From positions 1-64,000 of the forward strand of contig NZ_SMSK01000001.1 in the NCBI RefSeq assembly GCF_004354985.1: DNA of 64,000 nt, read 5' to 3'. Source of the stretch: Segetibacter sp. 3557_3 (GTDB lineage Bacteria > Bacteroidota > Bacteroidia > Chitinophagales > Chitinophagaceae). The translations under genes were made by a program, and so were the position numbers. Below, in pieces: positions 1-64,000 of this stretch. The notes under the pieces were generated by a model. That model saw nothing but the letters and a program-made list of their open reading frames with translations. It was not told the DNA's origin and ran no database searches. Positions within the stretch are counted from its first letter, which is position 1; each line of letters starts with the position of its first letter.

Positions 1-107
1 TAACAAGCTAAAGCAAGAAGCAGCATGATAACAAATAGCAGTCCTGTCAAGCTCAAACAGCCGATGACTATTGGCAATCCTCTTGAGCTTTCGAGAGGAG
101 TTGCATA
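1..107 (-). CDS. Possible N-terminal part of a membrane protein, cut by window edge
   Basis: On the minus strand one frame stays open from about position 107 to the window edge and encodes a strongly hydrophobic stretch (core PIVIGCLSLTGLLFVIML), which looks like one transmembrane helix. I see no convincing start codon: a TTG at 75-77 and an internal ATG at 24-26 are the candidates. The frame runs back into the dispersed repeat at 111-150. The rest of the gene lies outside the window, so the family cannot be named. A chance open frame is possible. Confidence 0.3.
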
Positions 108-110
108 GAA

Positions 111-150
111 GTGCGACGCCCCTCCGACTGCGCAGTGGGCGGGCAAGGAT
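111..150 (+). repeat. Dispersed palindromic repeat, copy A
   Basis: This copy begins GTGCGACGCC and ends GGGCGGGCAAGGATG, with a small inner palindrome ACTGCGCAGT. It belongs to the intergenic repeat family also seen at 961, 9655, 20499, 23493, 38891, 55685 and 58450. I call + the orientation that reads GTGCGACGCC towards GGGCGGGCAACGATG. Confidence 0.75.
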
Positions 151-235
151 GCTAAATATTGTACATCATGTTGGGTTCAAAAAAAACCTGGATATAAACA
201 ACAGGGGAATAGCATTTCGCAAGTTCGAAGGAAAA

Positions 236-748
236 CTACATCAGGTGTTTTGCCTCATAGCTCAACACTTCACCAACAACTTCATGGAGCTGACCTTTTT
301 TATCGGTCATTAAAAATTCAAGTAATAGTTTATTTAAGTCTAAACCAGTGGCATGTTGGGGTAGGGCATGCGCAAGTTGGTTGATCACCAAAATATTCTG
401 TTCTTTAAGGTTCTTTACGGCGTTCCATGCATCAGCGGAAACATAGATTTGTTGGGTAATGTTGTAATCGAACTCTTCTTTGATGGTTCGCGTCAGGATC
501 AATTGCATTTCTTTGGCCCCGATACCACCCTGGTTTACCCTGCTGATCAGGTTGGGTAAAGCTATCCTGTCAACCAAAAGGGTCAGCCTTTCATAGGCCT
601 GCAGGCGAAGTCCACGCATGTTCCCGTCTCCACCTTCAACTGTATTGGCCGACCCCGATGATTTCCGCATTTGCCAGAACAGGTAAGCCAGAAATCCTGC
701 AAGTAAAAGCACAATGATGCAGCATAAAATCAGGGTGGTATTATCCAT
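236..748 (-). CDS. Small single-pass membrane protein of unknown function (DUF7935-like)
   Basis: The product is 170 aa with one N-terminal transmembrane segment (about residues 4-24, LILCCIIVLLLAGFLAYLFW). A soluble, mostly helical cytoplasmic part of about 140 residues follows. The start was set at the ATG ending at 748. A promoter-like TACATTTG sits at 762-769, so the longer reading frame up to 886 would start upstream of transcription. It resembles an uncharacterised Bacteroidota family that I recall as DUF7935, and I cannot assign a function. It stands alone between the window-edge gene and secDF, with repeats on both sides. Confidence 0.7.
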   Translation of the reverse strand: MDNTTLILCCIIVLLLAGFLAYLFWQMRKSSGSANTVEGGDGNMRGLRLQAYERLTLLVDRIALPNLISRVNQGGIGAKEMQLILTRTIKEEFDYNITQQIYVSADAWNAVKNLKEQNILVINQLAHALPQHATGLDLNKLLLEFLMTDKKGQLHEVVGEVLSYEAKHLM

Positions 749-761
749 AGTAGTGTTTTTA

Positions 762-791
762 CAAATGTAAAGGAAACAAGGTCTTTGCAAA
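762..791 (-). promoter_or_regulatory. Bacteroidota-type promoter for the 236-748 gene
   Basis: On the minus strand a TTTG (-33 box) at 788-791 is followed after 18 bases by TACATTTG (-7 box) at 762-769, about 13 bases before the ATG. This fits the Bacteroidota housekeeping sigma pattern and supports the shorter start. Confidence 0.65.
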
Positions 792-960
792 GTTGTGAAG
801 GCACGTCTTAACACTTTAGTACGTCCGAAAATCATGCCCATCCAGCTTCTTTTCTGATACCTGTAACTGGCTTTTCCCACCAACAAATGGGCAATGAAAA
901 GTAAATTGCGTGAGACTCATAAGCCTGATGGTGGGACGAGTTGAAGGAACTTTCATTGAG

Positions 961-1013
961 CTTCGTTGCCCGCCCGGCTGACGCCAGTCGGACAGGTGTA
1001 ACTCTCTTGTACG
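961..1013 (-). repeat. Dispersed palindromic repeat, copy B
   Basis: This copy reads CGTTGCCCGCCCGGCTG, then a spacer, then CAGTCGGACAGG and ends CTCTTGTAC. It is opposite in orientation to copy A, and the 3' part (TGTAACT for CGTCGCACT) is diverged. It lies between the 236-748 gene and the secDF terminator. Confidence 0.8.
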
Positions 1014-1048
1014 GCAACAGTGCTACTCGGCAAAGAAAGGCTGCAAAC

Positions 1049-1077
1049 GAAAAAGGCTGCGCGAAACGCGCAGCCTT
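1049..1077 (-). terminator. Rho-independent terminator of secDF
   Basis: A perfect 11-bp stem (AAGGCTGCGCG / CGCGCAGCCTT) with a 3-base loop lies just past the secDF stop. On the minus strand it is followed by a T run. Confidence 0.9.
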
Positions 1078-1097
1078 ACTCTTATTAATTAAAACAA

Positions 1098-4000
1098 TTA
1101 TGCTTTTACGGGTTTAGTTCTGATTGGTGCTGAAGACGTTTCAACGGTAGACTTGCTTCCTAATGGTCGATCTTTTGCAAGATCTACAAGTATTGGCGCA
1201 GCAACAAAAATGGAAGAATAAGTACCGGTAACCACACCGATAAGCATTGCAAAGGCAAAACCTCTTGTTACCTCACCACCAAAGATAAACAGCGATAAGA
1301 TCGTAAGGAACACCGTTAAGGATGTCATGATTGTACGACTTAATGTTTCGTTGATGGCACGATTGATTACCACACCCTTGTCAGCATTTTTCATGATCGC
1401 GCTATCTTCCCTGATCCGATCGAAAACGATAACCGTATCGTTCATCGAGAAACCAATAACGGTAAGGATTGCTGCGATAAAGTGCTGGTCGATTTCCAAT
1501 GGAAAAGGAACGACACCCTTAAAGAAACTGAATACAGCCAGGGTAACAAATACGTCGTGCAACAACGCAACAATGGTACCAAGTGAATACCTCCAGTCGC
1601 GGAAACGAATAAAGATGTATAAACAAATAGCCAGCAAAGAAACAATTGTTGCCGTGGTGGCGCCTTGCTTAAGATCATCAGAAATTGTTGGTAACACCGT
1701 TTGTGAGCTTTGTTTGTAACGGGTATCAAACTCGCGATAAGTAAGTCCTGCAGGCAGGAAAGCTTTTAAACCGTCATACAACTTCGCTTCAACAATGGAG
1801 TCGGTATTGTTTGCGCTCTCGTTGATCAGGTAAGGTGTTGTAATATTTAACTGGCTATTGTTGCCGATCGTTTTTACAACCGTGTTTTCACCAAAGGTTT
1901 TATTCAGCTGTTCCCGAACCTGGTCTTCTTCAACCGGCTTATCAAACCGGATGGTATAGCTACGTCCGCCACTAAACTCAACACCCTGGTCAAAGCCATT
2001 AAAGAATGAGCCAACACCTAACAGCAGTACAACTACAGAAATTCCATAAGCGATCTTGCGGTATTCGATGAATTTAAAGCTCGCGTGTTTGAAAATCTTG
2101 CGGCTGATCGCGGTAAAATATTCAAAGTGACGGTTTTTCTTGGTGTACCAGTCTGAGATGAGCCGGGAAATAAGAATACCACAGAACAATGATAACAGGA
2201 TACCAAGAATTTGGGTTGTTGCGAAACCAAGAACAGGACCCAAACCAAAGTAGAACAGGATCAATGCCGTTAATAGCGTGGTAACGTGCGCATCAAGTAC
2301 GGGAGCAAGAGAGCGACGATATCCCTGGTCGACAGCTTCCTGGTAATTTTTGCCCCGGGTCAATTCTTCTTTTATTCTTTCGAAGATGATTACGTTAGTA
2401 TCAACCGCGAGACCTATGGTAAGCACAAGACCTGCAATACCTGGTGCTGTAAGTGTTGCACCTAAGGCACTAAGAATACCGATGGTAAATAACAGGTTCA
2501 GGATAAGGGCAATATTAGCTACCCAGCCTGCCGTGTTGAAGTAAATCAGCATCAGTGCAAATATGATCACAAAAGCAACCAGGAAAGCCATCGAACCGCC
2601 CTGGATGGCATCCTGCCCGAGGGTAGGTCCAACAACCTGCTCTTGTACAATATTTGCCGGTGCAGGAAGTTTACCACTTTTTAGGATGTCAGATAGGTCC
2701 TTCGCCTCAACTACAGAATAACTACCCGTAATCTGGGAGTTACCGTTGGGGATCTCGTTTTCAACAAACGGGGCGCTATACACCACATTGTCCATTACGA
2801 TTGCGATTGGCTTGCCGATGTTTTCACGGGTCATTTTGGCCCAAATCCTTTCGCCCTCCTTATCCATATTCATTTTAATGGCAACCCGTCCTCTCTCGTC
2901 GTAGTCCTGGCCTGCGTCGGTAACGTGCTCGCCTTCAAGTTTTGCCATTGTTGCACCTTCAACGGTTTTAACCGCGTAAAGTGGCAATATGCTTCTTGCT
3001 TTTGCATCTTCACCTTCGGGTTTTCCATACATGAAAACAAGATTTGCCGGAAACTTGTCTTTTACGACGGGTAGATCGAGGTACGAATTCAATGTACCGG
3101 TATCTTTAGTTTGAATATAGCCAAGTGCTGCAGGAAATTGAGGCTTCCCGTCGCGTCCCTGTTGGGGAGGAATGATTTGTAATATAGAAGTAAGTGGGGC
3201 GGTGTTTCGCGCTGTGTCTGTAACCTTTTTTCCTGCGTTTTGTCCCGCAGCAAGATCACTGATCTTTTGCGTACCTCCTGCAGGCTTTAATGTATCACCT
3301 GCTGCTGCAACCTTGCCGATTGTGTCGTTTACGGATGCTGCAGTATCTGCAGGTTGAACACCATTAAGGTAATTGCTAAGTGCTTTCTGGGCATTTACAA
3401 GGCTCTGGTCCAGTTCTCCAATGTTATATACTTCAAAGAATTGAAGATTCGCTGTTGATTGAAGGTAACGACGAACGCGCTCGGGGTCGGTGACACCTGC
3501 AAGTTCAACAGTAATAATATTCTTACTTTGATCGAGGTTTATGGTAGGAGCTGCAACACCAAATTTGTCGATACGCGTACGCAGGATGTTGAAGGTATTT
3601 TGTACTGCGCTCTGAGACTCGGTTCTGATGTAGGAAATAACTTCATTATCACTGCTTCCGTAAGTAATACGTTTGTTACTTTTTGCAGCAAACAAGGGGG
3701 CGAGTTTTCCGTTTCCGTTTACACGTTGGAATTCTTCTTTAAACAGGCTGATGTAGTCCGCACCGCTGGTCGACTTGCGACGATTTGCTTCCTGGATGGC
3801 TTTATTAAAACCGGGATCTTTACTAAAGCTGGCGAGGGACCTGATCAAACCGTCGAGGCTGACCTCCATGGTAACGTTCATACCACCCTGCAGATCCAAT
3901 CCCAACATTAATTCCTGATCTTTTGCATACTGGTAGGTACCCATACCAAGAACAATCTTATCTCCTTTGGTACTATCGAGTAAACGTCTCAGCCGATTGT

Positions 4001-4217
4001 CCTTCAATTGTTCAAGCGAGTCTGCATAAGCCGCCTGAAGTTCTTTGCTTCCAGGGTACTTCTGCTCGGGTGTAGCGAAGTTGGCTTTGAGCCATTTTTC
4101 GGCCCGGCTTTCCATGTTGTTTTCATGGTTATGAACAAACCAGGTAAAACTTAGTTGGTACAAACAAATCAGGATTAATGCAATGGCAAAAATCTTCACC
4201 AAACCTTTCAGTTGCAT
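1098..4217 (-). CDS. secDF: Fused protein translocase subunit SecDF
   Basis: At 1039 aa this is SecD and SecF fused in one chain, the normal Bacteroidota arrangement. It uses the proton gradient to help the Sec channel move proteins across the inner membrane. An N-terminal helix (about residues 8-27) precedes a large periplasmic domain with a low-complexity Ala/Gly/Thr/Asp-rich insert near residues 285-340. The SecD membrane half carries GLAVDTNVIIFERIKEEL. The SecF half follows with its own periplasmic P1 region (GVEFSGGR) and the motif FSMNDTVIVFDRIRED. The start ATG at 4217 has a TATCTTTG box 34 bases upstream. The gene is monocistronic, with a strong terminator after it. Confidence 0.97.
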   Translation of the reverse strand: MQLKGLVKIFAIALILICLYQLSFTWFVHNHENNMESRAEKWLKANFATPEQKYPGSKELQAAYADSLEQLKDNRLRRLLDSTKGDKIVLGMGTYQYAKDQELMLGLDLQGGMNVTMEVSLDGLIRSLASFSKDPGFNKAIQEANRRKSTSGADYISLFKEEFQRVNGNGKLAPLFAAKSNKRITYGSSDNEVISYIRTESQSAVQNTFNILRTRIDKFGVAAPTINLDQSKNIITVELAGVTDPERVRRYLQSTANLQFFEVYNIGELDQSLVNAQKALSNYLNGVQPADTAASVNDTIGKVAAAGDTLKPAGGTQKISDLAAGQNAGKKVTDTARNTAPLTSILQIIPPQQGRDGKPQFPAALGYIQTKDTGTLNSYLDLPVVKDKFPANLVFMYGKPEGEDAKARSILPLYAVKTVEGATMAKLEGEHVTDAGQDYDERGRVAIKMNMDKEGERIWAKMTRENIGKPIAIVMDNVVYSAPFVENEIPNGNSQITGSYSVVEAKDLSDILKSGKLPAPANIVQEQVVGPTLGQDAIQGGSMAFLVAFVIIFALMLIYFNTAGWVANIALILNLLFTIGILSALGATLTAPGIAGLVLTIGLAVDTNVIIFERIKEELTRGKNYQEAVDQGYRRSLAPVLDAHVTTLLTALILFYFGLGPVLGFATTQILGILLSLFCGILISRLISDWYTKKNRHFEYFTAISRKIFKHASFKFIEYRKIAYGISVVVLLLGVGSFFNGFDQGVEFSGGRSYTIRFDKPVEEDQVREQLNKTFGENTVVKTIGNNSQLNITTPYLINESANNTDSIVEAKLYDGLKAFLPAGLTYREFDTRYKQSSQTVLPTISDDLKQGATTATIVSLLAICLYIFIRFRDWRYSLGTIVALLHDVFVTLAVFSFFKGVVPFPLEIDQHFIAAILTVIGFSMNDTVIVFDRIREDSAIMKNADKGVVINRAINETLSRTIMTSLTVFLTILSLFIFGGEVTRGFAFAMLIGVVTGTYSSIFVAAPILVDLAKDRPLGSKSTVETSSAPIRTKPVKA

Positions 4218-4250
4218 ACTAGTGAGGGTTTACAAAATTTTTTAGAGCGG

Positions 4251-4258
4251 CAAAGATA
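4251..4258 (-). promoter_or_regulatory. Probable -7 box of the secDF promoter
   Basis: TATCTTTG on the minus strand matches TANNTTTG and lies about 34 bases before the secDF start. No good TTTG -33 box is present at the expected distance, so this is only a partial match. Confidence 0.4.
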
Positions 4259-4636
4259 GGGGTTTGGAAATGAAAATATGTCAGAAAAGCATTGCCTTAG
4301 AAAATCATTAACTGCCTCGAAAGAGAAGCGTTTTCACCATGAACCACGACGGTATTTATGAAAATTTTTTGCATGTAGATTCTTCTAATTTATAAGCTCT
4401 CAACCATATCTGCCGCAGCAAGCACTCAAGCGGTTTAGCTCTGGGTTGCGCACGCTGATAGAACTTTAATGCGATTTAAAGGAAACATTGTCGTGGTTTT
4501 GATTAAGACCTGGTGTAGCCAACTTCGATAACTATAAAAGCGGCCTTAAAGGCATAAAACAGGAATGGGATTGTACGTTTAATAGGTGTCACCGGCATAA
4601 TGTACTGACACGGCATAATTTAACCCTGATTCGTGC
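4259..4636. other. Intergenic region, secDF to aminotransferase
   Basis: About 380 bases lie between the divergent secDF and aminotransferase promoters. I see no open frame of note, no RNA fold I can name and no copy of the dispersed repeat. Confidence 0.5.
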
Positions 4637-4668
4637 TTTGACGACTTTTTATAAATTACCTACATTTG
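4637..4668 (+). promoter_or_regulatory. Bacteroidota-type promoter of the aminotransferase gene
   Basis: TTTG at 4637-4640 is followed after exactly 20 bases by TACATTTG at 4661-4668, a full match to the Bacteroidota consensus. Transcription would begin near 4675. This excludes a start at 4666 and supports the ATG at 4702. Confidence 0.75.
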
Positions 4669-4701
4669 CGCCCACCTATTATTCATCGTATACAAATTGT
4701 T

Positions 4702-5895
4702 ATGCAACTATCTTCCCTGTTAGACAGATTTAGCGAACCGGAAACCCTTAAAATGGCGAAGCTTGGGCGTGAACTTCGCGCCAGCGGTGTCGATGTAATT
4801 GACCTTAGCCTCGGCGAGCCCGATTTTGACACGCCACAACACATTAAAGATGCTGCTATTAAGGCCATCAATGATAACTGGAGCCATTATACCCCGGTTG
4901 CGGGTTACCTGGATCTTAGGGAAGCTGTTTGTTCTAAATTGAAACGCGACAATAACCTGGATTATTCGCCAACACAAATTGTTACTTCAACGGGTGCAAA
5001 GCAAAGCCTTGCAAACGCCATATTGGCTGTTGTAGATAAAGATGATGAAGTAATTATTCCAACCCCGTACTGGGTAACGTATTCCGAGTTGGTGAAAATC
5101 GCGGGCGGTAAAGTTGTTGAAATCAGGAGCACCGTAGAAGATAGTTTCAAGATTTCACCTGCTCAACTTGAGGCAGCAATTACGGACAGAACAAAACTCT
5201 TTATGTTTTCTTCTCCATGTAATCCTTCCGGATCGGTTTATAACCTGGAAGAGCTTAAAGGCCTGGTAGAAGTGTTTAGAAAATACCCGGATGTGTACAT
5301 CATTTCAGATGAAATTTATGAATACATCAACTTTGTCGGAAAGCATGAAAGTATCGCGCAATTCGACGATCTGAAAAACAGGATTATCCTGATAAACGGA
5401 CTAAGCAAAGGTTTCGCAATGACCGGCTGGAGACTTGGATTTATGGCTTCAAGCGTGGAGGTTGCAAAGGCTTGCGAGAAACTGCAGGGGCAGTTAACAA
5501 GTGGTACCTGTTCTATCACCCAGAAGGCCGGTGTTGTTGCACTTACAAGTGATTTGCAGCCAACCTATGAAATGACAGAAGAATTCACCCGCAGGCGTAC
5601 TAAAACAATGGAGCTTGTCCGGGGTATCGATGGGTTAAAATGCTATGAGCCAGAAGGTGCGTTTTACATTTTTCCTGATGTAAGCGCGTACTACGGAAAG
5701 TCTGATGGCACAACAACAATCTCCAATTCCGCCGACTTTAGTATGTACCTGCTTAATACTGCACATGTATCAACTGTAATGGGTGAAGCATTTGGCGAGC
5801 CGAACTGTGTGCGTATTTCGTTCGCCAACAATATGCAGAATATAGAACGTGCATGGGGACGTATTAAGGAAGCATTGGGCAAATTAAAGAACTAA
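4702..5895 (+). CDS. Class I/II pyridoxal-phosphate aminotransferase (aspartate aminotransferase type)
   Basis: The 397-aa product is a fold-type I PLP aminotransferase of the AspC/Iβ kind that moves an amino group between an amino acid and a 2-oxoacid in the cytoplasm. Visible family marks are the N-terminal SLGEPDFDTP, the substrate-side SPCNPSG near residue 174, SDEIYEY with the PLP-binding Asp near 203, and SKGFAMTGWR with the Schiff-base Lys near 236. The exact substrate cannot be read from sequence; aspartate or an aromatic amino acid is likely. It is a single gene with its own promoter and a terminator 18 bases after the stop. The longer frame starting at 4666 is rejected because of the promoter position. 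Confidence 0.92.
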   Translation: MQLSSLLDRFSEPETLKMAKLGRELRASGVDVIDLSLGEPDFDTPQHIKDAAIKAINDNWSHYTPVAGYLDLREAVCSKLKRDNNLDYSPTQIVTSTGAKQSLANAILAVVDKDDEVIIPTPYWVTYSELVKIAGGKVVEIRSTVEDSFKISPAQLEAAITDRTKLFMFSSPCNPSGSVYNLEELKGLVEVFRKYPDVYIISDEIYEYINFVGKHESIAQFDDLKNRIILINGLSKGFAMTGWRLGFMASSVEVAKACEKLQGQLTSGTCSITQKAGVVALTSDLQPTYEMTEEFTRRRTKTMELVRGIDGLKCYEPEGAFYIFPDVSAYYGKSDGTTTISNSADFSMYLLNTAHVSTVMGEAFGEPNCVRISFANNMQNIERAWGRIKEALGKLKN

Positions 5896-5912
5896 TTAGC
5901 GCTATAAACAGC

Positions 5913-5960
5913 AATAAAGCAGGGATGGCGGTCGGCTTCGACCGCCATCTTTGCTTTATT
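5913..5960 (+). terminator. Terminator after the aminotransferase, probably bidirectional
   Basis: A nested hairpin has a GC-rich inner stem (GATGGCGGTC / GACCGCCATC) and outer arms AATAAAGCA / TGCTTTATT. It lies between the plus-strand aminotransferase and the minus-strand ABM gene, so it may stop both. Confidence 0.8.
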
Positions 5961-6053
5961 GATTTACAAGTTATGTTAAGCTTATTGCGCAAACCTGATA
6001 ATTGACGAGTCGTATTTCAATCTATCCCCAATCATGTTAAAGTGAGTGCGACT

Positions 6054-6365
6054 TTAAAAGTGGTATTCACGCTCAACGAGGCAAATACGTACGCAATACG
6101 CTGAATACCATTCATTGATCCCGAGTTGTTGTGCAAGCAGGTGTTCCGAATGTTCCTTCCACTTCCTTATGCTATCAAGATCTTTCCAGTAAGAAACAGT
6201 TATCCCAATTTCGGCCCTTGCACTTTCCACGCCCAGGTACCCAGGCTGTACTTTTGCGAGAGCATCCATTTTCTCCGCCATCGCTGCATAGCCCTCTGAC
6301 GGATCGTTTTTAAGCGACGTAAAAATTACCGCATAGTAGGGTGGTGGTGACGTATTAGCGATCAT
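6054..6365 (-). CDS. ABM-domain protein (antibiotic biosynthesis monooxygenase family)
   Basis: This 103-aa protein has the dimeric alpha-beta barrel pattern of the ABM family: YYAVIFTSL, then a helix AMAEKMDALAKVQPGYLGVES, then ISVSYW-like strand VSYWKDLDSIRKWKEHSEH. Family members are small oxygenases, haem-degrading enzymes or stress proteins, so the reaction cannot be fixed here. It starts 14 bases downstream of the coaE stop, so the two are probably co-transcribed. I use the ATG at 6365. Confidence 0.8.
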   Translation of the reverse strand: MIANTSPPPYYAVIFTSLKNDPSEGYAAMAEKMDALAKVQPGYLGVESARAEIGITVSYWKDLDSIRKWKEHSEHLLAQQLGINEWYSAYCVRICLVEREYHF

Positions 6366-6379
6366 AATCTCTTTATCGA

Positions 6380-6994
6380 TTATTGGGTAGAATGGACCGG
6401 GACTGCGCCGCCTGAGCGCGACAACAGGGTTTTATGCAAGCCAATTACTTGTGGTACGAGCAATTGCTGCTCGTTATTGTACAGTATATTGTCGCAAAGC
6501 TTCATCTTAACAGGATCAGCGATCTGTCGCTTCATGCGGGTTGTTACCTCTTCATAGGACAGGTTATCTCTTTCCATCACCCGTTTAATGCGCAGGTCTA
6601 CGGGGGCAAATACACCAACGACAAGGTCGAGGTGCGCAGCAGAGCCAGCTTCAAAAAGCAGTGCTGCTTCTTTGACAACATATGATGTCTTTTGTTCTTG
6701 CATAAAACGATCAGCAGCAGCTATGGTGAGCGGGTGAACGATCGCATTCAACCGGTCTAATTGGTAACGATCTTTGAACACCAGGTTGGCGAGATATGGT
6801 CTGTCCAGATCGTTTCCTTTATATACCGCAGTTCCAAAAGCTTCAACCAGGGCCTGACGCATCTCCCGGCTTTCAACCATCAACTTTTTTGCCTCACGAT
6901 CAGCATCAAATACGGGTATGCCGAGGATTGTAAAAATCCTGGCGACCAAGCTTTTGCCGCTGCCGATTCCACCGGTAAGTCCTACTTTAAGCAT
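6380..6994 (-). CDS. coaE: Dephospho-CoA kinase
   Basis: This enzyme makes the last step of coenzyme A synthesis, phosphorylating the 3'-OH of dephospho-CoA with ATP. The 204-aa chain starts MLKVGLTGGIGSGKS, a P-loop typical of CoaE. It continues with VFDADREAKKL, the VHP motif (NAIVHPLTI) and the lid-like RVMERDNLSYEEV. The ATG at 6994 is preferred over an in-frame TTG at 7009, because the P-loop then falls at residues 6-14 as in the family. A terminator lies just upstream, separating it from yajC. ABM follows it closely. Confidence 0.95.
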   Translation of the reverse strand: MLKVGLTGGIGSGKSLVARIFTILGIPVFDADREAKKLMVESREMRQALVEAFGTAVYKGNDLDRPYLANLVFKDRYQLDRLNAIVHPLTIAAADRFMQEQKTSYVVKEAALLFEAGSAAHLDLVVGVFAPVDLRIKRVMERDNLSYEEVTTRMKRQIADPVKMKLCDNILYNNEQQLLVPQVIGLHKTLLSRSGGAVPVHSTQ

Positions 6995-7006
6995 AAGGGT
7001 GATTAA

Positions 7007-7057
7007 CAAAAAAGTCCGAAGCCATAATTGAGGTGATCAATTTACGGATTCGGACTT
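7007..7057 (-). terminator. Terminator of the nusB-yajC operon
   Basis: On the minus strand, arms AAGTCCGAA and TTCGGACTT (extended to 12 bp with one mismatch) enclose a 28-base loop. A T6 run follows. It lies 19 bases after the yajC stop and shortly before the coaE start. Confidence 0.75.
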
Positions 7058-7075
7058 AATGGCTGGTCGGATTGT

Positions 7076-7423
7076 TTATTTCTTTTCGGTAGTGGTTGTT
7101 GCTGCAACAGGTTTGTTTAGCGCCTGGCTCCATTCAAGACTTACCGCTGATCTTTCGATTTTTATGTAGCTGCCGGGGTTCACCTCCAGCTGGATCGTGT
7201 TGTCGTCATTTACCCGGTTGATGGTACCGTGTATACCTGCTATTGTAACAACTTTATCACCCTTCTTCATATCATTGATAAACTGCTTTTGCTGTTTAGC
7301 TTTTTTTGCCTGGGGCCGTATCATAAACAACCAGAAAACGAGGATGATCCCACCCATGAAAAGAAGTGAATAGGGGTTGCTTCCGCCTTTGGGATCAGCC
7401 ATTAATAGAAAATACTGCATCAT
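7076..7423 (-). CDS. yajC: Preprotein translocase subunit YajC
   Basis: This 115-aa inner-membrane protein associates with SecDF in the Sec system. It has one transmembrane segment (about residues 19-34, SLLFMGGIILVFWLFM) followed directly by the diagnostic IRPQAKKAKQQKQFINDMKKGDKVVT and the small KOW-like beta part GIHGTINRV. The C-terminal tail is Thr/Ala-rich. Two adjacent ATGs at 7423 and 7420 are possible starts. It follows the DUF1573 lipoprotein by 55 bases and ends before a terminator. Confidence 0.95.
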   Translation of the reverse strand: MMQYFLLMADPKGGSNPYSLLFMGGIILVFWLFMIRPQAKKAKQQKQFINDMKKGDKVVTIAGIHGTINRVNDDNTIQLEVNPGSYIKIERSAVSLEWSQALNKPVAATTTTEKK

Positions 7424-7478
7424 TATTGTTTTGTTTTATTGTTCAGATTCTAGGGCAACAGTTTTATTGCCCGTGTGT

Positions 7479-7940
7479 TTAGGAACGTTTACCTGTGCTG
7501 TCTTTCGTTGGTGCCTCGCTGATGTCGCCTTCGAATGTAAGCATATGTGTGCTCGTACCTGTAGTGTTGGTGGTAACCGTAATTGACTTTAGAAAATGCC
7601 CCGGATGACTTTTATTGGTATCGAAGGCCGCGACAACTTTACCCTCGTCACCTGCAGCGATTGCTCCTTTAGGAAAGTCAGCGACCGTGCAACCGCATCC
7701 TGGTTGCGCTGAAATAATAAACAGGGGTTTATTCCCGGTATTCTGAAAATGAAAACTGATTTCCTTTTTCTCACCGAATTTCAGCATCCCAAGGTTTTGA
7801 GCTGAGTCGAGCCATTTAACCGAGGTATAATTTGCCGAATCGGATCCTGCGGCAATTGCCTGTGAATCGTTGTTGGTATCGCCGTTGTTACACGCGATCA
7901 ATACCAATAAAACTATAGGCACAACCAGAAGTCTTTTCAT
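7479..7940 (-). CDS. DUF1573 lipoprotein
   Basis: This 153-aa protein has a lipoprotein signal (MKRLLVVPIVLLVLIAC, Cys at residue 17), so it is probably anchored in the membrane. The body is a DUF1573 domain, an immunoglobulin/ASPM-like beta fold (KFGEKKEISFHFQNTGNKPL, then SAQPGCGCTVADFPKG). The CGC motif is typical of the family. Function is not known. The gene sits between nusB and yajC with 22- and 55-base gaps, an arrangement I recall as common in Bacteroidota, so it is probably in one transcript with them. Confidence 0.88.
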   Translation of the reverse strand: MKRLLVVPIVLLVLIACNNGDTNNDSQAIAAGSDSANYTSVKWLDSAQNLGMLKFGEKKEISFHFQNTGNKPLFIISAQPGCGCTVADFPKGAIAAGDEGKVVAAFDTNKSHPGHFLKSITVTTNTTGTSTHMLTFEGDISEAPTKDSTGKRS

Positions 7941-7962
7941 GGTAACCGGATTTTGTTTTCCG

Positions 7963-8895
7963 CTAAGCTTTATTCTTGAAATTGATTTTGTGAATTTTGT
8001 TTTGGCTCATCAATTCTTTATGAATGTTGTCTAGTATTCCATTTACAAAATGACCGCTTTGTGGAGTGCTGTACTCCTTTGCAAGATCAATGTATTCATT
8101 GATGGTAACCTTGGTCGGGATTGTCTCGAAATACAGCAGTTCGCAAACGCCCATTTCCATCAGGATCATATCGAGCATTGCGATCCGTTCGGCATCCCAG
8201 TTCTTTAGCTTGGGTTTAATCAGCTCTAAAGCATAGTCTCTTTTTTCCCGACTGGTGTTCAGAAGGTTCCGTGCAAAATCCCACTTCTCCGGGCTCACCA
8301 TCTCCTGCAGGTTAAAACTTCCTGGCTTTTGAACATAATTCAGCACCAATTGGTTCATCATGTCTGCATCATCATCCCAGTTGGGAAAGTATTCTTCAAT
8401 GTGCGAAATAAATCTTTCGCTTGGTAACATCAAAGTGCTGAAAATAAAAATGATGATGTCTTTTTCTGATTTCTTTTCGCGGTCCTGTGAGCTTATGTAC
8501 GCCTGGTATTCTTCGGTTTCTGCTAATTCTCTGTATAGCTTTTTAATTTGTTCCGATGTGCCTTCGATCAATTGTGGCTTCTGGTCCTCAACGGCTTTTT
8601 TGTAGGAAGGATTATCAAGAATCTTCCACAGAAATTCATTTCCAAGTATCTTGGTATTTACGTTAAGGTCCTGTGCACTGGGAAGGTTTTTTCCGGCACG
8701 CCGATGTGCGTCTTTTTCAGCATAACGGGCTACCTCGGTAAGGCAATAAAGGAGGTATAAAAAAAGTTGTCGGGAAGCGTCAATTTGTTTTTGGAGAATT
8801 TTTACCGGTTCAGGCATTTTCGTGTCCGCCTCTGCAGTTCCAAGGGTGTATAAAGTTTGCATAACCTTCACCCTTATATTTCTTCTACTGATCAT
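7963..8895 (-). CDS. nusB: Transcription antitermination factor NusB, long form
   Basis: NusB binds boxA RNA with NusE/S10 and prevents early termination in rRNA operons. The 310-aa chain is about twice the usual 140 aa. The start MISRRNIRVKVMQTLY matches NusB helix 1. The conserved core is then split by a long helical insert, and the C-terminal NusB signature is at about residues 230-295 (MLDMILMEMGVCELL, TKVTINEYIDLAKEYS, FVNGILDNI). This long form is known from Bacteroidota. It appears to be the first gene of nusB-DUF1573-yajC. A weak TATCTTCG -7-like box lies at 8919-8926. Confidence 0.93.
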   Translation of the reverse strand: MISRRNIRVKVMQTLYTLGTAEADTKMPEPVKILQKQIDASRQLFLYLLYCLTEVARYAEKDAHRRAGKNLPSAQDLNVNTKILGNEFLWKILDNPSYKKAVEDQKPQLIEGTSEQIKKLYRELAETEEYQAYISSQDREKKSEKDIIIFIFSTLMLPSERFISHIEEYFPNWDDDADMMNQLVLNYVQKPGSFNLQEMVSPEKWDFARNLLNTSREKRDYALELIKPKLKNWDAERIAMLDMILMEMGVCELLYFETIPTKVTINEYIDLAKEYSTPQSGHFVNGILDNIHKELMSQNKIHKINFKNKA

Positions 8896-9331
8896 CCTGG
8901 AGAACTTTGTTTGGGTCGCGAAGATAGGGATTTCACGTCCTTAAATGGTTCCATTTTCTGCCATGAGGCAGATAAAATCCGTTCACTTTAACATACTAAA
9001 ACAACCCTCTGCAGATCATAAAACCAATTACCGGCCTCCCTTGTTGGAAGCCCCAACATGGATTTCAATGGGGCAGGATTAGAATGCCCATGGTACGGTT
9101 TCTCGAAATAAGCGACCCATACCTTTTACTTATTCAAAGTTGAACTGATGAAATTTTGTCATAACAATGCTTTAACTATATAGGAGATCGTAAAGCGACT
9201 GCCAATAGTGCTTTGGGTTTACCAGAATTTCAGCTGCTCTGCAACTTTGACTTTTTACCGCCCATTGGCATAATTAATGACGATCAGGTCACGCACAATT
9301 AATGCATTTAAAAACAAAAAAACCTATACGT
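8896..9331. other. Intergenic region, nusB to groES
   Basis: The 436 bases hold the divergent nusB and groES control regions. No CIRCE inverted repeat (TTAGCACTC pair) is present. One sigma-54-like box at 9265-9280 is listed separately. I see no open frame of note. Confidence 0.5.
9265..9280 (+). promoter_or_regulatory. Possible sigma-54-like promoter of groES-groEL
   Basis: TTGGCATAATTAATGA resembles a -24/-12 promoter (TGGCA, spacer, TGC) but has TGA in place of TGC. It lies 51 bases before the groES ATG. This is a pattern match only. Confidence 0.25.
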
Positions 9332-9616
9332 ATGGCTGACAAAAAACTAAATGTTACCCCTTTACACGACAGGGTAATCGTTCAGGCTGCCGCTGCTGAA
9401 GAGAAAACTGCAGGGGGCATTATCATACCTGATACAGCAAAAGAAAAACCACAGCGTGGTGTTGTTGTAGCCGCAGGTCCTGGCAAAAAAGATGAGCCCG
9501 TAACCGTTAAGGTGGGTGACAATGTACTCTATGGCAAATACGCCGGTACCGAGATCCAGGTTGAGGGTAGCGATTACCTGATCATGAGAGAGAGTGATAT
9601 TCTTGCTATCGTATAA
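9332..9616 (+). CDS. groES: Co-chaperonin GroES
   Basis: GroES is the 10-kDa heptameric lid of the GroEL folding chamber. From the ATG at 9332 the product is 94 aa ([18 protein letters not shown]...). It has the mobile loop [19 protein letters not shown] and a C-terminal [13 protein letters not shown], all standard. An upstream in-frame ATG at 9302 would add ten residues ([10 protein letters not shown]) that the family lacks, so the later one is preferred. groEL follows after 147 bases, an unusually long gap filled by a dispersed repeat. Confidence 0.97.
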
Positions 9617-9654
9617 TGCAGGCTCTCCCGCAAGTCGCTGCTACCCGGTTTGCA

Positions 9655-9704
9655 GTACAATAGTGCCCGTCCGAAAGACGAGCCGGGCGAACAACGCAAC
9701 GATG
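9655..9704 (+). repeat. Dispersed palindromic repeat, copy C, between groES and groEL
   Basis: This copy begins GTACAATAGTGCCCGTCCGA and ends GAACAACGCAACGATG, in + orientation. It sits inside the groES-groEL operon gap, where it would be transcribed as a hairpin. Confidence 0.78.
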
Positions 9705-9763
9705 TCCATCAGGGTATTGTTGCCGGTAACCAAAAGTTTCCAACATAGTTAAATTAAAATACA

Positions 9764-11401
9764 ATGGCTAAACAAATTTTCTTCGACATTGAAGCCCGCA
9801 ACAAAATGAAAAGGGGTGTTGACACCCTTGCCAATGCGGTTAAAGTAACCCTCGGACCAAAAGGCCGGAACGTGGTGATTGAAAAGAAATTCGGTGCTCC
9901 TTCCGTAACCAAAGACGGTGTTACCGTGGCGAAAGAAATTGAACTCGAGGATGCAATCGAGAACATGGGTGCACAAATGGTAAAAGAAGTAGCATCTAAA
10001 ACAGCAGATATTGCTGGTGATGGTACAACTACTGCAACAGTTCTTGCCCAGTCCATCATTAGTGAAGGACTTAAGAATGTTGCTGCCGGTGCAAATCCAA
10101 TGGATTTGAAACGCGGTATCGATAAGGCTGTTCAGGCAGTAATTGAAAACCTCAGGAGTCAAAGCCAGGCTGTTGGCGACGACAGTAGCAAAATCGAGCA
10201 GGTTGCCACCATCTCTGCAAACAGTGATGAGAATATTGGTAAACTGATTGCGCAGGCAATGGGTAAAGTTGGTAAAGAAGGTGTAATTACCGTTGAAGAA
10301 GCTAAAGGTACTGACACTACTGTTGAAGTAGTTGAAGGTATGCAGTTTGACCGCGGTTATATCAGCCCATACTTCGTTACCAATAGCGAAAAAATGGAAG
10401 CTGAACTTCAGAACCCATACATCCTGATCTACGATAAGAAGATCTCTGCAATGAAAGACATTCTTCATATCCTGGAGAAAGTTGCACAAAGCGGACGTCC
10501 GTTGGTCATCATCGCTGAGGACCTCGAAGGTGAAGCACTTGCTACACTGGTGGTAAACAAACTGCGTGGTACACTTAAAGTAGCTGCTATTAAAGCGCCT
10601 GGTTTTGGTGATCGCCGTAAAGAAATGCTGCAGGATATTGCCATTCTTACTGCAGGTACCGTAATTAGCGAAGAGCAAGGTTACAAACTTGAAAACGCTG
10701 ACCTTTCTTACTTAGGTTCTGCTGCATCAATTGCTATTGATAAAGACAATACAACTATCGTTGGCGGTAAAGGTGAAAAAGAAAACATTACTGCCCGCGT
10801 AAACCAGATTAAGGCTCAAATTGAAACCACAACTTCTGACTACGATCGCGAGAAATTGCAGGAGCGTCTAGCAAAACTGAGCGGTGGTGTTGCCGTACTT
10901 TATGTAGGTGCAGCAACTGAAGTTGAAATGAAGGAAAAGAAAGACCGTGTAGACGACGCATTACATGCTACACGTGCAGCAGTTGAAGAAGGTATCGTAC
11001 CTGGTGGTGGTGTTGCATATGTACGTTCAATCGAATCGCTTGATAACCTTAAAGGTATTAACGACGACGAAACTACAGGTATCCAGATCATTAAAAGAGC
11101 TATTGAAGAGCCGATCCGCCAGATTGTAATCAACAGCGGTATCGAAGGTTCTATCGTGGTTCAAAAAATAAAAGAAGGTTCTGGTGATTTCGGTTTCAAC
11201 GCACGTACCGAAGTTTATGAGAACCTGTTGGCTGCCGGTGTTATCGATCCAACAAAAGTTACCCGTGTTGCGCTTGAAAACGCTGCTTCTATCGCTGGTA
11301 TGTTACTTACTACCGAGTGTGTTGTAGCCGACAAACCCGCTAAGGAACAACCACATACGCATGGTGGTGGAGCTCCTGATATGGGCGGAATGGGTTACTA
11401 A
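9764..11401 (+). CDS. groEL: Chaperonin GroEL
   Basis: GroEL is the 60-kDa tetradecameric chaperonin that folds proteins with ATP and GroES in the cytoplasm. The 545-aa product shows the nucleotide-binding [11 protein letters not shown] and [12 protein letters not shown] near residues 28-95. It also has the apical-domain [12 protein letters not shown], the hinge signature [15 protein letters not shown] near residue 405, and the flexible tail ending [11 protein letters not shown]. It is second in the operon with groES, and a strong terminator follows 34 bases after the stop. It is full length with no oddities. Confidence 0.99.
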
Positions 11402-11435
11402 AAATACAAGTAGTCGGATTTATTCCGCTACCAAT

Positions 11436-11469
11436 AAAAATCCCGCTGGCTATGCCGCGGGATTTTTTT
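11436..11469 (+). terminator. Rho-independent terminator of groES-groEL
   Basis: The stem AAAAATCCCGC / GCGGGATTTTT has a 9-base loop and ends in a T7 run directly downstream of groEL. Confidence 0.92.
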
Positions 11470-11849
11470 ATAAATGTAAAATGCAAATGTAAAATTGAAA
11501 ATGAAAAACTCCGCAAACCCATAACGACTCATATCTCATATCTCATCACTCATCACTCTTCACCTCTCATCACTCCTGTCCCTTTACGTCTCGTTTCGAG
11601 CAAAGTTTTTTTTGGCCGCCGGCAGAACAACATTTTTCAACACCGTTGTGTCACTCCCTTGTACGGTTCATTCGCTATTCAGCTTTTCTATTGCACCTGG
11701 TTGACTATACTGATAATCAAAAGAACCGTTATTTATAAGTAATGATGTTATCTCACAATGGTTGAAGCTCGTGGCATAACTCCAGCAACTTAACCCTCAT
11801 CATTTAAATCTCGATATTCTGCATTCATACTTCTGCATTCATAATTTAA
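11470..11849. other. Intergenic region after groEL
   Basis: The 380 bases include low-complexity TCATCACTC-type runs (about 11530-11575) and a degenerate piece of the dispersed repeat (about 11650-11674, TGTCACTCCCTTGTACGG, minus orientation). No gene is supported. Confidence 0.5.
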
Positions 11850-12761
11850 CTACTGCGCCTGTGGTTCAATCCTAATGCGTTTCGCAAAGATCCGGTATAA
11901 TGAGTCGCGGATCCTGGTTGTATCTGCTGGTGGTGCGGTTACCGACAGGTACATTCTAAAATATTTACCGGAGGCTGAAGTTATACTATCGTATTTAGCG
12001 GGCATCTTCAGGTTGACAAGTTGTGCTGTTCTTTTTAATGCCCGCGGCTTTGATGGGGTTACCTCGAAGATCATTTTGTAAGCTGTGTTCCCGTTAAGTG
12101 TGGCCGGCAGCGCAGGCCGCGCGGAAACCAACGTTGTATCAGATCCGGTTGTTGTGCTATCACCATCATTTGTTGTGGGCGACGCTGCAGCAACAGCCGA
12201 CTCGCCTGATGGTGATGATTGGTAAACAAACTTGTAATAACCAAATGCTGCCGCTGCTAAAACGAGTACGGTTAAAGTGGCAACTAAGGCCCTGTTGTTT
12301 CCGGCGGGTTTTGCAGTTGTTAGTGGTTTGCGTGCCTGCTGGATGCGTTCCCGCTCTCTTAAGGGTGCGGGCTCTTCCCGTGCATATTGTACATTGGTAA
12401 ACTGCCCAGGGATAAACTCGTAAAGGCCATGATTGTCGGATTGCAGGGTGCCTATACCCTCAATGGTATATGGCTTCCCAAGGTTGATAAACTGCCTAAC
12501 ATTTGACAAATAGGAGTCAAGGTCTGAAGTCACCAGGGGCTGGATCTTACCCAGCCGCTTTACCATAAACGCAATCAAATCATCGGTAGTCGACGCTTTA
12601 GAATTAAAGTTGAACCGTAAACCTTCGATGGGATAATAAACATCTTTCTCCGACGGTGGAGGAACAACAACATTGCTATCCAGTTCAAAAGTGCCAATTT
12701 GCTGTAGTTCCAGCCTTTTATGTTCGTAAAGGTATTGGGCCAAAAGATCGTCGAATTTCAC
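11850..12761 (-). CDS. HU/CCDC81-type membrane protein with SPOR-like C-terminus
   Basis: The 303-aa protein has two N-terminal modules resembling the bacterial HU-CCDC81 domain: MKFDDLLAQYLYEHKRLELQQIGTF at residues 1-60, and a second around residues 65-130 with the repeated theme GKPYTIEGIGTL. One transmembrane helix follows near residues 159-177 (ALVATLTVLVLAAAAFGYY), then a Ser/Thr/Asp linker. The last 80 residues (YKMIFEVTP...YFRMYLSV) resemble a divergent SPOR peptidoglycan-binding domain. It may link the nucleoid or cytoplasm to the cell wall; that is inference. It is divergent from the small membrane gene at 12832. Confidence 0.75.
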   Translation of the reverse strand: MKFDDLLAQYLYEHKRLELQQIGTFELDSNVVVPPPSEKDVYYPIEGLRFNFNSKASTTDDLIAFMVKRLGKIQPLVTSDLDSYLSNVRQFINLGKPYTIEGIGTLQSDNHGLYEFIPGQFTNVQYAREEPAPLRERERIQQARKPLTTAKPAGNNRALVATLTVLVLAAAAFGYYKFVYQSSPSGESAVAAASPTTNDGDSTTTGSDTTLVSARPALPATLNGNTAYKMIFEVTPSKPRALKRTAQLVNLKMPAKYDSITSASGKYFRMYLSVTAPPADTTRIRDSLYRIFAKRIRIEPQAQ

Positions 12762-12831
12762 AAATATTCTTTTTTGTTATCGATAGAAATGGGTGCCGCA
12801 ATGTACCCTTTTTTGATGTTACCTTTACCGA

Positions 12832-13194
12832 ATGCTGACATCGGAGGAAAAAAAATTTATGACCTACTGGGAACAGGAAAGAACAAAAAAACCTGGTATT
12901 TTTCGTCAGCTTCGAGTAGGCTTACCAATTGGAGTGGGGCTGGGTATATTGATTGTACTGAATTTCTGGAGTGGTTGGTACAAACGCGCCACCATGGTTG
13001 CAAACAGTCAGTCTACTCCAATGGTATTGCTGGTTGCTATCGTAATCATTATTGTATTTTGGTCGATTTTTGCCCAGCGTCACAAGCGGGATATGAACGA
13101 ACAACGGTATATGGAACTACTGGTCAAAAAAAACAAGGAAGTTGATCCGGCTGGCATGCAGCAGGATCTCGGAAACAAAAGTCACATTGAATAA
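12832..13194 (+). CDS. Small two-helix membrane protein, unknown function
   Basis: This 120-aa protein has two transmembrane helices, at about residues 30-49 (PIGVGLGILIVLNFWSGW) and 63-81 (PMVLLVAIVIIIVFWSIFA). A charged cytoplasmic tail (RHKRDMNEQRYMELL) follows. I do not recognise a named family. It starts with ATG 70 bases from the divergent HU/CCDC81 gene and ends 12 bases before the FKBP lipoprotein, so the two are probably one transcript. The overlapping frame at 12720-13145 is a shadow. Confidence 0.7.
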   Translation: MLTSEEKKFMTYWEQERTKKPGIFRQLRVGLPIGVGLGILIVLNFWSGWYKRATMVANSQSTPMVLLVAIVIIIVFWSIFAQRHKRDMNEQRYMELLVKKNKEVDPAGMQQDLGNKSHIE

Positions 13195-13206
13195 CAAAAT
13201 ACAAGT

Positions 13207-13677
13207 ATGAAGAAGTATCTGGTTTTATTTTCGGGTTTAATGGTGTTACTGTTAGGAGGGTGCGTAAAGCAGGAGAAAGCCTGCACCCCACGGAGCACTG
13301 CTTCGGAGGAAGCACAAATGACTGCCTACGCAGTCGCAAACGGAATAACAGCCACGAAACACAACAGCGGGCTGCAATACGAAATTATCAACCCCGGTAC
13401 AGGTGCAACGCCTACGGTTAATTCACAGGTATTTGTTACTTACACGGGTAAGTTGCTAAACGGAACAGTGTTCGATCAGTCGGCAGATCCTTCCCGCTCA
13501 AACTGGAAATTGGGTGGGCTCATTGAAGGCTGGAGAATTGGCATTCCACTCATCAAAAAAGGTGGTCGTATCAAATTGATTGTGCCTTCTTCACTGGCAT
13601 ATGGCTGTAATGATGTGAACGGGCTTCCTGGTAACTCAGTGCTTTTCTTTGACATAAGCCTCGTTGACGTTCAATAA
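13207..13677 (+). CDS. FKBP-type peptidyl-prolyl isomerase lipoprotein
   Basis: The 156-aa product has a lipoprotein signal with lipobox LLGGC (Cys near residue 19). A single FKBP domain covers about residues 55-156 (VFVTYTGKLLNGTVFDQS, GWRIGIPLIKKGGRIKLIVP, LAYG). It would catalyse proline cis-trans isomerisation in the periplasm or on the outer membrane, helping envelope proteins fold. Conserved pocket residues (Y, F-D, W, Y) appear present. It is downstream of the small membrane gene and is followed by a hairpin terminator 20 bases after the stop. Confidence 0.92.
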   Translation: MKKYLVLFSGLMVLLLGGCVKQEKACTPRSTASEEAQMTAYAVANGITATKHNSGLQYEIINPGTGATPTVNSQVFVTYTGKLLNGTVFDQSADPSRSNWKLGGLIEGWRIGIPLIKKGGRIKLIVPSSLAYGCNDVNGLPGNSVLFFDISLVDVQ

Positions 13678-13697
13678 ACTTTATTTCCATATTATTT

Positions 13698-13724
13698 AAA
13701 TGGCCCCGTTGTTGGGGCCATTTT
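13698..13724 (+). terminator. Bidirectional terminator between FKBP gene and nagB-lmbE
   Basis: The stem AAATGGCCCC / GGGGCCATTT has a 6-base loop and T/A-rich flanks on both sides. It lies between two convergent genes. Confidence 0.9.
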
Positions 13725-13736
13725 CGTTTTCCTTTA

Positions 13737-15665
13737 TCAGAGCTCTTTCCATCGTACAAAAGCTTCCATTGCGGCATATTGGGTCATGCCCAGTTGTGCA
13801 TAAAGATTTGCGGTATTGCTGTTCCGCTCCTCTGCCCGTTGCCAGAATTCACGACTGTCCGTACCCAGAAAGGGCACCATATCTTTTTGTGACTGGTGTA
13901 TGAAAATTCCGAAACGCTTCTTCATTACCTGGTCGGGGCTCATCGGTATGGCCATTTCAATTTCATCAATATCCCATTCCTGCCAGGCGCCTTTGTACAG
14001 CCAAACCCAGCAGTCCTTTAGCCATTCATCACCCGCCGCTTTCAGCCGCCGGAAACTTTCAAAAATGATATCGAGGCAAACCTTATGGGTGCCATGCGGA
14101 TCGGCAAGGTCGCCGGCACAATACACCTGGTGTGGTTTTAGGCTCCTCAGGCATTCCATGGTTATTTGAATGTCTTCTTCGCCCAGCGGCTTTTTTTCGA
14201 TGGTGCCGGTTTCATAAAACGGGAGGTTCAGAAAGTGCGCCCGGGTATCAGGCAGCCCAACATACCTGCACGTTGCTTTTGCCTCACAACGCCTGATCAG
14301 GCCTTTGATGGCCCTTATCTCAGGAGTATCTACCTGGTTTTTTCTTTTGCGGGCGAGGAACCGCTGCGCGTCGGAAAGTATTTCCTTACTGGTGTGATTG
14401 TCGATCCCGAACATATCTTCGAAGCCAACGGCAAAATCGAGAAAACGGGTTACAAATTCATCTGTTACGGCGATGTTGCCACTTGTTTGGTAAGCGACAT
14501 GCACTTCATGTCCCTGGTCGTGCAGTCGCATAAATGTGCCGCCCATGCTGATGATGTCGTCATCGGGATGGGGCGAGAAAATGACGCAACGTTTCGGCTG
14601 TATGTGGCTCCGCTCAGGATGTTTGGGAATATGTGCATCGGGTTTACCGCCGGGCCAGCCTGTGATGCTGTCTCTGAGCATGTAGTATACCTGGAGATTG
14701 ATTTCGTAGGCATCGCCTTTCTCTACCAGTAAATCACCAACACCATTTTCATTGTAGTCGTGTGTCGTCAGGCTAAGTACCGGTTTTTTAGTTTTAAGCG
14801 ACATATTAACGACCGCTCTTTTGATCATCGCCGGTGTCCATTCGCATTCGCCGGTAAGCCAGGGTGAGCTAATGCGGGTAAGATCGGCTGCAGCAATTTC
14901 ATCTACAACAAAAGTACAGTCGTTATGCTGCTGAAGAATGCTTGCGGGTATTTGTTCGGTAACCTGGCCTTCAACAGAACGGGCAAGAATGGGTGCTTTC
15001 ATCCCCCAGGCCATCAACACAATACGCTTTGCTTTTAATATGGTGCTGATACCCATGGTGATTGCGAGCCTGGGTACCTGTGAAATGTTCTGGAACTCCC
15101 GGGCATTGGCAATCCGGGTGCTATTGTCGAGGGTAACCAGGCGGGTTTTTGAAAATAAACTTGAGCCTGGTTCATTGAAACCAATATGACCATTGTTTCC
15201 GATTCCGAGCACCTGTAAGTCTATTCCACCTGCTGACTCAATCATTTGCTCGTACTCCTGGCAGTGTTGCTTAATCTGATCTTTGGGAAGCTCCCCATTC
15301 GGAAGATGGATGTTGGACGGATCAATATCAATATGCTTAAAAAGGTGCCGGTGCATAAAGCTATGGTAGCTCTGAAAGGCGTCGTGTTCCAAGGGGTAGT
15401 ATTCATCGAGGTTAAAGGTTATTACGTCTTTAAAGCTTAGGCCTTGTTCCCGATGAAGCCTCACCAATTCGGCATACAAGCTGATAGGAGTAGAACCCGT
15501 GGCAAGCCCTAAAACGGTCTTCTGCCCCTTACGTTGCCTGTCTTTTATCAGGTCTGCTATCTCAACGGCTACGAAGGCTGAACCAAGTGCTGGTGTATTA
15601 AAGATTTTAACCGGTATCTTCTCAAAGCTATCAATCAGGTTTATCTCGTGACGTGTATTGGGCAT
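13737..15665 (-). CDS. nagB: Glucosamine-6-phosphate deaminase fused to LmbE/PIG-L deacetylase-like domain
   Basis: The 642-aa chain joins two enzymes. Residues 1-260 form a NagB domain that turns glucosamine-6-phosphate into fructose-6-phosphate and ammonia (FNLDEYY at 84-90, GNNGHIGFNEPG at 156-167). Residues 355-640 are a LmbE/PIG-L zinc deacetylase fold (FSPHPDDD at 363-370, and the C-terminal DLADPHGTHK). This fusion is known in Bacteroidota, where the second domain's substrate is unsettled. The adjacent GH20 hexosaminidase fits a role in GlcNAc use. It has its own good promoter and shares a bidirectional terminator with the FKBP gene. Confidence 0.92.
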   Translation of the reverse strand: MPNTRHEINLIDSFEKIPVKIFNTPALGSAFVAVEIADLIKDRQRKGQKTVLGLATGSTPISLYAELVRLHREQGLSFKDVITFNLDEYYPLEHDAFQSYHSFMHRHLFKHIDIDPSNIHLPNGELPKDQIKQHCQEYEQMIESAGGIDLQVLGIGNNGHIGFNEPGSSLFSKTRLVTLDNSTRIANAREFQNISQVPRLAITMGISTILKAKRIVLMAWGMKAPILARSVEGQVTEQIPASILQQHNDCTFVVDEIAAADLTRISSPWLTGECEWTPAMIKRAVVNMSLKTKKPVLSLTTHDYNENGVGDLLVEKGDAYEINLQVYYMLRDSITGWPGGKPDAHIPKHPERSHIQPKRCVIFSPHPDDDIISMGGTFMRLHDQGHEVHVAYQTSGNIAVTDEFVTRFLDFAVGFEDMFGIDNHTSKEILSDAQRFLARKRKNQVDTPEIRAIKGLIRRCEAKATCRYVGLPDTRAHFLNLPFYETGTIEKKPLGEEDIQITMECLRSLKPHQVYCAGDLADPHGTHKVCLDIIFESFRRLKAAGDEWLKDCWVWLYKGAWQEWDIDEIEMAIPMSPDQVMKKRFGIFIHQSQKDMVPFLGTDSREFWQRAEERNSNTANLYAQLGMTQYAAMEAFVRWKEL

Positions 15666-15686
15666 TCGTTATGGTTTGGTTCAATT

Positions 15687-15717
15687 CAAATTTAAACTGG
15701 TGGAGTATCTGTCCAAA
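15687..15717 (-). promoter_or_regulatory. Bacteroidota-type promoter of nagB-lmbE
   Basis: On the minus strand TTTG at 15714-15717 is followed after 19 bases by TAAATTTG at 15687-15694, a full match. The -7 box lies 21 bases before the ATG at 15665. Confidence 0.75.
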
Positions 15718-15842
15718 AGAAATTAGGGTGCATCGACATATACGGCGGATGAACTGTTTATAGCCTTAGCTCGTGTAAACTAGAACCCATGGAACACTGG
15801 GTAAACAGATTACCCTGCGTGTAATATTAGCTGTTCAACGTT

Positions 15843-18185
15843 TTAGTACACCTCAAGTTCGTCGACGAATAACCACGCCGGTCTGCCCGCACCGGGTTTG
15901 CCCGTGCCTATTGTACCCACATTTTCCGCTACGACCCTAATATACCTGGTAGATACAGCTTGCTTAAATGGAATTGATATTTTACGTTCATCATCCCACT
16001 TCTCATTAACCGGGGCAACTTTAGATGGCTGTGACCAGTCTGTTCCATTTGAAGATGTATAGACTACAACCGATTTAGGCAGGTAAATATAACTTGGTTC
16101 CTGTTTCCAGACATTTACCACCACACGTGAAACCGGCTGTGTTTCACCCAGGTCAATTACGGCTTCCAAATTTTTACCCTGCCAGCCCAGCCACTCCGGG
16201 GAGTTGAAGCCACGGTCGGAAGTAAGACCGTTTACCAGGCCCACGGCGCCAACATTGCCCGGATAAGTGGAAGAGGGAGGAGTTGATATCGTGATCTTTT
16301 TACCTGTGGCTTTGTTGAACATGAATCTTCTTGTTATGTTTCTATAATCCCGTCTGCCGTTTAACTCTATGCCGGCAACACCTGTTCCGGAAGCTGAAAC
16401 CTGCAAAGGGCCTGCGTATTGTTTTTTTGGATCACGATATGAACCGCTATTTGCCGACGTGTCACCGGAGAGTACTTCAGCTAGTATGCGGGCACCACCA
16501 ATGTTTGTGGACAGGTACCACAACAATCCTTTGTTTCCTGGTGCAGCTGCGATCGAATCTTTAATCTCGAAATAAGCTTTGCTGTAATTAACCTTCCAAA
16601 GGTCGTAACGACGTAGTTGCTGTTGAAACCGGGTTTCGAAGTCTTTGTAATTCCTTTTTTCCAAGGGCGACCATAGTACTTCGCTCAGTGCTGCTACCCG
16701 GGGAAAAAGCTGGTATTCCACTTTTCTCGTATTCTTAATGTATTCGGTCCATAGGTTTGCCTGTGCACCCAGGATGTATTTGGCTTCGCTGGCGTTTAAC
16801 TCTTTTGGAAGAGGTTCATATTGGTAGACTTTTTCAATGGGGCTAAAACCTCCGATGGTAACGGAGTCTTCCTGTTTGCTTTGCGCATGATCGAAATAAA
16901 CATGACTGCTCGGGGTCATAATGACCGTGTGGTTCTGTTTTGCCGCTTCAATCCCTCCTTTCTCACCACGCCAACTCATTACCGTAGCATTAGGTGCCAA
17001 ACCACCTTCCAGGATCTCGTCCCAGCCGATGATTTTACGGCCTTTGTTGTTCAGGAATTTTTCCATGCGTTGTATAAAGTAACTCTGCAACCCATGTTCA
17101 TCCTTAAGGTTCTTTTCCTTAATGAGCTGCTGACAAAATGCAGAACGCTTCCACGACTCTTTTGGCGACTCGTCGCCGCCGATGTGTATGTACTCCGAAG
17201 GAAACAATTCAACTACTTCATCCAGTACATCGCCTAGAAATTTGAACGTATTTTCAGTCGGGCAAAACACGTCTTCAAAAACACCCCAGGCCTGTTGCAC
17301 CTGTTTGCCTTCCGTAGTGCCACTCCAGGCTGTCTGAGCCGGTGCCTTTGTTGATTCAGAAGGAAAGCAACTAAGTTCCGGGTAAGCAGCAATTGCTGCA
17401 GAAGCATGTCCGGGCATTTCGATTTCAGGGATCACGGTAATAAATCGGGCAGCAGCATATTTTACGACTTCCCTGATTTCATCCTGGGTATAAAATCCTC
17501 CATAGCGGAGGCTGTCATTGCCTTTGCCTGGATAGCGGCCGATGATGGTGCCGTTTCTATATCCACCAACCTCGGTGAGTTTAGGATACTTTTTGATTTC
17601 TATCCGCCATCCCTGGTCATCCGTCAGGTGCCAGTGAAAGGTGTTCATTTTATGCAGGGCAAGAAAGTCAATATACTTTTTTACATAATCAACCGGGAAG
17701 AAGTGCCGGCATACATCAAGGTGCAACCCCCTGTAGCTAAAACGTGGCTGGTCGGCGAGATTTACAGCGGCTACCTGTAGCTGTTTGGATGGCTCAACAG
17801 GAAGTAGTTGCAACAAACTCTGCATACCGTAAAAAGTGCCTTTGTAAGTGTCGCCCTGGATGTTGACGCCGGCGGGAGTTACTTCGAGTGTATAGTGTCC
17901 TTCATTTGCCGGTGCCGCAACAAACTTTAGCGAGGTAAGCCTGATATAATCCGAAGCGGCCTGCCGGCCAACCGGCAGCTTAAAGCCATAGTAGGTACTG
18001 AGGTAATCGTTGAAAAAATCTGCTGTCTGTTTTTCGCCCTCATCAGTGTATACCAACTGTGTTTTTGCGCTAAGCTTGAAAGTGCCTTTTCCGGCAACTT
18101 GTTTCACCGGAGCAGGAATGATCTGCCTTCCAAAAGAAATGTTGATCAACAAGAGACATGAAGCCAGAAGCAAAGATCTTATCAT
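15843..18185 (-). CDS. GH20 beta-N-acetylhexosaminidase
   Basis: The 780-aa secreted or surface enzyme removes terminal beta-linked GlcNAc or GalNAc. It has a signal peptide (about residues 1-20, SLLLASCLLLINISFG) and an N-terminal GH20b-like domain to about 145. The GH20 barrel follows, with HWHLTDDQGWRIEIKKYP near 185-201 and the catalytic Asp-Glu pair in HIGGDESPK (338-339). The last 150 residues are a beta-sandwich of the F5/8 type C (CBM32-like) kind (LEAVIDLGETQPVSRVVVNV). It lies upstream of nagB-lmbE on the same strand with a 177-base gap, so co-function in GlcNAc release and catabolism is likely. nagB also has its own promoter. Confidence 0.95.
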   Translation of the reverse strand: MIRSLLLASCLLLINISFGRQIIPAPVKQVAGKGTFKLSAKTQLVYTDEGEKQTADFFNDYLSTYYGFKLPVGRQAASDYIRLTSLKFVAAPANEGHYTLEVTPAGVNIQGDTYKGTFYGMQSLLQLLPVEPSKQLQVAAVNLADQPRFSYRGLHLDVCRHFFPVDYVKKYIDFLALHKMNTFHWHLTDDQGWRIEIKKYPKLTEVGGYRNGTIIGRYPGKGNDSLRYGGFYTQDEIREVVKYAAARFITVIPEIEMPGHASAAIAAYPELSCFPSESTKAPAQTAWSGTTEGKQVQQAWGVFEDVFCPTENTFKFLGDVLDEVVELFPSEYIHIGGDESPKESWKRSAFCQQLIKEKNLKDEHGLQSYFIQRMEKFLNNKGRKIIGWDEILEGGLAPNATVMSWRGEKGGIEAAKQNHTVIMTPSSHVYFDHAQSKQEDSVTIGGFSPIEKVYQYEPLPKELNASEAKYILGAQANLWTEYIKNTRKVEYQLFPRVAALSEVLWSPLEKRNYKDFETRFQQQLRRYDLWKVNYSKAYFEIKDSIAAAPGNKGLLWYLSTNIGGARILAEVLSGDTSANSGSYRDPKKQYAGPLQVSASGTGVAGIELNGRRDYRNITRRFMFNKATGKKITISTPPSSTYPGNVGAVGLVNGLTSDRGFNSPEWLGWQGKNLEAVIDLGETQPVSRVVVNVWKQEPSYIYLPKSVVVYTSSNGTDWSQPSKVAPVNEKWDDERKISIPFKQAVSTRYIRVVAENVGTIGTGKPGAGRPAWLFVDELEVY

Positions 18186-18385
18186 GTGAAAAGATGGTTT
18201 ACGATGAGTTAATTGCTAATGTACTATGAATTACTATGCATTATCCCTGAGACCTGCTAATCATTGGTATGTCCACCTTGTAAAACAACACACTTATTTG
18301 ATGATAGGTATAAGCGGTGATTTTAAAGGTTAAATGGCATGCCTTTGCAGGCTGCTCAGCCAATGTCGTTGGTTAAGGCATTAAA

Positions 18386-20278
18386 TTATTGAACAACCGG
18401 CAGTACCAACTTGCTGCTTACACTTTCGGTGTGGTATACCCGGATTTCTGCTTTCTGAAAATCTTCATCTTTTGCATGATAGATATCTACGAATTTCTGG
18501 GGGTTGCGATCCACCAGCGGAAACCAACTGCTTTGAACCTGAACCATAATGCGATGGCCCTTCTTGAACGTGTGCGCCACATCTGGTAACGTGAACTGTA
18601 CTTTGGTCATTTTTTTCGGAACAAACGGTTCAGGCTTTTCGAAGCTGTTCCGGAATTTGCCTCGCATCACCTCGCCACGAACCAACATCTGGTAACCACC
18701 CATTACATACTTATCGGTATCGGAATAGCTGAAATTATCAGGAAAAACGTCGATCACTTTAACCACGAAATCGGCGTCGGTGCCCGTAGTGCTTACCATG
18801 AGATCGGCAACAATGGGTCCGGCGAGCGTAAGGTCTGAGCTAAGGGAATCAGTTGTAAAGGTGATAACATCTGGTCTGCGGGATGCAAATCGCTGGTCGT
18901 CGCTCATGTACTCCCGTGTGCGTTGCAGATGTACGTCCTCGTTATAGGGTACGGGTTTGGCAGGATCGCTGATGTAACCGGTAAAACTCTCATCATCACC
19001 GGGCATCTGCTTGGTGTTCATCGATGCAGGCTTGTCCCAACCGAGCTTTCCCGCCGGAAGCAGGAACATATCTCTTTGCACCATGTTGGCAGGCGGCCAT
19101 TGCGGCAATTGTTTCCAATTATTTTCGCCTGAAAAAAAGATTGTTGCCTCAGCTATGTTTTTATCACTGCCTTTGTTGAGCAGGTAGCTGTCAAAGAAGT
19201 TCTTCTCAATATGTTGTTGGTACCATTCACTGGTTTTACTGCCAAACTGAACATTACCGAGATTGCTACCATCGCCCCTAACCCAGCCACCATGGTACCA
19301 TGGACCCATAACAATGCGGTTATTGGCGCCGGGGTTTTGTTTCTCAATGGCCTGGTAGAGCGACCACGCTCCAAAGCAGTCTTCTGCATCGAAGAGTCCA
19401 CCAACAACCAGCATAGCAGGTTTGATGTTTGTTACAAAGTTGCGCGGGTTCCGTGCCTTCCACCATTGATCGTAATTGGGGTGATTCATGAGATCCGTCC
19501 AGAACCGGATACTATCACCCATGTAGTTCTTCGTAAAGTTTGAAAGTGCACCTGTTCTTAGATAAAAGTCATAATTATCTTTTGTCGGAAACGTAAAACC
19601 TGAAGGCCCGACAGTAGTTGGTTTTGGCCTTGGGCGTCCAAATCCTGAGTAGAAGCTAAAAGCGTCCATTAGCATGAAGGCGCCATTGTGGTGGAAGTCG
19701 TCTCCCATAAACCAATCCGTTACCGGAGCCTGCGGACTAACAGCCTTTAAAGCAGGGTGATTGCTAAGGGCTGCCATTGTTGAGTAAAAGCCAGGATACG
19801 AAATTCCAAATACACCAACGTTGCCGTTATTGCCACTCACGTTCCTCACCATCCATTCAATTGCATCATATGTATCGCTTGCCTCATCAATTTCCTTTTT
19901 GCCCTTTTTATTTGGGTTGAATGGCCTGACATCTTCAAATTCACCTTCGCTCATCCAGCGGCCACGAACATCCTGGTATACCATAATGTAGTTTGCTTTT
20001 GTGTATTCGCGATAGCTGGTTTGCCAGAGCCTTGGCTGAAACTTATCTTCCCCATAGGGAGCACAACTGTATGGGGTTCTTGTTAATAGTATTGGATGTT
20101 TAACGGTCTGATCTTTTGGAAGATAAATTGACGTGAACAGCTTTACGCCATCACGCATGGGGACCATTCTTTCTATTTTCGTGTAGTTGCTGACTAACCA
20201 TGCAGAGTCATTGGTTTGCGCAATTCCGGTGAACGATAACAGGCATAAAAGAACCCAGGCTAATTTTTGCATCTCCAA
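18386..20278 (-). CDS. CocE/NonD family serine hydrolase (X-Pro dipeptidyl-peptidase-like)
   Basis: The 630-aa protein starts with a signal peptide (LAWVLLCLLSFTGIAQ). An alpha/beta hydrolase of the S15/CocE class follows: MRDGVKLFTSIYLP near 41-54, QDVRGRWMSEGEF, and the nucleophile elbow GISYPG with Ser160. A C-terminal jelly-roll domain (about 470-620) is typical of X-Pro dipeptidyl-peptidases and cocaine esterase. It would act on an ester or an acyl-Pro peptide in the periplasm, and the substrate is not readable. An alternative ATG two codons in (20272) is equally good. It is an isolated gene. Confidence 0.88.
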   Translation of the reverse strand: MEMQKLAWVLLCLLSFTGIAQTNDSAWLVSNYTKIERMVPMRDGVKLFTSIYLPKDQTVKHPILLTRTPYSCAPYGEDKFQPRLWQTSYREYTKANYIMVYQDVRGRWMSEGEFEDVRPFNPNKKGKKEIDEASDTYDAIEWMVRNVSGNNGNVGVFGISYPGFYSTMAALSNHPALKAVSPQAPVTDWFMGDDFHHNGAFMLMDAFSFYSGFGRPRPKPTTVGPSGFTFPTKDNYDFYLRTGALSNFTKNYMGDSIRFWTDLMNHPNYDQWWKARNPRNFVTNIKPAMLVVGGLFDAEDCFGAWSLYQAIEKQNPGANNRIVMGPWYHGGWVRGDGSNLGNVQFGSKTSEWYQQHIEKNFFDSYLLNKGSDKNIAEATIFFSGENNWKQLPQWPPANMVQRDMFLLPAGKLGWDKPASMNTKQMPGDDESFTGYISDPAKPVPYNEDVHLQRTREYMSDDQRFASRRPDVITFTTDSLSSDLTLAGPIVADLMVSTTGTDADFVVKVIDVFPDNFSYSDTDKYVMGGYQMLVRGEVMRGKFRNSFEKPEPFVPKKMTKVQFTLPDVAHTFKKGHRIMVQVQSSWFPLVDRNPQKFVDIYHAKDEDFQKAEIRVYHTESVSSKLVLPVVQ

Positions 20279-20618
20279 GTATATTTAAGGTCGCAAAGTA
20301 AGGAAAGCAGGGTGTGAAAAGCAATCCGGCTAATGATTTTACAAATCTAAATGGCTGAACTGAACAGCCCCTGAGACAGAAGCATGCAAGCATGACAGAA
20401 AAGACGGGTTAGCTATTATCAGGGCCGGCGCTCATGGAAACAGGCTGGAGGCTTTTTGAAATGTGTCGCAGGGCATACCTGCCGCATACGGGTACTAGGT
20501 ACAAGCGTGCGACGCCCGTCCCACTCGCACCCGGGCGGACAACGATGATGATAGCATGCCCATAAGCTCGTCCCAGAAAAAATGCAGAAACGATATGATT
20601 TTCAGGTAACCGGTAAAC
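20279..20618. other. Intergenic region with dispersed repeat copy E
   Basis: The 340 bases lie between two minus-strand genes. A TTACTTTG sequence just upstream of the CocE gene (about 20294-20301) is a one-mismatch -7 box. The clear content is repeat copy E. Confidence 0.45.
20499..20547 (+). repeat. Dispersed palindromic repeat, copy E
   Basis: This is a near-complete copy: GTACAAGCGTGCGACGCCCG, spacer, CCCGGGCGGACAACGATG. It is in + orientation. Confidence 0.85.
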
Positions 20619-23333
20619 TTATTCGGAGCGTTTGGTTCTGCCGCCAAATTTGTTTAGTCGCATGTTGGCAGAAAGCAGGAAAAACCTGGTTAGCACATTC
20701 ATTCGGGTGTCCTCAATAAAGTTTTCGCCGGAGCGCCGATAAATGTTGACGTTTTCTTTTAACAGGTCGTAAACCCTCAGCGTTACCCAAAAATTCTTCC
20801 TTGTACTGAAGTATTGGGTAAGGTCGGCATTTACAAGATTAATGGTTTGATTAAACCCTGCTGACCTGCCGGTATTGCTGCTGAAATTCCAGTCGAATCT
20901 GATCTCGGTCAGCTTGCCAGGTGTAACTTCTCCGCGAACGGAACCGCCGCTTGTGGCCGAAGAGTTATTCATGTTTGGCCGTAAAGAATACCGTGTATTC
21001 TGAATGTTGTAGTTGTAATTGATCCCTAACTGCAGCCAGTCTTCAACATCAACATCCAGCCCGGTGCTCCAATTGGTATAAATTGAAAAGTTTACATTTT
21101 GCTGATAATCGATGATACTTACGTTCCTGTTTAAATTGAAGTTGTTGCTGACATTCCACCGTATGTTTTGCGCCCATAGCTTAAATGGCTGATTAAACGA
21201 AACATTACCACCACCATTATAAACCCCGCTCACATTGATGGGTTGTGTAACCTGGCTGCCGGTAAGCTTATCGTAAATGGTACTTGTAGAAAACGCATTT
21301 TGAATGACGGAAAAATTGCCGTTGAAATATATACTTCTATTGTTTTTTGAATTATATAGATTAAGGCCACCATTCACCCTATGAGTAGAGGAGAACCTGA
21401 GATTTGGATTGCCAAGTCGTAGAAATAATGGATTTGAATTGTCGAGCACAGGCTGGAGCTGGTATGCCTGTGGTGCATTTGAACTGAAGTTGTAATAGAG
21501 ATTAAAACTCTTTCCGTTGCTGTGCCTGTTGAAACTAATATAAGGAACAAGACTGCTGAAGTGCTGACGGTAAACACTGTCCCGCGTTAGTGACACACTT
21601 TTTGACCGGGAACTTTGCCACGACGAACCAACCGATATCGATCCCTTTTTGAGATTGTGGGCATATGAAGCGCCTAAGGAAGCATTCAAATTGTAGTTAT
21701 CGAAATTACTGCTGAGCGTATCGTTGAAAATATCATACAAACCCGACTGTATGTTGTAGTCGAACAGTTCGCGTTGGTTATTGTTTTTACTAAAGTTATA
21801 AGCCGTATTAACCGACAAGCTACCCTTGGTGCCAATTGGCTCACTATAGCTGAGAGACGTGTTTGTTGATGATGATTTATTGTTCGTTTGATTGTATTGG
21901 TTGAGCAGCCGTTTGTATTCGGGCAAATTGGTAGGGTAGAAGTAATTATTGGAAGTGTTAAAATTGTCGTTGATACTACTATTCCGGTTGTTGCTCATTT
22001 GAAGAAAAACTGCACGCCGTGATTTTTTGAACCGCCGGTTAACCGAAATGTTGCCATTCACTGACGGGCTGCCAGACTCCCCGCGGTTTTCCCGGTTTCC
22101 TTCATTTATCTTTTTGGCCTGCGGCAATGTAGAGCTGAATACTGCCCCCGATGAAAACCGGCTTTTGCCAAGATTTGCCGACGCATTTAAACGTATGCTG
22201 GTTAGGGTGTCGGGCTTGTAATCGATACTTATGCCGGTGCTGATGCCATTGCGATATCGAATGCTCTGACTTGTTTCCTGGTACCAGGTTGATGAGTCTC
22301 CAAAGATGTTTTGCCTATTCCGGCTTTGGATTGCCGTACTACGATTTGTATTGTAACCAACGTTTGCGCTTACATTCATATGCTTACCCCACTTGTTGAT
22401 ATAATTCATCCGAACCTGGGCATCTTTAGCAATGCCGCCGAAATTATTGTACGAGGCGCGCTCATTGTCGCCCCCGCCATAATCGCTCCTGCCCGTATTA
22501 TTTCCACCTGCGATTAATGAGTACTTCTTGTCGCCGTTGAAGGCATTCGCGTTAAGTTTAGCCTCGTATGTTTTCGAGGTTCCCCGTCCAACGTAAGCTC
22601 TTCCGAAAGTGCCTTTACGTTTATCTTTTTTGATAACAATATTGATAACCTTATTGCGAATTCCATCGTCTACTTTGGTCAACCTTGCCTGGTCACTTTT
22701 TTCATCAATAACCTGGATTTTGTCAATGATGTTCCGGGGCAGGTTTTGCGTTGCCAACTTTGGATCATCGCTGAAAAATGGCTGGCCGTCCACCAGTATC
22801 CGGGTGATTTGTTCACCATTTGATTTTATAGTTCCATCTTTTGTTACCTCCAGGCCGGGCAGCTTTCTCAACAGGTCCTCAACCATGGCGTTTTCTTTTG
22901 TTTTAAAAGCGGCCGCATTGTATTCGGTGGTATCGCCAAGAATTTTCACCGGTGTGCGATAGCCGACAACAGTTACACTTGCCAGACTATCGGATGTAAA
23001 CTTTAGTATTAGCGAATCAAGTTGCAGCTCCCCTCCGGTATTGGGCAGCGAGATTTTTTTCTGAAACGGTACATGATTGATTACCGAAATGAGGAGGAGA
23101 TATTCATCGGGGCGTGTATCAGTAAAAACAAAAGCACCTTTCTTGTCGCTCAGAACAATTTTGTCCACCAAAGAGTCACGGTTATTCTGGAGGCTAACGG
23201 AAGCCCCTTCAATTGGTATATAGCCCGAATCGGAAAAAACTTTGCCGGTAATCCGGCCTGGCTTTATTTGAGATAGGGCAGTACAGTACATCACCAGCAA
23301 CAAACAAACAAGCCCGCCCTTTTTCATGAACAA
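20619..23333 (-). CDS. Outer-membrane beta-barrel protein with carboxypeptidase-like domain (TonB-receptor-like)
   Basis: The 904-aa product has a signal peptide, then an N-terminal carboxypeptidase-regulatory-like domain (GRITGKVFSDSGYIPIEGASV, about residues 26-110). A plug-like segment follows (LRKLPGLEVTKDGTIKSNGEQITRILVDG, about 150-180), then a long Asn/Ser-rich beta-barrel of the OMP_b-brl_3 class. No TonB box is obvious. Such proteins are common in Bacteroidota and many lack a known ligand. It is preceded by the pyk terminator and followed by repeat copy E, and no partner SusD gene is nearby. Confidence 0.85.
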   Translation of the reverse strand: MFMKKGGLVCLLLVMYCTALSQIKPGRITGKVFSDSGYIPIEGASVSLQNNRDSLVDKIVLSDKKGAFVFTDTRPDEYLLLISVINHVPFQKKISLPNTGGELQLDSLILKFTSDSLASVTVVGYRTPVKILGDTTEYNAAAFKTKENAMVEDLLRKLPGLEVTKDGTIKSNGEQITRILVDGQPFFSDDPKLATQNLPRNIIDKIQVIDEKSDQARLTKVDDGIRNKVINIVIKKDKRKGTFGRAYVGRGTSKTYEAKLNANAFNGDKKYSLIAGGNNTGRSDYGGGDNERASYNNFGGIAKDAQVRMNYINKWGKHMNVSANVGYNTNRSTAIQSRNRQNIFGDSSTWYQETSQSIRYRNGISTGISIDYKPDTLTSIRLNASANLGKSRFSSGAVFSSTLPQAKKINEGNRENRGESGSPSVNGNISVNRRFKKSRRAVFLQMSNNRNSSINDNFNTSNNYFYPTNLPEYKRLLNQYNQTNNKSSSTNTSLSYSEPIGTKGSLSVNTAYNFSKNNNQRELFDYNIQSGLYDIFNDTLSSNFDNYNLNASLGASYAHNLKKGSISVGSSWQSSRSKSVSLTRDSVYRQHFSSLVPYISFNRHSNGKSFNLYYNFSSNAPQAYQLQPVLDNSNPLFLRLGNPNLRFSSTHRVNGGLNLYNSKNNRSIYFNGNFSVIQNAFSTSTIYDKLTGSQVTQPINVSGVYNGGGNVSFNQPFKLWAQNIRWNVSNNFNLNRNVSIIDYQQNVNFSIYTNWSTGLDVDVEDWLQLGINYNYNIQNTRYSLRPNMNNSSATSGGSVRGEVTPGKLTEIRFDWNFSSNTGRSAGFNQTINLVNADLTQYFSTRKNFWVTLRVYDLLKENVNIYRRSGENFIEDTRMNVLTRFFLLSANMRLNKFGGRTKRSE

Positions 23334-23362
23334 ATCACGTTAAGGCTACATGTTAACGAAAA

Positions 23363-23392
23363 AACCCCAAAGAACAACAGTTCTTCGGGGTT
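23363..23392 (-). terminator. Terminator of the pfkA-pyk transcript
   Basis: The stem AACCCC-A-AAGAAC pairs with GTTCTT-C-GGGGTT (12 pairs, one mismatch) around a 4-base loop. On the minus strand a T6 run follows. It lies about 220 bases after the pyk stop, with repeat copy F in between. Confidence 0.75.
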
Positions 23393-23492
23393 AAACAGTT
23401 TTTACCAAATACAAATCTATAAGATCACTTTAGAGCCCGGTCTACTTAACGAGCCTTATTTTTTGGTGACCGGCTGATGGAACACGATTAGA

Positions 23493-23545
23493 CATCGTTG
23501 CCCGCCCGGATGAACCTTTTCGACGGGGGTGTCACTCACTTGTAC
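23493..23545 (-). repeat. Dispersed palindromic repeat, copy F
   Basis: This copy begins CATCGTTGCCCGCCCGGATG, has a diverged spacer, and ends CGACGGGGGTGTCACTCAC followed by TTGTAC. It is in minus orientation, in the 3' region of pyk. Confidence 0.85.
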
Positions 23546-23614
23546 AGCAACAATCCATTCAGCAGAACAGACCGGAAAACCGCCGGTTAGTATTCCGGAA
23601 TGCGACTTGATCTG

Positions 23615-25141
23615 CTAGTCCACTTTGGTCACCTTAATCATATTGGTCGGCAGGTGAAGCTGAACAGGTGTGCTGCCGGTATTGATTACAATGTCCGACG
23701 TGTTCACGAAGCCACGCTCTTTTAAAATGTTAATCTGGTCCTCAATAATATGGTCAACACTTTCTTCTTCTGCATAATAGAACGCTCTTACACCCCAACT
23801 TAAACTTAACTGGTTGATAAGGGTTCTTTCTTTAGAAAAAATGTATAATGGTGATTTTGGTCGATAACTGCTGAGCATAAATGCTGTGTACCCGCTTTGG
23901 GTCATACCGATCAGGGCCTCCGCATTCACGTCCCGGGCCATTTTACACGCATTGTAACAGATCGCGTCGCTGAGGAAAGAAGGAGAGTGGGGCTGAGGTT
24001 TAAGGTCTTCCTCGCGGTTGTAACGGTATTGCTTTTCCACTTCCATGATGATCTTACGCATGGTTTCTACAACCAAAGCGGGGTGATTTCCTGATGCAGT
24101 TTCACCACTAAGCATCACAGCGTCGGCACCTTCCAGTACCGCATTTGCAACGTCCGTTGTTTCACTCCTGTTTGGCTTAACCCTGTCGATCATGCTTTCC
24201 ATCATTTGAGTAGCCACGATTACCGGCTTGGCGCGATGTAAACATTTGCGGATGATATCTTTTTGGATCAGCGGAACTTTTTCAACAGGAAGTTCAACTC
24301 CCAGGTCACCACGGGCAATCATGATAGCATCGCTTTCTATAATGATATCCCGGATGTTTGCAATCGCTTCCGGCTTTTCAATCTTCGCAATGATCTTGGC
24401 TTTGCTTTTATTTTCATCAAGCTTGCTGCGTAAGATTACAATGTCTTTTACGTTGCGCACAAATGAAAGCGCAACCCAGTCAAGTTGCTGGTCGATGATA
24501 AACTGAAGGTCCTCGAGATCTTTGGTTGTAAGTGCGGGCAAAGAAATCTTTGTATCAGGCAGGTTGATCCCTTTTTTTGAAGAAAGGATACCGCCGATAA
24601 TTACTTCAACCTTAACGTCGCCATTTTTGAGGATATTCACCACCTTCACTTCAAGCTTACCATCATCAATCATGATGGTATTACCGATTTTCACGTCGCC
24701 TGCAAGGTTGGGATAAGAAACATAGATCTTTTCAAGGTTGCCGATGCATTTCTCATTTGTAAAAGTGAGTACATCGCCCGGAACGATCGGAAGTGCATTG
24801 TTTTCAATTTCACCAACACGAAGTTTCGGCCCCTGGAGGTCGCCAAGTATGGCTATGTTGTAAGGTTCTGTCTTGTTTATGTTCCGGATATGCTCAATGA
24901 TCTGGGATTTGTCGTCGTGGTTGCCATGTGAAAAGTTCAGGCGAAACACGTTTACACCCGCCTTTACCAACTCAAGCAACTTGTCGTACGTATCGCAGGC
25001 AGGGCCAACCGTTGCCACGATTTTGGTACGGTGCGACATATGGTCAACACCCGCTTGCCTGTCCATGTTTTTGTGCAGGTACTTAGAAAGGTTTTTAGAA
25101 GCCTTCCTGTCGGGAGTAATGTTATTTTCTAACGGCATCAT
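23615..25141 (-). CDS. pyk: Pyruvate kinase
   Basis: Pyruvate kinase turns phosphoenolpyruvate and ADP into pyruvate and ATP, the last step of glycolysis. The 508-aa chain has TKIVATVGPACD near residue 39, FRLNFSHG, the Mg/PEP site region IIAKIEKPEAI followed by IMIARGDLGVELP, and NRSETTDVANAVLEGADAVMLSGETA. The family start may be the internal ATG at 25039 (MSHRTKIVATVG), because the 34 upstream residues are not part of the conserved fold. I keep the longest form with that caution. It lies 24 bases after the pfkA stop, so the two form an operon. Confidence 0.96.
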   Translation of the reverse strand: MMPLENNITPDRKASKNLSKYLHKNMDRQAGVDHMSHRTKIVATVGPACDTYDKLLELVKAGVNVFRLNFSHGNHDDKSQIIEHIRNINKTEPYNIAILGDLQGPKLRVGEIENNALPIVPGDVLTFTNEKCIGNLEKIYVSYPNLAGDVKIGNTIMIDDGKLEVKVVNILKNGDVKVEVIIGGILSSKKGINLPDTKISLPALTTKDLEDLQFIIDQQLDWVALSFVRNVKDIVILRSKLDENKSKAKIIAKIEKPEAIANIRDIIIESDAIMIARGDLGVELPVEKVPLIQKDIIRKCLHRAKPVIVATQMMESMIDRVKPNRSETTDVANAVLEGADAVMLSGETASGNHPALVVETMRKIIMEVEKQYRYNREEDLKPQPHSPSFLSDAICYNACKMARDVNAEALIGMTQSGYTAFMLSSYRPKSPLYIFSKERTLINQLSLSWGVRAFYYAEEESVDHIIEDQINILKERGFVNTSDIVINTGSTPVQLHLPTNMIKVTKVD

Positions 25142-25165
25142 ACATTAAGAAAAAAAGTGAATAAA

Positions 25166-26146
25166 TTAACTGGCTAGTATCTTAACAATCCGTAACCAGT
25201 CGTTTGTGATTTTTTGTTTGGCCTTAACGGCCTTATCCAGGGGTATGTAGTTCATTTTGTTGTTTAAAATGCCCACCATAACATTATGCCGGCCTTCCAT
25301 AAGCGACTCTACTGCGTGATAACCCATCCTGCTTGCAATCAACCGGTCGATACACGTTGGTGAGCCACCTCTTTGAATATGCCCGAGTATACAAATTCTC
25401 GTATCAAGGTGTGGCAAACGCTGACCTATTATCTTTACAATTTCCGCACCGCCAAATTTGTCCCCTTCTGCAACAACCACAAGATTTACCAGCTTTTTGC
25501 GACGCTCTTTCTCCGTAAGCGAACAAATAAGCTCTTCGATGTCGGTTTCAGTCTCGGGTATGAGAATATTTTCGGCTCCGGTAGCGATCCCGCTGTGTAA
25601 GGCGATGTAACCCGCGTCGCGGCCCATTACCTCAACGATAAACAACCGGTCGTGTGCATCCATGGTATCCCGGATTTTATCAATTGCTTCAACCGCAGTG
25701 TTTACTGCGGTATCAAAACCGATGGTGAAATCACTCCCGGCGATGTCTTTATCTATCGTTCCGGGAATGCCAATACATGGAATATCAAATTCGTTGCTGA
25801 ATTTTTGCGCACCTTTAAAGCTTCCGTCTCCACCGATGATTACAAGGCCATTGATACCGCGTTTGGTTAGGTTATCGTACGCTATTTGACGACCAGAAGG
25901 TTCATAAAAGTCTTTACTACGAGCGGTTTTTAGAATGGTTCCTCCGCGCTGGATGATATTGGCCACACTTCTGCTGTCCATTTTCACAATGTCGTCATCG
26001 ATCATTCCACTATATCCGCGCATCACGCCAAACACCTCTAAATTATGATATAAACCTGTTCGAACTGCTGCCCTTATTGCTGCGTTCATTCCCGGTGAAT
26101 CCCCCCCTGAAGTGAGAACGCCTATTTTAGTAACTTTCTTCGGCAT
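25166..26146 (-). CDS. pfkA: ATP-dependent 6-phosphofructokinase
   Basis: This enzyme commits fructose-6-phosphate to glycolysis with ATP in the cytoplasm. The 326-aa product has the usual length and the motifs TSGGDSPGMNAAIRA (residues 12-26), GGDGSFKGA, PGTIDKDIAGSDFTIGFDTA with catalytic Asp, and the substrate loop EVMGRDAGYIA. The ATG at 26146 is well placed. Upstream lies a possible -7 box and a perfect inverted repeat that could be an operator. It is co-transcribed with pyk. Confidence 0.97.
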   Translation of the reverse strand: MPKKVTKIGVLTSGGDSPGMNAAIRAAVRTGLYHNLEVFGVMRGYSGMIDDDIVKMDSRSVANIIQRGGTILKTARSKDFYEPSGRQIAYDNLTKRGINGLVIIGGDGSFKGAQKFSNEFDIPCIGIPGTIDKDIAGSDFTIGFDTAVNTAVEAIDKIRDTMDAHDRLFIVEVMGRDAGYIALHSGIATGAENILIPETETDIEELICSLTEKERRKKLVNLVVVAEGDKFGGAEIVKIIGQRLPHLDTRICILGHIQRGGSPTCIDRLIASRMGYHAVESLMEGRHNVMVGILNNKMNYIPLDKAVKAKQKITNDWLRIVKILAS

Positions 26147-26171
26147 GACTAAATTTTATAACCAGAGTGTC

Positions 26172-26194
26172 GTTTGCGTAAATGATACGCAAAC
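26172..26194. promoter_or_regulatory. Perfect inverted repeat, candidate operator of pfkA-pyk
   Basis: GTTTGCGTA and TACGCAAAC are separated by 5 bases. The element lies 25 bases before the pfkA ATG and overlaps the expected transcription start set by the TACTTTTG box at 26197-26204. It could be a repressor site or a 5'-UTR hairpin; no binding protein is known from this window. Confidence 0.5.
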
Positions 26195-26196
26195 TC

Positions 26197-26204
26197 CAAA
26201 AGTA
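26197..26204 (-). promoter_or_regulatory. Probable -7 box of pfkA-pyk
   Basis: TACTTTTG on the minus strand matches TANNTTTG. No clean TTTG lies at the -33 distance. Confidence 0.4.
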
Positions 26205-26702
26205 AGATTTTGCGGTAGAATACCATTTGCTTAAAAGGGTAAAACTTGAAATTGATCCCAAATTCGCACTTTGTAAACATATAATCCTTTCATTAGAACA
26301 GACTTAAAAGTTTTTTATTATTCTGTGAATTCTGGGGTTTGTTGTTAAAAAAAACACCGGGATGTTGAAATTTGTTTACTTATTGAACAAATTTGTTATG
26401 CAATATTCCATCTGTCTTCTTGCCCTGGTATGCGATACTATCTTAATGATCGCAATAATTAATTGGGCCGGGTAAATCACGAGACATTCAGAATTCACCT
26501 TTTTTTCGCGTGGCAGCGCACATTAGCAATAAGAAATTGTGGAAGTGTTCGTACGCAGTGATGGTTTTTAAAATTGATTGATTTACCCAATTTCAATAAA
26601 CACCGTTCCGCCGGGTTTAGGTCCGGTGTGGTGGCCGGCAAACCCCAATATCAGTATGTCGTTTGGTATTGATGATAATTAACGTTGCTATATATTCACC
26701 TA
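26205..26702. other. Intergenic region, pfkA to RmlD-like gene
   Basis: About 500 AT-rich bases separate two divergent genes. I see no open frame worth calling. A GC-rich patch around 26600-26645 has short inverted pieces (CACCG / CGGTG) of unclear meaning. Confidence 0.4.
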
Positions 26703-27593
26703 ATGAAGAGAGTTCTGATAACCGGGGCAAATGGCTTCCTCGGCCAACACTTAAGCGTTTACCTGGCTAAGAATGGATACGACGTTGTTGCAACAGGTAG
26801 GGGCGCCTGCAGGATCCCACAACAATATCACCATGGACTTTTGTATGCGGATGCGGACCTCACAAGTGTAGCAAGCGTGAAACTACTTGTTGATACTTTT
26901 GAACCCTCGGTTGTAGTGCATGCTGCTGCGATGAGTAAGCCCGATGTATGTAACTTAAACCAGGAGGAATGCTTAAGCATTAATGTCGGAGCCACCAGCA
27001 ACCTGCTTGCATATTCCTTTAATCACTTTGTTTACGTGTCTACCGATTTTATTTTTGGCGAGAATGGACCCCATGGAGAAGATGCGCAACCGGAACCGCT
27101 GAACATCTATGGCAGATCAAAACTTTTGGCAGAACAGGAGGTCAGAAAAACAAGCATACCCTACACTATTCTACGCCCGGTTTTAATGTATGGAACTGTT
27201 TGGGAGGGTATGAAACCGGATTTTCTATACTGGGTAAAGCAAAATCTTTCCGAAGGCAAAAGGATAAAAGTAGTTAGCGATCAGCAGCGAACACCAACTT
27301 ATATAGGCGACATCTGCAAGGGTGTTGACCGCATTATTCAACAAAAAGCAACGGGAGATTTTCACCTCGCCGGACGCGATATCCTTTCACCATATGACAT
27401 GGCGATTGCTACTGCAAAAGCCTTGAATCTTAATGAAACGCTGATAGAACAAGTAACTGCTGAAACTTTTACCGAGCCTGTTAAACGTGCAAAGCGTTCG
27501 GGGTTGAAGATCGACAAAGCTCGCAATTTGCTAAACTATGAACCGGTGAGTTTTGCTGAAGGACTCAGACTTACGTTTAACAACCTGCCGTGA
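26703..27593 (+). CDS. SDR family oxidoreductase, RmlD/dTDP-4-dehydrorhamnose reductase-like
   Basis: The 296-aa enzyme has an N-terminal Rossmann motif (MKRVLITGANGFLGQHL) and a YxxxK active site (IYGRSKLLAEQE near residue 145). The C-terminal half (PTYIGDICKGVDRII, then GDFHLAGRD) is typical of RmlD-like reductases. It probably reduces a nucleotide-sugar or similar keto group with NADPH. No dTDP-rhamnose genes are nearby, so the substrate is open. The ATG at 26703 is preferred over an in-frame TTG at 26685. It stands alone and runs towards the arginase-family gene. Confidence 0.85.
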   Translation: MKRVLITGANGFLGQHLSVYLAKNGYDVVATGRGACRIPQQYHHGLLYADADLTSVASVKLLVDTFEPSVVVHAAAMSKPDVCNLNQEECLSINVGATSNLLAYSFNHFVYVSTDFIFGENGPHGEDAQPEPLNIYGRSKLLAEQEVRKTSIPYTILRPVLMYGTVWEGMKPDFLYWVKQNLSEGKRIKVVSDQQRTPTYIGDICKGVDRIIQQKATGDFHLAGRDILSPYDMAIATAKALNLNETLIEQVTAETFTEPVKRAKRSGLKIDKARNLLNYEPVSFAEGLRLTFNNLP

Positions 27594-27666
27594 GGCACAT
27601 AATGGTGTTGGCCGACCTGAGTATTATAATGGCGGGATATATACCAGTGATCAAGAGGGGTATGGT

Positions 27667-28614
27667 TTAGTTCATCATAATCACGTTTACACTGCGTTGC
27701 AGGATGTTAAACGCGATCTCCGCCATCATATTTTCCCGGTCGAGGGTTGGATTTACCTCTGTAATTTCGAGACAACATATCTTCCGGTTTTGCATAAACT
27801 TACTCACCAGGTCTTCTGCTTCTCTTTCTCTTAAGCCATTCGTTACCGGTGTTCCGGTTCCTTTAGAGATGGAAGCGTCGAGAGAGTCTACGTCGAAGCT
27901 CACATATATATCGGTGCAATCGCTTAGGTAGCGAAGGGCCGACCGGACGACGTTCTCCGGGCCTTTCCTTCGAACCTCGTTGGTTGTGATTACTTTCATT
28001 CCGTATTTCTCAATTAATCCTTTTTCTTCTTTTTCGAAGTCACGCAGTGATATCAAGACAACGTCCTCTCCCAATACCTTTGGAGCAATATCGCCGATGT
28101 TTTTGAGGTATTCCCAGTGCTCTTTCGTTTCCTCCGAAAGTTCGTGTATGGCGTACTCGAGGTTGTCTTCGGCAATTGCAGTCGCCAGCGGCATGCCATG
28201 CATATTGCCGGAGGGGGTTGTATAGGGCGTATGCAGATCAGCATGCGCATCGATCCAGATTACCCCAAGCTTGCTCTTAGGCTTCGCCATCTTGATGCCC
28301 GCGATGGTTGCACCTGAAATGCTGTGATCACCGCTGAGGACCACCGGGAAAAAGTGGCTCTTAATTGAACTTTGTACTGCTTTGCTTACTTTATCGTACA
28401 TGGCGGCAACACCTTTAATGCGCTTTGCATATGGTGAAGCAATCGGTTCAAATAAGGTGCTGTTTTCGGTTGGAATTTTCTCGGATGGAAAATGAACAAA
28501 AAAGTTACTCATAAAATCAAGTGCAGCAATCTTTATCGCATCTATACCAAGACTTGCTCCACGAGTGCCTGCGCCGATTTCTGACGGAACCTCAATAAGC
28601 CTGATGTTCTTCAT
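27667..28614 (-). CDS. Arginase/agmatinase family hydrolase
   Basis: The 315-aa protein carries the binuclear manganese site of ureohydrolases: LSGDHSISG, WIDAHADLHTP and SFDVDSLDAS. The Met-rich strip NMHGMPLATA is arginase-like rather than agmatinase-like. It would cleave a guanidino group to urea, most simply arginine to ornithine; formimidoylglutamase remains possible. The start is the ATG at 28614. No arginine- or histidine-pathway genes flank it. Confidence 0.88.
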   Translation of the reverse strand: MKNIRLIEVPSEIGAGTRGASLGIDAIKIAALDFMSNFFVHFPSEKIPTENSTLFEPIASPYAKRIKGVAAMYDKVSKAVQSSIKSHFFPVVLSGDHSISGATIAGIKMAKPKSKLGVIWIDAHADLHTPYTTPSGNMHGMPLATAIAEDNLEYAIHELSEETKEHWEYLKNIGDIAPKVLGEDVVLISLRDFEKEEKGLIEKYGMKVITTNEVRRKGPENVVRSALRYLSDCTDIYVSFDVDSLDASISKGTGTPVTNGLREREAEDLVSKFMQNRKICCLEITEVNPTLDRENMMAEIAFNILQRSVNVIMMN

Positions 28615-28930
28615 GAAATTAATTTAGTGAAAGGAAAAGGTTCTTGTGTTACCATGCAGCAACGCTAACCAGGAATGTAGAAGTTCATTGGCAACAAGAG
28701 CCAGGCGAAAGAAAAAGTATGGAGTTGTTTGATGGGCATGTTGCTGCTAAATTACGAATTTAAGTTCTTGGTAGGTTGACGGCTGTTGCAGCTGGTTGCT
28801 AATCCCGGGTACCGTTGATTGCAGGCAGGTAACATGCTTTAGACGGGTACTATGATTGGAAAACGAATAATTGAGGCTCAGCATGGGTTATCTTTTAAGC
28901 GGTATCGGCAATGCTCAAATGGAAATAGTA
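28615..28930. other. Intergenic region, no feature seen
   Basis: The 316 bases lie between two minus-strand genes. I found no promoter match, hairpin or repeat copy here. Confidence 0.4.
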
Positions 28931-29581
28931 TCATCCGTGTGACGAGGTGGTAACTACATAAATCAGCAAACAGAGCAGCAAACTGATGATAACCGCAAAT
29001 AGCAGTTTGTATTTTTCCCAATAGCTGCTTCGCTGTTTATGTTCGAGGAAACGTTGAATATCGGATTGTGATTGGGGGTCGCTCTCAGCAAGTTGACGGA
29101 GTTTCGAAGCCAGGTTTTCGGCTAACAGAAAGTTTAAATGTTCGCATATTCTCAAAACTTCTGCGATAATTACCCTGGAACTGGATACGTCGCCTGCTTC
29201 CTTTATCACCAGCAGGTTTATTGACGAGAGCAGCTTATCAACTGCATGATATACCCATTGTTGGTTTAGGCGGTTGCTGTCGAACGATGCCACCTTTTTA
29301 CTGAGTCGTTGGGTTTGGGTTAGGATAGTGGTGAGGGTAACTGCAGGTTTAGGTGGAGTAAAAATCGTGGTTCGTTCTTTAGCCTGGTCGTATTCCCTGC
29401 GTTTGAGATGGTTTGAGAGGACGCTATAGGCTTCCTGGATCTCCTTAAATTTTTCTTCTGCGAGCTTGTTATTGTTGTTTTTGTCGGGGTGGAACTTAAG
29501 CGCGAGTTTACGGAAAGCTTTTTTTATCTCCTGCTGGCTCGCGTTGGAGCTGATGTTTAATATCTGGTAGTAATTTTTCAC
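28931..29581 (-). CDS. DnaJ-domain protein with C-terminal membrane anchor
   Basis: The N-terminal 65 residues are a J domain ([20 protein letters not shown], then [12 protein letters not shown] with the HPD triad), which stimulates a DnaK-type ATPase. A helical region of about 110 residues follows, then a C-terminal transmembrane helix ([18 protein letters not shown]). It is tail-anchored, so the J domain probably faces the cytoplasm. The start is uncertain. A GTG at 29579-29581 puts the J domain at the N-terminus, and a TTG at 29672-29674 would add 31 residues that look non-homologous. Zinc-finger and C-terminal DnaJ domains are absent, so it is not DnaJ itself. Confidence 0.8.
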
Positions 29582-29674
29582 ACTTCCTTTGATGAAGGTA
29601 ATTTCCGTGCCGTTGGCCGTTCTAATCTCAATTCGGGTAAAAGTAGGATGTTCCTCCAAAAGCTGACTCGGCAA

Positions 29675-30085
29675 TGGTGGAGATTATACAGAATTATGTT
29701 CATACAAATGGGCTGAAGCAAAGAAGGAGTTGGGCCCGCTACATACTGCCTTTTTTTGAACGTTGGAGCACTATCGCGTACGTTGTCGGAAGCTATCGCA
29801 TTCGTTCCGATGGTACCGTTCCCTGTGCAGAACACATTGCGTGAGGGATTGACGCGAAAAGCCCCGCAACCCGACGTAGGAGGGTAAGGGCTTGCAGCAA
29901 AAAGCCCGACCCCCCAACCCGAGTTGGGGGGACACGCCCCGTAAATGCAAATTGTTTTCTGTGCAACAATCATCGTTATTCCTAATCGCTTTCCAATCTG
30001 CAGTGCCTGTGCCTTTGCCTTGCGGCAGTAGTTTGCGTATGTTTTAATCAGGTCCGATTGTTGGTAGCAAGCATGTTATAAACCG
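29675..30085. other. Intergenic region with a Bacteroidota-type repeat
   Basis: About 400 GC-rich bases lie between the DnaJ-domain gene and the Nudix gene. Part of it (29837-29940) looks like a repeat element. An open frame on the minus strand here (29578-29973) has low-complexity, non-protein-like composition and is not called. Confidence 0.5.
29837..29940. repeat. Possible dispersed Bacteroidota repeat with hairpins
   Basis: The stretch reads GCGTGAGGGATTGACGCG, then AAAAGCCC blocks occurring twice, and includes a perfect 9-bp hairpin CCCCCCAAC / GTTGGGGGG (29910-29931). From memory, GTGAGGGAT...AAAGCCC elements recur in many Bacteroidota genomes. In this window I see only this copy. Confidence 0.45.
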
Positions 30086-30559
30086 ATGCCCATGAAACAA
30101 AGTGCCGGCATTCTTGCTTACCGGCTAGTGGGTGGCCTGGAAATTTTTCTTGTTCATCCGGGAGGTCCTTTTTTCCGAAACAAAGATCTGGGTGCATGGT
30201 CGATTCCGAAAGGAGAGTTTGAAGATGGGGAGCAGCCCCTTGAGACCGCCAAACGGGAGTTTTACGAAGAAACCGGGCATGAACCACAGGGCACATTTTT
30301 TGAATTGCAACCGGTGAAACTGAAGTCGGGTAAGGTTGTTTTTGCCTGGGCGGTTGAACAGCAGATTGATGAACGTGCCCTGGTATCGAACACTTTTTTG
30401 CTGGAATGGCCGCCGCGATCGGGCAAGAGGGTGGCTTTTCCTGAAGTTGACAAGGCTGCATGGTTTTCGCTTACCGAGGCCCGAACAAAAATAAATCCCG
30501 CGCAGGCAGATTTCCTGGATCAGTTAGCCTCGCGTTTGCAGGACAGGAACAACAGCTAA
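30086..30559 (+). CDS. Nudix hydrolase
   Basis: The 157-aa protein has an intact Nudix box at about residues 43-65 (GEFEDGEQPLETAKREFYEE followed by TG), which fits GX5EX7REUXEEXGU. It hydrolyses a nucleoside diphosphate linked to another group. The exact substrate cannot be read; N-terminal QSAGILAYR and PKGE fit the diadenosine-tetraphosphatase-like branch. The start may be ATG 30086 or 30092. It lies upstream of the GH63-like gene on the same strand, with a 195-base gap. Confidence 0.88.
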   Translation: MPMKQSAGILAYRLVGGLEIFLVHPGGPFFRNKDLGAWSIPKGEFEDGEQPLETAKREFYEETGHEPQGTFFELQPVKLKSGKVVFAWAVEQQIDERALVSNTFLLEWPPRSGKRVAFPEVDKAAWFSLTEARTKINPAQADFLDQLASRLQDRNNS

Positions 30560-30754
30560 TGTTCAGGTGCCGGGTTACTATTGTTACAAAGCGCTATTAA
30601 CAGCCTGGAAAGAGCCTAACATTCATGCCGGCATTTGCCAGGCGGGACATCAGCACCAGGAAGGCAACCAACATGAATACGATGACATTTAATCAATTGC
30701 TTCCAACTTCGAGCTGGAACTGAGTAGCCAACTCACAAATAATCAAAAGGAAGT

Positions 30755-33370
30755 ATGACAGCAGAACACCAAAGACTAGCAGCAAACCAAATAAAGAAAA
30801 ATCCACTTGAAAAATGGGGTCCCTACTTAAGCGAACGGCAGTGGGGCACAGTACGTGAAGACTATGGGCCATTTGGCGACGCCTGGAACTACTTTCCCTA
30901 TGATCATGCCCATTGCAGATCCTACATCTGGGGTGAAGATGGGATTGCTGGAATCTCGGACTACTTTCAAAATCTTTGTTTTGCCATTTCGCTTTGGAAC
31001 GGTAAGGATCCACTGCTTAAAGAACGACTGTATGGGTTAGGAAACCACGATGGCAACCACGGGGAGGACGTAAAGGAGTTGTATTATTATCTAGACAATA
31101 TCCCCTCTCACTATTACATGGAATACCTGTACAAGTACCCACAACAGGAGTTTCCTTACAAACACTTGCTGGAAGTAAACAAGCATCGTTCAAAAGAAGA
31201 GCCCGAATATGAGTTGTTAGACACCGGCATTTTTGACGACAACGCGTACTTTGATGTACACGTTACGTATGCAAAAAAGGATTCGCAGGATATCTTCATC
31301 CGCATTTCGATTACCAACAGGTTTACAGAAGCCGCACCGGTGACGTTGTTACCTACTTTATGGTACTACAACCGGCTGAGTAACCGGTCGCTGAAAGAGC
31401 AGCCCCTGATTGAAAAACGTGACGAAAACGCCGTGAAAGCTTCGCACGAGCGTTTGGGGGAATACTACTTTTATTACGAACCTGCGTCGGTTTCGATGTT
31501 CACCAACAATGTAACCAACTTTGAGAAAGTTACCGGACAGCCCAATCCTGACATCTTTACAAAAGATGCTTTTCACGAAGCGATCGTTCGCGAGATAAAT
31601 GTTGAGGAGCTTACTGCCAAAACCTCGGGAACCAAGTTTGCCCCGGTGTACCAGTTTGAGCTAGCGGGTGGAGAGGAAAAGGTTGTTTACTTAAGGTTGT
31701 CGGACAAAGACCTTGATACACCTTTTGAGCTTGGCTTTCAAAACATCTTCAATTTTCGCAAGTCGGAGGCTGATGCTTTTTACGCATCAATCCTGCCGGC
31801 GACCACCCCGGAACTGAACCGTATTCAACGACAGGCGTTAGCGGGATTACTATGGAGTAAGCAGTATTACCACTACGATGTTGAGCGTTGGCTTACCACC
31901 ACAGACGGTATCACCCCGGTAAGTGCTGGAAAGATTCACGGTCGAAATCATGAATGGAAACACCTGAAGAACCAGGACATTGTGCTGATGCCCGACAAAT
32001 GGGAGTATCCGTGGTATGCCGCATGGGACCTTGCTTTTCATTGCATCCCAATGGCGATGCTCGACCCGGGTTTCGCGAAACACCAGCTCCTGCTGATAAT
32101 GCGGGAGTGGTATATGAAACCCGATGGCCAGCTTCCTGCTTATGAATGGCACTTTAGTGATGTAAACCCGCCTGTTCATGCATGGGCCGCACTACAGGTT
32201 TACCGGATCGAGAAATCAAAAACCGGAACTGGCGATATTCCTTTTTTAAAGAAGATCTTCCAAAAGCTCATCATCAACTTTACCTGGTGGATCAACAGGA
32301 AAGATGCAAGCGGAAACAACATCTTCCAGGGGGGATTTCTTGGCCTGGATAATATCGGGGTTTTCAACCGGAGCCTTGAAATGCCCGGCGACATGCGGCT
32401 GGAACAGGCTGATGGTACCAGTTGGATGGGGATGTACGCGTTGAACATGATGGATATGGCACTTGAAATTGCCATGGAAGACGAGACGTTTGAAGATACG
32501 GCAACCAAGTTTTTCGAACACTTTGTGCTGATTGCTGAAGCGCTTAATCAACACGGCTTATGGAACGAAGCCGATAAATTCTTCTACGATACCCTTGCCA
32601 TAGCAAGTTCACAACCCCTGCAATTGCGCATTCAATCCATCGTTGGCTTAACTACCCTGTTTGCCGTTTCCATTATTGAGAATAAAGTACGCGACCGATT
32701 GCCGGACTTTAAGAAAAGGATTACGTGGCTCGAGAACTACCGTATGCGTAATCATCGCTTTTGGCCAAACGAGGAGCGGGCAGGAAGCGATAAACTCCTG
32801 ATTTCGCTCGTGCCACAAGACCGGCTAAAGAGCATTCTTGAACGCCTGCTGAACGAAGATGAATTTTTATCGCCCGGGGGTATCCGCGCACTGTCAAAAT
32901 TCCACGAAACAAACCCTTATACGGTCACGATTGATCATGTTAATTATACCATCCAGTACGATCCGGGCGACTCTACTTCAAACCTGTTTGGGGGCAACTC
33001 TAACTGGCGGGGGCCGGTGTGGATTCCCATAAATTATATCATTATCCAGTCTGTGCGCCGGTATGGTGAATTTTATGGTGATGGACTTTTGGTTGAATGC
33101 CCTGCAGGTTCCGGAAACAAAATGAACCTGGTACAGGTGGCGGAAGAATTGACCAATCGTGTGGTGAGTCTTTTTGAGAAGGATGTAGAAGGGAAGCGCA
33201 GGTTACATGGTGACTATGCCTGGTTTTATGAAAAGCCCGAAAATGAACACCTGCTGTTGTATTATGAGTACTTCCACGGCGACAAGGGTAATGGGCTGGG
33301 CGCAAGTCACCAAACAGGGTGGACCTCGTTGGTGGCACAGTTGATCAATGAGCTGCATGAAACAAAGTAG
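30755..33370 (+). CDS. GH63-like / MGH1-like glucosidase, cytoplasmic
   Basis: The 871-aa protein resembles the (alpha/alpha)6 glucosidases of the GH63/MGH1 group. Recognisable blocks are FPYDHAHCRSYIWGEDGIAG, KWEYPWYAAWDLAFHCIPMA near residue 410, NNIFQGGFLGLDNIGVFNRS near 515, and GGNSNWRGPVWIPINYI near 750. No signal peptide or membrane segment is present, so it probably acts in the cytoplasm on an alpha-glucoside such as glucosylglycerate-type solutes or an oligosaccharide. AAGGAAG precedes the ATG by a few bases. It is followed by tRNA-Arg. Confidence 0.85.
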   Translation: MTAEHQRLAANQIKKNPLEKWGPYLSERQWGTVREDYGPFGDAWNYFPYDHAHCRSYIWGEDGIAGISDYFQNLCFAISLWNGKDPLLKERLYGLGNHDGNHGEDVKELYYYLDNIPSHYYMEYLYKYPQQEFPYKHLLEVNKHRSKEEPEYELLDTGIFDDNAYFDVHVTYAKKDSQDIFIRISITNRFTEAAPVTLLPTLWYYNRLSNRSLKEQPLIEKRDENAVKASHERLGEYYFYYEPASVSMFTNNVTNFEKVTGQPNPDIFTKDAFHEAIVREINVEELTAKTSGTKFAPVYQFELAGGEEKVVYLRLSDKDLDTPFELGFQNIFNFRKSEADAFYASILPATTPELNRIQRQALAGLLWSKQYYHYDVERWLTTTDGITPVSAGKIHGRNHEWKHLKNQDIVLMPDKWEYPWYAAWDLAFHCIPMAMLDPGFAKHQLLLIMREWYMKPDGQLPAYEWHFSDVNPPVHAWAALQVYRIEKSKTGTGDIPFLKKIFQKLIINFTWWINRKDASGNNIFQGGFLGLDNIGVFNRSLEMPGDMRLEQADGTSWMGMYALNMMDMALEIAMEDETFEDTATKFFEHFVLIAEALNQHGLWNEADKFFYDTLAIASSQPLQLRIQSIVGLTTLFAVSIIENKVRDRLPDFKKRITWLENYRMRNHRFWPNEERAGSDKLLISLVPQDRLKSILERLLNEDEFLSPGGIRALSKFHETNPYTVTIDHVNYTIQYDPGDSTSNLFGGNSNWRGPVWIPINYIIIQSVRRYGEFYGDGLLVECPAGSGNKMNLVQVAEELTNRVVSLFEKDVEGKRRLHGDYAWFYEKPENEHLLLYYEYFHGDKGNGLGASHQTGWTSLVAQLINELHETK

Positions 33371-33405
33371 CCTTGCTAAGAAGGTGTTTTTACTTTTTTT
33401 CTGAT

Positions 33406-33439
33406 TTTGTTTTTGCGGAAACGTTTTTTCCTATATTTG
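33406..33439 (+). promoter_or_regulatory. Promoter of tRNA-Arg
   Basis: TATATTTG at 33432-33439 is a full -7 match, with TTTG at 33406-33409 as a slightly far -33 box (22 bases apart). The tRNA begins 14 bases downstream. Confidence 0.6.
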
Positions 33440-33453
33440 CACCCGCATTAAAC

Positions 33454-33527
33454 GGCTGCGTAGCTCAACTGAATAGAGCATCTGACTACGGATCAGAAGG
33501 TTTTAGGTTTGAATCCTAACGCGGTCA
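33454..33527 (+). tRNA. tRNA-Arg (anticodon ACG)
   Basis: A full cloverleaf can be drawn. The acceptor stem is GGCTGCG / CGCGGTC (two G-U pairs), the D stem GCTC / GAGC, the anticodon stem TCTGA / TCAGA with loop CTACGGA, and the T stem TTAGG / CCTAA with loop TTTGAAT. The discriminator base is A and the CCA is not encoded. The ACG anticodon reads CGN arginine codons after A34 deamination. Confidence 0.93.
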
Positions 33528-33551
33528 CTAAAGGGAATATCAAAATAGTTC

Positions 33552-33588
33552 AAAAGCCAGCTAAATCATTGATTTGGTTGGCTTTTTT
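33552..33588 (+). terminator. Terminator of tRNA-Arg
   Basis: The stem AAAAGCCA / TGGCTTTT, extended inward through AAATC / GATTT, is followed by a T run 25 bases after the tRNA. A close relative lies at 62683. Confidence 0.88.
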
Positions 33589-33754
33589 GCTTTTTGGTAT
33601 GTCAAATCAAAAGGAAATCATTATCCCAGAGAACTATTCATTGACTTGCAGCTAAGGACCCTACACGATTTCACCGGATTTGGTTGAGACCTATGCTGAT
33701 GTTGATCGATCCCGGGAAAAGGCAGGGTTAAAGGAAACCTCTTAAATTTAGTGT

Positions 33755-34498
33755 ATGAAACGCAGCGTAAAAAGCTTACTTGATTTTAGCATAGGCGCAA
33801 CCGATGGTGACATTGGAAAAGTTAGCGAGTTTTACTTTGATGACAGGACATGGATGATCAGGTATCTGGTTGCAGAGACAGGTAACTGGCTTTCGGGCCG
33901 AAAAGTTCTTATCTCTCCCGAGTCCCTGTTAACGCCTGATTGGGAACAGCAGGCCTTCGCAGTAAGTTTGACTAAGGAAGAGGTTAAAAGCAGCCCCGAT
34001 ATCGATACCAATAAGCCAGTCTCGCGACAGCAGGAGGCTGAGTTGGATAAGGTATTTCCCCGAACGGGTTTCCTCGCTGGCGGCCTGGGACCTGGTGGTG
34101 TAGAGACCAGTGGTACGCTCATACCTATCGAGAATATGTTTGATACAGCAAATAAAAACGAGGAGGACAATGACCCGCATCTGCGAAGCACAAAGCAGGT
34201 CACAGGTTACAGCATTAAAGCACTTGATGGGGACATTGGCGTTGTAGAAGATTTGATAATTGACGACACCAAGCTCCGGGTTGATTACCTGGTTGTTGAT
34301 ACTGGTAACTGGTTTGCGGGTAAAAAGGTAATTATTTCACCAAAATGGATCAAAGAAATTAGCTGGGAGACGTCAGAAGTTGTCGTTAATGCAACGGTTG
34401 ACCAGGTGCGAAATGCGCCGGAATACGATGTAAGTAAATACGTGGACGAGGTATACGAAAGTAGCCTTACTAATTATTATGGGCGGTTTATCTACTAA
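33755..34498 (+). CDS. Protein with two PRC-barrel domains
   Basis: The 247-aa protein is an internal duplication of the PRC barrel. Residues 8-55 contain SIGATDGDIGKVSEFYFDD followed by WMIRYLVAETGNWLSGRKV. Residues 147-195 repeat the theme with SIKALDGDIGVVEDLIIDD and YLVVDTGNWFAGKKVIISP. PRC barrels occur in ribosome-maturation and photosystem proteins, and in stand-alone stress-related proteins of unknown role like this one. It has no signal peptide and is probably cytoplasmic. It opens the run of envelope/stress genes that continues to 40380. Confidence 0.85.
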   Translation: MKRSVKSLLDFSIGATDGDIGKVSEFYFDDRTWMIRYLVAETGNWLSGRKVLISPESLLTPDWEQQAFAVSLTKEEVKSSPDIDTNKPVSRQQEAELDKVFPRTGFLAGGLGPGGVETSGTLIPIENMFDTANKNEEDNDPHLRSTKQVTGYSIKALDGDIGVVEDLIIDDTKLRVDYLVVDTGNWFAGKKVIISPKWIKEISWETSEVVVNATVDQVRNAPEYDVSKYVDEVYESSLTNYYGRFIY

Positions 34499-34580
34499 AG
34501 AGCGCTTACAAACATTATCGCAAAGAACCCATAGTAGGAAAGTACTACTTTAATATACCGGGCACTGAAAACAACGAATT

Positions 34581-35351
34581 TTGAAAGTACATAAAGTCAG
34601 GTTTTCAAACAAGGAGGGACACGATCTTTCAGCACGAATAACGCTTCCTGATAAAACAGGACCCTTTGTTTTTGCGATCATAGCTCATTGCTTTACCTGC
34701 AATAAAGATTTTAACTGTGTAAGAAATATTTCAAAGTCCCTCGCTCTTGCTGGATTTGGAATATTAAGTCTTGATTATACCGGGCTCGGGAAAAGCGATG
34801 GAAATTTTTCAGAATCAAACTTTTCTACGAACGTGAATGATTTGTTATCAGCAGCTGTTTATCTGCTTGAAAATTATACTTCACCTGCTCTAATTATTGG
34901 GCATTCTTTTGGCGGGCCTGCTGCAATTTATGCTGCTTCTCAAATACCTTCGATAAAGGCAGTAGTAACGATAGCTGCTCCGTCAGAAGTCGACCATGTA
35001 ACCCATCTTATTAAAGACAAAATTGAGGAGATAAATGCGCACGGCGAAGCGGCGGTAAGTGTAGGTGGCAACCGGGTGATGATAGAAAAGCAGTTTTTAG
35101 ATGATATAGCCCGGCACAATCTGCCGGATGCTATCAAAGAACTCGGAAAGGCAATATTGATTATGCATTCACCACACGACTCTACAGTATCCATCTCGAA
35201 TGCGGAACAGATTTATACGGCAGCAAAACACCCAAAGAGTTTTGTTTCTCTTGACAATGCAGACCATTTGCTCAGTAGCAAAAAAGATGCGTGTTATACA
35301 GGAGATCTTATTGCAGTTTGGGCACGACGATATATTAATCCGGGATTATAA
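34581..35351 (+). CDS. Alpha/beta hydrolase (OsmC-partner type, without OsmC)
   Basis: This 256-aa serine hydrolase has the nucleophile elbow GHSFGG (Ser near residue 109), acid region MHSPHDSTV and His in DNADHLL. It resembles the N-terminal half of bifunctional alpha/beta hydrolase-OsmC proteins (FAIIAHCFTCNKDFNC is typical), but the OsmC half is missing. No OsmC gene follows within the window. The only in-frame start I see is a TTG at 34581. Its substrate is unknown; the fusion family is linked to peroxide stress. Confidence 0.82.
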   Translation: MKVHKVRFSNKEGHDLSARITLPDKTGPFVFAIIAHCFTCNKDFNCVRNISKSLALAGFGILSLDYTGLGKSDGNFSESNFSTNVNDLLSAAVYLLENYTSPALIIGHSFGGPAAIYAASQIPSIKAVVTIAAPSEVDHVTHLIKDKIEEINAHGEAAVSVGGNRVMIEKQFLDDIARHNLPDAIKELGKAILIMHSPHDSTVSISNAEQIYTAAKHPKSFVSLDNADHLLSSKKDACYTGDLIAVWARRYINPGL

Positions 35352-35648
35352 TTGCCGTTACTTCTCTATCCCGAGCCGGTCTTACATCATTCTTTGTGAA
35401 GATATAATGTAGGTATTGTCGAAAAAGAATCCACTTACTCTTTGGGGCGCTGAAATGAAGTATTGACATTCCGCTAGCAAGCTTGCTTTTGTTCGGGGCA
35501 GTCTCCCGGTAAGGTAAAGAGAACATCTGCATAATGGCTTGTTGTTGCAAATTACCGTTTAAATAAATTATCCTCTTCTAATAAGATACTACTTATATAC
35601 ACGACCTTTCTTCACCAAATTACTTGATCAGGTTAAATAAGTGCTCAT

Positions 35649-36908
35649 GTGCCTGAACCCATTATCAATATCGATATGTCTATGTTTCAGACTGCAACCA
35701 AGTGGATCCATGTTTCTTACAAAAGAATTGTAACCAGTATTGCCTTTCTGCCAGCAATCATCGCATTGTTATTTTGCGCACTGTCTTATTGCATGATTAA
35801 GTTCGATTTTTCAGCCACCGGAAAATCATTGAAATCAGGTTTGACCTGGCTTAGCCTTAAAGATGCGAGCACGGCCAGAAGCATCTGTTCTGCCATAACC
35901 AGCGGAATAATTTCTCTTACCGTTTTCAGTTTCAGCATGGTAATGATATTATTAAACCAGGCCGCTTCGCAGATGAGTAACCGGGTGCTGGACAAATTGA
36001 TTGGCAACCGTTTTCAGCAGGTTGTACTTGGGTTTTACATCGGTACCATTGTCTATGCATTGTTTCTCTTAAGTACAATCCGTGATATAGATACGGGTAT
36101 TTCCATTCCGGCTATCAGCACATATCTGCTTATAACCTTAACGATAATCGATATCTTTCTGTTTATCTATTTCCTGCATTTTGTTACCCAATCCGTAAAA
36201 TACGATACTATCATTAACAAGGTTCATCACAGTACAAGAGACTGTCTCGAGTCGGTTTGTGTTATAAGCGAAAACACGGACGCAGATTTTAGCCAGCCTG
36301 CAAGTGGGATTTCTGTTCCTGTTAGGAAATCCGGGTTGTACCAGGGATTCGATCAAGAACGGCTCATTAAGCTTTGTAAAAGTGAAGACGTCATGATAAC
36401 GATGCTTCACCCACCTGCTACCTTTTTGCTCGCTGGTAGTTCAGTTATAATGGTCACCGGCAGCAAAGCTTTATCATCAAACTTCGAGGATGCTCTTAGT
36501 CAATTGATAAATGTTGATACTACTCAGGATATTACAACGAATTACTACTACGGCTTTAGACAGTTAATGGAGGTGGCGATCAAAGCATTAAGTCCTGGCA
36601 TAAATGACCCTGGAACTGCAGTGATGAGTCTACGCGCGATAATGGATTTGCTTGCCTTTCGGATGCAGCACTTTCCACGATGCCAGTTCGAAGATGAATT
36701 TGGCCAGCTTAGGATTATTGCGCATGAAAAAACAGCAACACAAATTTTTAAGGAAACGGTTCTACCTATATGGGACTACGGTTGCAAAGATCGCATGGTT
36801 CAGCAGGAGTTTATCCATTTACTGACACAATTAAAAAAGTTAAGCGATGTTCCTGCGCTTAACAGCCTGATGAGTGATGTACATAAAGCAATAGAGGAGA
36901 AAACCTGA
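35649..36908 (+). CDS. DUF2254 membrane protein
   Basis: The 419-aa protein has four transmembrane segments in its N-terminal half (about residues 30-50, 83-105, 128-147 and 156-178) and a soluble C-terminal half. Motifs such as NQAASQMSNRVLD, GFRQLMEVAIKALSPGINDPGTA and RAIMDLLA are those of the DUF2254 family, whose function is not established. GTG at 35649 opens the frame. An ATG at 35676 (MSMFQTATKW) is an equally good start. Confidence 0.85.
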   Translation: MPEPIINIDMSMFQTATKWIHVSYKRIVTSIAFLPAIIALLFCALSYCMIKFDFSATGKSLKSGLTWLSLKDASTARSICSAITSGIISLTVFSFSMVMILLNQAASQMSNRVLDKLIGNRFQQVVLGFYIGTIVYALFLLSTIRDIDTGISIPAISTYLLITLTIIDIFLFIYFLHFVTQSVKYDTIINKVHHSTRDCLESVCVISENTDADFSQPASGISVPVRKSGLYQGFDQERLIKLCKSEDVMITMLHPPATFLLAGSSVIMVTGSKALSSNFEDALSQLINVDTTQDITTNYYYGFRQLMEVAIKALSPGINDPGTAVMSLRAIMDLLAFRMQHFPRCQFEDEFGQLRIIAHEKTATQIFKETVLPIWDYGCKDRMVQQEFIHLLTQLKKLSDVPALNSLMSDVHKAIEEKT

Positions 36909-37401
36909 GTGTAACAAGAATTCAGGAGAACATGAATTAAAGTCAGGTAAACATTAGTGCAATATTTTTCACTTATTCCAAAGCGCAAGTTACCCTATCA
37001 ATAAATAGCCATCACGCGCAAAAAAAGTATATTCTTGAAGGTTTATTCCTGGGTGGATACGTAACATTTCCGGGGCGGAATGTTAAAACAAGCGGAAGAC
37101 TGATCTAAAAAGTAAAGACGCCGTTAGAGGTGAGGGGTTTTAATTTGCCAGCCGAAATACAAATTTAAAGTTTACGATCCTGCTAAACCCTTTTCCGTGC
37201 ATTTTCTATAAAATTCTCAATTAAATGATGCTGCATTATAAATGGGTATTGACTTCAGAAGTTAACAAAAAATCAGGAGCTAAAAACAGTACATCGCCAT
37301 AAAGCATAAAACTGCAGGTAACAGTACTTCCGCGTTCTTTCACGCGAGATTGTCACAACTGGTCGCAAGTGTGTCTGCTTAAGATTACTTCTTTTCAGAT
37401 G
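36909..37401. other. Intergenic region, no feature seen
   Basis: About 490 AT-rich bases lie between convergent genes. I found no open frame of note, no repeat copy and no clear terminator. Confidence 0.4.
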
Positions 37402-37965
37402 TTAGTTCATACTTTCTAAAAGCTCAGCCGATTTTTGAAAAAAAGCCTTCACTTTTTCCTCCTGTTGGAGGGTAAGCACGTCAGCATTGATCGCTTTAGC
37501 AGCGGTACTTACCGCGTTTGTTTGAGCGTTTAACTTTGGGTACCTGTTCTTTTGAATGCGTTCCAAATTTGCACTGAGTAGTTCAGCTGCTGACCGAATA
37601 CTATCTGCATGGCTTGTTTCAAGCGGATCCTGGGTAATATGTGCAGCAATTTTCTCAACACGGCCAGTTACAGCTGTGAGATCAAGGTCAAGCGATTTTC
37701 CTTTCGAAACTATTGCTGTTGCAAGCAAGCGGATTGATTTAGATGTATACTCGTGATTTAAGTCCATTCGTTGGCCGGTTTCAACATAACTAACGTACTC
37801 TTCGACTGAAGGATCTTTAAAGTCAGCTGTTTCTTCGGTTGTAGCCTGATCATCTTTCCTTGTGGTAGTTAGGCCAATATAGGCCGCTATGCCGCCAGCA
37901 ATTATTAATGCCAAAAACAAATACAACCAAATGTTGCGTTTTGGCTTTCCATCTTTTTCCTTCAT
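37402..37965 (-). CDS. Single-pass membrane protein of unknown function
   Basis: The 187-aa protein has a short basic N-terminus, one transmembrane helix (about residues 12-32, IWLYLFLALIIAGGIAAYIG) and a helical extracytoplasmic domain of about 130 residues. I do not recognise the family. It has the look of a periplasmic helical-bundle protein. Neighbours are DUF2254 and YetF, both envelope proteins of unclear role. Confidence 0.65.
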   Translation of the reverse strand: MKEKDGKPKRNIWLYLFLALIIAGGIAAYIGLTTTRKDDQATTEETADFKDPSVEEYVSYVETGQRMDLNHEYTSKSIRLLATAIVSKGKSLDLDLTAVTGRVEKIAAHITQDPLETSHADSIRSAAELLSANLERIQKNRYPKLNAQTNAVSTAAKAINADVLTLQQEEKVKAFFQKSAELLESMN

Positions 37966-38185
37966 AGCTGTAGGTTTTTATTGGCTTGTGAACGCTTTGA
38001 AGGTAAACAATATTCAGCAGTATCAGTTCCAAAGCATCCTTGATGCCCTGGTATTTGTAAGAACGAAAAGGATGAGCTGTGTTAGACGACAGCTGAAATC
38101 TCCTTAGCAGGGTTTATCTAAGCGCCGCCTTGTGCCAAGACGTTCCTTTGCTCGGAATGGTTTATGCAGGCATATAAAAAAGACT

Positions 38186-38725
38186 ATGGAGAATATACTT
38201 TTTAACAGCTGGGAGAGCCTGCTGAGAACCGTATGTATAACAGTACTTGCATATGCTCTCCTGATTTTTCTTTTGCGTATTTCAGGGAAGCGCACCCTTT
38301 CGAAAATGAATGCGTTTGATTTAATTGTTACCGTTGCACTAGGATCTACTCTCGCAACTGTGATGCTCAGCAAGGATGTTGCTTTAATAGACGGGGCGGC
38401 AGCATTCTTCCTTCTCATTTTCTTGCAGTTCGGGCTAACGTGGTTATCAAGTCGCAGTAAAGAAGTAAGTAAGCTAATCAAGGCTACCCCTTCACTCCTG
38501 GTTTACAAAGGTGAATTGTTAACAGAAATGATGCTGAAAGAACGGATTGATGAAGATGAAATTTTTTATGTTTTGAGACAAAATGGGCTAAGCTCAATCG
38601 TGCAGGCGGATGCTGTAATCCTTGAGGCTGATGGAAGCCTTACCGTAGTTCAAAAGTTAACAAGCCTAAAAACATCCGTAATGACCAATTTGTTAAGGCC
38701 GTCTGTTATAGACGAAAATAAATGA
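38186..38725 (+). CDS. YetF/DUF421 family membrane protein
   Basis: The 179-aa protein begins with about three membrane helices (residues 12-32, 40-56 and 63-83). The conserved RISGKRTLSKMNAFDLIVTVALGS stretch follows from the first helix, then the small DUF421 soluble domain (TPSLLVYKGEL, LQADAVILEADGSLTVV-like). The family is found in spore formers and many Bacteroidota, and its role is not settled. The ATG at 38186 is preferred: an upstream TTG frame (38132) adds a basic, non-conserved tail. Confidence 0.88.
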   Translation: MENILFNSWESLLRTVCITVLAYALLIFLLRISGKRTLSKMNAFDLIVTVALGSTLATVMLSKDVALIDGAAAFFLLIFLQFGLTWLSSRSKEVSKLIKATPSLLVYKGELLTEMMLKERIDEDEIFYVLRQNGLSSIVQADAVILEADGSLTVVQKLTSLKTSVMTNLLRPSVIDENK

Positions 38726-39096
38726 GTTCTGAAACCACCGGCCGATATAAGTAGATAAAATAAATAAACACCCTTGCAATATCCCCTGAACTGTACTTAA
38801 AACAAGCATCTTTAAGTCTGTCAATTATGTCTTATTGTCGTTAAGTTAAGAACATCCATTTTGGGCCTAACTGTAATTTTTCCATTTTGCATTGTTGTCT
38901 GCCCGGCTGCGCCACTCGGACGGGCGTCGCACTCTTGTACTATAGTTACAATACGCAGCTTTAATGCAATGCAAAGGCTAGACTAAACGACATTAAATGA
39001 TGTATCAGCATTTGCAACAATCTAAAATATTCAATATTACTATCAATGTACCGAACTATGCCCCTCAAATTACTTTCATAAATTAATCTTCAATTG
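38726..39096. other. Intergenic region with dispersed repeat copy G
   Basis: The 371 bases contain repeat copy G (38891-38940). I see nothing else, including no full promoter match upstream of the antiporter gene. Confidence 0.45.
38891..38940 (-). repeat. Dispersed palindromic repeat, copy G
   Basis: One of the best copies: ATTGTTGTCTGCCCGGCTG, CGCCAC, TCGGACGGGCGTCGCAC and TCTTGTAC in a row. It is in minus orientation. Confidence 0.9.
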
Positions 39097-40380
39097 ATGG
39101 AATCTTTCCAGCTAATATCATTGGTAATAACCCTGTCCGCCTTTTTGGCTTACTTTAATATTCGGTTCCTCAAGTTGCCGTCAACTATCGGGGTTATGGT
39201 TTTATCGCTTTTATTATCCCTTATTGTGTTGTTAATCGCTTCGATTTCAAGTGTCGATGACCACCTCAAGAGCTTACTGGTGCAATTGGATTTTTCTGGC
39301 TTCCTTTTAGATTTTATGTTGGGGTTTTTGCTTTTTGCCGGAGCATTACATACGGATGTTAATAAACTCAGGGCATCGAAAGGCCCTATCCTGGCTTTTG
39401 CTACGCTTGGAATTCTACTTTCAACGATCCTGGTTGCGGGAGCCTTTTACTTTTTACTTCCGTTATTGTACATACGTGTCGATTTTATCTATTGCCTGTT
39501 GTTCGGTGCCCTTATATCTCCTACTGATCCTATAGCTGTACTATCAATCTTGAAAAAAGCTGGCATATCCGAGAGTATCGAAGTAAAGATTACGGGAGAG
39601 TCCTTGTTCAACGATGGGGTAGGAGTGGTTGTTTTCGTTGCTCTACTCAGTATTGCCCGGGAAGGCCTTGCAGAAATTACGACCGCCGAAATCTTGATTT
39701 TGCTGCTGGAAGAAATAGGTGGAGGTGTTTTGCTGGGTTTACTTCTGGGCTATATAGGGTTTAGTATGATGAAGCGCATAAATCACTACCAAACAGAAGT
39801 GCTGATAACGCTTGCCTTAGTGGTGGGCGGAAGTACCATTGCGCCTCTGTTTCATTTTAGTGGTGCGTTGGCAATGGTAGTGGCCGGACTGTTTATTGGT
39901 AATAAAGGTAGTTCCGAGGCAATGAGCGAGGAAACTAATGATTATGTTCACAAGTTTTGGGAAATGATAGATGAAATAATGAATGCAATTTTGTTCGTTT
40001 TAATAGGACTTGAATTGTTGATTATTCCTTTTGAGCTATCGTTTCTATACGTTGGCCTGGTTTCGATTTTGATTATCTTGTTAGCTCGGTTTCTTTCGTT
40101 AACGATTCCGTCCTCAATTTTTAGATTTAGCTATGAGTTTCCGAAAAGTACCTACTTAATCATGACCTGGGGTGGATTGAGAGGTGGCATATCTATCGCT
40201 TTAGCACTTTCTTTAACTGATGGAATGCAACGCAATCTCATCGTTTCAGTTACGTACATAGTAGTACTCTTTTCAATTATTGTCCAGGGATTGACGTTGG
40301 GAAAGCTGGTGAATAGGTTGAGGAAGACAACGGGGCCATTGGGTATTGATGAGGAGCCTGCCCAGCCAGGTACTAACTAA
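39097..40380 (+). CDS. CPA1-family Na+/H+ (cation/proton) antiporter
   Basis: The 427-aa, roughly 12-helix inner-membrane protein exchanges monovalent cations for protons. Diagnostic marks are SPTDPIAVLSILKKAGI followed by GESLFNDGVGVVVF near residues 145-180, and TWGGLRGGISIALALSLT near 355. There is no large C-terminal cytoplasmic domain. The ATG at 39097 is preferred over an overlapping TTG at 39094. It likely serves pH or sodium homeostasis. Confidence 0.93.
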   Translation: MESFQLISLVITLSAFLAYFNIRFLKLPSTIGVMVLSLLLSLIVLLIASISSVDDHLKSLLVQLDFSGFLLDFMLGFLLFAGALHTDVNKLRASKGPILAFATLGILLSTILVAGAFYFLLPLLYIRVDFIYCLLFGALISPTDPIAVLSILKKAGISESIEVKITGESLFNDGVGVVVFVALLSIAREGLAEITTAEILILLLEEIGGGVLLGLLLGYIGFSMMKRINHYQTEVLITLALVVGGSTIAPLFHFSGALAMVVAGLFIGNKGSSEAMSEETNDYVHKFWEMIDEIMNAILFVLIGLELLIIPFELSFLYVGLVSILIILLARFLSLTIPSSIFRFSYEFPKSTYLIMTWGGLRGGISIALALSLTDGMQRNLIVSVTYIVVLFSIIVQGLTLGKLVNRLRKTTGPLGIDEEPAQPGTN

Positions 40381-41391
40381 TGCTTTTCCGAAGTAAGGTT
40401 TAAGGGGTTTTTCAATTACAAGATATTATCGGCCGCCATTTTGATTTAGAACGTAAAGACTGTCTGAATCAAAAGTGGAACAGCTTTTTTTCGAAGAGGC
40501 CAAGCTCAGGCTTCATACTTGTCGCCCAGAACATTAAGCAAGCATCATTTGTAAAATGAGATTCGTACTGTTCAGCGGCAGGATCTTCCCGCATGGGCGA
40601 ACCTTTATCTACCAACCTGCAGAATGTGCCCCATTTCATGCCGTAATCAGTTTGTTTTAAAGTAGCCTGGGAAGGAAAGCTAATAACATGCGTATTTGGT
40701 GAGTTCCAATATAACCACGTACCTGGACAGGCCTTTCGTTACCTTATGTTGATTAAACTACTGCATTTCGGCTTCGCTTCAGCTAACCCGGGTACGCTTG
40801 CTACCCTTGCTACCTACAGGTAAGCCGATAGCGGTCAAACTATTAAAAACCAAAGTAATTAAACAATTAATTTATGTTGGACAATAGAGGTTATAAGAAG
40901 GTTGATCTTATGTATAGGCGAAAGCTCTTTCATGTTGAAGGTATCGAAGAACTAAACCAGCAATGAACAAGATTTCCAGGAATACCTATAATCATCCAAT
41001 CCCGTTGGGGGAAGAATATATCACGTGTGTTTAAGCCAGTCCATGTTGCTGAAATAAAACATCAAGGGGCCAGTTAGGCAGGATAGATCTTCGAATTGAT
41101 GTACCAAAAGTCTTCTCATACGCGTGCTGTCGTTTTCTTAGCTTGTCAGATAGGACGTTGCGACCCGTAGGCTGATGCTTAAATTTATAAGTATTCAAAA
41201 TTGACTTTCTTACGTCCTCAAATTCTACCCATTTACAGAACTCAACCACGATTAGAAACCGTTATCCCCGGCTAGAACTTTATTGGATACAATTATTCGG
41301 TTCTGCCTCTCTCATGTGACCTTGTCAACGCTTAGCTGTTACAATTCAAAGTTCCAATTGCATAGCAACCAGCAACCCTGGTAGGATGAAA
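40381..41391. other. Gene-poor region with a decayed gene
   Basis: This 1-kb stretch holds a pseudogene fragment (40469-40738, minus). It also has a 72-codon minus frame at 41031-41249 (MVEFCKWVEFEDVRKS...), which I cannot support as a gene, and a 30-codon plus frame at 40874. No promoter, RNA or repeat copy is evident. It looks like decaying sequence. Confidence 0.4.
40469..40738 (-). pseudogene. C-terminal remnant of an unidentified protein gene
   Basis: The minus-strand frame is open for 89 codons with protein-like composition (GTWLYWNSPNTHVISFPSQA, then LVDKGSPMREDPAAEQYESH and MKPELGLFEKKLFHF). The first ATG comes only at 40639, and a stop codon lies just upstream of the frame, so the N-terminal part is lost. 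I do not recognise the family. Confidence 0.45.
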
Positions 41392-42015
41392 CTACCTGGT
41401 GCGCTCTTCGTAAGAGCTTTTTACCGTTTCCCTTATCATCTCGTCCAATTGAACCGCACTTGCGCGTAACATATTAACAATATTAGCTGCGTTAGCGTCC
41501 ATACTTAGTTGTTGAAGAATATCACAGAGACCAAGTATGTTTGCCAACGGGAGCCTTACTTTATGCGACTGATCATAAGCGATCTGACGCAAAACTTCTT
41601 TCTTTTTTCCAATGTCAGTTGTTGCAATTTGAAGTTCTTGCTGGCTTATTACAAGCTGCGTTATATCATAGCCGAGACAGAAAATACCGGTAAAAACACC
41701 CTCATCGTTGCGCATTGCTTTATACTCCCACTGTGTCGTTATAAAGCCGCCGTTTCCATCATGCTTTCTCAGCGTAGCAGGAAAAAAGGTATCCGGATCA
41801 GAAAAACATTTTGCTGCCGTGTCTTCACAGATATGTGAGTCTTCCGGAGGTATCATAATATTATAGGGCTGACCCACAAAGTTAGGATGAACGTTTTCGA
41901 ATGCTTTGGCGTAGTGCGAATTGATATAGCTGTAAGTGCCATTCATGCTGGTCGCAATAAGATAGAAAAATTGAGATTTGTCGAAAAGGCTGAATGCTGC
42001 CTCAAAAAGTTTCAT
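41392..42015 (-). CDS. PAS-domain protein with truncated histidine-kinase core
   Basis: The 207-aa protein has a PAS domain (about residues 10-120, YSYINSHYAKAFE then FTGIFCLGYDITQ). A coiled-coil linker and a dimerisation segment follow, with the phospho-acceptor-like SHKVRLPLANILGL near residue 150. It ends there: the ATPase domain expected of a kinase is absent and not found downstream. It may be a decoy partner, a signal-sensing adaptor or a truncated kinase. No response regulator is adjacent. Confidence 0.78.
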   Translation of the reverse strand: MKLFEAAFSLFDKSQFFYLIATSMNGTYSYINSHYAKAFENVHPNFVGQPYNIMIPPEDSHICEDTAAKCFSDPDTFFPATLRKHDGNGGFITTQWEYKAMRNDEGVFTGIFCLGYDITQLVISQQELQIATTDIGKKKEVLRQIAYDQSHKVRLPLANILGLCDILQQLSMDANAANIVNMLRASAVQLDEMIRETVKSSYEERTR

Positions 42016-42307
42016 AGATTCTCAGATTTAAGTTCCCTGGAGTTGTTCAGAGTAGGCAAAGCTGGTGGAATTAAAACGATTTCAGAAATAATTAGATGTG
42101 TTTAGATCATTTTGTTTGGCTTGGTGTCACCTTCAGCCTCGGTGGGAATGGCAATCACAGTGGCTAAAAAAAGCTGATAACCCTGTCCTCAAAATGGTCC
42201 TTTCAAATCAAACCTAAGGAATCATTCTTCAGGTGAACTATTCGGTGAATTGAGAATAAGGATGCTACGTTATATTCAATCTTCAACAATTGGTTCAATG
42301 ATGCGGC

Positions 42308-43543
42308 CTAGTCAATCCTGTTTGCGGCGAATACCTTATTTCTCGCCATCAGGCAACCGCCAATTACACCGGCCTTCTCCTCCAGCTTAGACATCTTCAA
42401 TTGAGAGTCGTTATTTACCAGGGAGAGGGAATATTTGTTTAAAGCGCTCCTGATGGGCAGGCGAATGTAGTCGCCGGTTTGTGCTAAGGTGCCCCCAAGC
42501 AACACCAGTTCGGGATTGAAAATATTAATCAGCAATGCAATACCTCTTCCTATCTTTTCACCAATCTCTGCAATCAGTTCTATACACAGCATGTCGTCGT
42601 TTTTTGCCGCCTCAATAATTTGCTGAAGCTTCAAGTTATCGAAGCTGTCAACGCTTTTCACGAGCTGCGATGAAGAGCCCCCATTAATTTTCTCTTTAAA
42701 CAACCTGATCAGCGCATTGCCAGAGCCTTCAGTTTCGAGGCAGCCTCTTTTGCCACACTGGCAAATGATTTCATTGTCAAAGAAAGGGATGTGGCCAAAC
42801 TCTCCGCTAAAGCCTGACTTGCCATAATATACTTTTCCATCTACCAGGATTCCAAGTCCTAAGCCATAGTCCATGTTGATGAAGAGAACATTTCGTTCTT
42901 TGCTTACAATTCCACAGCAAAACTCTCCATAGGCCATCGCACGCGAGTCGTTTTCCAAAAAAGTCCGGATCCCTAAGATCGCCTCTATGGTACCAGCCAG
43001 CGGCTCCTCATGAAAATGGAAGAAGCTGTAGCTATACCCATTTGCATTATTGATCCGGCCTGAGAGATTGATGCCTACCGCTACAATTTTGTCTTTCGAC
43101 ACCGTTAGTTCGGCAATAAATTGCTTGATAACTTTAATCATTTCATTGAACGACTCCAGCGAGTTTTCCAACTTATAGGGCACATTTTCCTTAATGGTAA
43201 CCAGCGACTTCTTAAAATCGAGCAGCCCGATATTGATGGAGTACCGCTTCACGTCTACGCCAATAAAAAAAGCCGCCTCTGCCACCAGCCCATATAAGCT
43301 TGCCCTTCGACCACCGGTTGAGTCTACCTTACCATTGTCCTTTATGAGCCCGTCCTGTATAAGTTCGTTTACAAGGGCAATGGCCTTGGGTGTACTAATA
43401 TTTAACTCCCTGCTGAAGTCGGCTACAGTCGCATTGCCCGTTCCATCCAGGTAAGAGATGATGGCTCGCTTATGTGCCTTGTTTTTGTAAGCAACACCGT
43501 TGGTGTTTTCATCAGAAAAAACTTCAAACAAGAGTTTAGACAT
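42308..43543 (-). CDS. ROK-family transcriptional repressor (NagC/XylR type)
   Basis: The 411-aa regulator has an N-terminal winged helix (about residues 25-80, RAIISYLDGTGNATVADFSRELNIS). A ROK sugar-binding domain follows, with FINMDYGLGLGILVDGKVY and the zinc-binding GHIPFFD...CQCGKRGCLETEGSG. ROK regulators of this type sense amino sugars or other sugars, and GlcNAc-6-P is the NagC ligand. It is transcribed away from the AGE epimerase operon with a 135-base gap, so it probably controls that operon. No operator could be picked out with confidence. Confidence 0.92.
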   Translation of the reverse strand: MSKLLFEVFSDENTNGVAYKNKAHKRAIISYLDGTGNATVADFSRELNISTPKAIALVNELIQDGLIKDNGKVDSTGGRRASLYGLVAEAAFFIGVDVKRYSINIGLLDFKKSLVTIKENVPYKLENSLESFNEMIKVIKQFIAELTVSKDKIVAVGINLSGRINNANGYSYSFFHFHEEPLAGTIEAILGIRTFLENDSRAMAYGEFCCGIVSKERNVLFINMDYGLGLGILVDGKVYYGKSGFSGEFGHIPFFDNEIICQCGKRGCLETEGSGNALIRLFKEKINGGSSSQLVKSVDSFDNLKLQQIIEAAKNDDMLCIELIAEIGEKIGRGIALLINIFNPELVLLGGTLAQTGDYIRLPIRSALNKYSLSLVNNDSQLKMSKLEEKAGVIGGCLMARNKVFAANRID

Positions 43544-43678
43544 GGAAACTGTTTGCTGTAAAAATCGGCAAAAGGATTTATCCCGGAACTGAAAACTTGA
43601 GAACTAAATAAATTTTTTTAAAAAGTATTTGGAAGTTATTAAAATAAATGCAAAATTGAGGTTCTAAATCGATCTGCT

Positions 43679-44887
43679 TTGGCCATTGAGGAAACCTTCG
43701 TTTTGCCCCAAGCTTCAACCGCATTGTCGGAGTATGCAGCTATTTATAAAAGTGAGCTCCTTGAGAATGTTTTACCATTCTGGATGGCCCATAGCAAGGA
43801 TGAACGCAACGGTGGTTATTTTACTTCATTAAACCGTGAGGGAACAGTTTACGACACCGATAAGTTTATGTGGCTTCAGGGCCGGGAGGTCTGGTGTTTT
43901 AGTTACATGTATAACCACATAGAACGGAAACCGGAATGGCTCAATATGGCTTTACATGGGGCCTCCTTTATGGAGAAATGGGGTAGGGATGCAAACGGAG
44001 ACTGGTATTTCTCTCTTACAGCCGAAGGTAAACCGCTTATCCAACCATATAATATCTTCAGCGACTGCTTTGCTACAATGGCATTTGCGTCATTAAGCAA
44101 AGCTTCTCCCAATGAGCGATACAACCGGATCGCGTTAGATACTTTTCAAAACATATTAAAACGACGGTCCAACTCCAAAGGGCAGTACAATAAGAACTAT
44201 CCCGGCACCCGGCCCTTGAAGAACTTCAGCCTTCCCATGATACTTTGCAACCTTGCTCTTGAACTGGAGCACCTGATGGGTAAAGCGCAGGTAGATGCAT
44301 TTATTCCGGAGGTGATCCATGAGGTAATGGAGGTGTTTTATCAACCGGATCTCGGATTGATACTGGAAAATGTTTACGAAGACGGTTCTTTTTGTGACTC
44401 TTTTGAGGGTCGCCAGCTCAACCCTGGACATGCAATAGAAGCCATGTGGTTTGTGATGGACCTGGGCAAGCGGATGAACGATGATGCATTAATCGAGAAA
44501 GCAGTGGACATCATGCTTCGAACCCTGGAACATGGGTGGGACAACGAACACGAGGGAATATTCTATTTCCTCGATGTTAAAGGCGCACCGCCACTACAGT
44601 TGGAATGGGATCAAAAGCTTTGGTGGGTACATGCAGAAGCGCTGGTTGCCCTGGCAAAAGGCTATGCATATACAGGAGATGAGCGTTGCGCCGCCTGGTT
44701 TAAAAAACTTCATCACTACACCTGGAACCATTTCAGGGATCCGGAATTTGGCGAATGGTTTGGCTACCTCACGCGAGAAGGAAAGATTCTGTCTCCTGCA
44801 AAAGGAGGCAAGTGGAAGGGCTGCTTTCATATACCACGCAGCCTATACCAGGTATGGAAAACAGTGGAAACGCCTAAGCAAAACTAG
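43679..44887 (+). CDS. AGE family epimerase (N-acylglucosamine 2-epimerase)
   Basis: The 402-aa protein matches the renin-binding protein / AGE branch: FWMAHSKDERNGGYFTSL, KFMWLQGREVWCFS, LNPGHAIEAMWFVMDL, LWWVHAEALVALAKGY, EWFGYLTREG and GGKWKGCFHIPR. It would interconvert GlcNAc and ManNAc; cellobiose 2-epimerase is a less likely alternative. The frame opens at 43643 but the first usable start is a TTG at 43679, which puts the conserved N-terminus in place. It is first in an operon with the FAD enzyme, SusC, SusD and DUF5009 genes. Confidence 0.9.
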   Translation: MAIEETFVLPQASTALSEYAAIYKSELLENVLPFWMAHSKDERNGGYFTSLNREGTVYDTDKFMWLQGREVWCFSYMYNHIERKPEWLNMALHGASFMEKWGRDANGDWYFSLTAEGKPLIQPYNIFSDCFATMAFASLSKASPNERYNRIALDTFQNILKRRSNSKGQYNKNYPGTRPLKNFSLPMILCNLALELEHLMGKAQVDAFIPEVIHEVMEVFYQPDLGLILENVYEDGSFCDSFEGRQLNPGHAIEAMWFVMDLGKRMNDDALIEKAVDIMLRTLEHGWDNEHEGIFYFLDVKGAPPLQLEWDQKLWWVHAEALVALAKGYAYTGDERCAAWFKKLHHYTWNHFRDPEFGEWFGYLTREGKILSPAKGGKWKGCFHIPRSLYQVWKTVETPKQN

Positions 44888-44948
44888 TCCGGCAAACAAA
44901 CGTATAAATGCCACCTATTACCAAGTAAGTACCGCAGCTCGATTCCAT

Positions 44949-46838
44949 ATGATTAAACCCTTTATCACCTTTTGTATCTGTCTCTCCTGGCTTGCCGGCT
45001 ATGCTCAAAGAACCATTGAAACTGATGTTTTAGTGATTGGCGGCGGGGTTGGGGGGAGTGCAGCCGGCATCCAGAGTGCACGGATGGGTGTTAAGACGGT
45101 ACTGGTGGAAAGTGGTCCATGGCTGGGAGGGATGATATCAGCGGCCGGTGTTACAGCAACAGACGGGAACCACAACCTGCCTTCAGGCTTATGGGCCGAG
45201 TTCCGCAATCATGTGTATAACACTTACGGCGGCCCAACAGCTGTTGCTACAGGATGGGTTAGCAATACACAGTTTGAACCGCATGTGTCGGACAGCATTT
45301 TTAAGCTGATGGCAAAGAATGAAAAGGAGCTGACAACCTTATTTAATTACTCCTTTACGAAGCTTTCAACAAAAGCCAACCGGATTACCGAAGTCGTCTT
45401 TACAAGTCATAAAAACGGGGACAAGTTAATCGTGAAGTCAAAGATTTGTATCGATGCTACTGAGTTGGGAGATGTAATGAAAGCTGCGGGAGTTAGTTAT
45501 GACCTGGGTATGGAGGCCGGTTCAATTACCGGGGAGAACGTCGGAATCGTTACTTCCAATAATATCGTACAGGACCTTACTTATGTGGCCATTTTGAAAG
45601 ATTATGGTGCTGGTACCGATCATACCATACCTAAACCGGCTCACTATAGCCCGGATGAATTTGACGCTGCATGCACAGATTATTATAAAGACAAAAGCCG
45701 CCAGGCACCCACGGTCGACGCAAAAAAGATGTTGGATTATGGCAAGCTGCCAAATGGAAAATATATGTTGAACTGGCCGGGCTATGGCAATGATACCTAC
45801 CTGAACGTGGTAGAAATGACCGACGCTGAAAGATCAAATGAATTGGAAAAGGCGAAGCAGACGACACTACGTTTTGTTTATTTTATCCAGCAGCAATTAG
45901 GCTTTAAACACCTGGGCCTCGCTGATGACGAGTTTCCAACCGGCGATAAGTTAGCGTTGATGCCTTACCACAGGGAAGGCAGGAGGCTCAAAGGTTTAGT
46001 TAGAATGACCATGAGACATATTGCAGAGCCATATACCTATGGTGACGCTTTGTACCGAACCGGGATTTCAGTGGGTGATTACCCCATAGATCATCATCAT
46101 AAAAAGAACCCGGCTGCACCCCAGCATTTGGAATTTTATCCCATTCCTTCCTATAATGTTCCACTCGGTGCGCTTATTCCACAAACAATAGAAAATTTAA
46201 TTGTTGCAGAAAAAGGCATTTCGGTTAGCAATGTTGTTAACGGAACCACGCGTTTGCAGCCTTGTGTAATGTTGACAGGTCAGGCTGCCGGGGTGTTAGC
46301 CGCACTCTCATCAAAACAAAATGGGGCACCTCGCAAAGTTGCAGTGCGTTCGGTACAACAAGAGTTGCTTAAAGCAAAAGCGTACATCATGCCCTATATA
46401 GATGTACTACCTGGTAACCCGCACTTTGAAGCCGTACAAAAAGTTGGCGCGACAGGTTTATTAAAGGGTAAGGGTATCCCAAATAAATGGGCCAACCAAA
46501 CCTGGTTTTATGCTGACTCCGTGGTAAACGCGAAGGAGTTGTTGAAGGCCCTGGTGGATTTTAAACAATCAAAGGCCATTTTCACCGACGTTAATGTAAG
46601 CATTCGCGAGGCACTTGACCTGGCTAAAAGGATGAGTGCTTCACGCCGAACTCAAAACAAAGAACAGTGGGTGCCAATTGGAATTGAATTAACGCGCGCG
46701 CGCTGGCAAGAGTGGGGATTAACCAATTTCGATGAGAAGAGACCCATTACACGGTTAGAATTGGCTGTTCTGCTAAACAATACCATTGACCCTTTTTCTA
46801 TGAAGGGCGTTAATCATAATGGAGTTTTTGCAAACTAA
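44949..46838 (+). CDS. Secreted FAD-dependent oxidoreductase
   Basis: The 629-aa protein has a signal peptide (PFITFCICLSWLAGYAQ) followed by an FAD-binding Rossmann motif (DVLVIGGGVGGSAAGIQSAR) of the FAD_oxidored family. The last 100 or so residues form an SLH-like/alpha-helical tail. Such secreted flavoproteins occur in Bacteroidota polysaccharide loci with unknown reaction. The ATG at 44949 is used: an upstream frame to 44532 overlaps the epimerase gene and lacks a family match. It starts 61 bases after the epimerase stop and 27 bases before susC. Confidence 0.88.
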   Translation: MIKPFITFCICLSWLAGYAQRTIETDVLVIGGGVGGSAAGIQSARMGVKTVLVESGPWLGGMISAAGVTATDGNHNLPSGLWAEFRNHVYNTYGGPTAVATGWVSNTQFEPHVSDSIFKLMAKNEKELTTLFNYSFTKLSTKANRITEVVFTSHKNGDKLIVKSKICIDATELGDVMKAAGVSYDLGMEAGSITGENVGIVTSNNIVQDLTYVAILKDYGAGTDHTIPKPAHYSPDEFDAACTDYYKDKSRQAPTVDAKKMLDYGKLPNGKYMLNWPGYGNDTYLNVVEMTDAERSNELEKAKQTTLRFVYFIQQQLGFKHLGLADDEFPTGDKLALMPYHREGRRLKGLVRMTMRHIAEPYTYGDALYRTGISVGDYPIDHHHKKNPAAPQHLEFYPIPSYNVPLGALIPQTIENLIVAEKGISVSNVVNGTTRLQPCVMLTGQAAGVLAALSSKQNGAPRKVAVRSVQQELLKAKAYIMPYIDVLPGNPHFEAVQKVGATGLLKGKGIPNKWANQTWFYADSVVNAKELLKALVDFKQSKAIFTDVNVSIREALDLAKRMSASRRTQNKEQWVPIGIELTRARWQEWGLTNFDEKRPITRLELAVLLNNTIDPFSMKGVNHNGVFAN

Positions 46839-46865
46839 ACAAATTCAAAAATCAAAATTACAACA

Positions 46866-49800
46866 ATGAGAAAGTTTGCCGCTGTGCTGCTGGTGCTGCT
46901 TATGAGTTCAACATGGGCGTTGGCGCAGGACCTTAAAATTACCGGTCGCATTCTTAGTGTAGCAGGCCAGCCGGTTGAGGGTGCATCTGTTACCGTTAAA
47001 GGTTCAGGCCGTGGCGTAAGTACAAACGCGGCAGGCGAATACACCATTACTGCAAGCCGCGGGCAGGTACTTGTTGTATCCAGTGTTGGTTATGGAACTT
47101 CTGAAAAGGTGGTAAACGGCTCAACCCTTGATTTTTCGCTTACTGAAAACAACGATCCGTTAGCCGATGTAGTGGTCGTGGGTTATGGTACACAGCGAAG
47201 GGCAGCAGTAACAAGTGCTATCGCTGTTGTAAAAGGCGACCAGTTGATCAAGCGGCCATTGGCATCTACCAGTATGGCTTTGCAGGGTTTTGCTCCCGGG
47301 GTTGTGGTTCAGCAAGGTTCGGGTCAGCCGGGTGCCGATGGTGGATCGATCAATATTCGTGGCATTGGATCTATTACGGGCAGCTCAGCTCCCCTGATCA
47401 TTGTTGACGGGGTAGAAGGGGTAAGCATCAATGATATCGATCCGAATGTAATCGATAATATCTCTGTGCTTAAAGATGCAGCCTCTACAGCAGTATACGG
47501 AGTAAGAGGAACCAACGGAGTTATACTTATTAAAACCAAAAGGGGCCAGGCGGGCAAAACTTCAATCTCGTTCAACAGTTTTGTTACGAAGCAAACGCCT
47601 ACCAATTTCCCTGAATTGTTGTCGGCTGTTGATAACCTCATTTTGAATAATGAAGCGGTTTCCAACACAGGCTCCACTGTGCTACCTTACCCACAGGCGC
47701 TCATAGATTTGTATCGTTCTACTCCTGCCAACAACCTCACCGTGTTTGATACAGACTGGAAAGATCTGATCTTTCAAAATAATGGCTTGTTGCAAAACCA
47801 CAACATCATCGTAAATGGCGGGTCCGATAAGGTTAGCTTTCTGGCATCGGGTACCTACCTCAACCAGCAGGGGATCATTGTAAACAACAGCTTCAAAAAA
47901 TATGACCTCCGGATAAACAGCGATGTAAAACTGAGCAGAAAGCTAAAGTTTAGCACCGATCTCTTTTATACCAACGCAACCAATATACAGCCCGCTGGTA
48001 TGTCGCCAAACGAAATTGTTCAAAGGGGCATTTCAATGGCGAGAAACTTTCCTGGAAAATTCGGCGAGGGGCAATATGGCGACGCCGGACAATCGAACCG
48101 CATAAATCCTGTGGGCGCGGCAGAAGCATCCGGGATTAACAAGGCACAAACGCCGACGCTCTCACTGCGGTTTGCTGTAAACTACGAAGTTTTCAAAAAT
48201 TTTGTTATTGATGCATCCTACAACAGCCGTGCATCTTTTACAGAGGCATATGCGGCCAGGGGAACCTACAACTCATTTAATCCAAACCCGGTCACTAATG
48301 CTTACGTTTTCGACAGGGTAATTGGCGACTCATTACTCAGCTACACGAATAATCGGAACATCACCAATCAATACTTTGGATCAGCCACGTATTCATACAA
48401 CCTTGCAGATGCGCACCAATTCAAAATCCAGGGAGGGTTCCAGGGCCTGGATAACACGGTGAGTTCCGTTGGCGCATCAAGAGCCGGGCTAACTGATCCG
48501 TCTCGTCCCTATCTCAATCTTGCGACCTCCCCATTACAACCAAGTGTTAGTGGATCGGCAACGGATTACTCACTCGCTGGTTTCTTTGGAAGGTTTAACT
48601 ATGACTACAAACAAAAATATCTGCTGGAGCTAACCGGCAGGTACGACGGCTCATCGCGTTTCAGCCAGCTACTGGATAAACAATGGGGCTTCTTCCCGGG
48701 TGCCTCAGCAGGTTGGGTAATCTCGAAGGAGGGCTTTATGGAAAAAGTTGGTTTTATCGACTATGCCAAGCTACGTGTTTCGTATGGTAAATTAGGCAAC
48801 CAGGAAGTGGGTGGAAACTACCCGTTTGTTGCAGCCCTCAATGCCGGTACTGCTTATTACTTTAATGGTAACATTACTCCCGGATCTTCTTTGAATAATA
48901 TTCCAAATGAGATCGTGAGCTGGGAGAATTCGGCACAAAGCAATATTGGGATAGACCTCGCAATTTTGAAAAGCAGGTTGAACATTACGTTTGATTACTA
49001 CCAGAAGAAGGTAACCGATAACCTGATCGACTTCCCGGTGGCAAATGCTTTAGGCTATGCAGGTAGTTCCTTTATACCAGCTAATGCGGCTTCGATGATC
49101 AATAAAGGATGGGAGCTATCGGCTACTTATCGCAACAGCATCGGAAAGCTTAACTACAACATCACCGGTAATTTTTCTGATGTAAAAAATAAGGTGCTTG
49201 ACACCCGTGAACTGGATATCGTTCAGGGTAACCAGCTTTCAAGGGCAGGATACCCGATCCGTTCATATTACCTGTACCGCACCAACGGTTTGTACCAGGC
49301 GGGTGACAACTTTGCAAAGCCTTTTAATGGCTCACGCACAACCGGGCCCGGCGACATCCGTTATGTTGATACCGATGGCAATGATACCATCAATGCAAAG
49401 GACAGGGTATTGCTTGGCAACAACTTTCCCCGATACGATTATAGCTTAAATGTGAACCTGGATTATAAAGGGTTTGACTTAAACCTCTTTCTTTTCGGGG
49501 TTGGCAAAAGAGACAATTACATTTCCGGTGTCGGGGTAGAACCATTCAATGCCGGCAATTGGATCGCCTCAGGACTAACTACTGCCCTTGATAGATGGAC
49601 CCCTGGCAAAACAAGCGGCAACTATCCGCGCTTATATTCGGGGGGTAATGGCAATTATGTAGCATCAGACTTCTGGTTAAGAGATGGTTCATTTATGCGG
49701 GTAAAACACATCACGCTGGGCTATACACTCGCTAAATCACTTGCTGACCGCATGGGCATACAGCAATTACGTTTTTATGTCAACGCAGTTAATCCGTTTA

Positions 49801-49907
49801 CCGTTTCTAACTATGAGCCCGGGTTTGATCCGGAGGTAAGTAATAGCAACGGTGCTTTTTACCCCATTATGAAAACTTATACCGCAGGTGTTAACCTTCG
49901 CTTTTAA
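46866..49907 (+). CDS. SusC/RagA family TonB-linked outer-membrane protein
   Basis: The 1013-aa transporter has a signal peptide and a carboxypeptidase-like N-terminal domain (ITGRILSVAGQPVEGASVTV). A TonB-box-like region (ADVVVVGYGTQRRAAVTSAI) and a plug domain (GSINIRGIGSITGSSAPL) follow, then a 22-strand barrel ending TAGVNLRF. It imports a glycan across the outer membrane using TonB energy, with the SusD protein as lid. No extra N-terminal sigma-interaction domain is present, so regulation is likely by the ROK protein. It is 23 bases before susD. Confidence 0.96.
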   Translation: MRKFAAVLLVLLMSSTWALAQDLKITGRILSVAGQPVEGASVTVKGSGRGVSTNAAGEYTITASRGQVLVVSSVGYGTSEKVVNGSTLDFSLTENNDPLADVVVVGYGTQRRAAVTSAIAVVKGDQLIKRPLASTSMALQGFAPGVVVQQGSGQPGADGGSINIRGIGSITGSSAPLIIVDGVEGVSINDIDPNVIDNISVLKDAASTAVYGVRGTNGVILIKTKRGQAGKTSISFNSFVTKQTPTNFPELLSAVDNLILNNEAVSNTGSTVLPYPQALIDLYRSTPANNLTVFDTDWKDLIFQNNGLLQNHNIIVNGGSDKVSFLASGTYLNQQGIIVNNSFKKYDLRINSDVKLSRKLKFSTDLFYTNATNIQPAGMSPNEIVQRGISMARNFPGKFGEGQYGDAGQSNRINPVGAAEASGINKAQTPTLSLRFAVNYEVFKNFVIDASYNSRASFTEAYAARGTYNSFNPNPVTNAYVFDRVIGDSLLSYTNNRNITNQYFGSATYSYNLADAHQFKIQGGFQGLDNTVSSVGASRAGLTDPSRPYLNLATSPLQPSVSGSATDYSLAGFFGRFNYDYKQKYLLELTGRYDGSSRFSQLLDKQWGFFPGASAGWVISKEGFMEKVGFIDYAKLRVSYGKLGNQEVGGNYPFVAALNAGTAYYFNGNITPGSSLNNIPNEIVSWENSAQSNIGIDLAILKSRLNITFDYYQKKVTDNLIDFPVANALGYAGSSFIPANAASMINKGWELSATYRNSIGKLNYNITGNFSDVKNKVLDTRELDIVQGNQLSRAGYPIRSYYLYRTNGLYQAGDNFAKPFNGSRTTGPGDIRYVDTDGNDTINAKDRVLLGNNFPRYDYSLNVNLDYKGFDLNLFLFGVGKRDNYISGVGVEPFNAGNWIASGLTTALDRWTPGKTSGNYPRLYSGGNGNYVASDFWLRDGSFMRVKHITLGYTLAKSLADRMGIQQLRFYVNAVNPFTVSNYEPGFDPEVSNSNGAFYPIMKTYTAGVNLRF

Positions 49908-49930
49908 TAAAAACATTTAAACGTTCCGAT

Positions 49931-51712
49931 ATGAAAAATAGGTCTGGATACGCCTGGGTGTTGGTGGCTGTTTTAGCAATTGCTACTTCCTGCCAAAAAT
50001 ACCTTGACCGTACGCCGCTTTCCGCAGTAACACAGCGCGATTTTTACAGCAATGCCGACCAGGTACAGCAGGCGCTTACCGGGGTTTACAATGCTATAGG
50101 TGCACGTACGATGAGCCCGGGTTTTAGCAACCCCACTACATATTATTCGAAGTTCGATTTATACACGGAACTGGGTATAGAACGGGCCCTCTCCGGCACA
50201 ATTGGTTCCGGCAGCTACGACGTTACCAACGGTACAGTTGCGGAGTTGTGGGCAGGTTTTTTCCAGGTGGTGCAACGGGCCAACAACCTCTTATTTTATA
50301 TGACCAAGGCTGAGTCGGTAATGACTCCTGCAGATTATAAAAGGGTAGTAGCTGAAGCGAAGGTTCTGCGTGCAATGGCTTATTGGCACCTGATTGCACT
50401 TTATGGCGATGTGCCTTATTTTACGGCTCCACCAGCATCTCCTGAAGAAATCTATAACTTTTCGCGCACGCCCAAATCAACCATCATAGCGGCGCTCATC
50501 CCTGAATTGGAAGCTGCAGCCGCAGACCTTGACTGGCTGCCTGCGCAAGCTGGCCGGGTTAGTAAAGGAGTTGCAATGGGTATAGGAGCACGCCTCGCAA
50601 TGCTCGATAAAAATTATACTTACGCAGCCAACATTACCGATAACATTATTGCAAATTCACCCTATGGTTTAAATCCGGTGTACCAAAATTTGTTCCGCCT
50701 AGCCGGCCAAAAGAGCAACGCCGCGAACGAAATCATGTTCTGGTATCCATTTGGTGATGCGGATGCGGGCTCTTACAATTACATTCAACTTGTACAAGGC
50801 TCCAGGAATAATGGTGGACAGTCCAGCCATTTTCCAACCCAGTTTTTAGTTGACCTTTTTGAATGTACCGACGGTAGAAACATTGCATCGTCACCATTGT
50901 ACAATCCTGCAAGGCCAAATCAAAACCGTGATCCACGTATGGGGCAAACCGTATTTGTACCCGGTGATACCATGGTGGTGCAAGGGTTTACAAGCATCAT
51001 CTTCAATTTCTACGACAGGTTTTTAGCAAGCTATAACCCTACCACAAGGGCAATTACGTTCCCTTCTACAACCGTCAACCAGGACAGCGCAAATATCTTT
51101 GGCCCGCGCCTGAATGGTTTAGGTAATTTATGGAAGAAATACTCGCAGGACAGGGATATAAACGGTACGGCGGGTAACCTTTACAGGGTAGGCTGGATAT
51201 ACATGCGTTATGCCGAAATTTTGTTGATCAATGCAGAAGCACATCTCGAAAAAGGCGATCCTGCTACTACGATAGTGCCATCTTTAAATAGGGTAAGGGC
51301 ACGTGCAGGTATGCCCAATGTTGCAGCGGATGTGGTTGGCGATGCAAATCGGTTAAAGCAACTGGTGCGCCGCGAAAAGATGGTGGAGCTTGCGAATGAA
51401 GGTTTGCATTTACCCGATATGCGCCGTTGGGATAATGGCGCATATGCCCAGAAGGTGCTGCCTGGCCAATTGTATGGTCAGGCGAATTCACCAATGCGTT
51501 TTGTACCTAATGTCGGCCTCGAGTTTATTAACCCTGCACCACCGCCTGTATTTGATCCGGTATACCAGGTGCCTGTTTCCTGGCCAAATGGTGATGCCCT
51601 CAGGTTAAAACGAGAGGTCAGGATTTACAATCCAAACCAGCATAGCTTACTTCCGGTGCCACAAGGTGAGCGCGACAAGGTGCCGGCGTTAACCCAAAAT
51701 CCAGGCTGGTAA
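49931..51712 (+). CDS. SusD/RagB family glycan-binding lipoprotein
   Basis: The 593-aa lipoprotein has a signal with Cys near residue 21 (VLAIATSCQKYLDRTPLSAV) and the usual alpha-helical TPR-like body (AEAKVLRAMAYWHLIALYGDVPY and YAEILLINAEAHLEKGD). The C-terminal conserved REKMVELANEGLHLPDMRRW is present. It binds the substrate at the cell surface and forms the lid of the SusC channel. Length and motifs are standard. The glycan cannot be inferred from this sequence alone. Confidence 0.96.
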   Translation: MKNRSGYAWVLVAVLAIATSCQKYLDRTPLSAVTQRDFYSNADQVQQALTGVYNAIGARTMSPGFSNPTTYYSKFDLYTELGIERALSGTIGSGSYDVTNGTVAELWAGFFQVVQRANNLLFYMTKAESVMTPADYKRVVAEAKVLRAMAYWHLIALYGDVPYFTAPPASPEEIYNFSRTPKSTIIAALIPELEAAAADLDWLPAQAGRVSKGVAMGIGARLAMLDKNYTYAANITDNIIANSPYGLNPVYQNLFRLAGQKSNAANEIMFWYPFGDADAGSYNYIQLVQGSRNNGGQSSHFPTQFLVDLFECTDGRNIASSPLYNPARPNQNRDPRMGQTVFVPGDTMVVQGFTSIIFNFYDRFLASYNPTTRAITFPSTTVNQDSANIFGPRLNGLGNLWKKYSQDRDINGTAGNLYRVGWIYMRYAEILLINAEAHLEKGDPATTIVPSLNRVRARAGMPNVAADVVGDANRLKQLVRREKMVELANEGLHLPDMRRWDNGAYAQKVLPGQLYGQANSPMRFVPNVGLEFINPAPPPVFDPVYQVPVSWPNGDALRLKREVRIYNPNQHSLLPVPQGERDKVPALTQNPGW

Positions 51713-51771
51713 TCATTCATCATCTGAATACAAAGGGGTAGCAATAAAATGCACCCCTTTTTTGTACCTAT

Positions 51772-53164
51772 ATGAAAGCCAGAGCGGAGAGTCTTGACGC
51801 ACTCAGGGGTTTTGCCATACTGGCGATGGTCCTCTCGGGCAGCATCGCATATGGTGGTGTTTTGCCGGCATGGATGTACCATGCACAGGTGCCGCCCCCG
51901 CTGCACAAATTCATACCCTCATTGCCGGGCATAACCTGGGTAGACCTGGTATTCCCGTTTTTCTTATTTAGCATGGGTGCCGCAATTCCGCTATCATTAG
52001 CACGGTTGGAAAGGACCGGGACAGGCGCAGGCAAAATGTTATGGATTGCAACAAGGCGTTACCTGCTGCTAACGTTTTTCGCCTTGTTTACCCAACACAT
52101 GAAGGCCTGGGTAATTGCAAAGGAACCCGGGACCACAGAACAACTGATCTCCATCCTGGGCTTCCTGTTGCTGTTCTTCCAGTTTTATGAATACAAGGGC
52201 GATCGATACAGAAATCTATTCCTGGGAGTAAAAATTTCTGCGGTTGTGCTTGCCGTGTTCCTTTTGTATAAACTGCCGTTTGCAAGTGGACGAGGTTTCC
52301 AGTTGAATACGGTCGATATCATTGTTCTCGTATTAGCCAACATGGCTTTTTTTGGTACGATTGCCTGGTGGGTAAACAAAAAATTTACCTGCTTTAAGAA
52401 TGGGATTATTGCTGTTTGTGATGGCCGTTTTTTTGGGCAGCACAGAAACAGGAAGCTGGAACGAAAGCCTGTTTAATTTCACGCCATTGCCATGGATGTA
52501 CAAATTTTATTACCTCAAATACCTGTTTATTGTGTTACCGGGAACGCTTGCTGGGGAATGGTTGATCGATCATAAGAACACGAATGATGATGGAGTAAAC
52601 AGTCAAAGGCTGCTTTTAATCGGGCTACTATGTTTTGTGTTAATAGGAATGAATGTAGCACTGCTCTTCAGCCGAATTTTAGTACTGAACCTGGGTGTAA
52701 CGGCTGTACTGTTGATTGCTATTTACTACCTGGTCAGGGCAATTGCACCAGCGAATAAATTATTGAAGAACTGCTTTTGTGCAGGTGCTTACCTCTTATT
52801 GTTAGGTCTTTTTTTCGAAGCTTATGAAGGCGGGATCCACAAGGATCCTTCAACATACAGTCATTACTTTGTAACAGCAGGCCTTTCCTTTTTTATGCTC
52901 ATTGGCTTCTATGGTTTACAACTGAGCAAGGCAGGATCGCGGGTTGTTCACTTCCTGGCCCTGAATGGCCGCAACGCTATGGTGGCCTATGTTGCCGGTA
53001 GCTTACTATTGCTACCCCTGTTGCACCTGACGGGTGCGATAAAGCTTTTGGATAGCATGAGAGGAAGTGTGTGGAGTGGTTTTCTTCGTGGTGTTTTATT
53101 TACGGGAATGGTCTCCCTGGTTACCGTGTTTTTTACGAAACGTAAATGGTTTTGGAGAACCTGA
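51772..53164 (+). pseudogene. DUF5009 / NagX-like membrane acyltransferase, split by a frameshift
   Basis: Two frames that belong together cover the DUF5009 fold. The first (51772-52476) has the N-terminal signature ESLDALRGFAILAMVLSGSI and the LPGITWVDLVFPFFLFSMGA block. The second (in frame from about 52384 to 53164) continues with helices to the end. The reading frames join if one A is removed from the A6 run at 52378-52383 (NKK then NLPALRMGLLL). The intact protein would be about 463 aa with roughly ten helices. NagX-like proteins sit in GlcNAc loci and probably transfer acyl groups to amino sugars. It may be a real mutation or a sequencing error. Confidence 0.85.
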
Positions 53165-53260
53165 GTCAATACTCAACATCCGGAATTTTCCGTCTTCATT
53201 AAAGACAACCAACTAAATGAAAGTTTCGGCCAGTATCAGGTAATAGCTGGGTCTTCGATG

Positions 53261-55363
53261 TTATAAGTCTATAATCATTTTTCCCCCGCTTAGGAGTTGC
53301 TGGTGTGTGATGGATGTAACCAGGGTTTTTCCATTTAAGCTTACCTTTTTAATCCTTTTTTCTCCGCTACTTGCTTTGCTTACCTTAATAGAAAGGCGTT
53401 TACCGTTTGGCAATGCAATCATTGCTTCGTCAACAAGCGGATAACCAAATACATATTCACCACTGGCCGGGTTCATCGGGTACATGCCTAGTGCGGTCCA
53501 TACCAGCCATGCACTCATTTGCCCGCAATCATCGTTGCCGCTCAAACCATCTGGACCCAATTTGTATACACTGTCTACAACGGTTGTAATTTGCTTGGCC
53601 GCTTTTTGCGGGTAGCCTAATGCAGCGTACATGTAAATAATGTGATGACTGGGTTCATTACCATGTGCATACTGTCCGATCAACCCGCTGATGTCGCCGG
53701 AGACATTCGTGCCATGTAATTCGGATGTAGTTGAAAACAGGGTATCCAGTTTAGCAACTAACCGCTCTTTGCCGCCATATAGTTTAGCCAGTCCCTGAAC
53801 ATCATGTGGTACAAAAAAAGAATGTTGCCACGCGGTTCCTTCTACATACTGGCCTTCAAAACCATGCTCAGAAAGCAAGGGATCAAAGGGTGAAATGAAC
53901 TTGCCGCTGCTGTCTTTTGCACGCATAAATCCGGTGGTGGAATCAAACAGTTTTTGATAACTTAAACTCCTTTTCGAAAAGGTTTGGTAATCGCTCGTCT
54001 TGCCCAATTTTTTTGCGACCTGCGCTATGCACCAATCATCAAACGCATACTCTAGCGTAATGGTAACACTCCAGCCATGTTTGTCTTGCGGTAAATATCC
54101 ATAACGGATATACTCTTGTGTGCCCCTTTGTTTTTGATTTGCACTTTTCAGCATCGCCCTGTATGCTTTCTCTACATCAAAACCCTTCACCCCCTTTAAA
54201 ATAGCATCTGCTAACACCGGGATGGCATGGTAGCCGGTCATGGTGTTGGTTTCCCAGGTACTTAGGTCCCATACCGGCAGTAAACCGTTGTCGTCGTAAA
54301 AGGAAAGCAGGCTATTCAGCATGGCTGGCAAGCGCTCGGGCTGTGTTAAAGTAAAAAGCGGGTGGAGGGCACGGAAGGTATCCCATAACGAAAAGACGGT
54401 GTATTTGTCGCCAATACTTTTCTTAACCAGGTTATCCTGGTTGCGATACTTTCCATCATTGTCGGAATAAATAACGGGTGCCAGGCAGGTGCGGTAAAGC
54501 GCCGTATAAAACTTGGTTTCGAAATCCGGCGCTGAGGTAATCTTAATTTTGCTTAGTTCCCTTTCCCATGCTTCGTCTGCTTTGCTGCTTACCTGTTCGA
54601 AACTGGTATTAGCTGTTTCCTTCAACGCGTCCAAAGCCTCTGCCATACCTACACTGCTTAAAGCTACACGCACAGTTAGCGGTTTGCTTTCGGTGCTAAA
54701 ATGAAGTGCCATCTTTGCATCCCTTCCTTCTATCTTGGTCAGCTTTGCAGTTGACGGTCGAGAAAACCGTGCAGCAAAGTACACGCGCTGATTTTTTGCC
54801 CAGCCGGTTGAGTAGCGTTTACCAACCAGGGTGCTATCATTTACGAGTTGCAGGTATCCCTGTGTAGGCTGGTCCCAATTGATGTGAAAGCCCATGTCGA
54901 ACTGCAGCCAGCCATCATTACCCGGGAAAGTGTACCGGTGAAAGCCATTGCGGTTGGTTGCCGTCATTTCGCATAAGATGCCGTTGTCGAGTTTTACTTT
55001 ATAATACCCCGGTCTGCCGCTTTCCGCCCCGTGGGAAAACGAACTTCGTACATCCCCGGTACCCGACCTGATAAAAGGCATCACCGAAATATCGCACCAA
55101 TCGCCAATACCAGTACCGCTTAAATGGGTGTGAGAGAATCCTGCAATCGTATCACTGCTGTAATGATACCCACTGCTCCAATCCCAACCTTCTTTACCGT
55201 TGTCGGGACTAAGTTGTACCATTCCGAATGGAACCGTTGCACCGGGATAAACGTGGCCATGGCCGCCAGTGCCAAGAAATACATCTACTTTATCGGTGAG
55301 CTTTTGAGCGTGGGCAGTAATAAAACAAAGCAGGCCGGGAAGAGCAAACAAAATTTTTTTCAT
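53261..55363 (-). CDS. GH92 family alpha-mannosidase
   Basis: The 700-aa secreted enzyme begins with a signal peptide (MKKILFALPGLLCFITAHAQ). The GH92 N-terminal beta domain follows (VDVFLGTGGHGHVYPGATVP) and then the (alpha/alpha)6 barrel, with KFYTALYRTCLAPVIY, YTVFSLWDTFRALHPLFT, EPSHHIIYMYAALGYPQKAAK and GNDDCGQMSAWLVWTALGMYP. GH92 enzymes are calcium-dependent exo-alpha-mannosidases acting on N-glycans or mannan. The ATG at 55363 is preferred because longer upstream frames (to 55444) add a non-signal extension. It is convergent with the DUF5009 gene. Confidence 0.93.
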   Translation of the reverse strand: MKKILFALPGLLCFITAHAQKLTDKVDVFLGTGGHGHVYPGATVPFGMVQLSPDNGKEGWDWSSGYHYSSDTIAGFSHTHLSGTGIGDWCDISVMPFIRSGTGDVRSSFSHGAESGRPGYYKVKLDNGILCEMTATNRNGFHRYTFPGNDGWLQFDMGFHINWDQPTQGYLQLVNDSTLVGKRYSTGWAKNQRVYFAARFSRPSTAKLTKIEGRDAKMALHFSTESKPLTVRVALSSVGMAEALDALKETANTSFEQVSSKADEAWERELSKIKITSAPDFETKFYTALYRTCLAPVIYSDNDGKYRNQDNLVKKSIGDKYTVFSLWDTFRALHPLFTLTQPERLPAMLNSLLSFYDDNGLLPVWDLSTWETNTMTGYHAIPVLADAILKGVKGFDVEKAYRAMLKSANQKQRGTQEYIRYGYLPQDKHGWSVTITLEYAFDDWCIAQVAKKLGKTSDYQTFSKRSLSYQKLFDSTTGFMRAKDSSGKFISPFDPLLSEHGFEGQYVEGTAWQHSFFVPHDVQGLAKLYGGKERLVAKLDTLFSTTSELHGTNVSGDISGLIGQYAHGNEPSHHIIYMYAALGYPQKAAKQITTVVDSVYKLGPDGLSGNDDCGQMSAWLVWTALGMYPMNPASGEYVFGYPLVDEAMIALPNGKRLSIKVSKASSGEKRIKKVSLNGKTLVTSITHQQLLSGGKMIIDL

Positions 55364-55684
55364 GCTTGATAGTATGTTCATTCGCGATGAATAGCGTACA
55401 AGATTGCGATGCCTGAAAGACCAGCGCAGCACTACAGTATACACGCCTCTGCTTCAATTGCGTTTTTTTTTATACCAGCATTGGTTTTCTATGGCGTCAT
55501 CCTTGCGTCGCAAGCACTTCATCGGCAACCCAATGTGCATCTTTGGTTTTCAACTCAAAGCCCATGTTAATGCTCAGGGCAGTCTAATAATAAGTGGCAT
55601 TGTGTTTACAGGGCTAATACAGCCGGGCAGAAAACGGCTGCTCCACAGCAACCGGTACCCATAATTGCTCAGTAGAGTCATGCT

Positions 55685-55727
55685 GTACAAGCCCGCCCGG
55701 CTGAAGCCATTCGGACGGGAGTGCGAC
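55685..55727 (-). repeat. Dispersed palindromic repeat, rearranged copy H
   Basis: The core CCCGCCCGGCTG / TTCGGACGGG is flanked by GTACAAG on the left and AGTGCGAC on the right. That is the outer arms of the + orientation around the core of the - orientation. An inversion inside the repeat or recombination of two copies would produce this. Confidence 0.75.
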
Positions 55728-55735
55728 CGGCCAAT

Positions 55736-55752
55736 CCCCAATTCTATTGGGG
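55736..55752. repeat. Short perfect hairpin
   Basis: CCCCAAT and ATTGGGG flank a 3-base loop, close to repeat copy H. No T run follows on the minus strand side, so a terminator role for the GHL10 gene is uncertain. Confidence 0.5.
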
Positions 55753-55819
55753 AGGGGCAAGCTGCAACGGCTGCTAAATGCTTGTGCTTCCGCCTGGTCC
55801 ACAAAGAAAACCTATCGGT

Positions 55820-56971
55820 TTATTTGATAAATGAATACTGGGTAGCAAAAAAGTTGATCTTATCCTTCACCCCTTCATAAAAGAAAAAGACTTCTCCATT
55901 TAAACCCTCTGCCCGGTTAGCTTGCACCATTTCGGTTACAAACGCATCACTCTGCAGGGTGCTTCCTGACTTTAGCAGCACCCCCGGGGTGTATAAGTTA
56001 AGCCTGGTTTTGAAATAAGGTTTTTGTTGCTGCAGGGTAGTTTTATACGCAGCAATGTCGTAGCGATACACTTGCGGAATTACACCATCAACCCAACTGC
56101 TGTCTACCCACGTAGGCCAGTCCTGCAAATATTCGGTTAAGCTAAACGGGTAGATGCTCGGCGCCATGATGACCTTCATATTTGGCTTTAAAGCTTTTAA
56201 TTCGGTATACATACGCTTCATAAACTGGTTCAGTTTTTTGGCCCGCCATTGTACCCATGCCGCGTTTTTGGGGTCGGCTGGCGGTGTTGCACCCGCATTT
56301 TCCGCCTTATATAAGTTAACGGTATAATCATCGTAGCCACCGGTGGTAGGCATGGCTGGTAACCGGTCATCACCCTGTATCCCATCCACATCGTATTTTG
56401 TAGCCACTTCTTTTAAAAGGCTCATGACAAAGTTTTGCACTTCAGGATCAAAAGCATTCAGCCAGTCAAAGCCATTTTTTACAAGTAGCGCGCCGTTGAT
56501 GTCCTTGCCTGCCCACCCGGGTTTAGCCGCTACAATAGGGCCGCCGTTCGCTGAAAACGAAGAAGCAAAGCCGTATTCAAACCAGGCATGCACCTTCATC
56601 CCGGCTGCATGGGCCTCTGTAATCATTTCCTGTAAAGGGTCGCGTCCCTCAAATCCTTCTTTAATTTGTTTACCGATCAGGTTTTGCATCACGGTACTTG
56701 GATAGATTGTGCGGGCATTGTTGTAAACCACTACAAATACCTGGTTCATACCCGCAGCTTTAAAGGTTGCAACCGTTTGCTTTATGTCGGCAAGGCTGTT
56801 CAACGCTGTGCTGGCTGTAGTGGTCACCCATGCACCCCGAAGCGCATTGGCATCAACAACAGGTGGTGGAGGGGGAGGAGTAGGGGTTCCGCCGGTGGGA
56901 GAAGTTTTTTTAGAACAACCAACAGCTACTGATAAAAGCAATGACCAGAAATAAATTTGAAGCAATCGCAT
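55820..56971 (-). CDS. GHL10 family (DUF187) glycoside hydrolase lipoprotein
   Basis: The 383-aa lipoprotein has a signal with Cys near residue 19 (VAVGCSKK), then a Pro-rich linker and a TIM barrel of the GHL10/PF02638 kind (LRGAWVTTTAST, VFVVVYNNA, VHAWFEYGF, DGIQGDDRLPAMPTTGGYDD, QVYRYDIAAY). Better-studied relatives include DigH of E. coli, which cuts denuded peptidoglycan strands, so an amino-sugar glycan substrate is plausible. It is a paralogue of the protein at 60228-61319 and is transcribed divergently from the MFS gene. Confidence 0.9.
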   Translation of the reverse strand: MRLLQIYFWSLLLSVAVGCSKKTSPTGGTPTPPPPPPVVDANALRGAWVTTTASTALNSLADIKQTVATFKAAGMNQVFVVVYNNARTIYPSTVMQNLIGKQIKEGFEGRDPLQEMITEAHAAGMKVHAWFEYGFASSFSANGGPIVAAKPGWAGKDINGALLVKNGFDWLNAFDPEVQNFVMSLLKEVATKYDVDGIQGDDRLPAMPTTGGYDDYTVNLYKAENAGATPPADPKNAAWVQWRAKKLNQFMKRMYTELKALKPNMKVIMAPSIYPFSLTEYLQDWPTWVDSSWVDGVIPQVYRYDIAAYKTTLQQQKPYFKTRLNLYTPGVLLKSGSTLQSDAFVTEMVQANRAEGLNGEVFFFYEGVKDKINFFATQYSFIK

Positions 56972-57080
56972 GGGATATATTTGAATGTTTCGAAATTAAA
57001 TATTTTTTCTAGCTTTATCCAACTTTTTAAATAATTTTAAAAAGTCATTTATTTGCTGGTTTGCCATTAACCATAACAAC

Positions 57081-58397
57081 GTGCTTAATAACCATCTCAA
57101 AGAAAGAAATCCGATCACCTGGATACCGACAACCTGGTTCGCGATGGGGCTTCCATTTGTTGCGTTGGCAGCAGCAAGCTCGATCATGTATAAAAACCTC
57201 GGTATCTCCGACTCGAGCATTGCATTCTGGACCTCGCTGATTATGCTACCCTGGACACTCAAGCCGTTATGGGGACCCTTTCTGGAGATGTTTAAAACCA
57301 AGAAATTTTTTGTTTATACCACCCAGGTATTTACCGGGGTATTGTTTGGTTTGGTTGGCCTGTCACTTAAGCTCGACGCCTTTTTTGCAGTATCCATTAC
57401 CCTGCTTGCCATTATTGCCATCAGTGGTTCTACGCACGACACTGCAGCAGACGGGGTTTACCTGGATGAATTAACGCCCAAACTACAGGCTAAATACGTG
57501 GGCTGGCAAGGCGCTTTCTACAATATCGCAAAGGTGGTATCGGGCGGTGTACTCGTGTATACAGCCGGCGAGTTGGAGAAGCAGATGGGCATTGCCAGTG
57601 CATGGATGGTTGTTATGTTTTTATATGGCGCCATTATGATCACACTCGGCATTTATAATAAAGTGATGCTGCCAACTGGTGGCGAGGCAAAGTCGGTGCA
57701 ATCTGTTAAAGAAAGCATGGCTACGTTAAAAGATGTTATCGTAACATTTTTCAGGAAACGGAATATTTGGTTCAGCCTGTGTTTTATTGTGTTCTATCGT
57801 TTTGCCGAAGGACAGGCAATTAAGATTACACCCTTGTTTTTCAAAGCGGCCCGGGCAGAGGGCGGTCTTGGGCTAAGCACTTCGCAAATAGGTGTTTTGT
57901 ACGGGGTAGCCGGTGCTGTTGCATTTGTATTGGGTTCTATCGCTGCGGGCTATTTTGTATCGAATAAAGGCTTGACCAAAAAAACCTTGATGATATTATG
58001 TTGTTTTTTTAATATTCCTTTCCTGGCGTATGCTTTTCTCGCTATTACGTTACCTGAAAATGTTTATATCATTGGTTCGGCTGTTGCCATAGAATACTTT
58101 GGTTATGGCTTTGGGTTCGTTGGGCTGATCCTGTTTATGATGCAAAACATAGCTCCGGGCAAATACAAAATGGCACATTATGCTTTTGGCAGTGGATTGA
58201 TGAATCTTGGTTTTATGATACCGAGTATGGTGAGTGGTTTTGTGAGCGACTACCTGGGCTACCGCGAATTTTTTATCTGGGTGCTAATTGCAACTTTACC
58301 AGCCTTTATTGTAACCTGGCTCGTGCCCCTTGCTAAGCCGGAAGTGGAGCCAACATCAACAGAAATTCAGCAGGAACAAAATATGGTTAGCCAATGA
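57081..58397 (+). CDS. MFS transporter, AmpG-like
   Basis: The 438-aa, 12-helix inner-membrane permease resembles AmpG-type importers of the major facilitator superfamily: PITWIPTTWFAMGLPF, STHDTAADGVYLDEL near residue 115, and GWQGAFYNIAKVVSGG near 138. AmpG imports anhydro-muropeptides or GlcNAc-anhydroMurNAc, and Bacteroidota relatives import other amino-sugar products. The start is GTG at 57081, because no upstream ATG is in frame. It heads the operon MFS - SGNH - DUF4434 - GHL10. Confidence 0.88.
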   Translation: MLNNHLKERNPITWIPTTWFAMGLPFVALAAASSIMYKNLGISDSSIAFWTSLIMLPWTLKPLWGPFLEMFKTKKFFVYTTQVFTGVLFGLVGLSLKLDAFFAVSITLLAIIAISGSTHDTAADGVYLDELTPKLQAKYVGWQGAFYNIAKVVSGGVLVYTAGELEKQMGIASAWMVVMFLYGAIMITLGIYNKVMLPTGGEAKSVQSVKESMATLKDVIVTFFRKRNIWFSLCFIVFYRFAEGQAIKITPLFFKAARAEGGLGLSTSQIGVLYGVAGAVAFVLGSIAAGYFVSNKGLTKKTLMILCCFFNIPFLAYAFLAITLPENVYIIGSAVAIEYFGYGFGFVGLILFMMQNIAPGKYKMAHYAFGSGLMNLGFMIPSMVSGFVSDYLGYREFFIWVLIATLPAFIVTWLVPLAKPEVEPTSTEIQQEQNMVSQ

Positions 58398-58449
58398 GCA
58401 AGCAGACCAATCCTCTTGTACCCGGCGGTTTGACCTTTGTGGATCGGCC

Positions 58450-58496
58450 GTTGCCCGCCCGGCTGCGCCATCCGGAGGGGCGTCGCAGTCTTGTAC
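58450..58496 (-). repeat. Dispersed palindromic repeat, copy I
   Basis: This copy reads GTTGCCCGCCCGGCTG, CGCCA, TCCGGAGGGGCGTCGCAG, TCTTGTAC. It is in minus orientation, in the gap between the MFS stop and the SGNH start. An open frame crossing it (58394 on) is only a shadow of this GC-rich element. Confidence 0.85.
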
Positions 58497-58588
58497 GTTC
58501 AGTAATGCTATTCAACAATATTGCGGCGAGGGCGGTGCAACTGTGTAACGGTGCACATCACAAATACATTAGTCGTTATGCTCGCTAC

Positions 58589-59287
58589 ATGTTTACAAAG
58601 GTGAAAGTAAACCTGTTGAAATCATTGGTGTTGCAAACCTGCTTTTTGTGCTACGCTATAAACGTGTTGGGCCAGGAAATTGATACCACTTACCTGACTA
58701 CTTATTACAGCCAAAAGGTTTCTCATTTCAGGTTGCTGCCCAATACACCCGGAGAAATCATATTCCTCGGCAACAGCATTACTGATATTGGTGAATGGAC
58801 AGAGACCTGGCAAAACCTTCGTGTAAAAAACCGCGGTATTTCAAGTGACAATACGTTTGGCGTGCTGGCGAGGTTAGATGAAATAGTAGAATCAAAACCT
58901 TCCAAAATATTTATACTTATCGGCATCAACGACATCGCCCGGAATACTCCCGACAGCGTCATCCTGTCGAATTATAAAAAAATCATACAGCGCATAGAAT
59001 CTGCATCGCCCCGAACCATCATATATGTACAAAGCATTCTGCCCACCAATGACGCGTATACGGCCTTTATACGCCACCAGCATAAAGACGAGCATATCCG
59101 GTTTATTAATAAAAGACTGGAGAGCATGTGCAAAGGCAGCAAACTTATTTATGTAGACCTATACAGCCGGTTTATCGATGCACAGGGCAAGCTGGATAAA
59201 CGCTATACCAATGATGGCTTGCATCTTACGGGCGAAGGCTTTGCGCTTTGGAAAACGATTTTATTGGAGAAAAAACATATGAAATAA
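58589..59287 (+). CDS. SGNH/GDSL-type hydrolase, secreted
   Basis: The 232-aa secreted esterase has a signal peptide (LLKSLVLQTCFLCYAINVLGQ). SGNH block I is IFLGNSITDIGEW with the catalytic Ser near residue 63. The block II/III Gly and Asn are in KNRGISSD and IGINDIARN, and block V has the catalytic Asp-His in TNDGLHLTGEGF. It probably removes an acetyl or other acyl group from a glycan. The ATG at 58589 is used because it precedes the signal peptide and avoids translating the repeat. DUF4434 starts 2 bases after its stop, so they are tightly coupled. Confidence 0.88.
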   Translation: MFTKVKVNLLKSLVLQTCFLCYAINVLGQEIDTTYLTTYYSQKVSHFRLLPNTPGEIIFLGNSITDIGEWTETWQNLRVKNRGISSDNTFGVLARLDEIVESKPSKIFILIGINDIARNTPDSVILSNYKKIIQRIESASPRTIIYVQSILPTNDAYTAFIRHQHKDEHIRFINKRLESMCKGSKLIYVDLYSRFIDAQGKLDKRYTNDGLHLTGEGFALWKTILLEKKHMK

Positions 59288-59289
59288 TC

Positions 59290-60222
59290 ATGCTGATAAC
59301 AGGCACCTTTATCGACGAAATCAGCCACGACATTCCCCACCAAAATTGGGGAGCTGCTGAGTGGGAGCACGACTTCAGATACATGCAGGCTGCCGGCATT
59401 GATACGGTTATTCTCATTCGTTGCGGGTATCGCAAATTTCTTTCTTATCCGTCTGCTTACCTGATAAACGCACACGGTTGCTTTGCACCGCCCGTCGACC
59501 TTGTTGAAATGTTTCTTACGTTATCGGACAAGTATAACATGAACTTCTATTTCGGTTTATACGACAGTGGCACTTATTGGGATACCGGTAACCTGTTTCA
59601 CGAGATAGAAGACAACAAGTTTGTAATTGAAGAAGCCTGGAAAAAGTACGGCCACCATGCTTCGTTTAAAGGCTGGTATTTGAGCATGGAAATCAGCCGG
59701 AGGACCATTGGCGCAACAGAGGCCTTCCGTACGCTGGGGCTACAATGCAAAGCAATAAGTGGAGGCTTGCCCACTTTTATCTCACCCTGGATCGACGGTA
59801 AGAAGGCTGTGCAGGCGGCCTCAACGGAGTTGACTAAAACTGATGCGGTAAGTGTAGAAGAACATCAAAGAGAGTGGGGTGAAATATTCAGCGGCCTGCA
59901 GGGCAGTGTTGATGCAGTGGCTTTCCAGGATGGTCATATTGATTATACAGAACTGGATGCTTTTTTTTCGGTAAATAAACAACTGGCCGATCAGTACGGC
60001 CTTCAATGTTGGACCAATGCAGAAAGCTTTGACCGTGATATGCCGATCAAGTTCTTGCCGATCAAATGGGAAAAGCTTAGGTTGAAGTTAGAAGCCGCCC
60101 GACGGTGTGGTTACGATAAGGCGATCACGTTTGAATTCGCGCACTTTATGAGTCCGCAAAGCGCCTATGTTCAAGCCCACCATTTATACAATCGTTACGC
60201 AGAGTACAAAAATTCATTTTAA
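59290..60222 (+). CDS. DUF4434 family TIM-barrel protein
   Basis: The 310-aa cytoplasmic protein (no signal peptide) begins MLITGTFIDEISHDIPHQNW, a signature of DUF4434, a predicted glycosidase-like TIM barrel. Barrel strands are seen in IDTVILIRCGYRKFL, MNFYFGLYDSGTYW, FKGWYLSMEI and LQCWTNAESF. Its reaction is not known. The ATG at 59290 was chosen because the longer frame from 59248 overlaps the SGNH gene. It is in the operon with SGNH before it and GHL10 five bases after it. Confidence 0.88.
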   Translation: MLITGTFIDEISHDIPHQNWGAAEWEHDFRYMQAAGIDTVILIRCGYRKFLSYPSAYLINAHGCFAPPVDLVEMFLTLSDKYNMNFYFGLYDSGTYWDTGNLFHEIEDNKFVIEEAWKKYGHHASFKGWYLSMEISRRTIGATEAFRTLGLQCKAISGGLPTFISPWIDGKKAVQAASTELTKTDAVSVEEHQREWGEIFSGLQGSVDAVAFQDGHIDYTELDAFFSVNKQLADQYGLQCWTNAESFDRDMPIKFLPIKWEKLRLKLEAARRCGYDKAITFEFAHFMSPQSAYVQAHHLYNRYAEYKNSF

Positions 60223-60227
60223 CAACC

Positions 60228-61319
60228 ATGCAAAAATATCTATGTACTTGTTTGGCGGTATTTTTCTTTACCATTTTGCTAAGCGCACCTTCACTAGCAC
60301 AGGTGCGTGGCACCTGGGTTACCAATGTAGGCAGCGATGCGTTGACATCAAAACAAAAGGTAAGGGAAACGGTACAGCGCTGCAAGCAATTCGGTCTCAA
60401 TACGATCTATGTTGTTACCTGGAACAACGGTGTGACGATGTACCCAAGCGAGGTAGTGGAGAAATATGTCGGGGTAAAACAAGACCCTGTTTACAAGGGT
60501 TTCGATCCGATCAAAGAAATTATCGCGGAAGGCCACAAGGCTGGGTTAAAAGTGATTGGCTGGTTTGAATTCGGGTTCTCGTACGCGTACGACGATACCT
60601 CAGGAGTATGGTTGAAAAAATACCCGCATTGGGCCGGGCGAGATGCAGCAGGAAACTTACTAAAAAAAAACAAGTTTTACTGGTGGAACTCGTTGCATCC
60701 GGAGGTGCAAACTTTTATGAATGAAATGATACTAGAGTTTGTAAACAAATATAACGCTGATGGCATACAGGGCGACGATCGCTTACCAGCCATGCCGGCT
60801 GAAGGTGGATACGACGATTTTACAAAAGCACTTTACGCAAAAGAACACAACGGGGGGCTGCCGCCTGCTAACAGCAAAGAACCTGCATGGCTGCAATGGC
60901 GGGCAGGTAAATTAAACGAATATGGCAAAGCCTTGTATACCGCAGTTAAAAAGCAACGTCCGGGAGCCATCGTATCCTGGGCACCGAGCATTTATCCCTG
61001 GAGCAAAGAGCAGTATTTGCAGGACTGGCCAGCATGGCTAAATGGTGGCTATGCCGATGAAATTCTGCCGCAGGTGTATCGTTACGATATAGCTGCGTAT
61101 GAGAAAACGTTAAAAGAATTGTCTGATCAACTGACCACCAAACAAAAACAAAACATATTTCCCGGCATACTCACATCATTAGCCGATGGTTTTTTGGTAA
61201 AGCAGGACATGTTGGAGCAAATGGTTGCATTAAACAGGAAATATGGATTTGGTGGCGAGAGTACGTTTTATTATGAAGGCATGAAGAAGCTAAAGCCTTT
61301 CTATCGACCAAAACGTTAA
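60228..61319 (+). CDS. Second GHL10 family (DUF187) glycoside hydrolase
   Basis: The 363-aa secreted enzyme has a signal peptide (LCTCLAVFFFTILLSAPSLAQ, residues 4-24). The same barrel as the 55820-56971 protein follows: VRGTWVTNVGSDAL, GLKVIGWFEFGF, DGIQGDDRLPAMPAEGGYDD, YLQDWPAWLNGG and LPQVYRYDIAAY. The catalytic acid positions match between the two. It is last in the MFS operon. The two paralogues sit on opposite strands around this operon and may act on different linkages or sites. Confidence 0.92.
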   Translation: MQKYLCTCLAVFFFTILLSAPSLAQVRGTWVTNVGSDALTSKQKVRETVQRCKQFGLNTIYVVTWNNGVTMYPSEVVEKYVGVKQDPVYKGFDPIKEIIAEGHKAGLKVIGWFEFGFSYAYDDTSGVWLKKYPHWAGRDAAGNLLKKNKFYWWNSLHPEVQTFMNEMILEFVNKYNADGIQGDDRLPAMPAEGGYDDFTKALYAKEHNGGLPPANSKEPAWLQWRAGKLNEYGKALYTAVKKQRPGAIVSWAPSIYPWSKEQYLQDWPAWLNGGYADEILPQVYRYDIAAYEKTLKELSDQLTTKQKQNIFPGILTSLADGFLVKQDMLEQMVALNRKYGFGGESTFYYEGMKKLKPFYRPKR

Positions 61320-61958
61320 CAAGTAATAGTTCCAATTATACCCTTTAACAAAAATTAGTTGTACCCGGCAAGTGCAGCACACTTAAGGACTAATGTTTAA
61401 ATACGGTACCTGCGCCCTTATTATGAAGGAGGCAATTTTTTTTTCATTTTATCATTGAAACACCACCGACTACTCCCCGGTTCTAAAGCTCGTAATCCTC
61501 TTGTTTACGGGCTTTTTCTTTTACTTAAGCATTTTGTAGAGGGTTCAAGAAAGTTGCAGGTTATATAAATAGAGAATTAGTGAATTGCCTTAATCAGATA
61601 TTTGTAACACACTGTTGCAGTTTCGGTTTTGACAGATTTATGTCGTTTGGCCCGGGGGAATAAGGCAATTTAACTTAGAAGGATAATTAAAACGTGATTT
61701 TTACAATATACATCTTTTCCAAGGAAGCCCTTTTTGGTCTGATTTACTTTGCCTTTACAATCTTGGGGCTGAATGTCGCTCTTGATTGATGATGTCTTAT
61801 CCTGGAGCAAATTCTTCCCCATAACCTTAATAATTGCACCACCCACGGCCACCTAAAACGAGTTAGCAAAAAAACATACTTGCGCAATATTCACTTCCAC
61901 AGCAATATAACAGGAGATATTATGTTTAGTAGGTACTACTTAATCCAAAATTTTAAAT
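61320..61958. other. Intergenic region after the MFS operon
   Basis: About 640 AT-rich bases hold a terminator at 61485-61518 and no open frame I would support. A plus-strand promoter for the glycine-zipper gene was not recognised. Confidence 0.45.
61485..61518 (+). terminator. Terminator downstream of the MFS-GHL10 operon
   Basis: The stem AAAGCTCGTAA / TTACGGGCTTT (one G-U pair) has a loop of 8 bases and a following T run. It lies 165 bases after the GHL10 stop. Confidence 0.75.
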
Positions 61959-62474
61959 ATGAAATTTCCAATCTTGATTTTCGCTACCCTCTCTTTTTTT
62001 ATTGCCTGCAATTCTAAAAAGAATACAAGCCTTCAAACGGCAAAAGTTGACTCTTCTGTTTTTTTAAGGGATAACACTGCAGCCGACTCCGCTGCAACGC
62101 CACAACTTTCCCCCGGCACCCAGCAGGTTGTTGTGGTTGAACGTCGGGACCCGAATGGTTCAATTACGACTACGACTACCACCAGCAAAACCAGCAATCC
62201 CACTAAACCTGCTTCAGGCGCAAGTACAACTTCTACTAAACCTGCGACTGCGCCGGGTGACAGACCTGATACAACTGTTACGCCCCCAGTGGTAGTAAAG
62301 AAAAAGGGATGGAGTAACAAAGCTAAAGGTGCCGTTATAGGCGGAACAAGTGGTGCAGTTGTTGGAGCCGTGGTAAGTAAAAAGAAAGTCAAAGGAGCAA
62401 TTATCGGGGGTGTTGTCGGTGCTGCAGGTGGCTATATCATTGGTGACGTAATAGATAAAAAACAAACTCCTTAA
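61959..62474 (+). CDS. Glycine-zipper lipoprotein
   Basis: The 171-aa protein has a lipoprotein signal (lipobox FIAC, Cys near residue 17), a Thr/Pro/Ser-rich linker (about residues 55-110), and a C-terminal glycine-zipper segment with two repeats (GAVIGGTSGAVVGAVVSKKK and GAIIGGVVGAAGGYIIGDVI). Such zippers associate with membranes or each other in the envelope. I cannot give a function, and osmotic or envelope stress is a guess. It stands alone. Confidence 0.8.
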   Translation: MKFPILIFATLSFFIACNSKKNTSLQTAKVDSSVFLRDNTAADSAATPQLSPGTQQVVVVERRDPNGSITTTTTTSKTSNPTKPASGASTTSTKPATAPGDRPDTTVTPPVVVKKKGWSNKAKGAVIGGTSGAVVGAVVSKKKVKGAIIGGVVGAAGGYIIGDVIDKKQTP

Positions 62475-62651
62475 CAGTTCTATTGTACCTGCTACTATCA
62501 GTGTTACCATCGAATAAATTATAAGTTTTCCGGAGTAAGGGTGTCGTTCCCCAAGAGAAATACTAACGGGGGTTCCGCTGATGATAAGCTTTTATTCCGC
62601 CGGGCTGGTTAACACACCGGCCCAGCGCAAGAACGCCACACTCGAGTCTTC

Positions 62652-62662
62652 ACGCGGTCACT
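62652..62662 (+). repeat. Remnant of tRNA-Arg 3' end
   Basis: ACGCGGTCACT is identical to 33519-33529, the end of tRNA-Arg and the bases just after it. The 60 bases upstream cannot be folded into a tRNA, so it is a remnant or a coincidence. A similar terminator follows in both cases. Confidence 0.4.
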
Positions 62663-62682
62663 TGGGGAAACAAAAAAGTTTT

Positions 62683-62716
62683 AAAGCCAGCAAGTCTTTG
62701 ATTTAGCTGGCTTTTT
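62683..62716 (+). terminator. Terminator similar to that of tRNA-Arg
   Basis: The stem AAAGCCAGC / GCTGGCTTT is followed by a T run. The loop sequence (CTTTGATTTA) resembles that of the tRNA-Arg terminator at 33552-33588. Confidence 0.8.
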
Positions 62717-63050
62717 GCATTTTGGGAATATCAAGCTGAATCATTGTACATTCCGTTCTAAATGGCTGTGGCTTTCACACCAGGCTTCATTCTATGGGGG
62801 TGTGGCCTCCACAAAGCAGGTAATAATGGCGGACAGTGATAACATCCACTATCTTTAATACCCGCTTAAATGCCGCACAAGGATTTGCAGTTGAACGGAG
62901 CGTCGCAACCGGGGTATCATCAAGGTGATGTCGCCGGCGGCCAAAAAAAAGAGTATGGTACAGCAGTCAATTGTTCGGCGGGATTTATCTTACGTCGACA
63001 CAGCGGCAACAACTTAATCAAACTAAAATAATCTAACTATCAAGGGTCAT

Positions 63051-64000
63051 ATGAAAGTATTAAGCCAGCGTAGCGCATCAGCTTTACAATGTGTACTCAT
63101 TTGTTTTCTGGTGCTACCAACCCAACTATTTTCGCAAACCGTTACCAGCCGTATAAGCCTTAATCAACTTGGCTTTTACAATTTTTCTCCGAAAACAGCT
63201 GTGGTAACCGGACCCGTAAATGCGGTTAATTTTTACATTACTTCCACCAACCTCCGTGACACTTTGTATACCGGCACACTTGGCCCGGAAGTAAAGTCGG
63301 CTTATTCTAATACGATCACAAAGCAGGCTGTATTTTCGACATTTACCCGCAGCGGAAGTTATGTGGTAGTTGTTCCCGGCGTAGGCCACTCGTATGTATT
63401 TGAAATCGGCAACGGGGTAAACAGCCTGGCAGCGATATCAACAATAAAGGGTTACTATTACCAGCGCGTGTCGATGCCGTTGGAAGAAAAGTTTGCAGGC
63501 AAGTGGCACCGCTCCGCAGGACACCCCGATGCGGTGGTTTATATTCATGCTTCTGCGGCAACAAAGGAGCGGCCGGAAGGAACGATAATTTCTTCACCGG
63601 GTGGCTGGTACGATGCCGGTGATTACAACAAGTACATCGTGAATTCCGGAGTGTCGATGGGAACCATTTTTTCTGCTTACGAAGACTTTCCCGAATACTT
63701 TAAAACCCTTAACACCAACATACCCGAAAGCAATGATGCCATACCTGATATTCTAAACGAAGCCTTGTATAACCTACGCTGGATGTTAACCATGCAGGAC
63801 CCCAACGATGGTGGGGTTTATAACAAGTGTACCAATGCCGCTTTCGATGGAATGGTTATGCCAGGCATTACCAAAGCACCGCGTTACGTGGTACAAAAAG
63901 GAACTGCAGCAACACTCGATTTTGCCGCAGTGACCGCACAGGCGGCTCGTATTTTTAAGCAATATAAAAGGCAGTTCCCCGGGTTGGCCGATAGTTGCCT
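63051..64000 (+). CDS. GH9 endoglucanase, N-terminal part (runs off the window)
   Basis: The frame is open from ATG 63051 to the window edge (316 codons seen). It has a signal peptide (CVLICFLVLPTQLFSQ) and an N-terminal Ig-like cellulase domain (RISLNQLGFYNFSPKTAVV). The GH9 catalytic domain follows, with GGWYDAGDYNKYIVNSG carrying a catalytic Asp pair, then DILNEALYNLRWMLTMQDP. It would cut beta-1,4-glucan outside the cell. The catalytic acid near the C-terminus is outside the window. It is on its own, with a terminator about 335 bases upstream. Confidence 0.9.
   Translation, partial: MKVLSQRSASALQCVLICFLVLPTQLFSQTVTSRISLNQLGFYNFSPKTAVVTGPVNAVNFYITSTNLRDTLYTGTLGPEVKSAYSNTITKQAVFSTFTRSGSYVVVVPGVGHSYVFEIGNGVNSLAAISTIKGYYYQRVSMPLEEKFAGKWHRSAGHPDAVVYIHASAATKERPEGTIISSPGGWYDAGDYNKYIVNSGVSMGTIFSAYEDFPEYFKTLNTNIPESNDAIPDILNEALYNLRWMLTMQDPNDGGVYNKCTNAAFDGMVMPGITKAPRYVVQKGTAATLDFAAVTAQAARIFKQYKRQFPGLADSC

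Follow-up and report, generated by a model that had tools for sequence, protein, structure and literature searches.

The window, 64,000 nucleotides of contig NZ_SMSK01000001.1 from Segetibacter sp. 3557_3, carries between positions 42308 and 61319 a cluster of genes around a SusC/SusD pair. Two further genes with a possible role in the same pathway lie about 24-30 kb upstream. The features were identified with Pfam and, where stated, NCBIfam models:

13737..15665, minus strand: NagB-LmbE fusion, candidate GlcNAc-6-P deacetylase/GlcN-6-P deaminase (NF002557, 994.6 bits, cut-off 384)
15843..18185, minus strand: GH20, beta-hexosaminidase family, adjoining NagB-LmbE (PF00728, 2.6e-125)
42308..43543, minus strand: ROK-family regulator with winged HTH (PF00480 and PF13412)
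43679..44887, plus strand: AGE, N-acyl-D-glucosamine 2-epimerase, without signal peptide (NF052547)
44949..46838, plus strand: predicted exported FAD-dependent oxidoreductase (PF12831, 2.7e-94)
46866..49907, plus strand: SusC-type TonB-dependent transporter (TIGR04056, 844.5 bits)
49931..51712, plus strand: SusD-type lipoprotein (PF07980, 9.6e-41)
51772..53164, plus strand: DUF5009 membrane protein, frame broken, two ORFs
53261..55444, minus strand: GH92 (alpha-mannosidase family), probably exported (PF07971, 9.4e-166)
55820..56971, minus strand: first GHL10 copy, lipoprotein-type N-terminus (PF02638, 2.4e-60)
57081..58397, plus strand: inner-membrane MFS permease, AmpG-like (PF07690)
58398..58588, plus strand: GC-rich stretch with an interspersed repeat, between the MFS gene and the likely SGNH start
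58589..59287, plus strand: predicted exported SGNH esterase, start inferred (PF13472)
59290..60222, plus strand: DUF4434, cytosolic TIM barrel (PF14488, 1.1e-80)
60228..61319, plus strand: second GHL10 copy, predicted exported (PF02638, 1.6e-57)

Neighbouring SusC and SusD genes, glycan-active enzymes and a regulator together identify a polysaccharide utilisation locus (PUL), and every gene listed in the initial annotation was found in the cluster, as were the NagB-LmbE and GH20 genes at a distance. The same gene order was sought elsewhere, as had been suggested; the cluster is not a product of chance, because relative G066 keeps the whole order (loci L038 and L151) and other relatives keep most of it. 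The locus is nevertheless patchy, and G098, the one further member of the genus that was sampled, is without both this AGE clade and DUF4434. Promoter and terminator scans yielded no excess over shuffled sequence (28 promoters against a shuffle mean of 34.9; 23 terminators against 24.8), a GC content of 42-47% across 40-64 kb did not signal recent import, and the only Rfam match was a tRNA.

The FAD oxidoreductase ORF spans 44532-46838, its likely start at 44949 being inferred from the sequence and from relatives, and its export was called from a hydrophobic N-terminus assessed by eye. The signal peptide of the SGNH esterase (ORF 58394-59287) was assessed in the same way. The repeat upstream of the latter has 39 more partial matches across the genome. 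The regulator resembles NagC and Mlc and falls under their cut-offs (NCBIfam NagC, 190.9 bits against 650), and both GHL10 copies far exceed that of PF02638 (204.7 and 195.4 bits against 27.9). The frame of DUF5009 is lost between ~52376 and ~52410, leaving two overlapping ORFs (51772-52476 and 52400-53164), unlike the DUF5009 ORFs of loci L031-L130, which all exceed 400 aa (45/45, 44 distinct). This protein had been called NagX-like; the DUF5009 assignment stands, and NagX was rejected as an identity, the two halves scoring 32 and 23 bits on NF046061 and the intact proteins of four relatives 45.9, 21.4, 39.8 and no match, against a cut-off of 480.

The epimerase passes the NCBIfam equivalog NF052547 (666.2 bits, cut-off 600) and falls far short of the cellobiose 2-epimerase model NF041848 (70.1 bits, cut-off 800); a close homologue of the solved cellobiose epimerases sits outside the window, at C11:64998-66212. 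These scores support the earlier proposal of an amino-sugar epimerase, with a predicted activity of the GlcNAc/ManNAc type. In the AGE tree, the epimerases of nan clusters form one clade (support 100/99), and that of the locus lies beyond a branch with support of 100/100.

The strongest signal, missed in the initial annotation, is the conserved core formed by DUF4434, AGE and a permease whose type varies. Among 147 genomes of the host family, DUF4434 occurs in 19 and this AGE (matches of at least 55% identity) in 22, with both in 17 where 2.8 would be expected (Fisher 5.6e-16, a value that ignores kinship). AGE matches occur in 45 genomes in all; in the 23 beyond these 22 they are solely of a kind with 36-39% identity, and ten such loci were read. 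The two genes lie within 20 kb of each other in 14 of the 17 genomes having both. Exceptions are DUF4434 without this AGE clade in 2 of 19 genomes (G018 and G139) and this AGE without DUF4434 in 5 of 22.

We also surveyed the best 80 of 555 DUF4434 loci, a non-random sample chosen by similarity in which 25 loci are shorter than 20.8 kb and one locus appears twice from two collections (L047 and L123). Neighbours were counted by BLAST to the window proteins and by ORF clusters, with Pfam naming on cluster representatives alone. AGE lies within 10 kb of DUF4434 in 45 of these 80 loci, and directly downstream of it in 27 of the 78 in which the DUF4434 ORF was called (all but L076 and L107). Of the best 80, 67 carry a permease of one of four types, a general sugar porter replacing the AmpG-like MFS protein in 28. 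The AGE found with DUF4434 in L081, L090, L109 and L130 belongs to the other half of the tree and, in three of these loci, lies on the opposite strand. In the Flavobacterium loci L093, L095 and L097 DUF4434 occurs with GH92 and GH20, AGE not being found in the flank examined.

A tblastn search for NanA gave no match in the window and none in 100 AGE/DUF4434 loci, against 9 of 10 nan-type loci; with the NanA-like lyase of a nan-type cluster as query, the best match in the host genome is 28% identical. The curated nanA cut-off was not used to call absence, since that lyase scores below it as well (122.9 against 382). NanA-like DHDPS proteins lie within 25 kb of the locus in 1 of 44 cases (0.55 expected). 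The initial annotation had stated that NanA and sialidase were missing, which holds for the locus; genome-wide, there is no close NanA, and two BNR_2 matches occur on another contig. The SusD protein was also rejected as NanU (28.6 bits, cut-off 425). The AGE-DUF4434 module without NanA extends from Chitinophagaceae and Sphingobacteriaceae through Prevotella, Tannerellaceae and Muribaculaceae, and its recurrence suggests a route to N-acetylmannosamine (ManNAc) that would bypass sialic acid.

DUF4434 is 70% identical to PDB 4h41 (BT_0435) and shares its fold. All 105 sequences compared (104 distinct) keep Glu134 and Glu245, which come after strands 4 and 7 in the predicted model; this model is of moderate quality (pLDDT 76) and weak directly after Glu245. 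In clan GH-A, the catalytic glutamates follow strands 4 and 7. We would like to note that this pair was picked by its place among 15 invariant Asp/Glu positions, the 13 others being equally invariant, and that the fold matches ranking under 4h41 are remote and include the TIM barrels of GH20, dihydrodipicolinate synthase and isocitrate lyase. Fold and glutamates make DUF4434 a candidate clan GH-A-like retaining beta-glycosidase. In the literature searched, which excluded most subscription papers, DUF4434, PF14488 and DUF4985 went unmentioned, and neither an N-acetylmannosaminidase nor GHL10 together with polysaccharide utilization was found. A search requiring two of six names from BT0433-BT0439, which would miss a paper naming BT_0435 alone, returned only salmon papers.

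Enzymes encoded near the locus in relatives bear on both the end of the pathway and the substrate. NagB-LmbE lies within 25 kb of the locus in 9 of 28 copies (0.39 expected), NAGPA is near it in 5 of 30 copies (0.50 expected) and a calcineurin-type enzyme in 7 of 20, spread over 5 genomes (0.25 expected); all three expectations ignore shared ancestry, and some near matches share one genus (G051 with G137, G066 with G146). The NagB-LmbE count required an open frame of >600 aa, which kept 28 of 58 rows, and expectations use rounded genome sizes. NagB-LmbE stands next to DUF4434 in several relatives and apart from it in the window, and its enrichment supports the earlier suggestion that it completes catabolism, probably as the final stage. 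Neither NAGPA nor the PF16370 phosphoesterase is encoded in the window locus, the genome's single match to each lying elsewhere.

The gene content supports the earlier reading of an amino-sugar PUL. We consider it plausible, though short of probable, that the locus serves a non-sialic glycan containing ManNAc together with GlcNAc, and in favour of this count the separate clade of its AGE and the score of that enzyme, the pairing of DUF4434 with AGE, the enrichment of NagB-LmbE and of phosphodiester-cleaving enzymes nearby, the lack of NanA in the related loci and the two conserved glutamates of DUF4434. SusC/SusD would import oligosaccharides, which GHL10, GH92, the SGNH esterase and the FAD oxidoreductase may trim and deacylate in the periplasm. 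The MFS permease would then take up a small amino-sugar oligosaccharide, which DUF4434 would split in the cytosol, probably releasing ManNAc. AGE would convert the freed ManNAc to GlcNAc, which after phosphorylation could enter glycolysis via NagB-LmbE, and the ROK protein probably holds the locus repressed unless an amino sugar is present. Counting against the ManNAc-glycan reading are GH92 and, in relatives, GH20, the moderate model and remote fold matches of DUF4434, the broken DUF5009, the missing NAGPA and PF16370 genes, the sugar-porter and Flavobacterium loci and the exceptions to the DUF4434-AGE pairing.

The most likely class of polymer, itself a somewhat doubtful assignment, would be a Gram-positive wall polymer, either the ManNAc-GlcNAc linkage unit of teichoic acids or a ManNAc-containing secondary cell wall polysaccharide. 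Such polymers are favoured because some relatives add phosphodiester-cleaving enzymes, likewise missed in the initial annotation, among which those of the NAGPA type may cut the GlcNAc-1-phosphate bond that anchors wall polymers. It is an unlikely but more general proposal that DUF4434 represents a new family of cytosolic ManNAc-releasing glycosidases, forming with AGE and the permease the central part of a system widespread in Bacteroidota for eating ManNAc-containing Gram-positive secondary wall polymers. Among the matches listed, searches for ManNAc with PULs, phosphodiester glycosidases and teichoic acid with PULs showed no such system, as far as the available excerpts go. In the excerpts available from PMC3969230, ManNAc catabolism in Bacteroidetes is described as sialic-acid catabolism. 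If the ManNAc reading is true, the conserved NanA-free AGE-DUF4434 module would imply that ManNAc also comes from elsewhere, possibly from the cell walls of bacteria living nearby, and DUF4434, a family with a solved structure, would gain a function.

A somewhat unlikely alternative is a PUL for N-glycans or phospho-mannose glycans, in which GH92 would take alpha-mannose, GH20 would take GlcNAc, GHL10 would cut internally and DUF4434 would split the core Man-beta-1,4-GlcNAc in the cytosol, a beta-mannoside that a clan GH-A fold would fit. The NAGPA and phosphatases seen in relatives would serve to uncap GlcNAc-P-Man and Man-P, and AGE would handle a minor epimer. GH92, present in the window and in 11 of the best 80 of 555 DUF4434 loci, and GH20, present in 9 of these, point to mannose and GlcNAc over ManNAc, and the three Flavobacterium loci combine both with DUF4434. 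However, GH92 was not found in the flanks, some of them short, of the other 69 loci, and the presence of a dedicated GlcNAc/ManNAc epimerase directly downstream of DUF4434 in 27 of 78 loci is left unexplained.

Scavenging of denuded peptidoglycan strands, the other substrate raised in the initial annotation, appears very unlikely, although DigH, which we take to be a GHL10 protein resembling those of the locus, acts on such strands. GHL10 would cut the glycan and an AmpG-like permease would import muropeptide-like disaccharides. This reading depends on a weak similarity of the GHL10 copies to the lytic transglycosylase Cwp19 (2.9e-8 and 2.2e-11). Available excerpts of PMC5765458 give Asp196, Arg132 and Tyr197 as its putative active-site residues, with Arg132 proposed as catalytic. 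The pair Asp195-Asp196 is kept in the GHL10 proteins, but Tyr197 is Arg in both copies, and Arg132 falls near an alignment gap, opposite Phe in the first copy and opposite Ser in the other; an assignment as Cwp19-type peptidoglycan-cleaving proteins was not supported. The permease is an MFS protein nearest to AmpG, as first described, but its score on TIGR00901 (112 bits; 118.5 and 120.3 in two relatives) lies so far under the cut-off of 350 that AmpG itself was not retained, and SSF or sugar porters take its place in relatives. In addition, the catabolism of MurNAc/GlcNAc offers no role for AGE, and a GHL10 protein of Deinococcus is reported as active on starch in the excerpts available from PMC9967864. 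The amino-sugar part of the earlier proposal is supported, and the link to denuded peptidoglycan as stated there is not.

Scavenging of sialic acid or O-acetyl-sialate with a lyase sited elsewhere is most improbable: AGE, an SGNH esterase closest to the sialate O-acetylesterase structure 6njc (phmmer 4e-54), the SASA-type esterases that 5 loci among the best 80 of 555 carry and the two BNR_2 matches are outweighed by a best genomic NanA match of 28% identity, the lack of NanA in all 100 related loci, a SusD that is not NanU and the other AGE clade carried by nan-type clusters of the host family. A sialic-acid cluster was rejected for this locus.

Among known systems, BT_0435 of Bacteroides thetaiotaomicron is the closest counterpart of DUF4434; it was deposited as a putative alpha-L-fucosidase, a name to which we give no weight. 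The PDB entries nearest to AGE, 6f04 and 2gz6 (519 and 512 bits, full-length), are presumably the Nostoc/Anabaena AGE, whereas the window AGE is placed in a PUL with DUF4434. Cwp19 shares the GHL10 domain and its Asp pair with the locus proteins and differs at Arg132 and Tyr197. The nan PULs of Bacteroidetes, which comprise NanOU, NanA/NanL and NanE in the excerpts available from PMC3969230, resemble the locus in SusC/SusD uptake, a ManNAc-to-GlcNAc epimerase, an SGNH/sialate-esterase-like protein and a funnel to fructose-6-P. In contrast to the nan PULs as described there, the locus, in which nan-type NanA, mutarotase and neuraminidase were not found, has an AGE of another clade, a SusD other than NanU, a ROK regulator and the addition of DUF4434.

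Pfam and NCBIfam searches place every gene named in the initial annotation within 42308-61319: ROK, AGE, FAD_oxidored, SusC, SusD, DUF5009, GH92, GHL10, MFS, SGNH, DUF4434 and a second GHL10. The window is the initial 64 kb of contig C11 in a 6.75-Mb genome and also contains:
13737-18185, strand opposite to the locus, NagB-LmbE fusion and GH20 genes
The DUF5009 gene (51772-53164) is broken, as alignments to the proteins of relatives switch reading frame partway, between about 52376 and 52410, near a run of A. Unlike this copy, all 45 DUF5009 ORFs (44 distinct) in 100 related AGE/DUF4434 loci (L031-L130) exceed 400 aa; the break may be a true frameshift or an assembly error. Export is predicted for the FAD protein, GH92, both GHL10s and the SGNH esterase, whose N-termini, judged by eye, are hydrophobic or lipoprotein-type. 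No such N-terminus was seen by eye in AGE, DUF4434 or NagB-LmbE, and no signal peptide was seen in DUF4434. The SGNH ORF opens within a GC-rich stretch holding an interspersed repeat; the gene itself probably starts at 58589. This REP-like repeat lies within 58398-58588, between MFS and SGNH, with a second copy at 38894-38940; it has a core of about 48 bases, copies 78-92% identical, and at least 39 genome matches besides itself (40 of 134 candidates scored). The exact 17-base repeat core was found in 0/162 fetched loci, including one from the window's own genome (L143). A GH9 gene at the window's end (63052-64000, the region continuing to C11:66212) and, just past the window, a gene closely related to cellobiose 2-epimerases of solved structure (376 bits against 9l8i, 375.5 against 3wkf) form a separate beta-glucan gene pair adjoining the locus.

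The AGE of the locus scores above the NCBIfam equivalog cut-off for N-acyl-D-glucosamine 2-epimerase (666.2 against 600), and its closest structures are 6f04 and 2gz6. A cellobiose epimerase identity was rejected, the score falling far short of the cut-off (70.1 against 800). In a family sample of 147 genomes, 22 carry an AGE at least 55% identical to this one, and 23 others have only an AGE of 36-39% identity. Ten loci of the latter kind were fetched for comparison, and clustering found a lyase in 9/10, a second protein family in 9/10, an MFS family in 10/10, and SusC and a further protein family in 8/10 each. In one of them (L131) the lyase is N-acetylneuraminate lyase-like, the second family mutarotase-like and the further family neuraminidase-like by NCBIfam; each is below cut-off, and "nan cluster" is therefore a reading of the combined genes. 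In a midpoint-rooted tree of 75 AGEs, the ten nan-type AGEs form a single clade (support 100/99), and a branch with 100/100 support separates them from the AGEs of the locus. L047 (genome G084, of the sampled family) and L123 have identical AGEs, which group with Flavihumibacter, so that the sampled family (f1) is probably Chitinophagaceae.

The initial annotation's view that NanA is absent stood up to tblastn with lyases from the nan-type clusters: these queries matched 9/10 nan-type loci, 0/100 of L031-L130 (some of which are short) and nothing in the window. The top match in the host genome has 28% identity (1.3e-13), and no NanA candidate was seen there by tblastn. Among 21 genomes, matches of 63-100% identity in four (G055, G096, G077, G008) and of 40-46% in seven (G077 again, G071, G002, G106, G085, G022, G036) suggest that some relatives with the locus possibly carry a NanA candidate elsewhere in the genome. 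The host genome carries a pair of BNR_2 genes separated by about 10 kb (G000:C29:347762 and 358137). BNR_2 pairs also occur in G015, G071 and G106 (9-10 kb apart) and G077 (17 kb), and the stronger member outscores the G055 nan-cluster neuraminidase by far.

DUF4434 and this AGE occur together far more often than expected. In the 147 genomes, DUF4434 is present in 19, this AGE in 22 and both in 17, against 2.8 expected (Fisher 5.6e-16, not corrected for kinship). In 14 of these 17 genomes no more than 20 kb separates the two genes; they are far apart in G022 and on separate contigs in G041 and G137. This AGE clade is missing from two genomes with DUF4434 (G018, G139), and DUF4434 from five with this AGE; G098, the sole other genome of the genus in the sample, has neither. 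A scan with six DUF4434 proteins yielded 80 named loci, the best 80 of 555 by similarity, with flanks of up to 10 kb per side containing AGE (45), SGNH (38), DUF5009 (34), ROK (28) and FAD (25). The AGE count is probably an underestimate, because AGE and DUF4434 are 14-20 kb apart in long loci, the window's included. One or other of four permease kinds is present in 67/80 (AmpG-like MFS 20, sugar porter 28, SSF 19, four of these with CstA). Where the DUF4434 ORF was called (78/80), it is followed immediately by AGE in 27 loci, by a sugar porter in 24 and by GHL10, the arrangement seen in the window, in 10. The gene order of the window's locus, for which the initial annotation proposed a search, is kept in G066 and, without an intact GH92, in G010.

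In another family sample (f34), DUF4434 is present in 11/201 genomes, and six of the eight loci read have DUF4434, sugar porter and AGE in succession (one with an intervening gene), with SusC/SusD further along in five of the six; AGE is absent from the loci L156 and L158. These six AGEs share 57-60% identity with the window's copy but 34-37% with AGEs of the nan kind. A nan-side AGE is paired with DUF4434 in four named loci, on the opposite strand in three. At class level DUF4434 is uncommon (5/295 genomes). In f34 some genomes have a second DUF4434 copy (L155, L158, G178, G505, G580), which shares 57-61% identity with the window's and lies a few kb from the first, with a sugar porter and AGE or SusC as neighbours.

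Of 28 NagB-LmbE fusion copies in 20 genomes, 9 are no more than 25 kb from the locus (0.39 expected); in G029, G085 and G071 the fusion directly adjoins DUF4434, and the window's copy is only nearby, beside GH20. This proximity connects the locus with amino-sugar phosphate metabolism, in line with the initial annotation's guess. DHDPS/NanA-like genes are this close in 1/44 cases (0.55 expected).

The DUF4434 model (pLDDT 76.2, pTM 0.81) best matches PDB 4h41, BT_0435 of B. thetaiotaomicron (70% identity, TM 0.86); five aligned relatives are 68-76% identical. Far below 4h41 come GH10, Cwp19 and GH5 barrels, and lower still GH20, dihydrodipicolinate synthase and isocitrate lyase, so the fold by itself leaves the clan unfixed. 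Glu134 and Glu245 are present in 105/105 sequences (104 distinct) and sit just after strands 4 and 7 of the model, the positions at which clan GH-A keeps its acid/base and nucleophile; 13 further Asp/Glu are equally invariant. In beta-ManNAc the axial N-acetyl gives no neighbouring-group help to cleavage, unlike in beta-GlcNAc, and an ordinary retaining GH-A enzyme would therefore be chemically apt. By this argument, which is not evidence, DUF4434 would suit as a candidate enzyme for beta-ManNAc cleavage.

Several relatives carry DUF5018, GHL10-DUF4985, a NAGPA phosphodiester glycosidase or a calcineurin-type phosphoesterase between SusD and DUF5009. In 21 genomes, NAGPA genes map no further than 25 kb from the locus in 5/30 cases (0.50 expected) and PF16370 genes in 7/20 (0.25 expected), these seven coming from five genomes, two of the same genus. 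The window's locus has no NAGPA; one follows the second GHL10 in G066 and, by coordinates, in G010. The G051 locus runs ROK, AGE, SusC/SusD, alpha-galactosidase, two phosphoesterases and GDPD, then DUF4434, sugar porter and NagB-LmbE; GDPD homologues occur in just 3/133 sequences searched. L147 (G051:C14:104000-123900), with L045, has in a single run two calcineurin-type phosphoesterases, GDPD, ADP-ribosylglycohydrolase, SASA and two DUF4434 proteins. The anchor of wall teichoic acids is ManNAc-GlcNAc-1-phosphate, and several secondary wall polysaccharides are ManNAc and GlcNAc repeats. Gram-positive wall polymers as substrate would thus account jointly for AGE, NAGPA, phosphoesterases and esterases, leaving GH92 and the FAD protein unexplained. 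N-glycans are kept alive as the polymer by GH92 in 11/80 and GH20 in 9/80 DUF4434 loci.

The peptidoglycan link drawn initially from GHL10 is not supported in the form first proposed. We take DigH to be a GHL10 protein. Excerpts of the respective papers describe DigH as a denuded-glycan hydrolase (PMC12288456) and Cwp19 as a lytic transglycosylase (PMC6016235), with Asp196 and Arg132 proposed as possible catalytic residues in its structure paper (PMC5765458). Both GHL10s align to Cwp19, and keep Asp195-Asp196, but the alignment is weak and Arg132 is replaced: HMMER aligns it to Phe in the first copy and Ser in the second, the WFNPYR motif around it reading WFEYGF and WFEFGF, respectively. From these sequences, a specificity other than peptidoglycan appears at least as likely.

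In the papers searched, neither DUF4434 nor DUF4985 nor a mannosaminidase came up. PULs, AGE, GH92 and nan clusters are already known, and ManNAc in Bacteroidetes is described, in an excerpt of one paper, as derived from sialic acid via NanA (PMC3969230). Within the locus, what merits a test is the link between DUF4434 and AGE.
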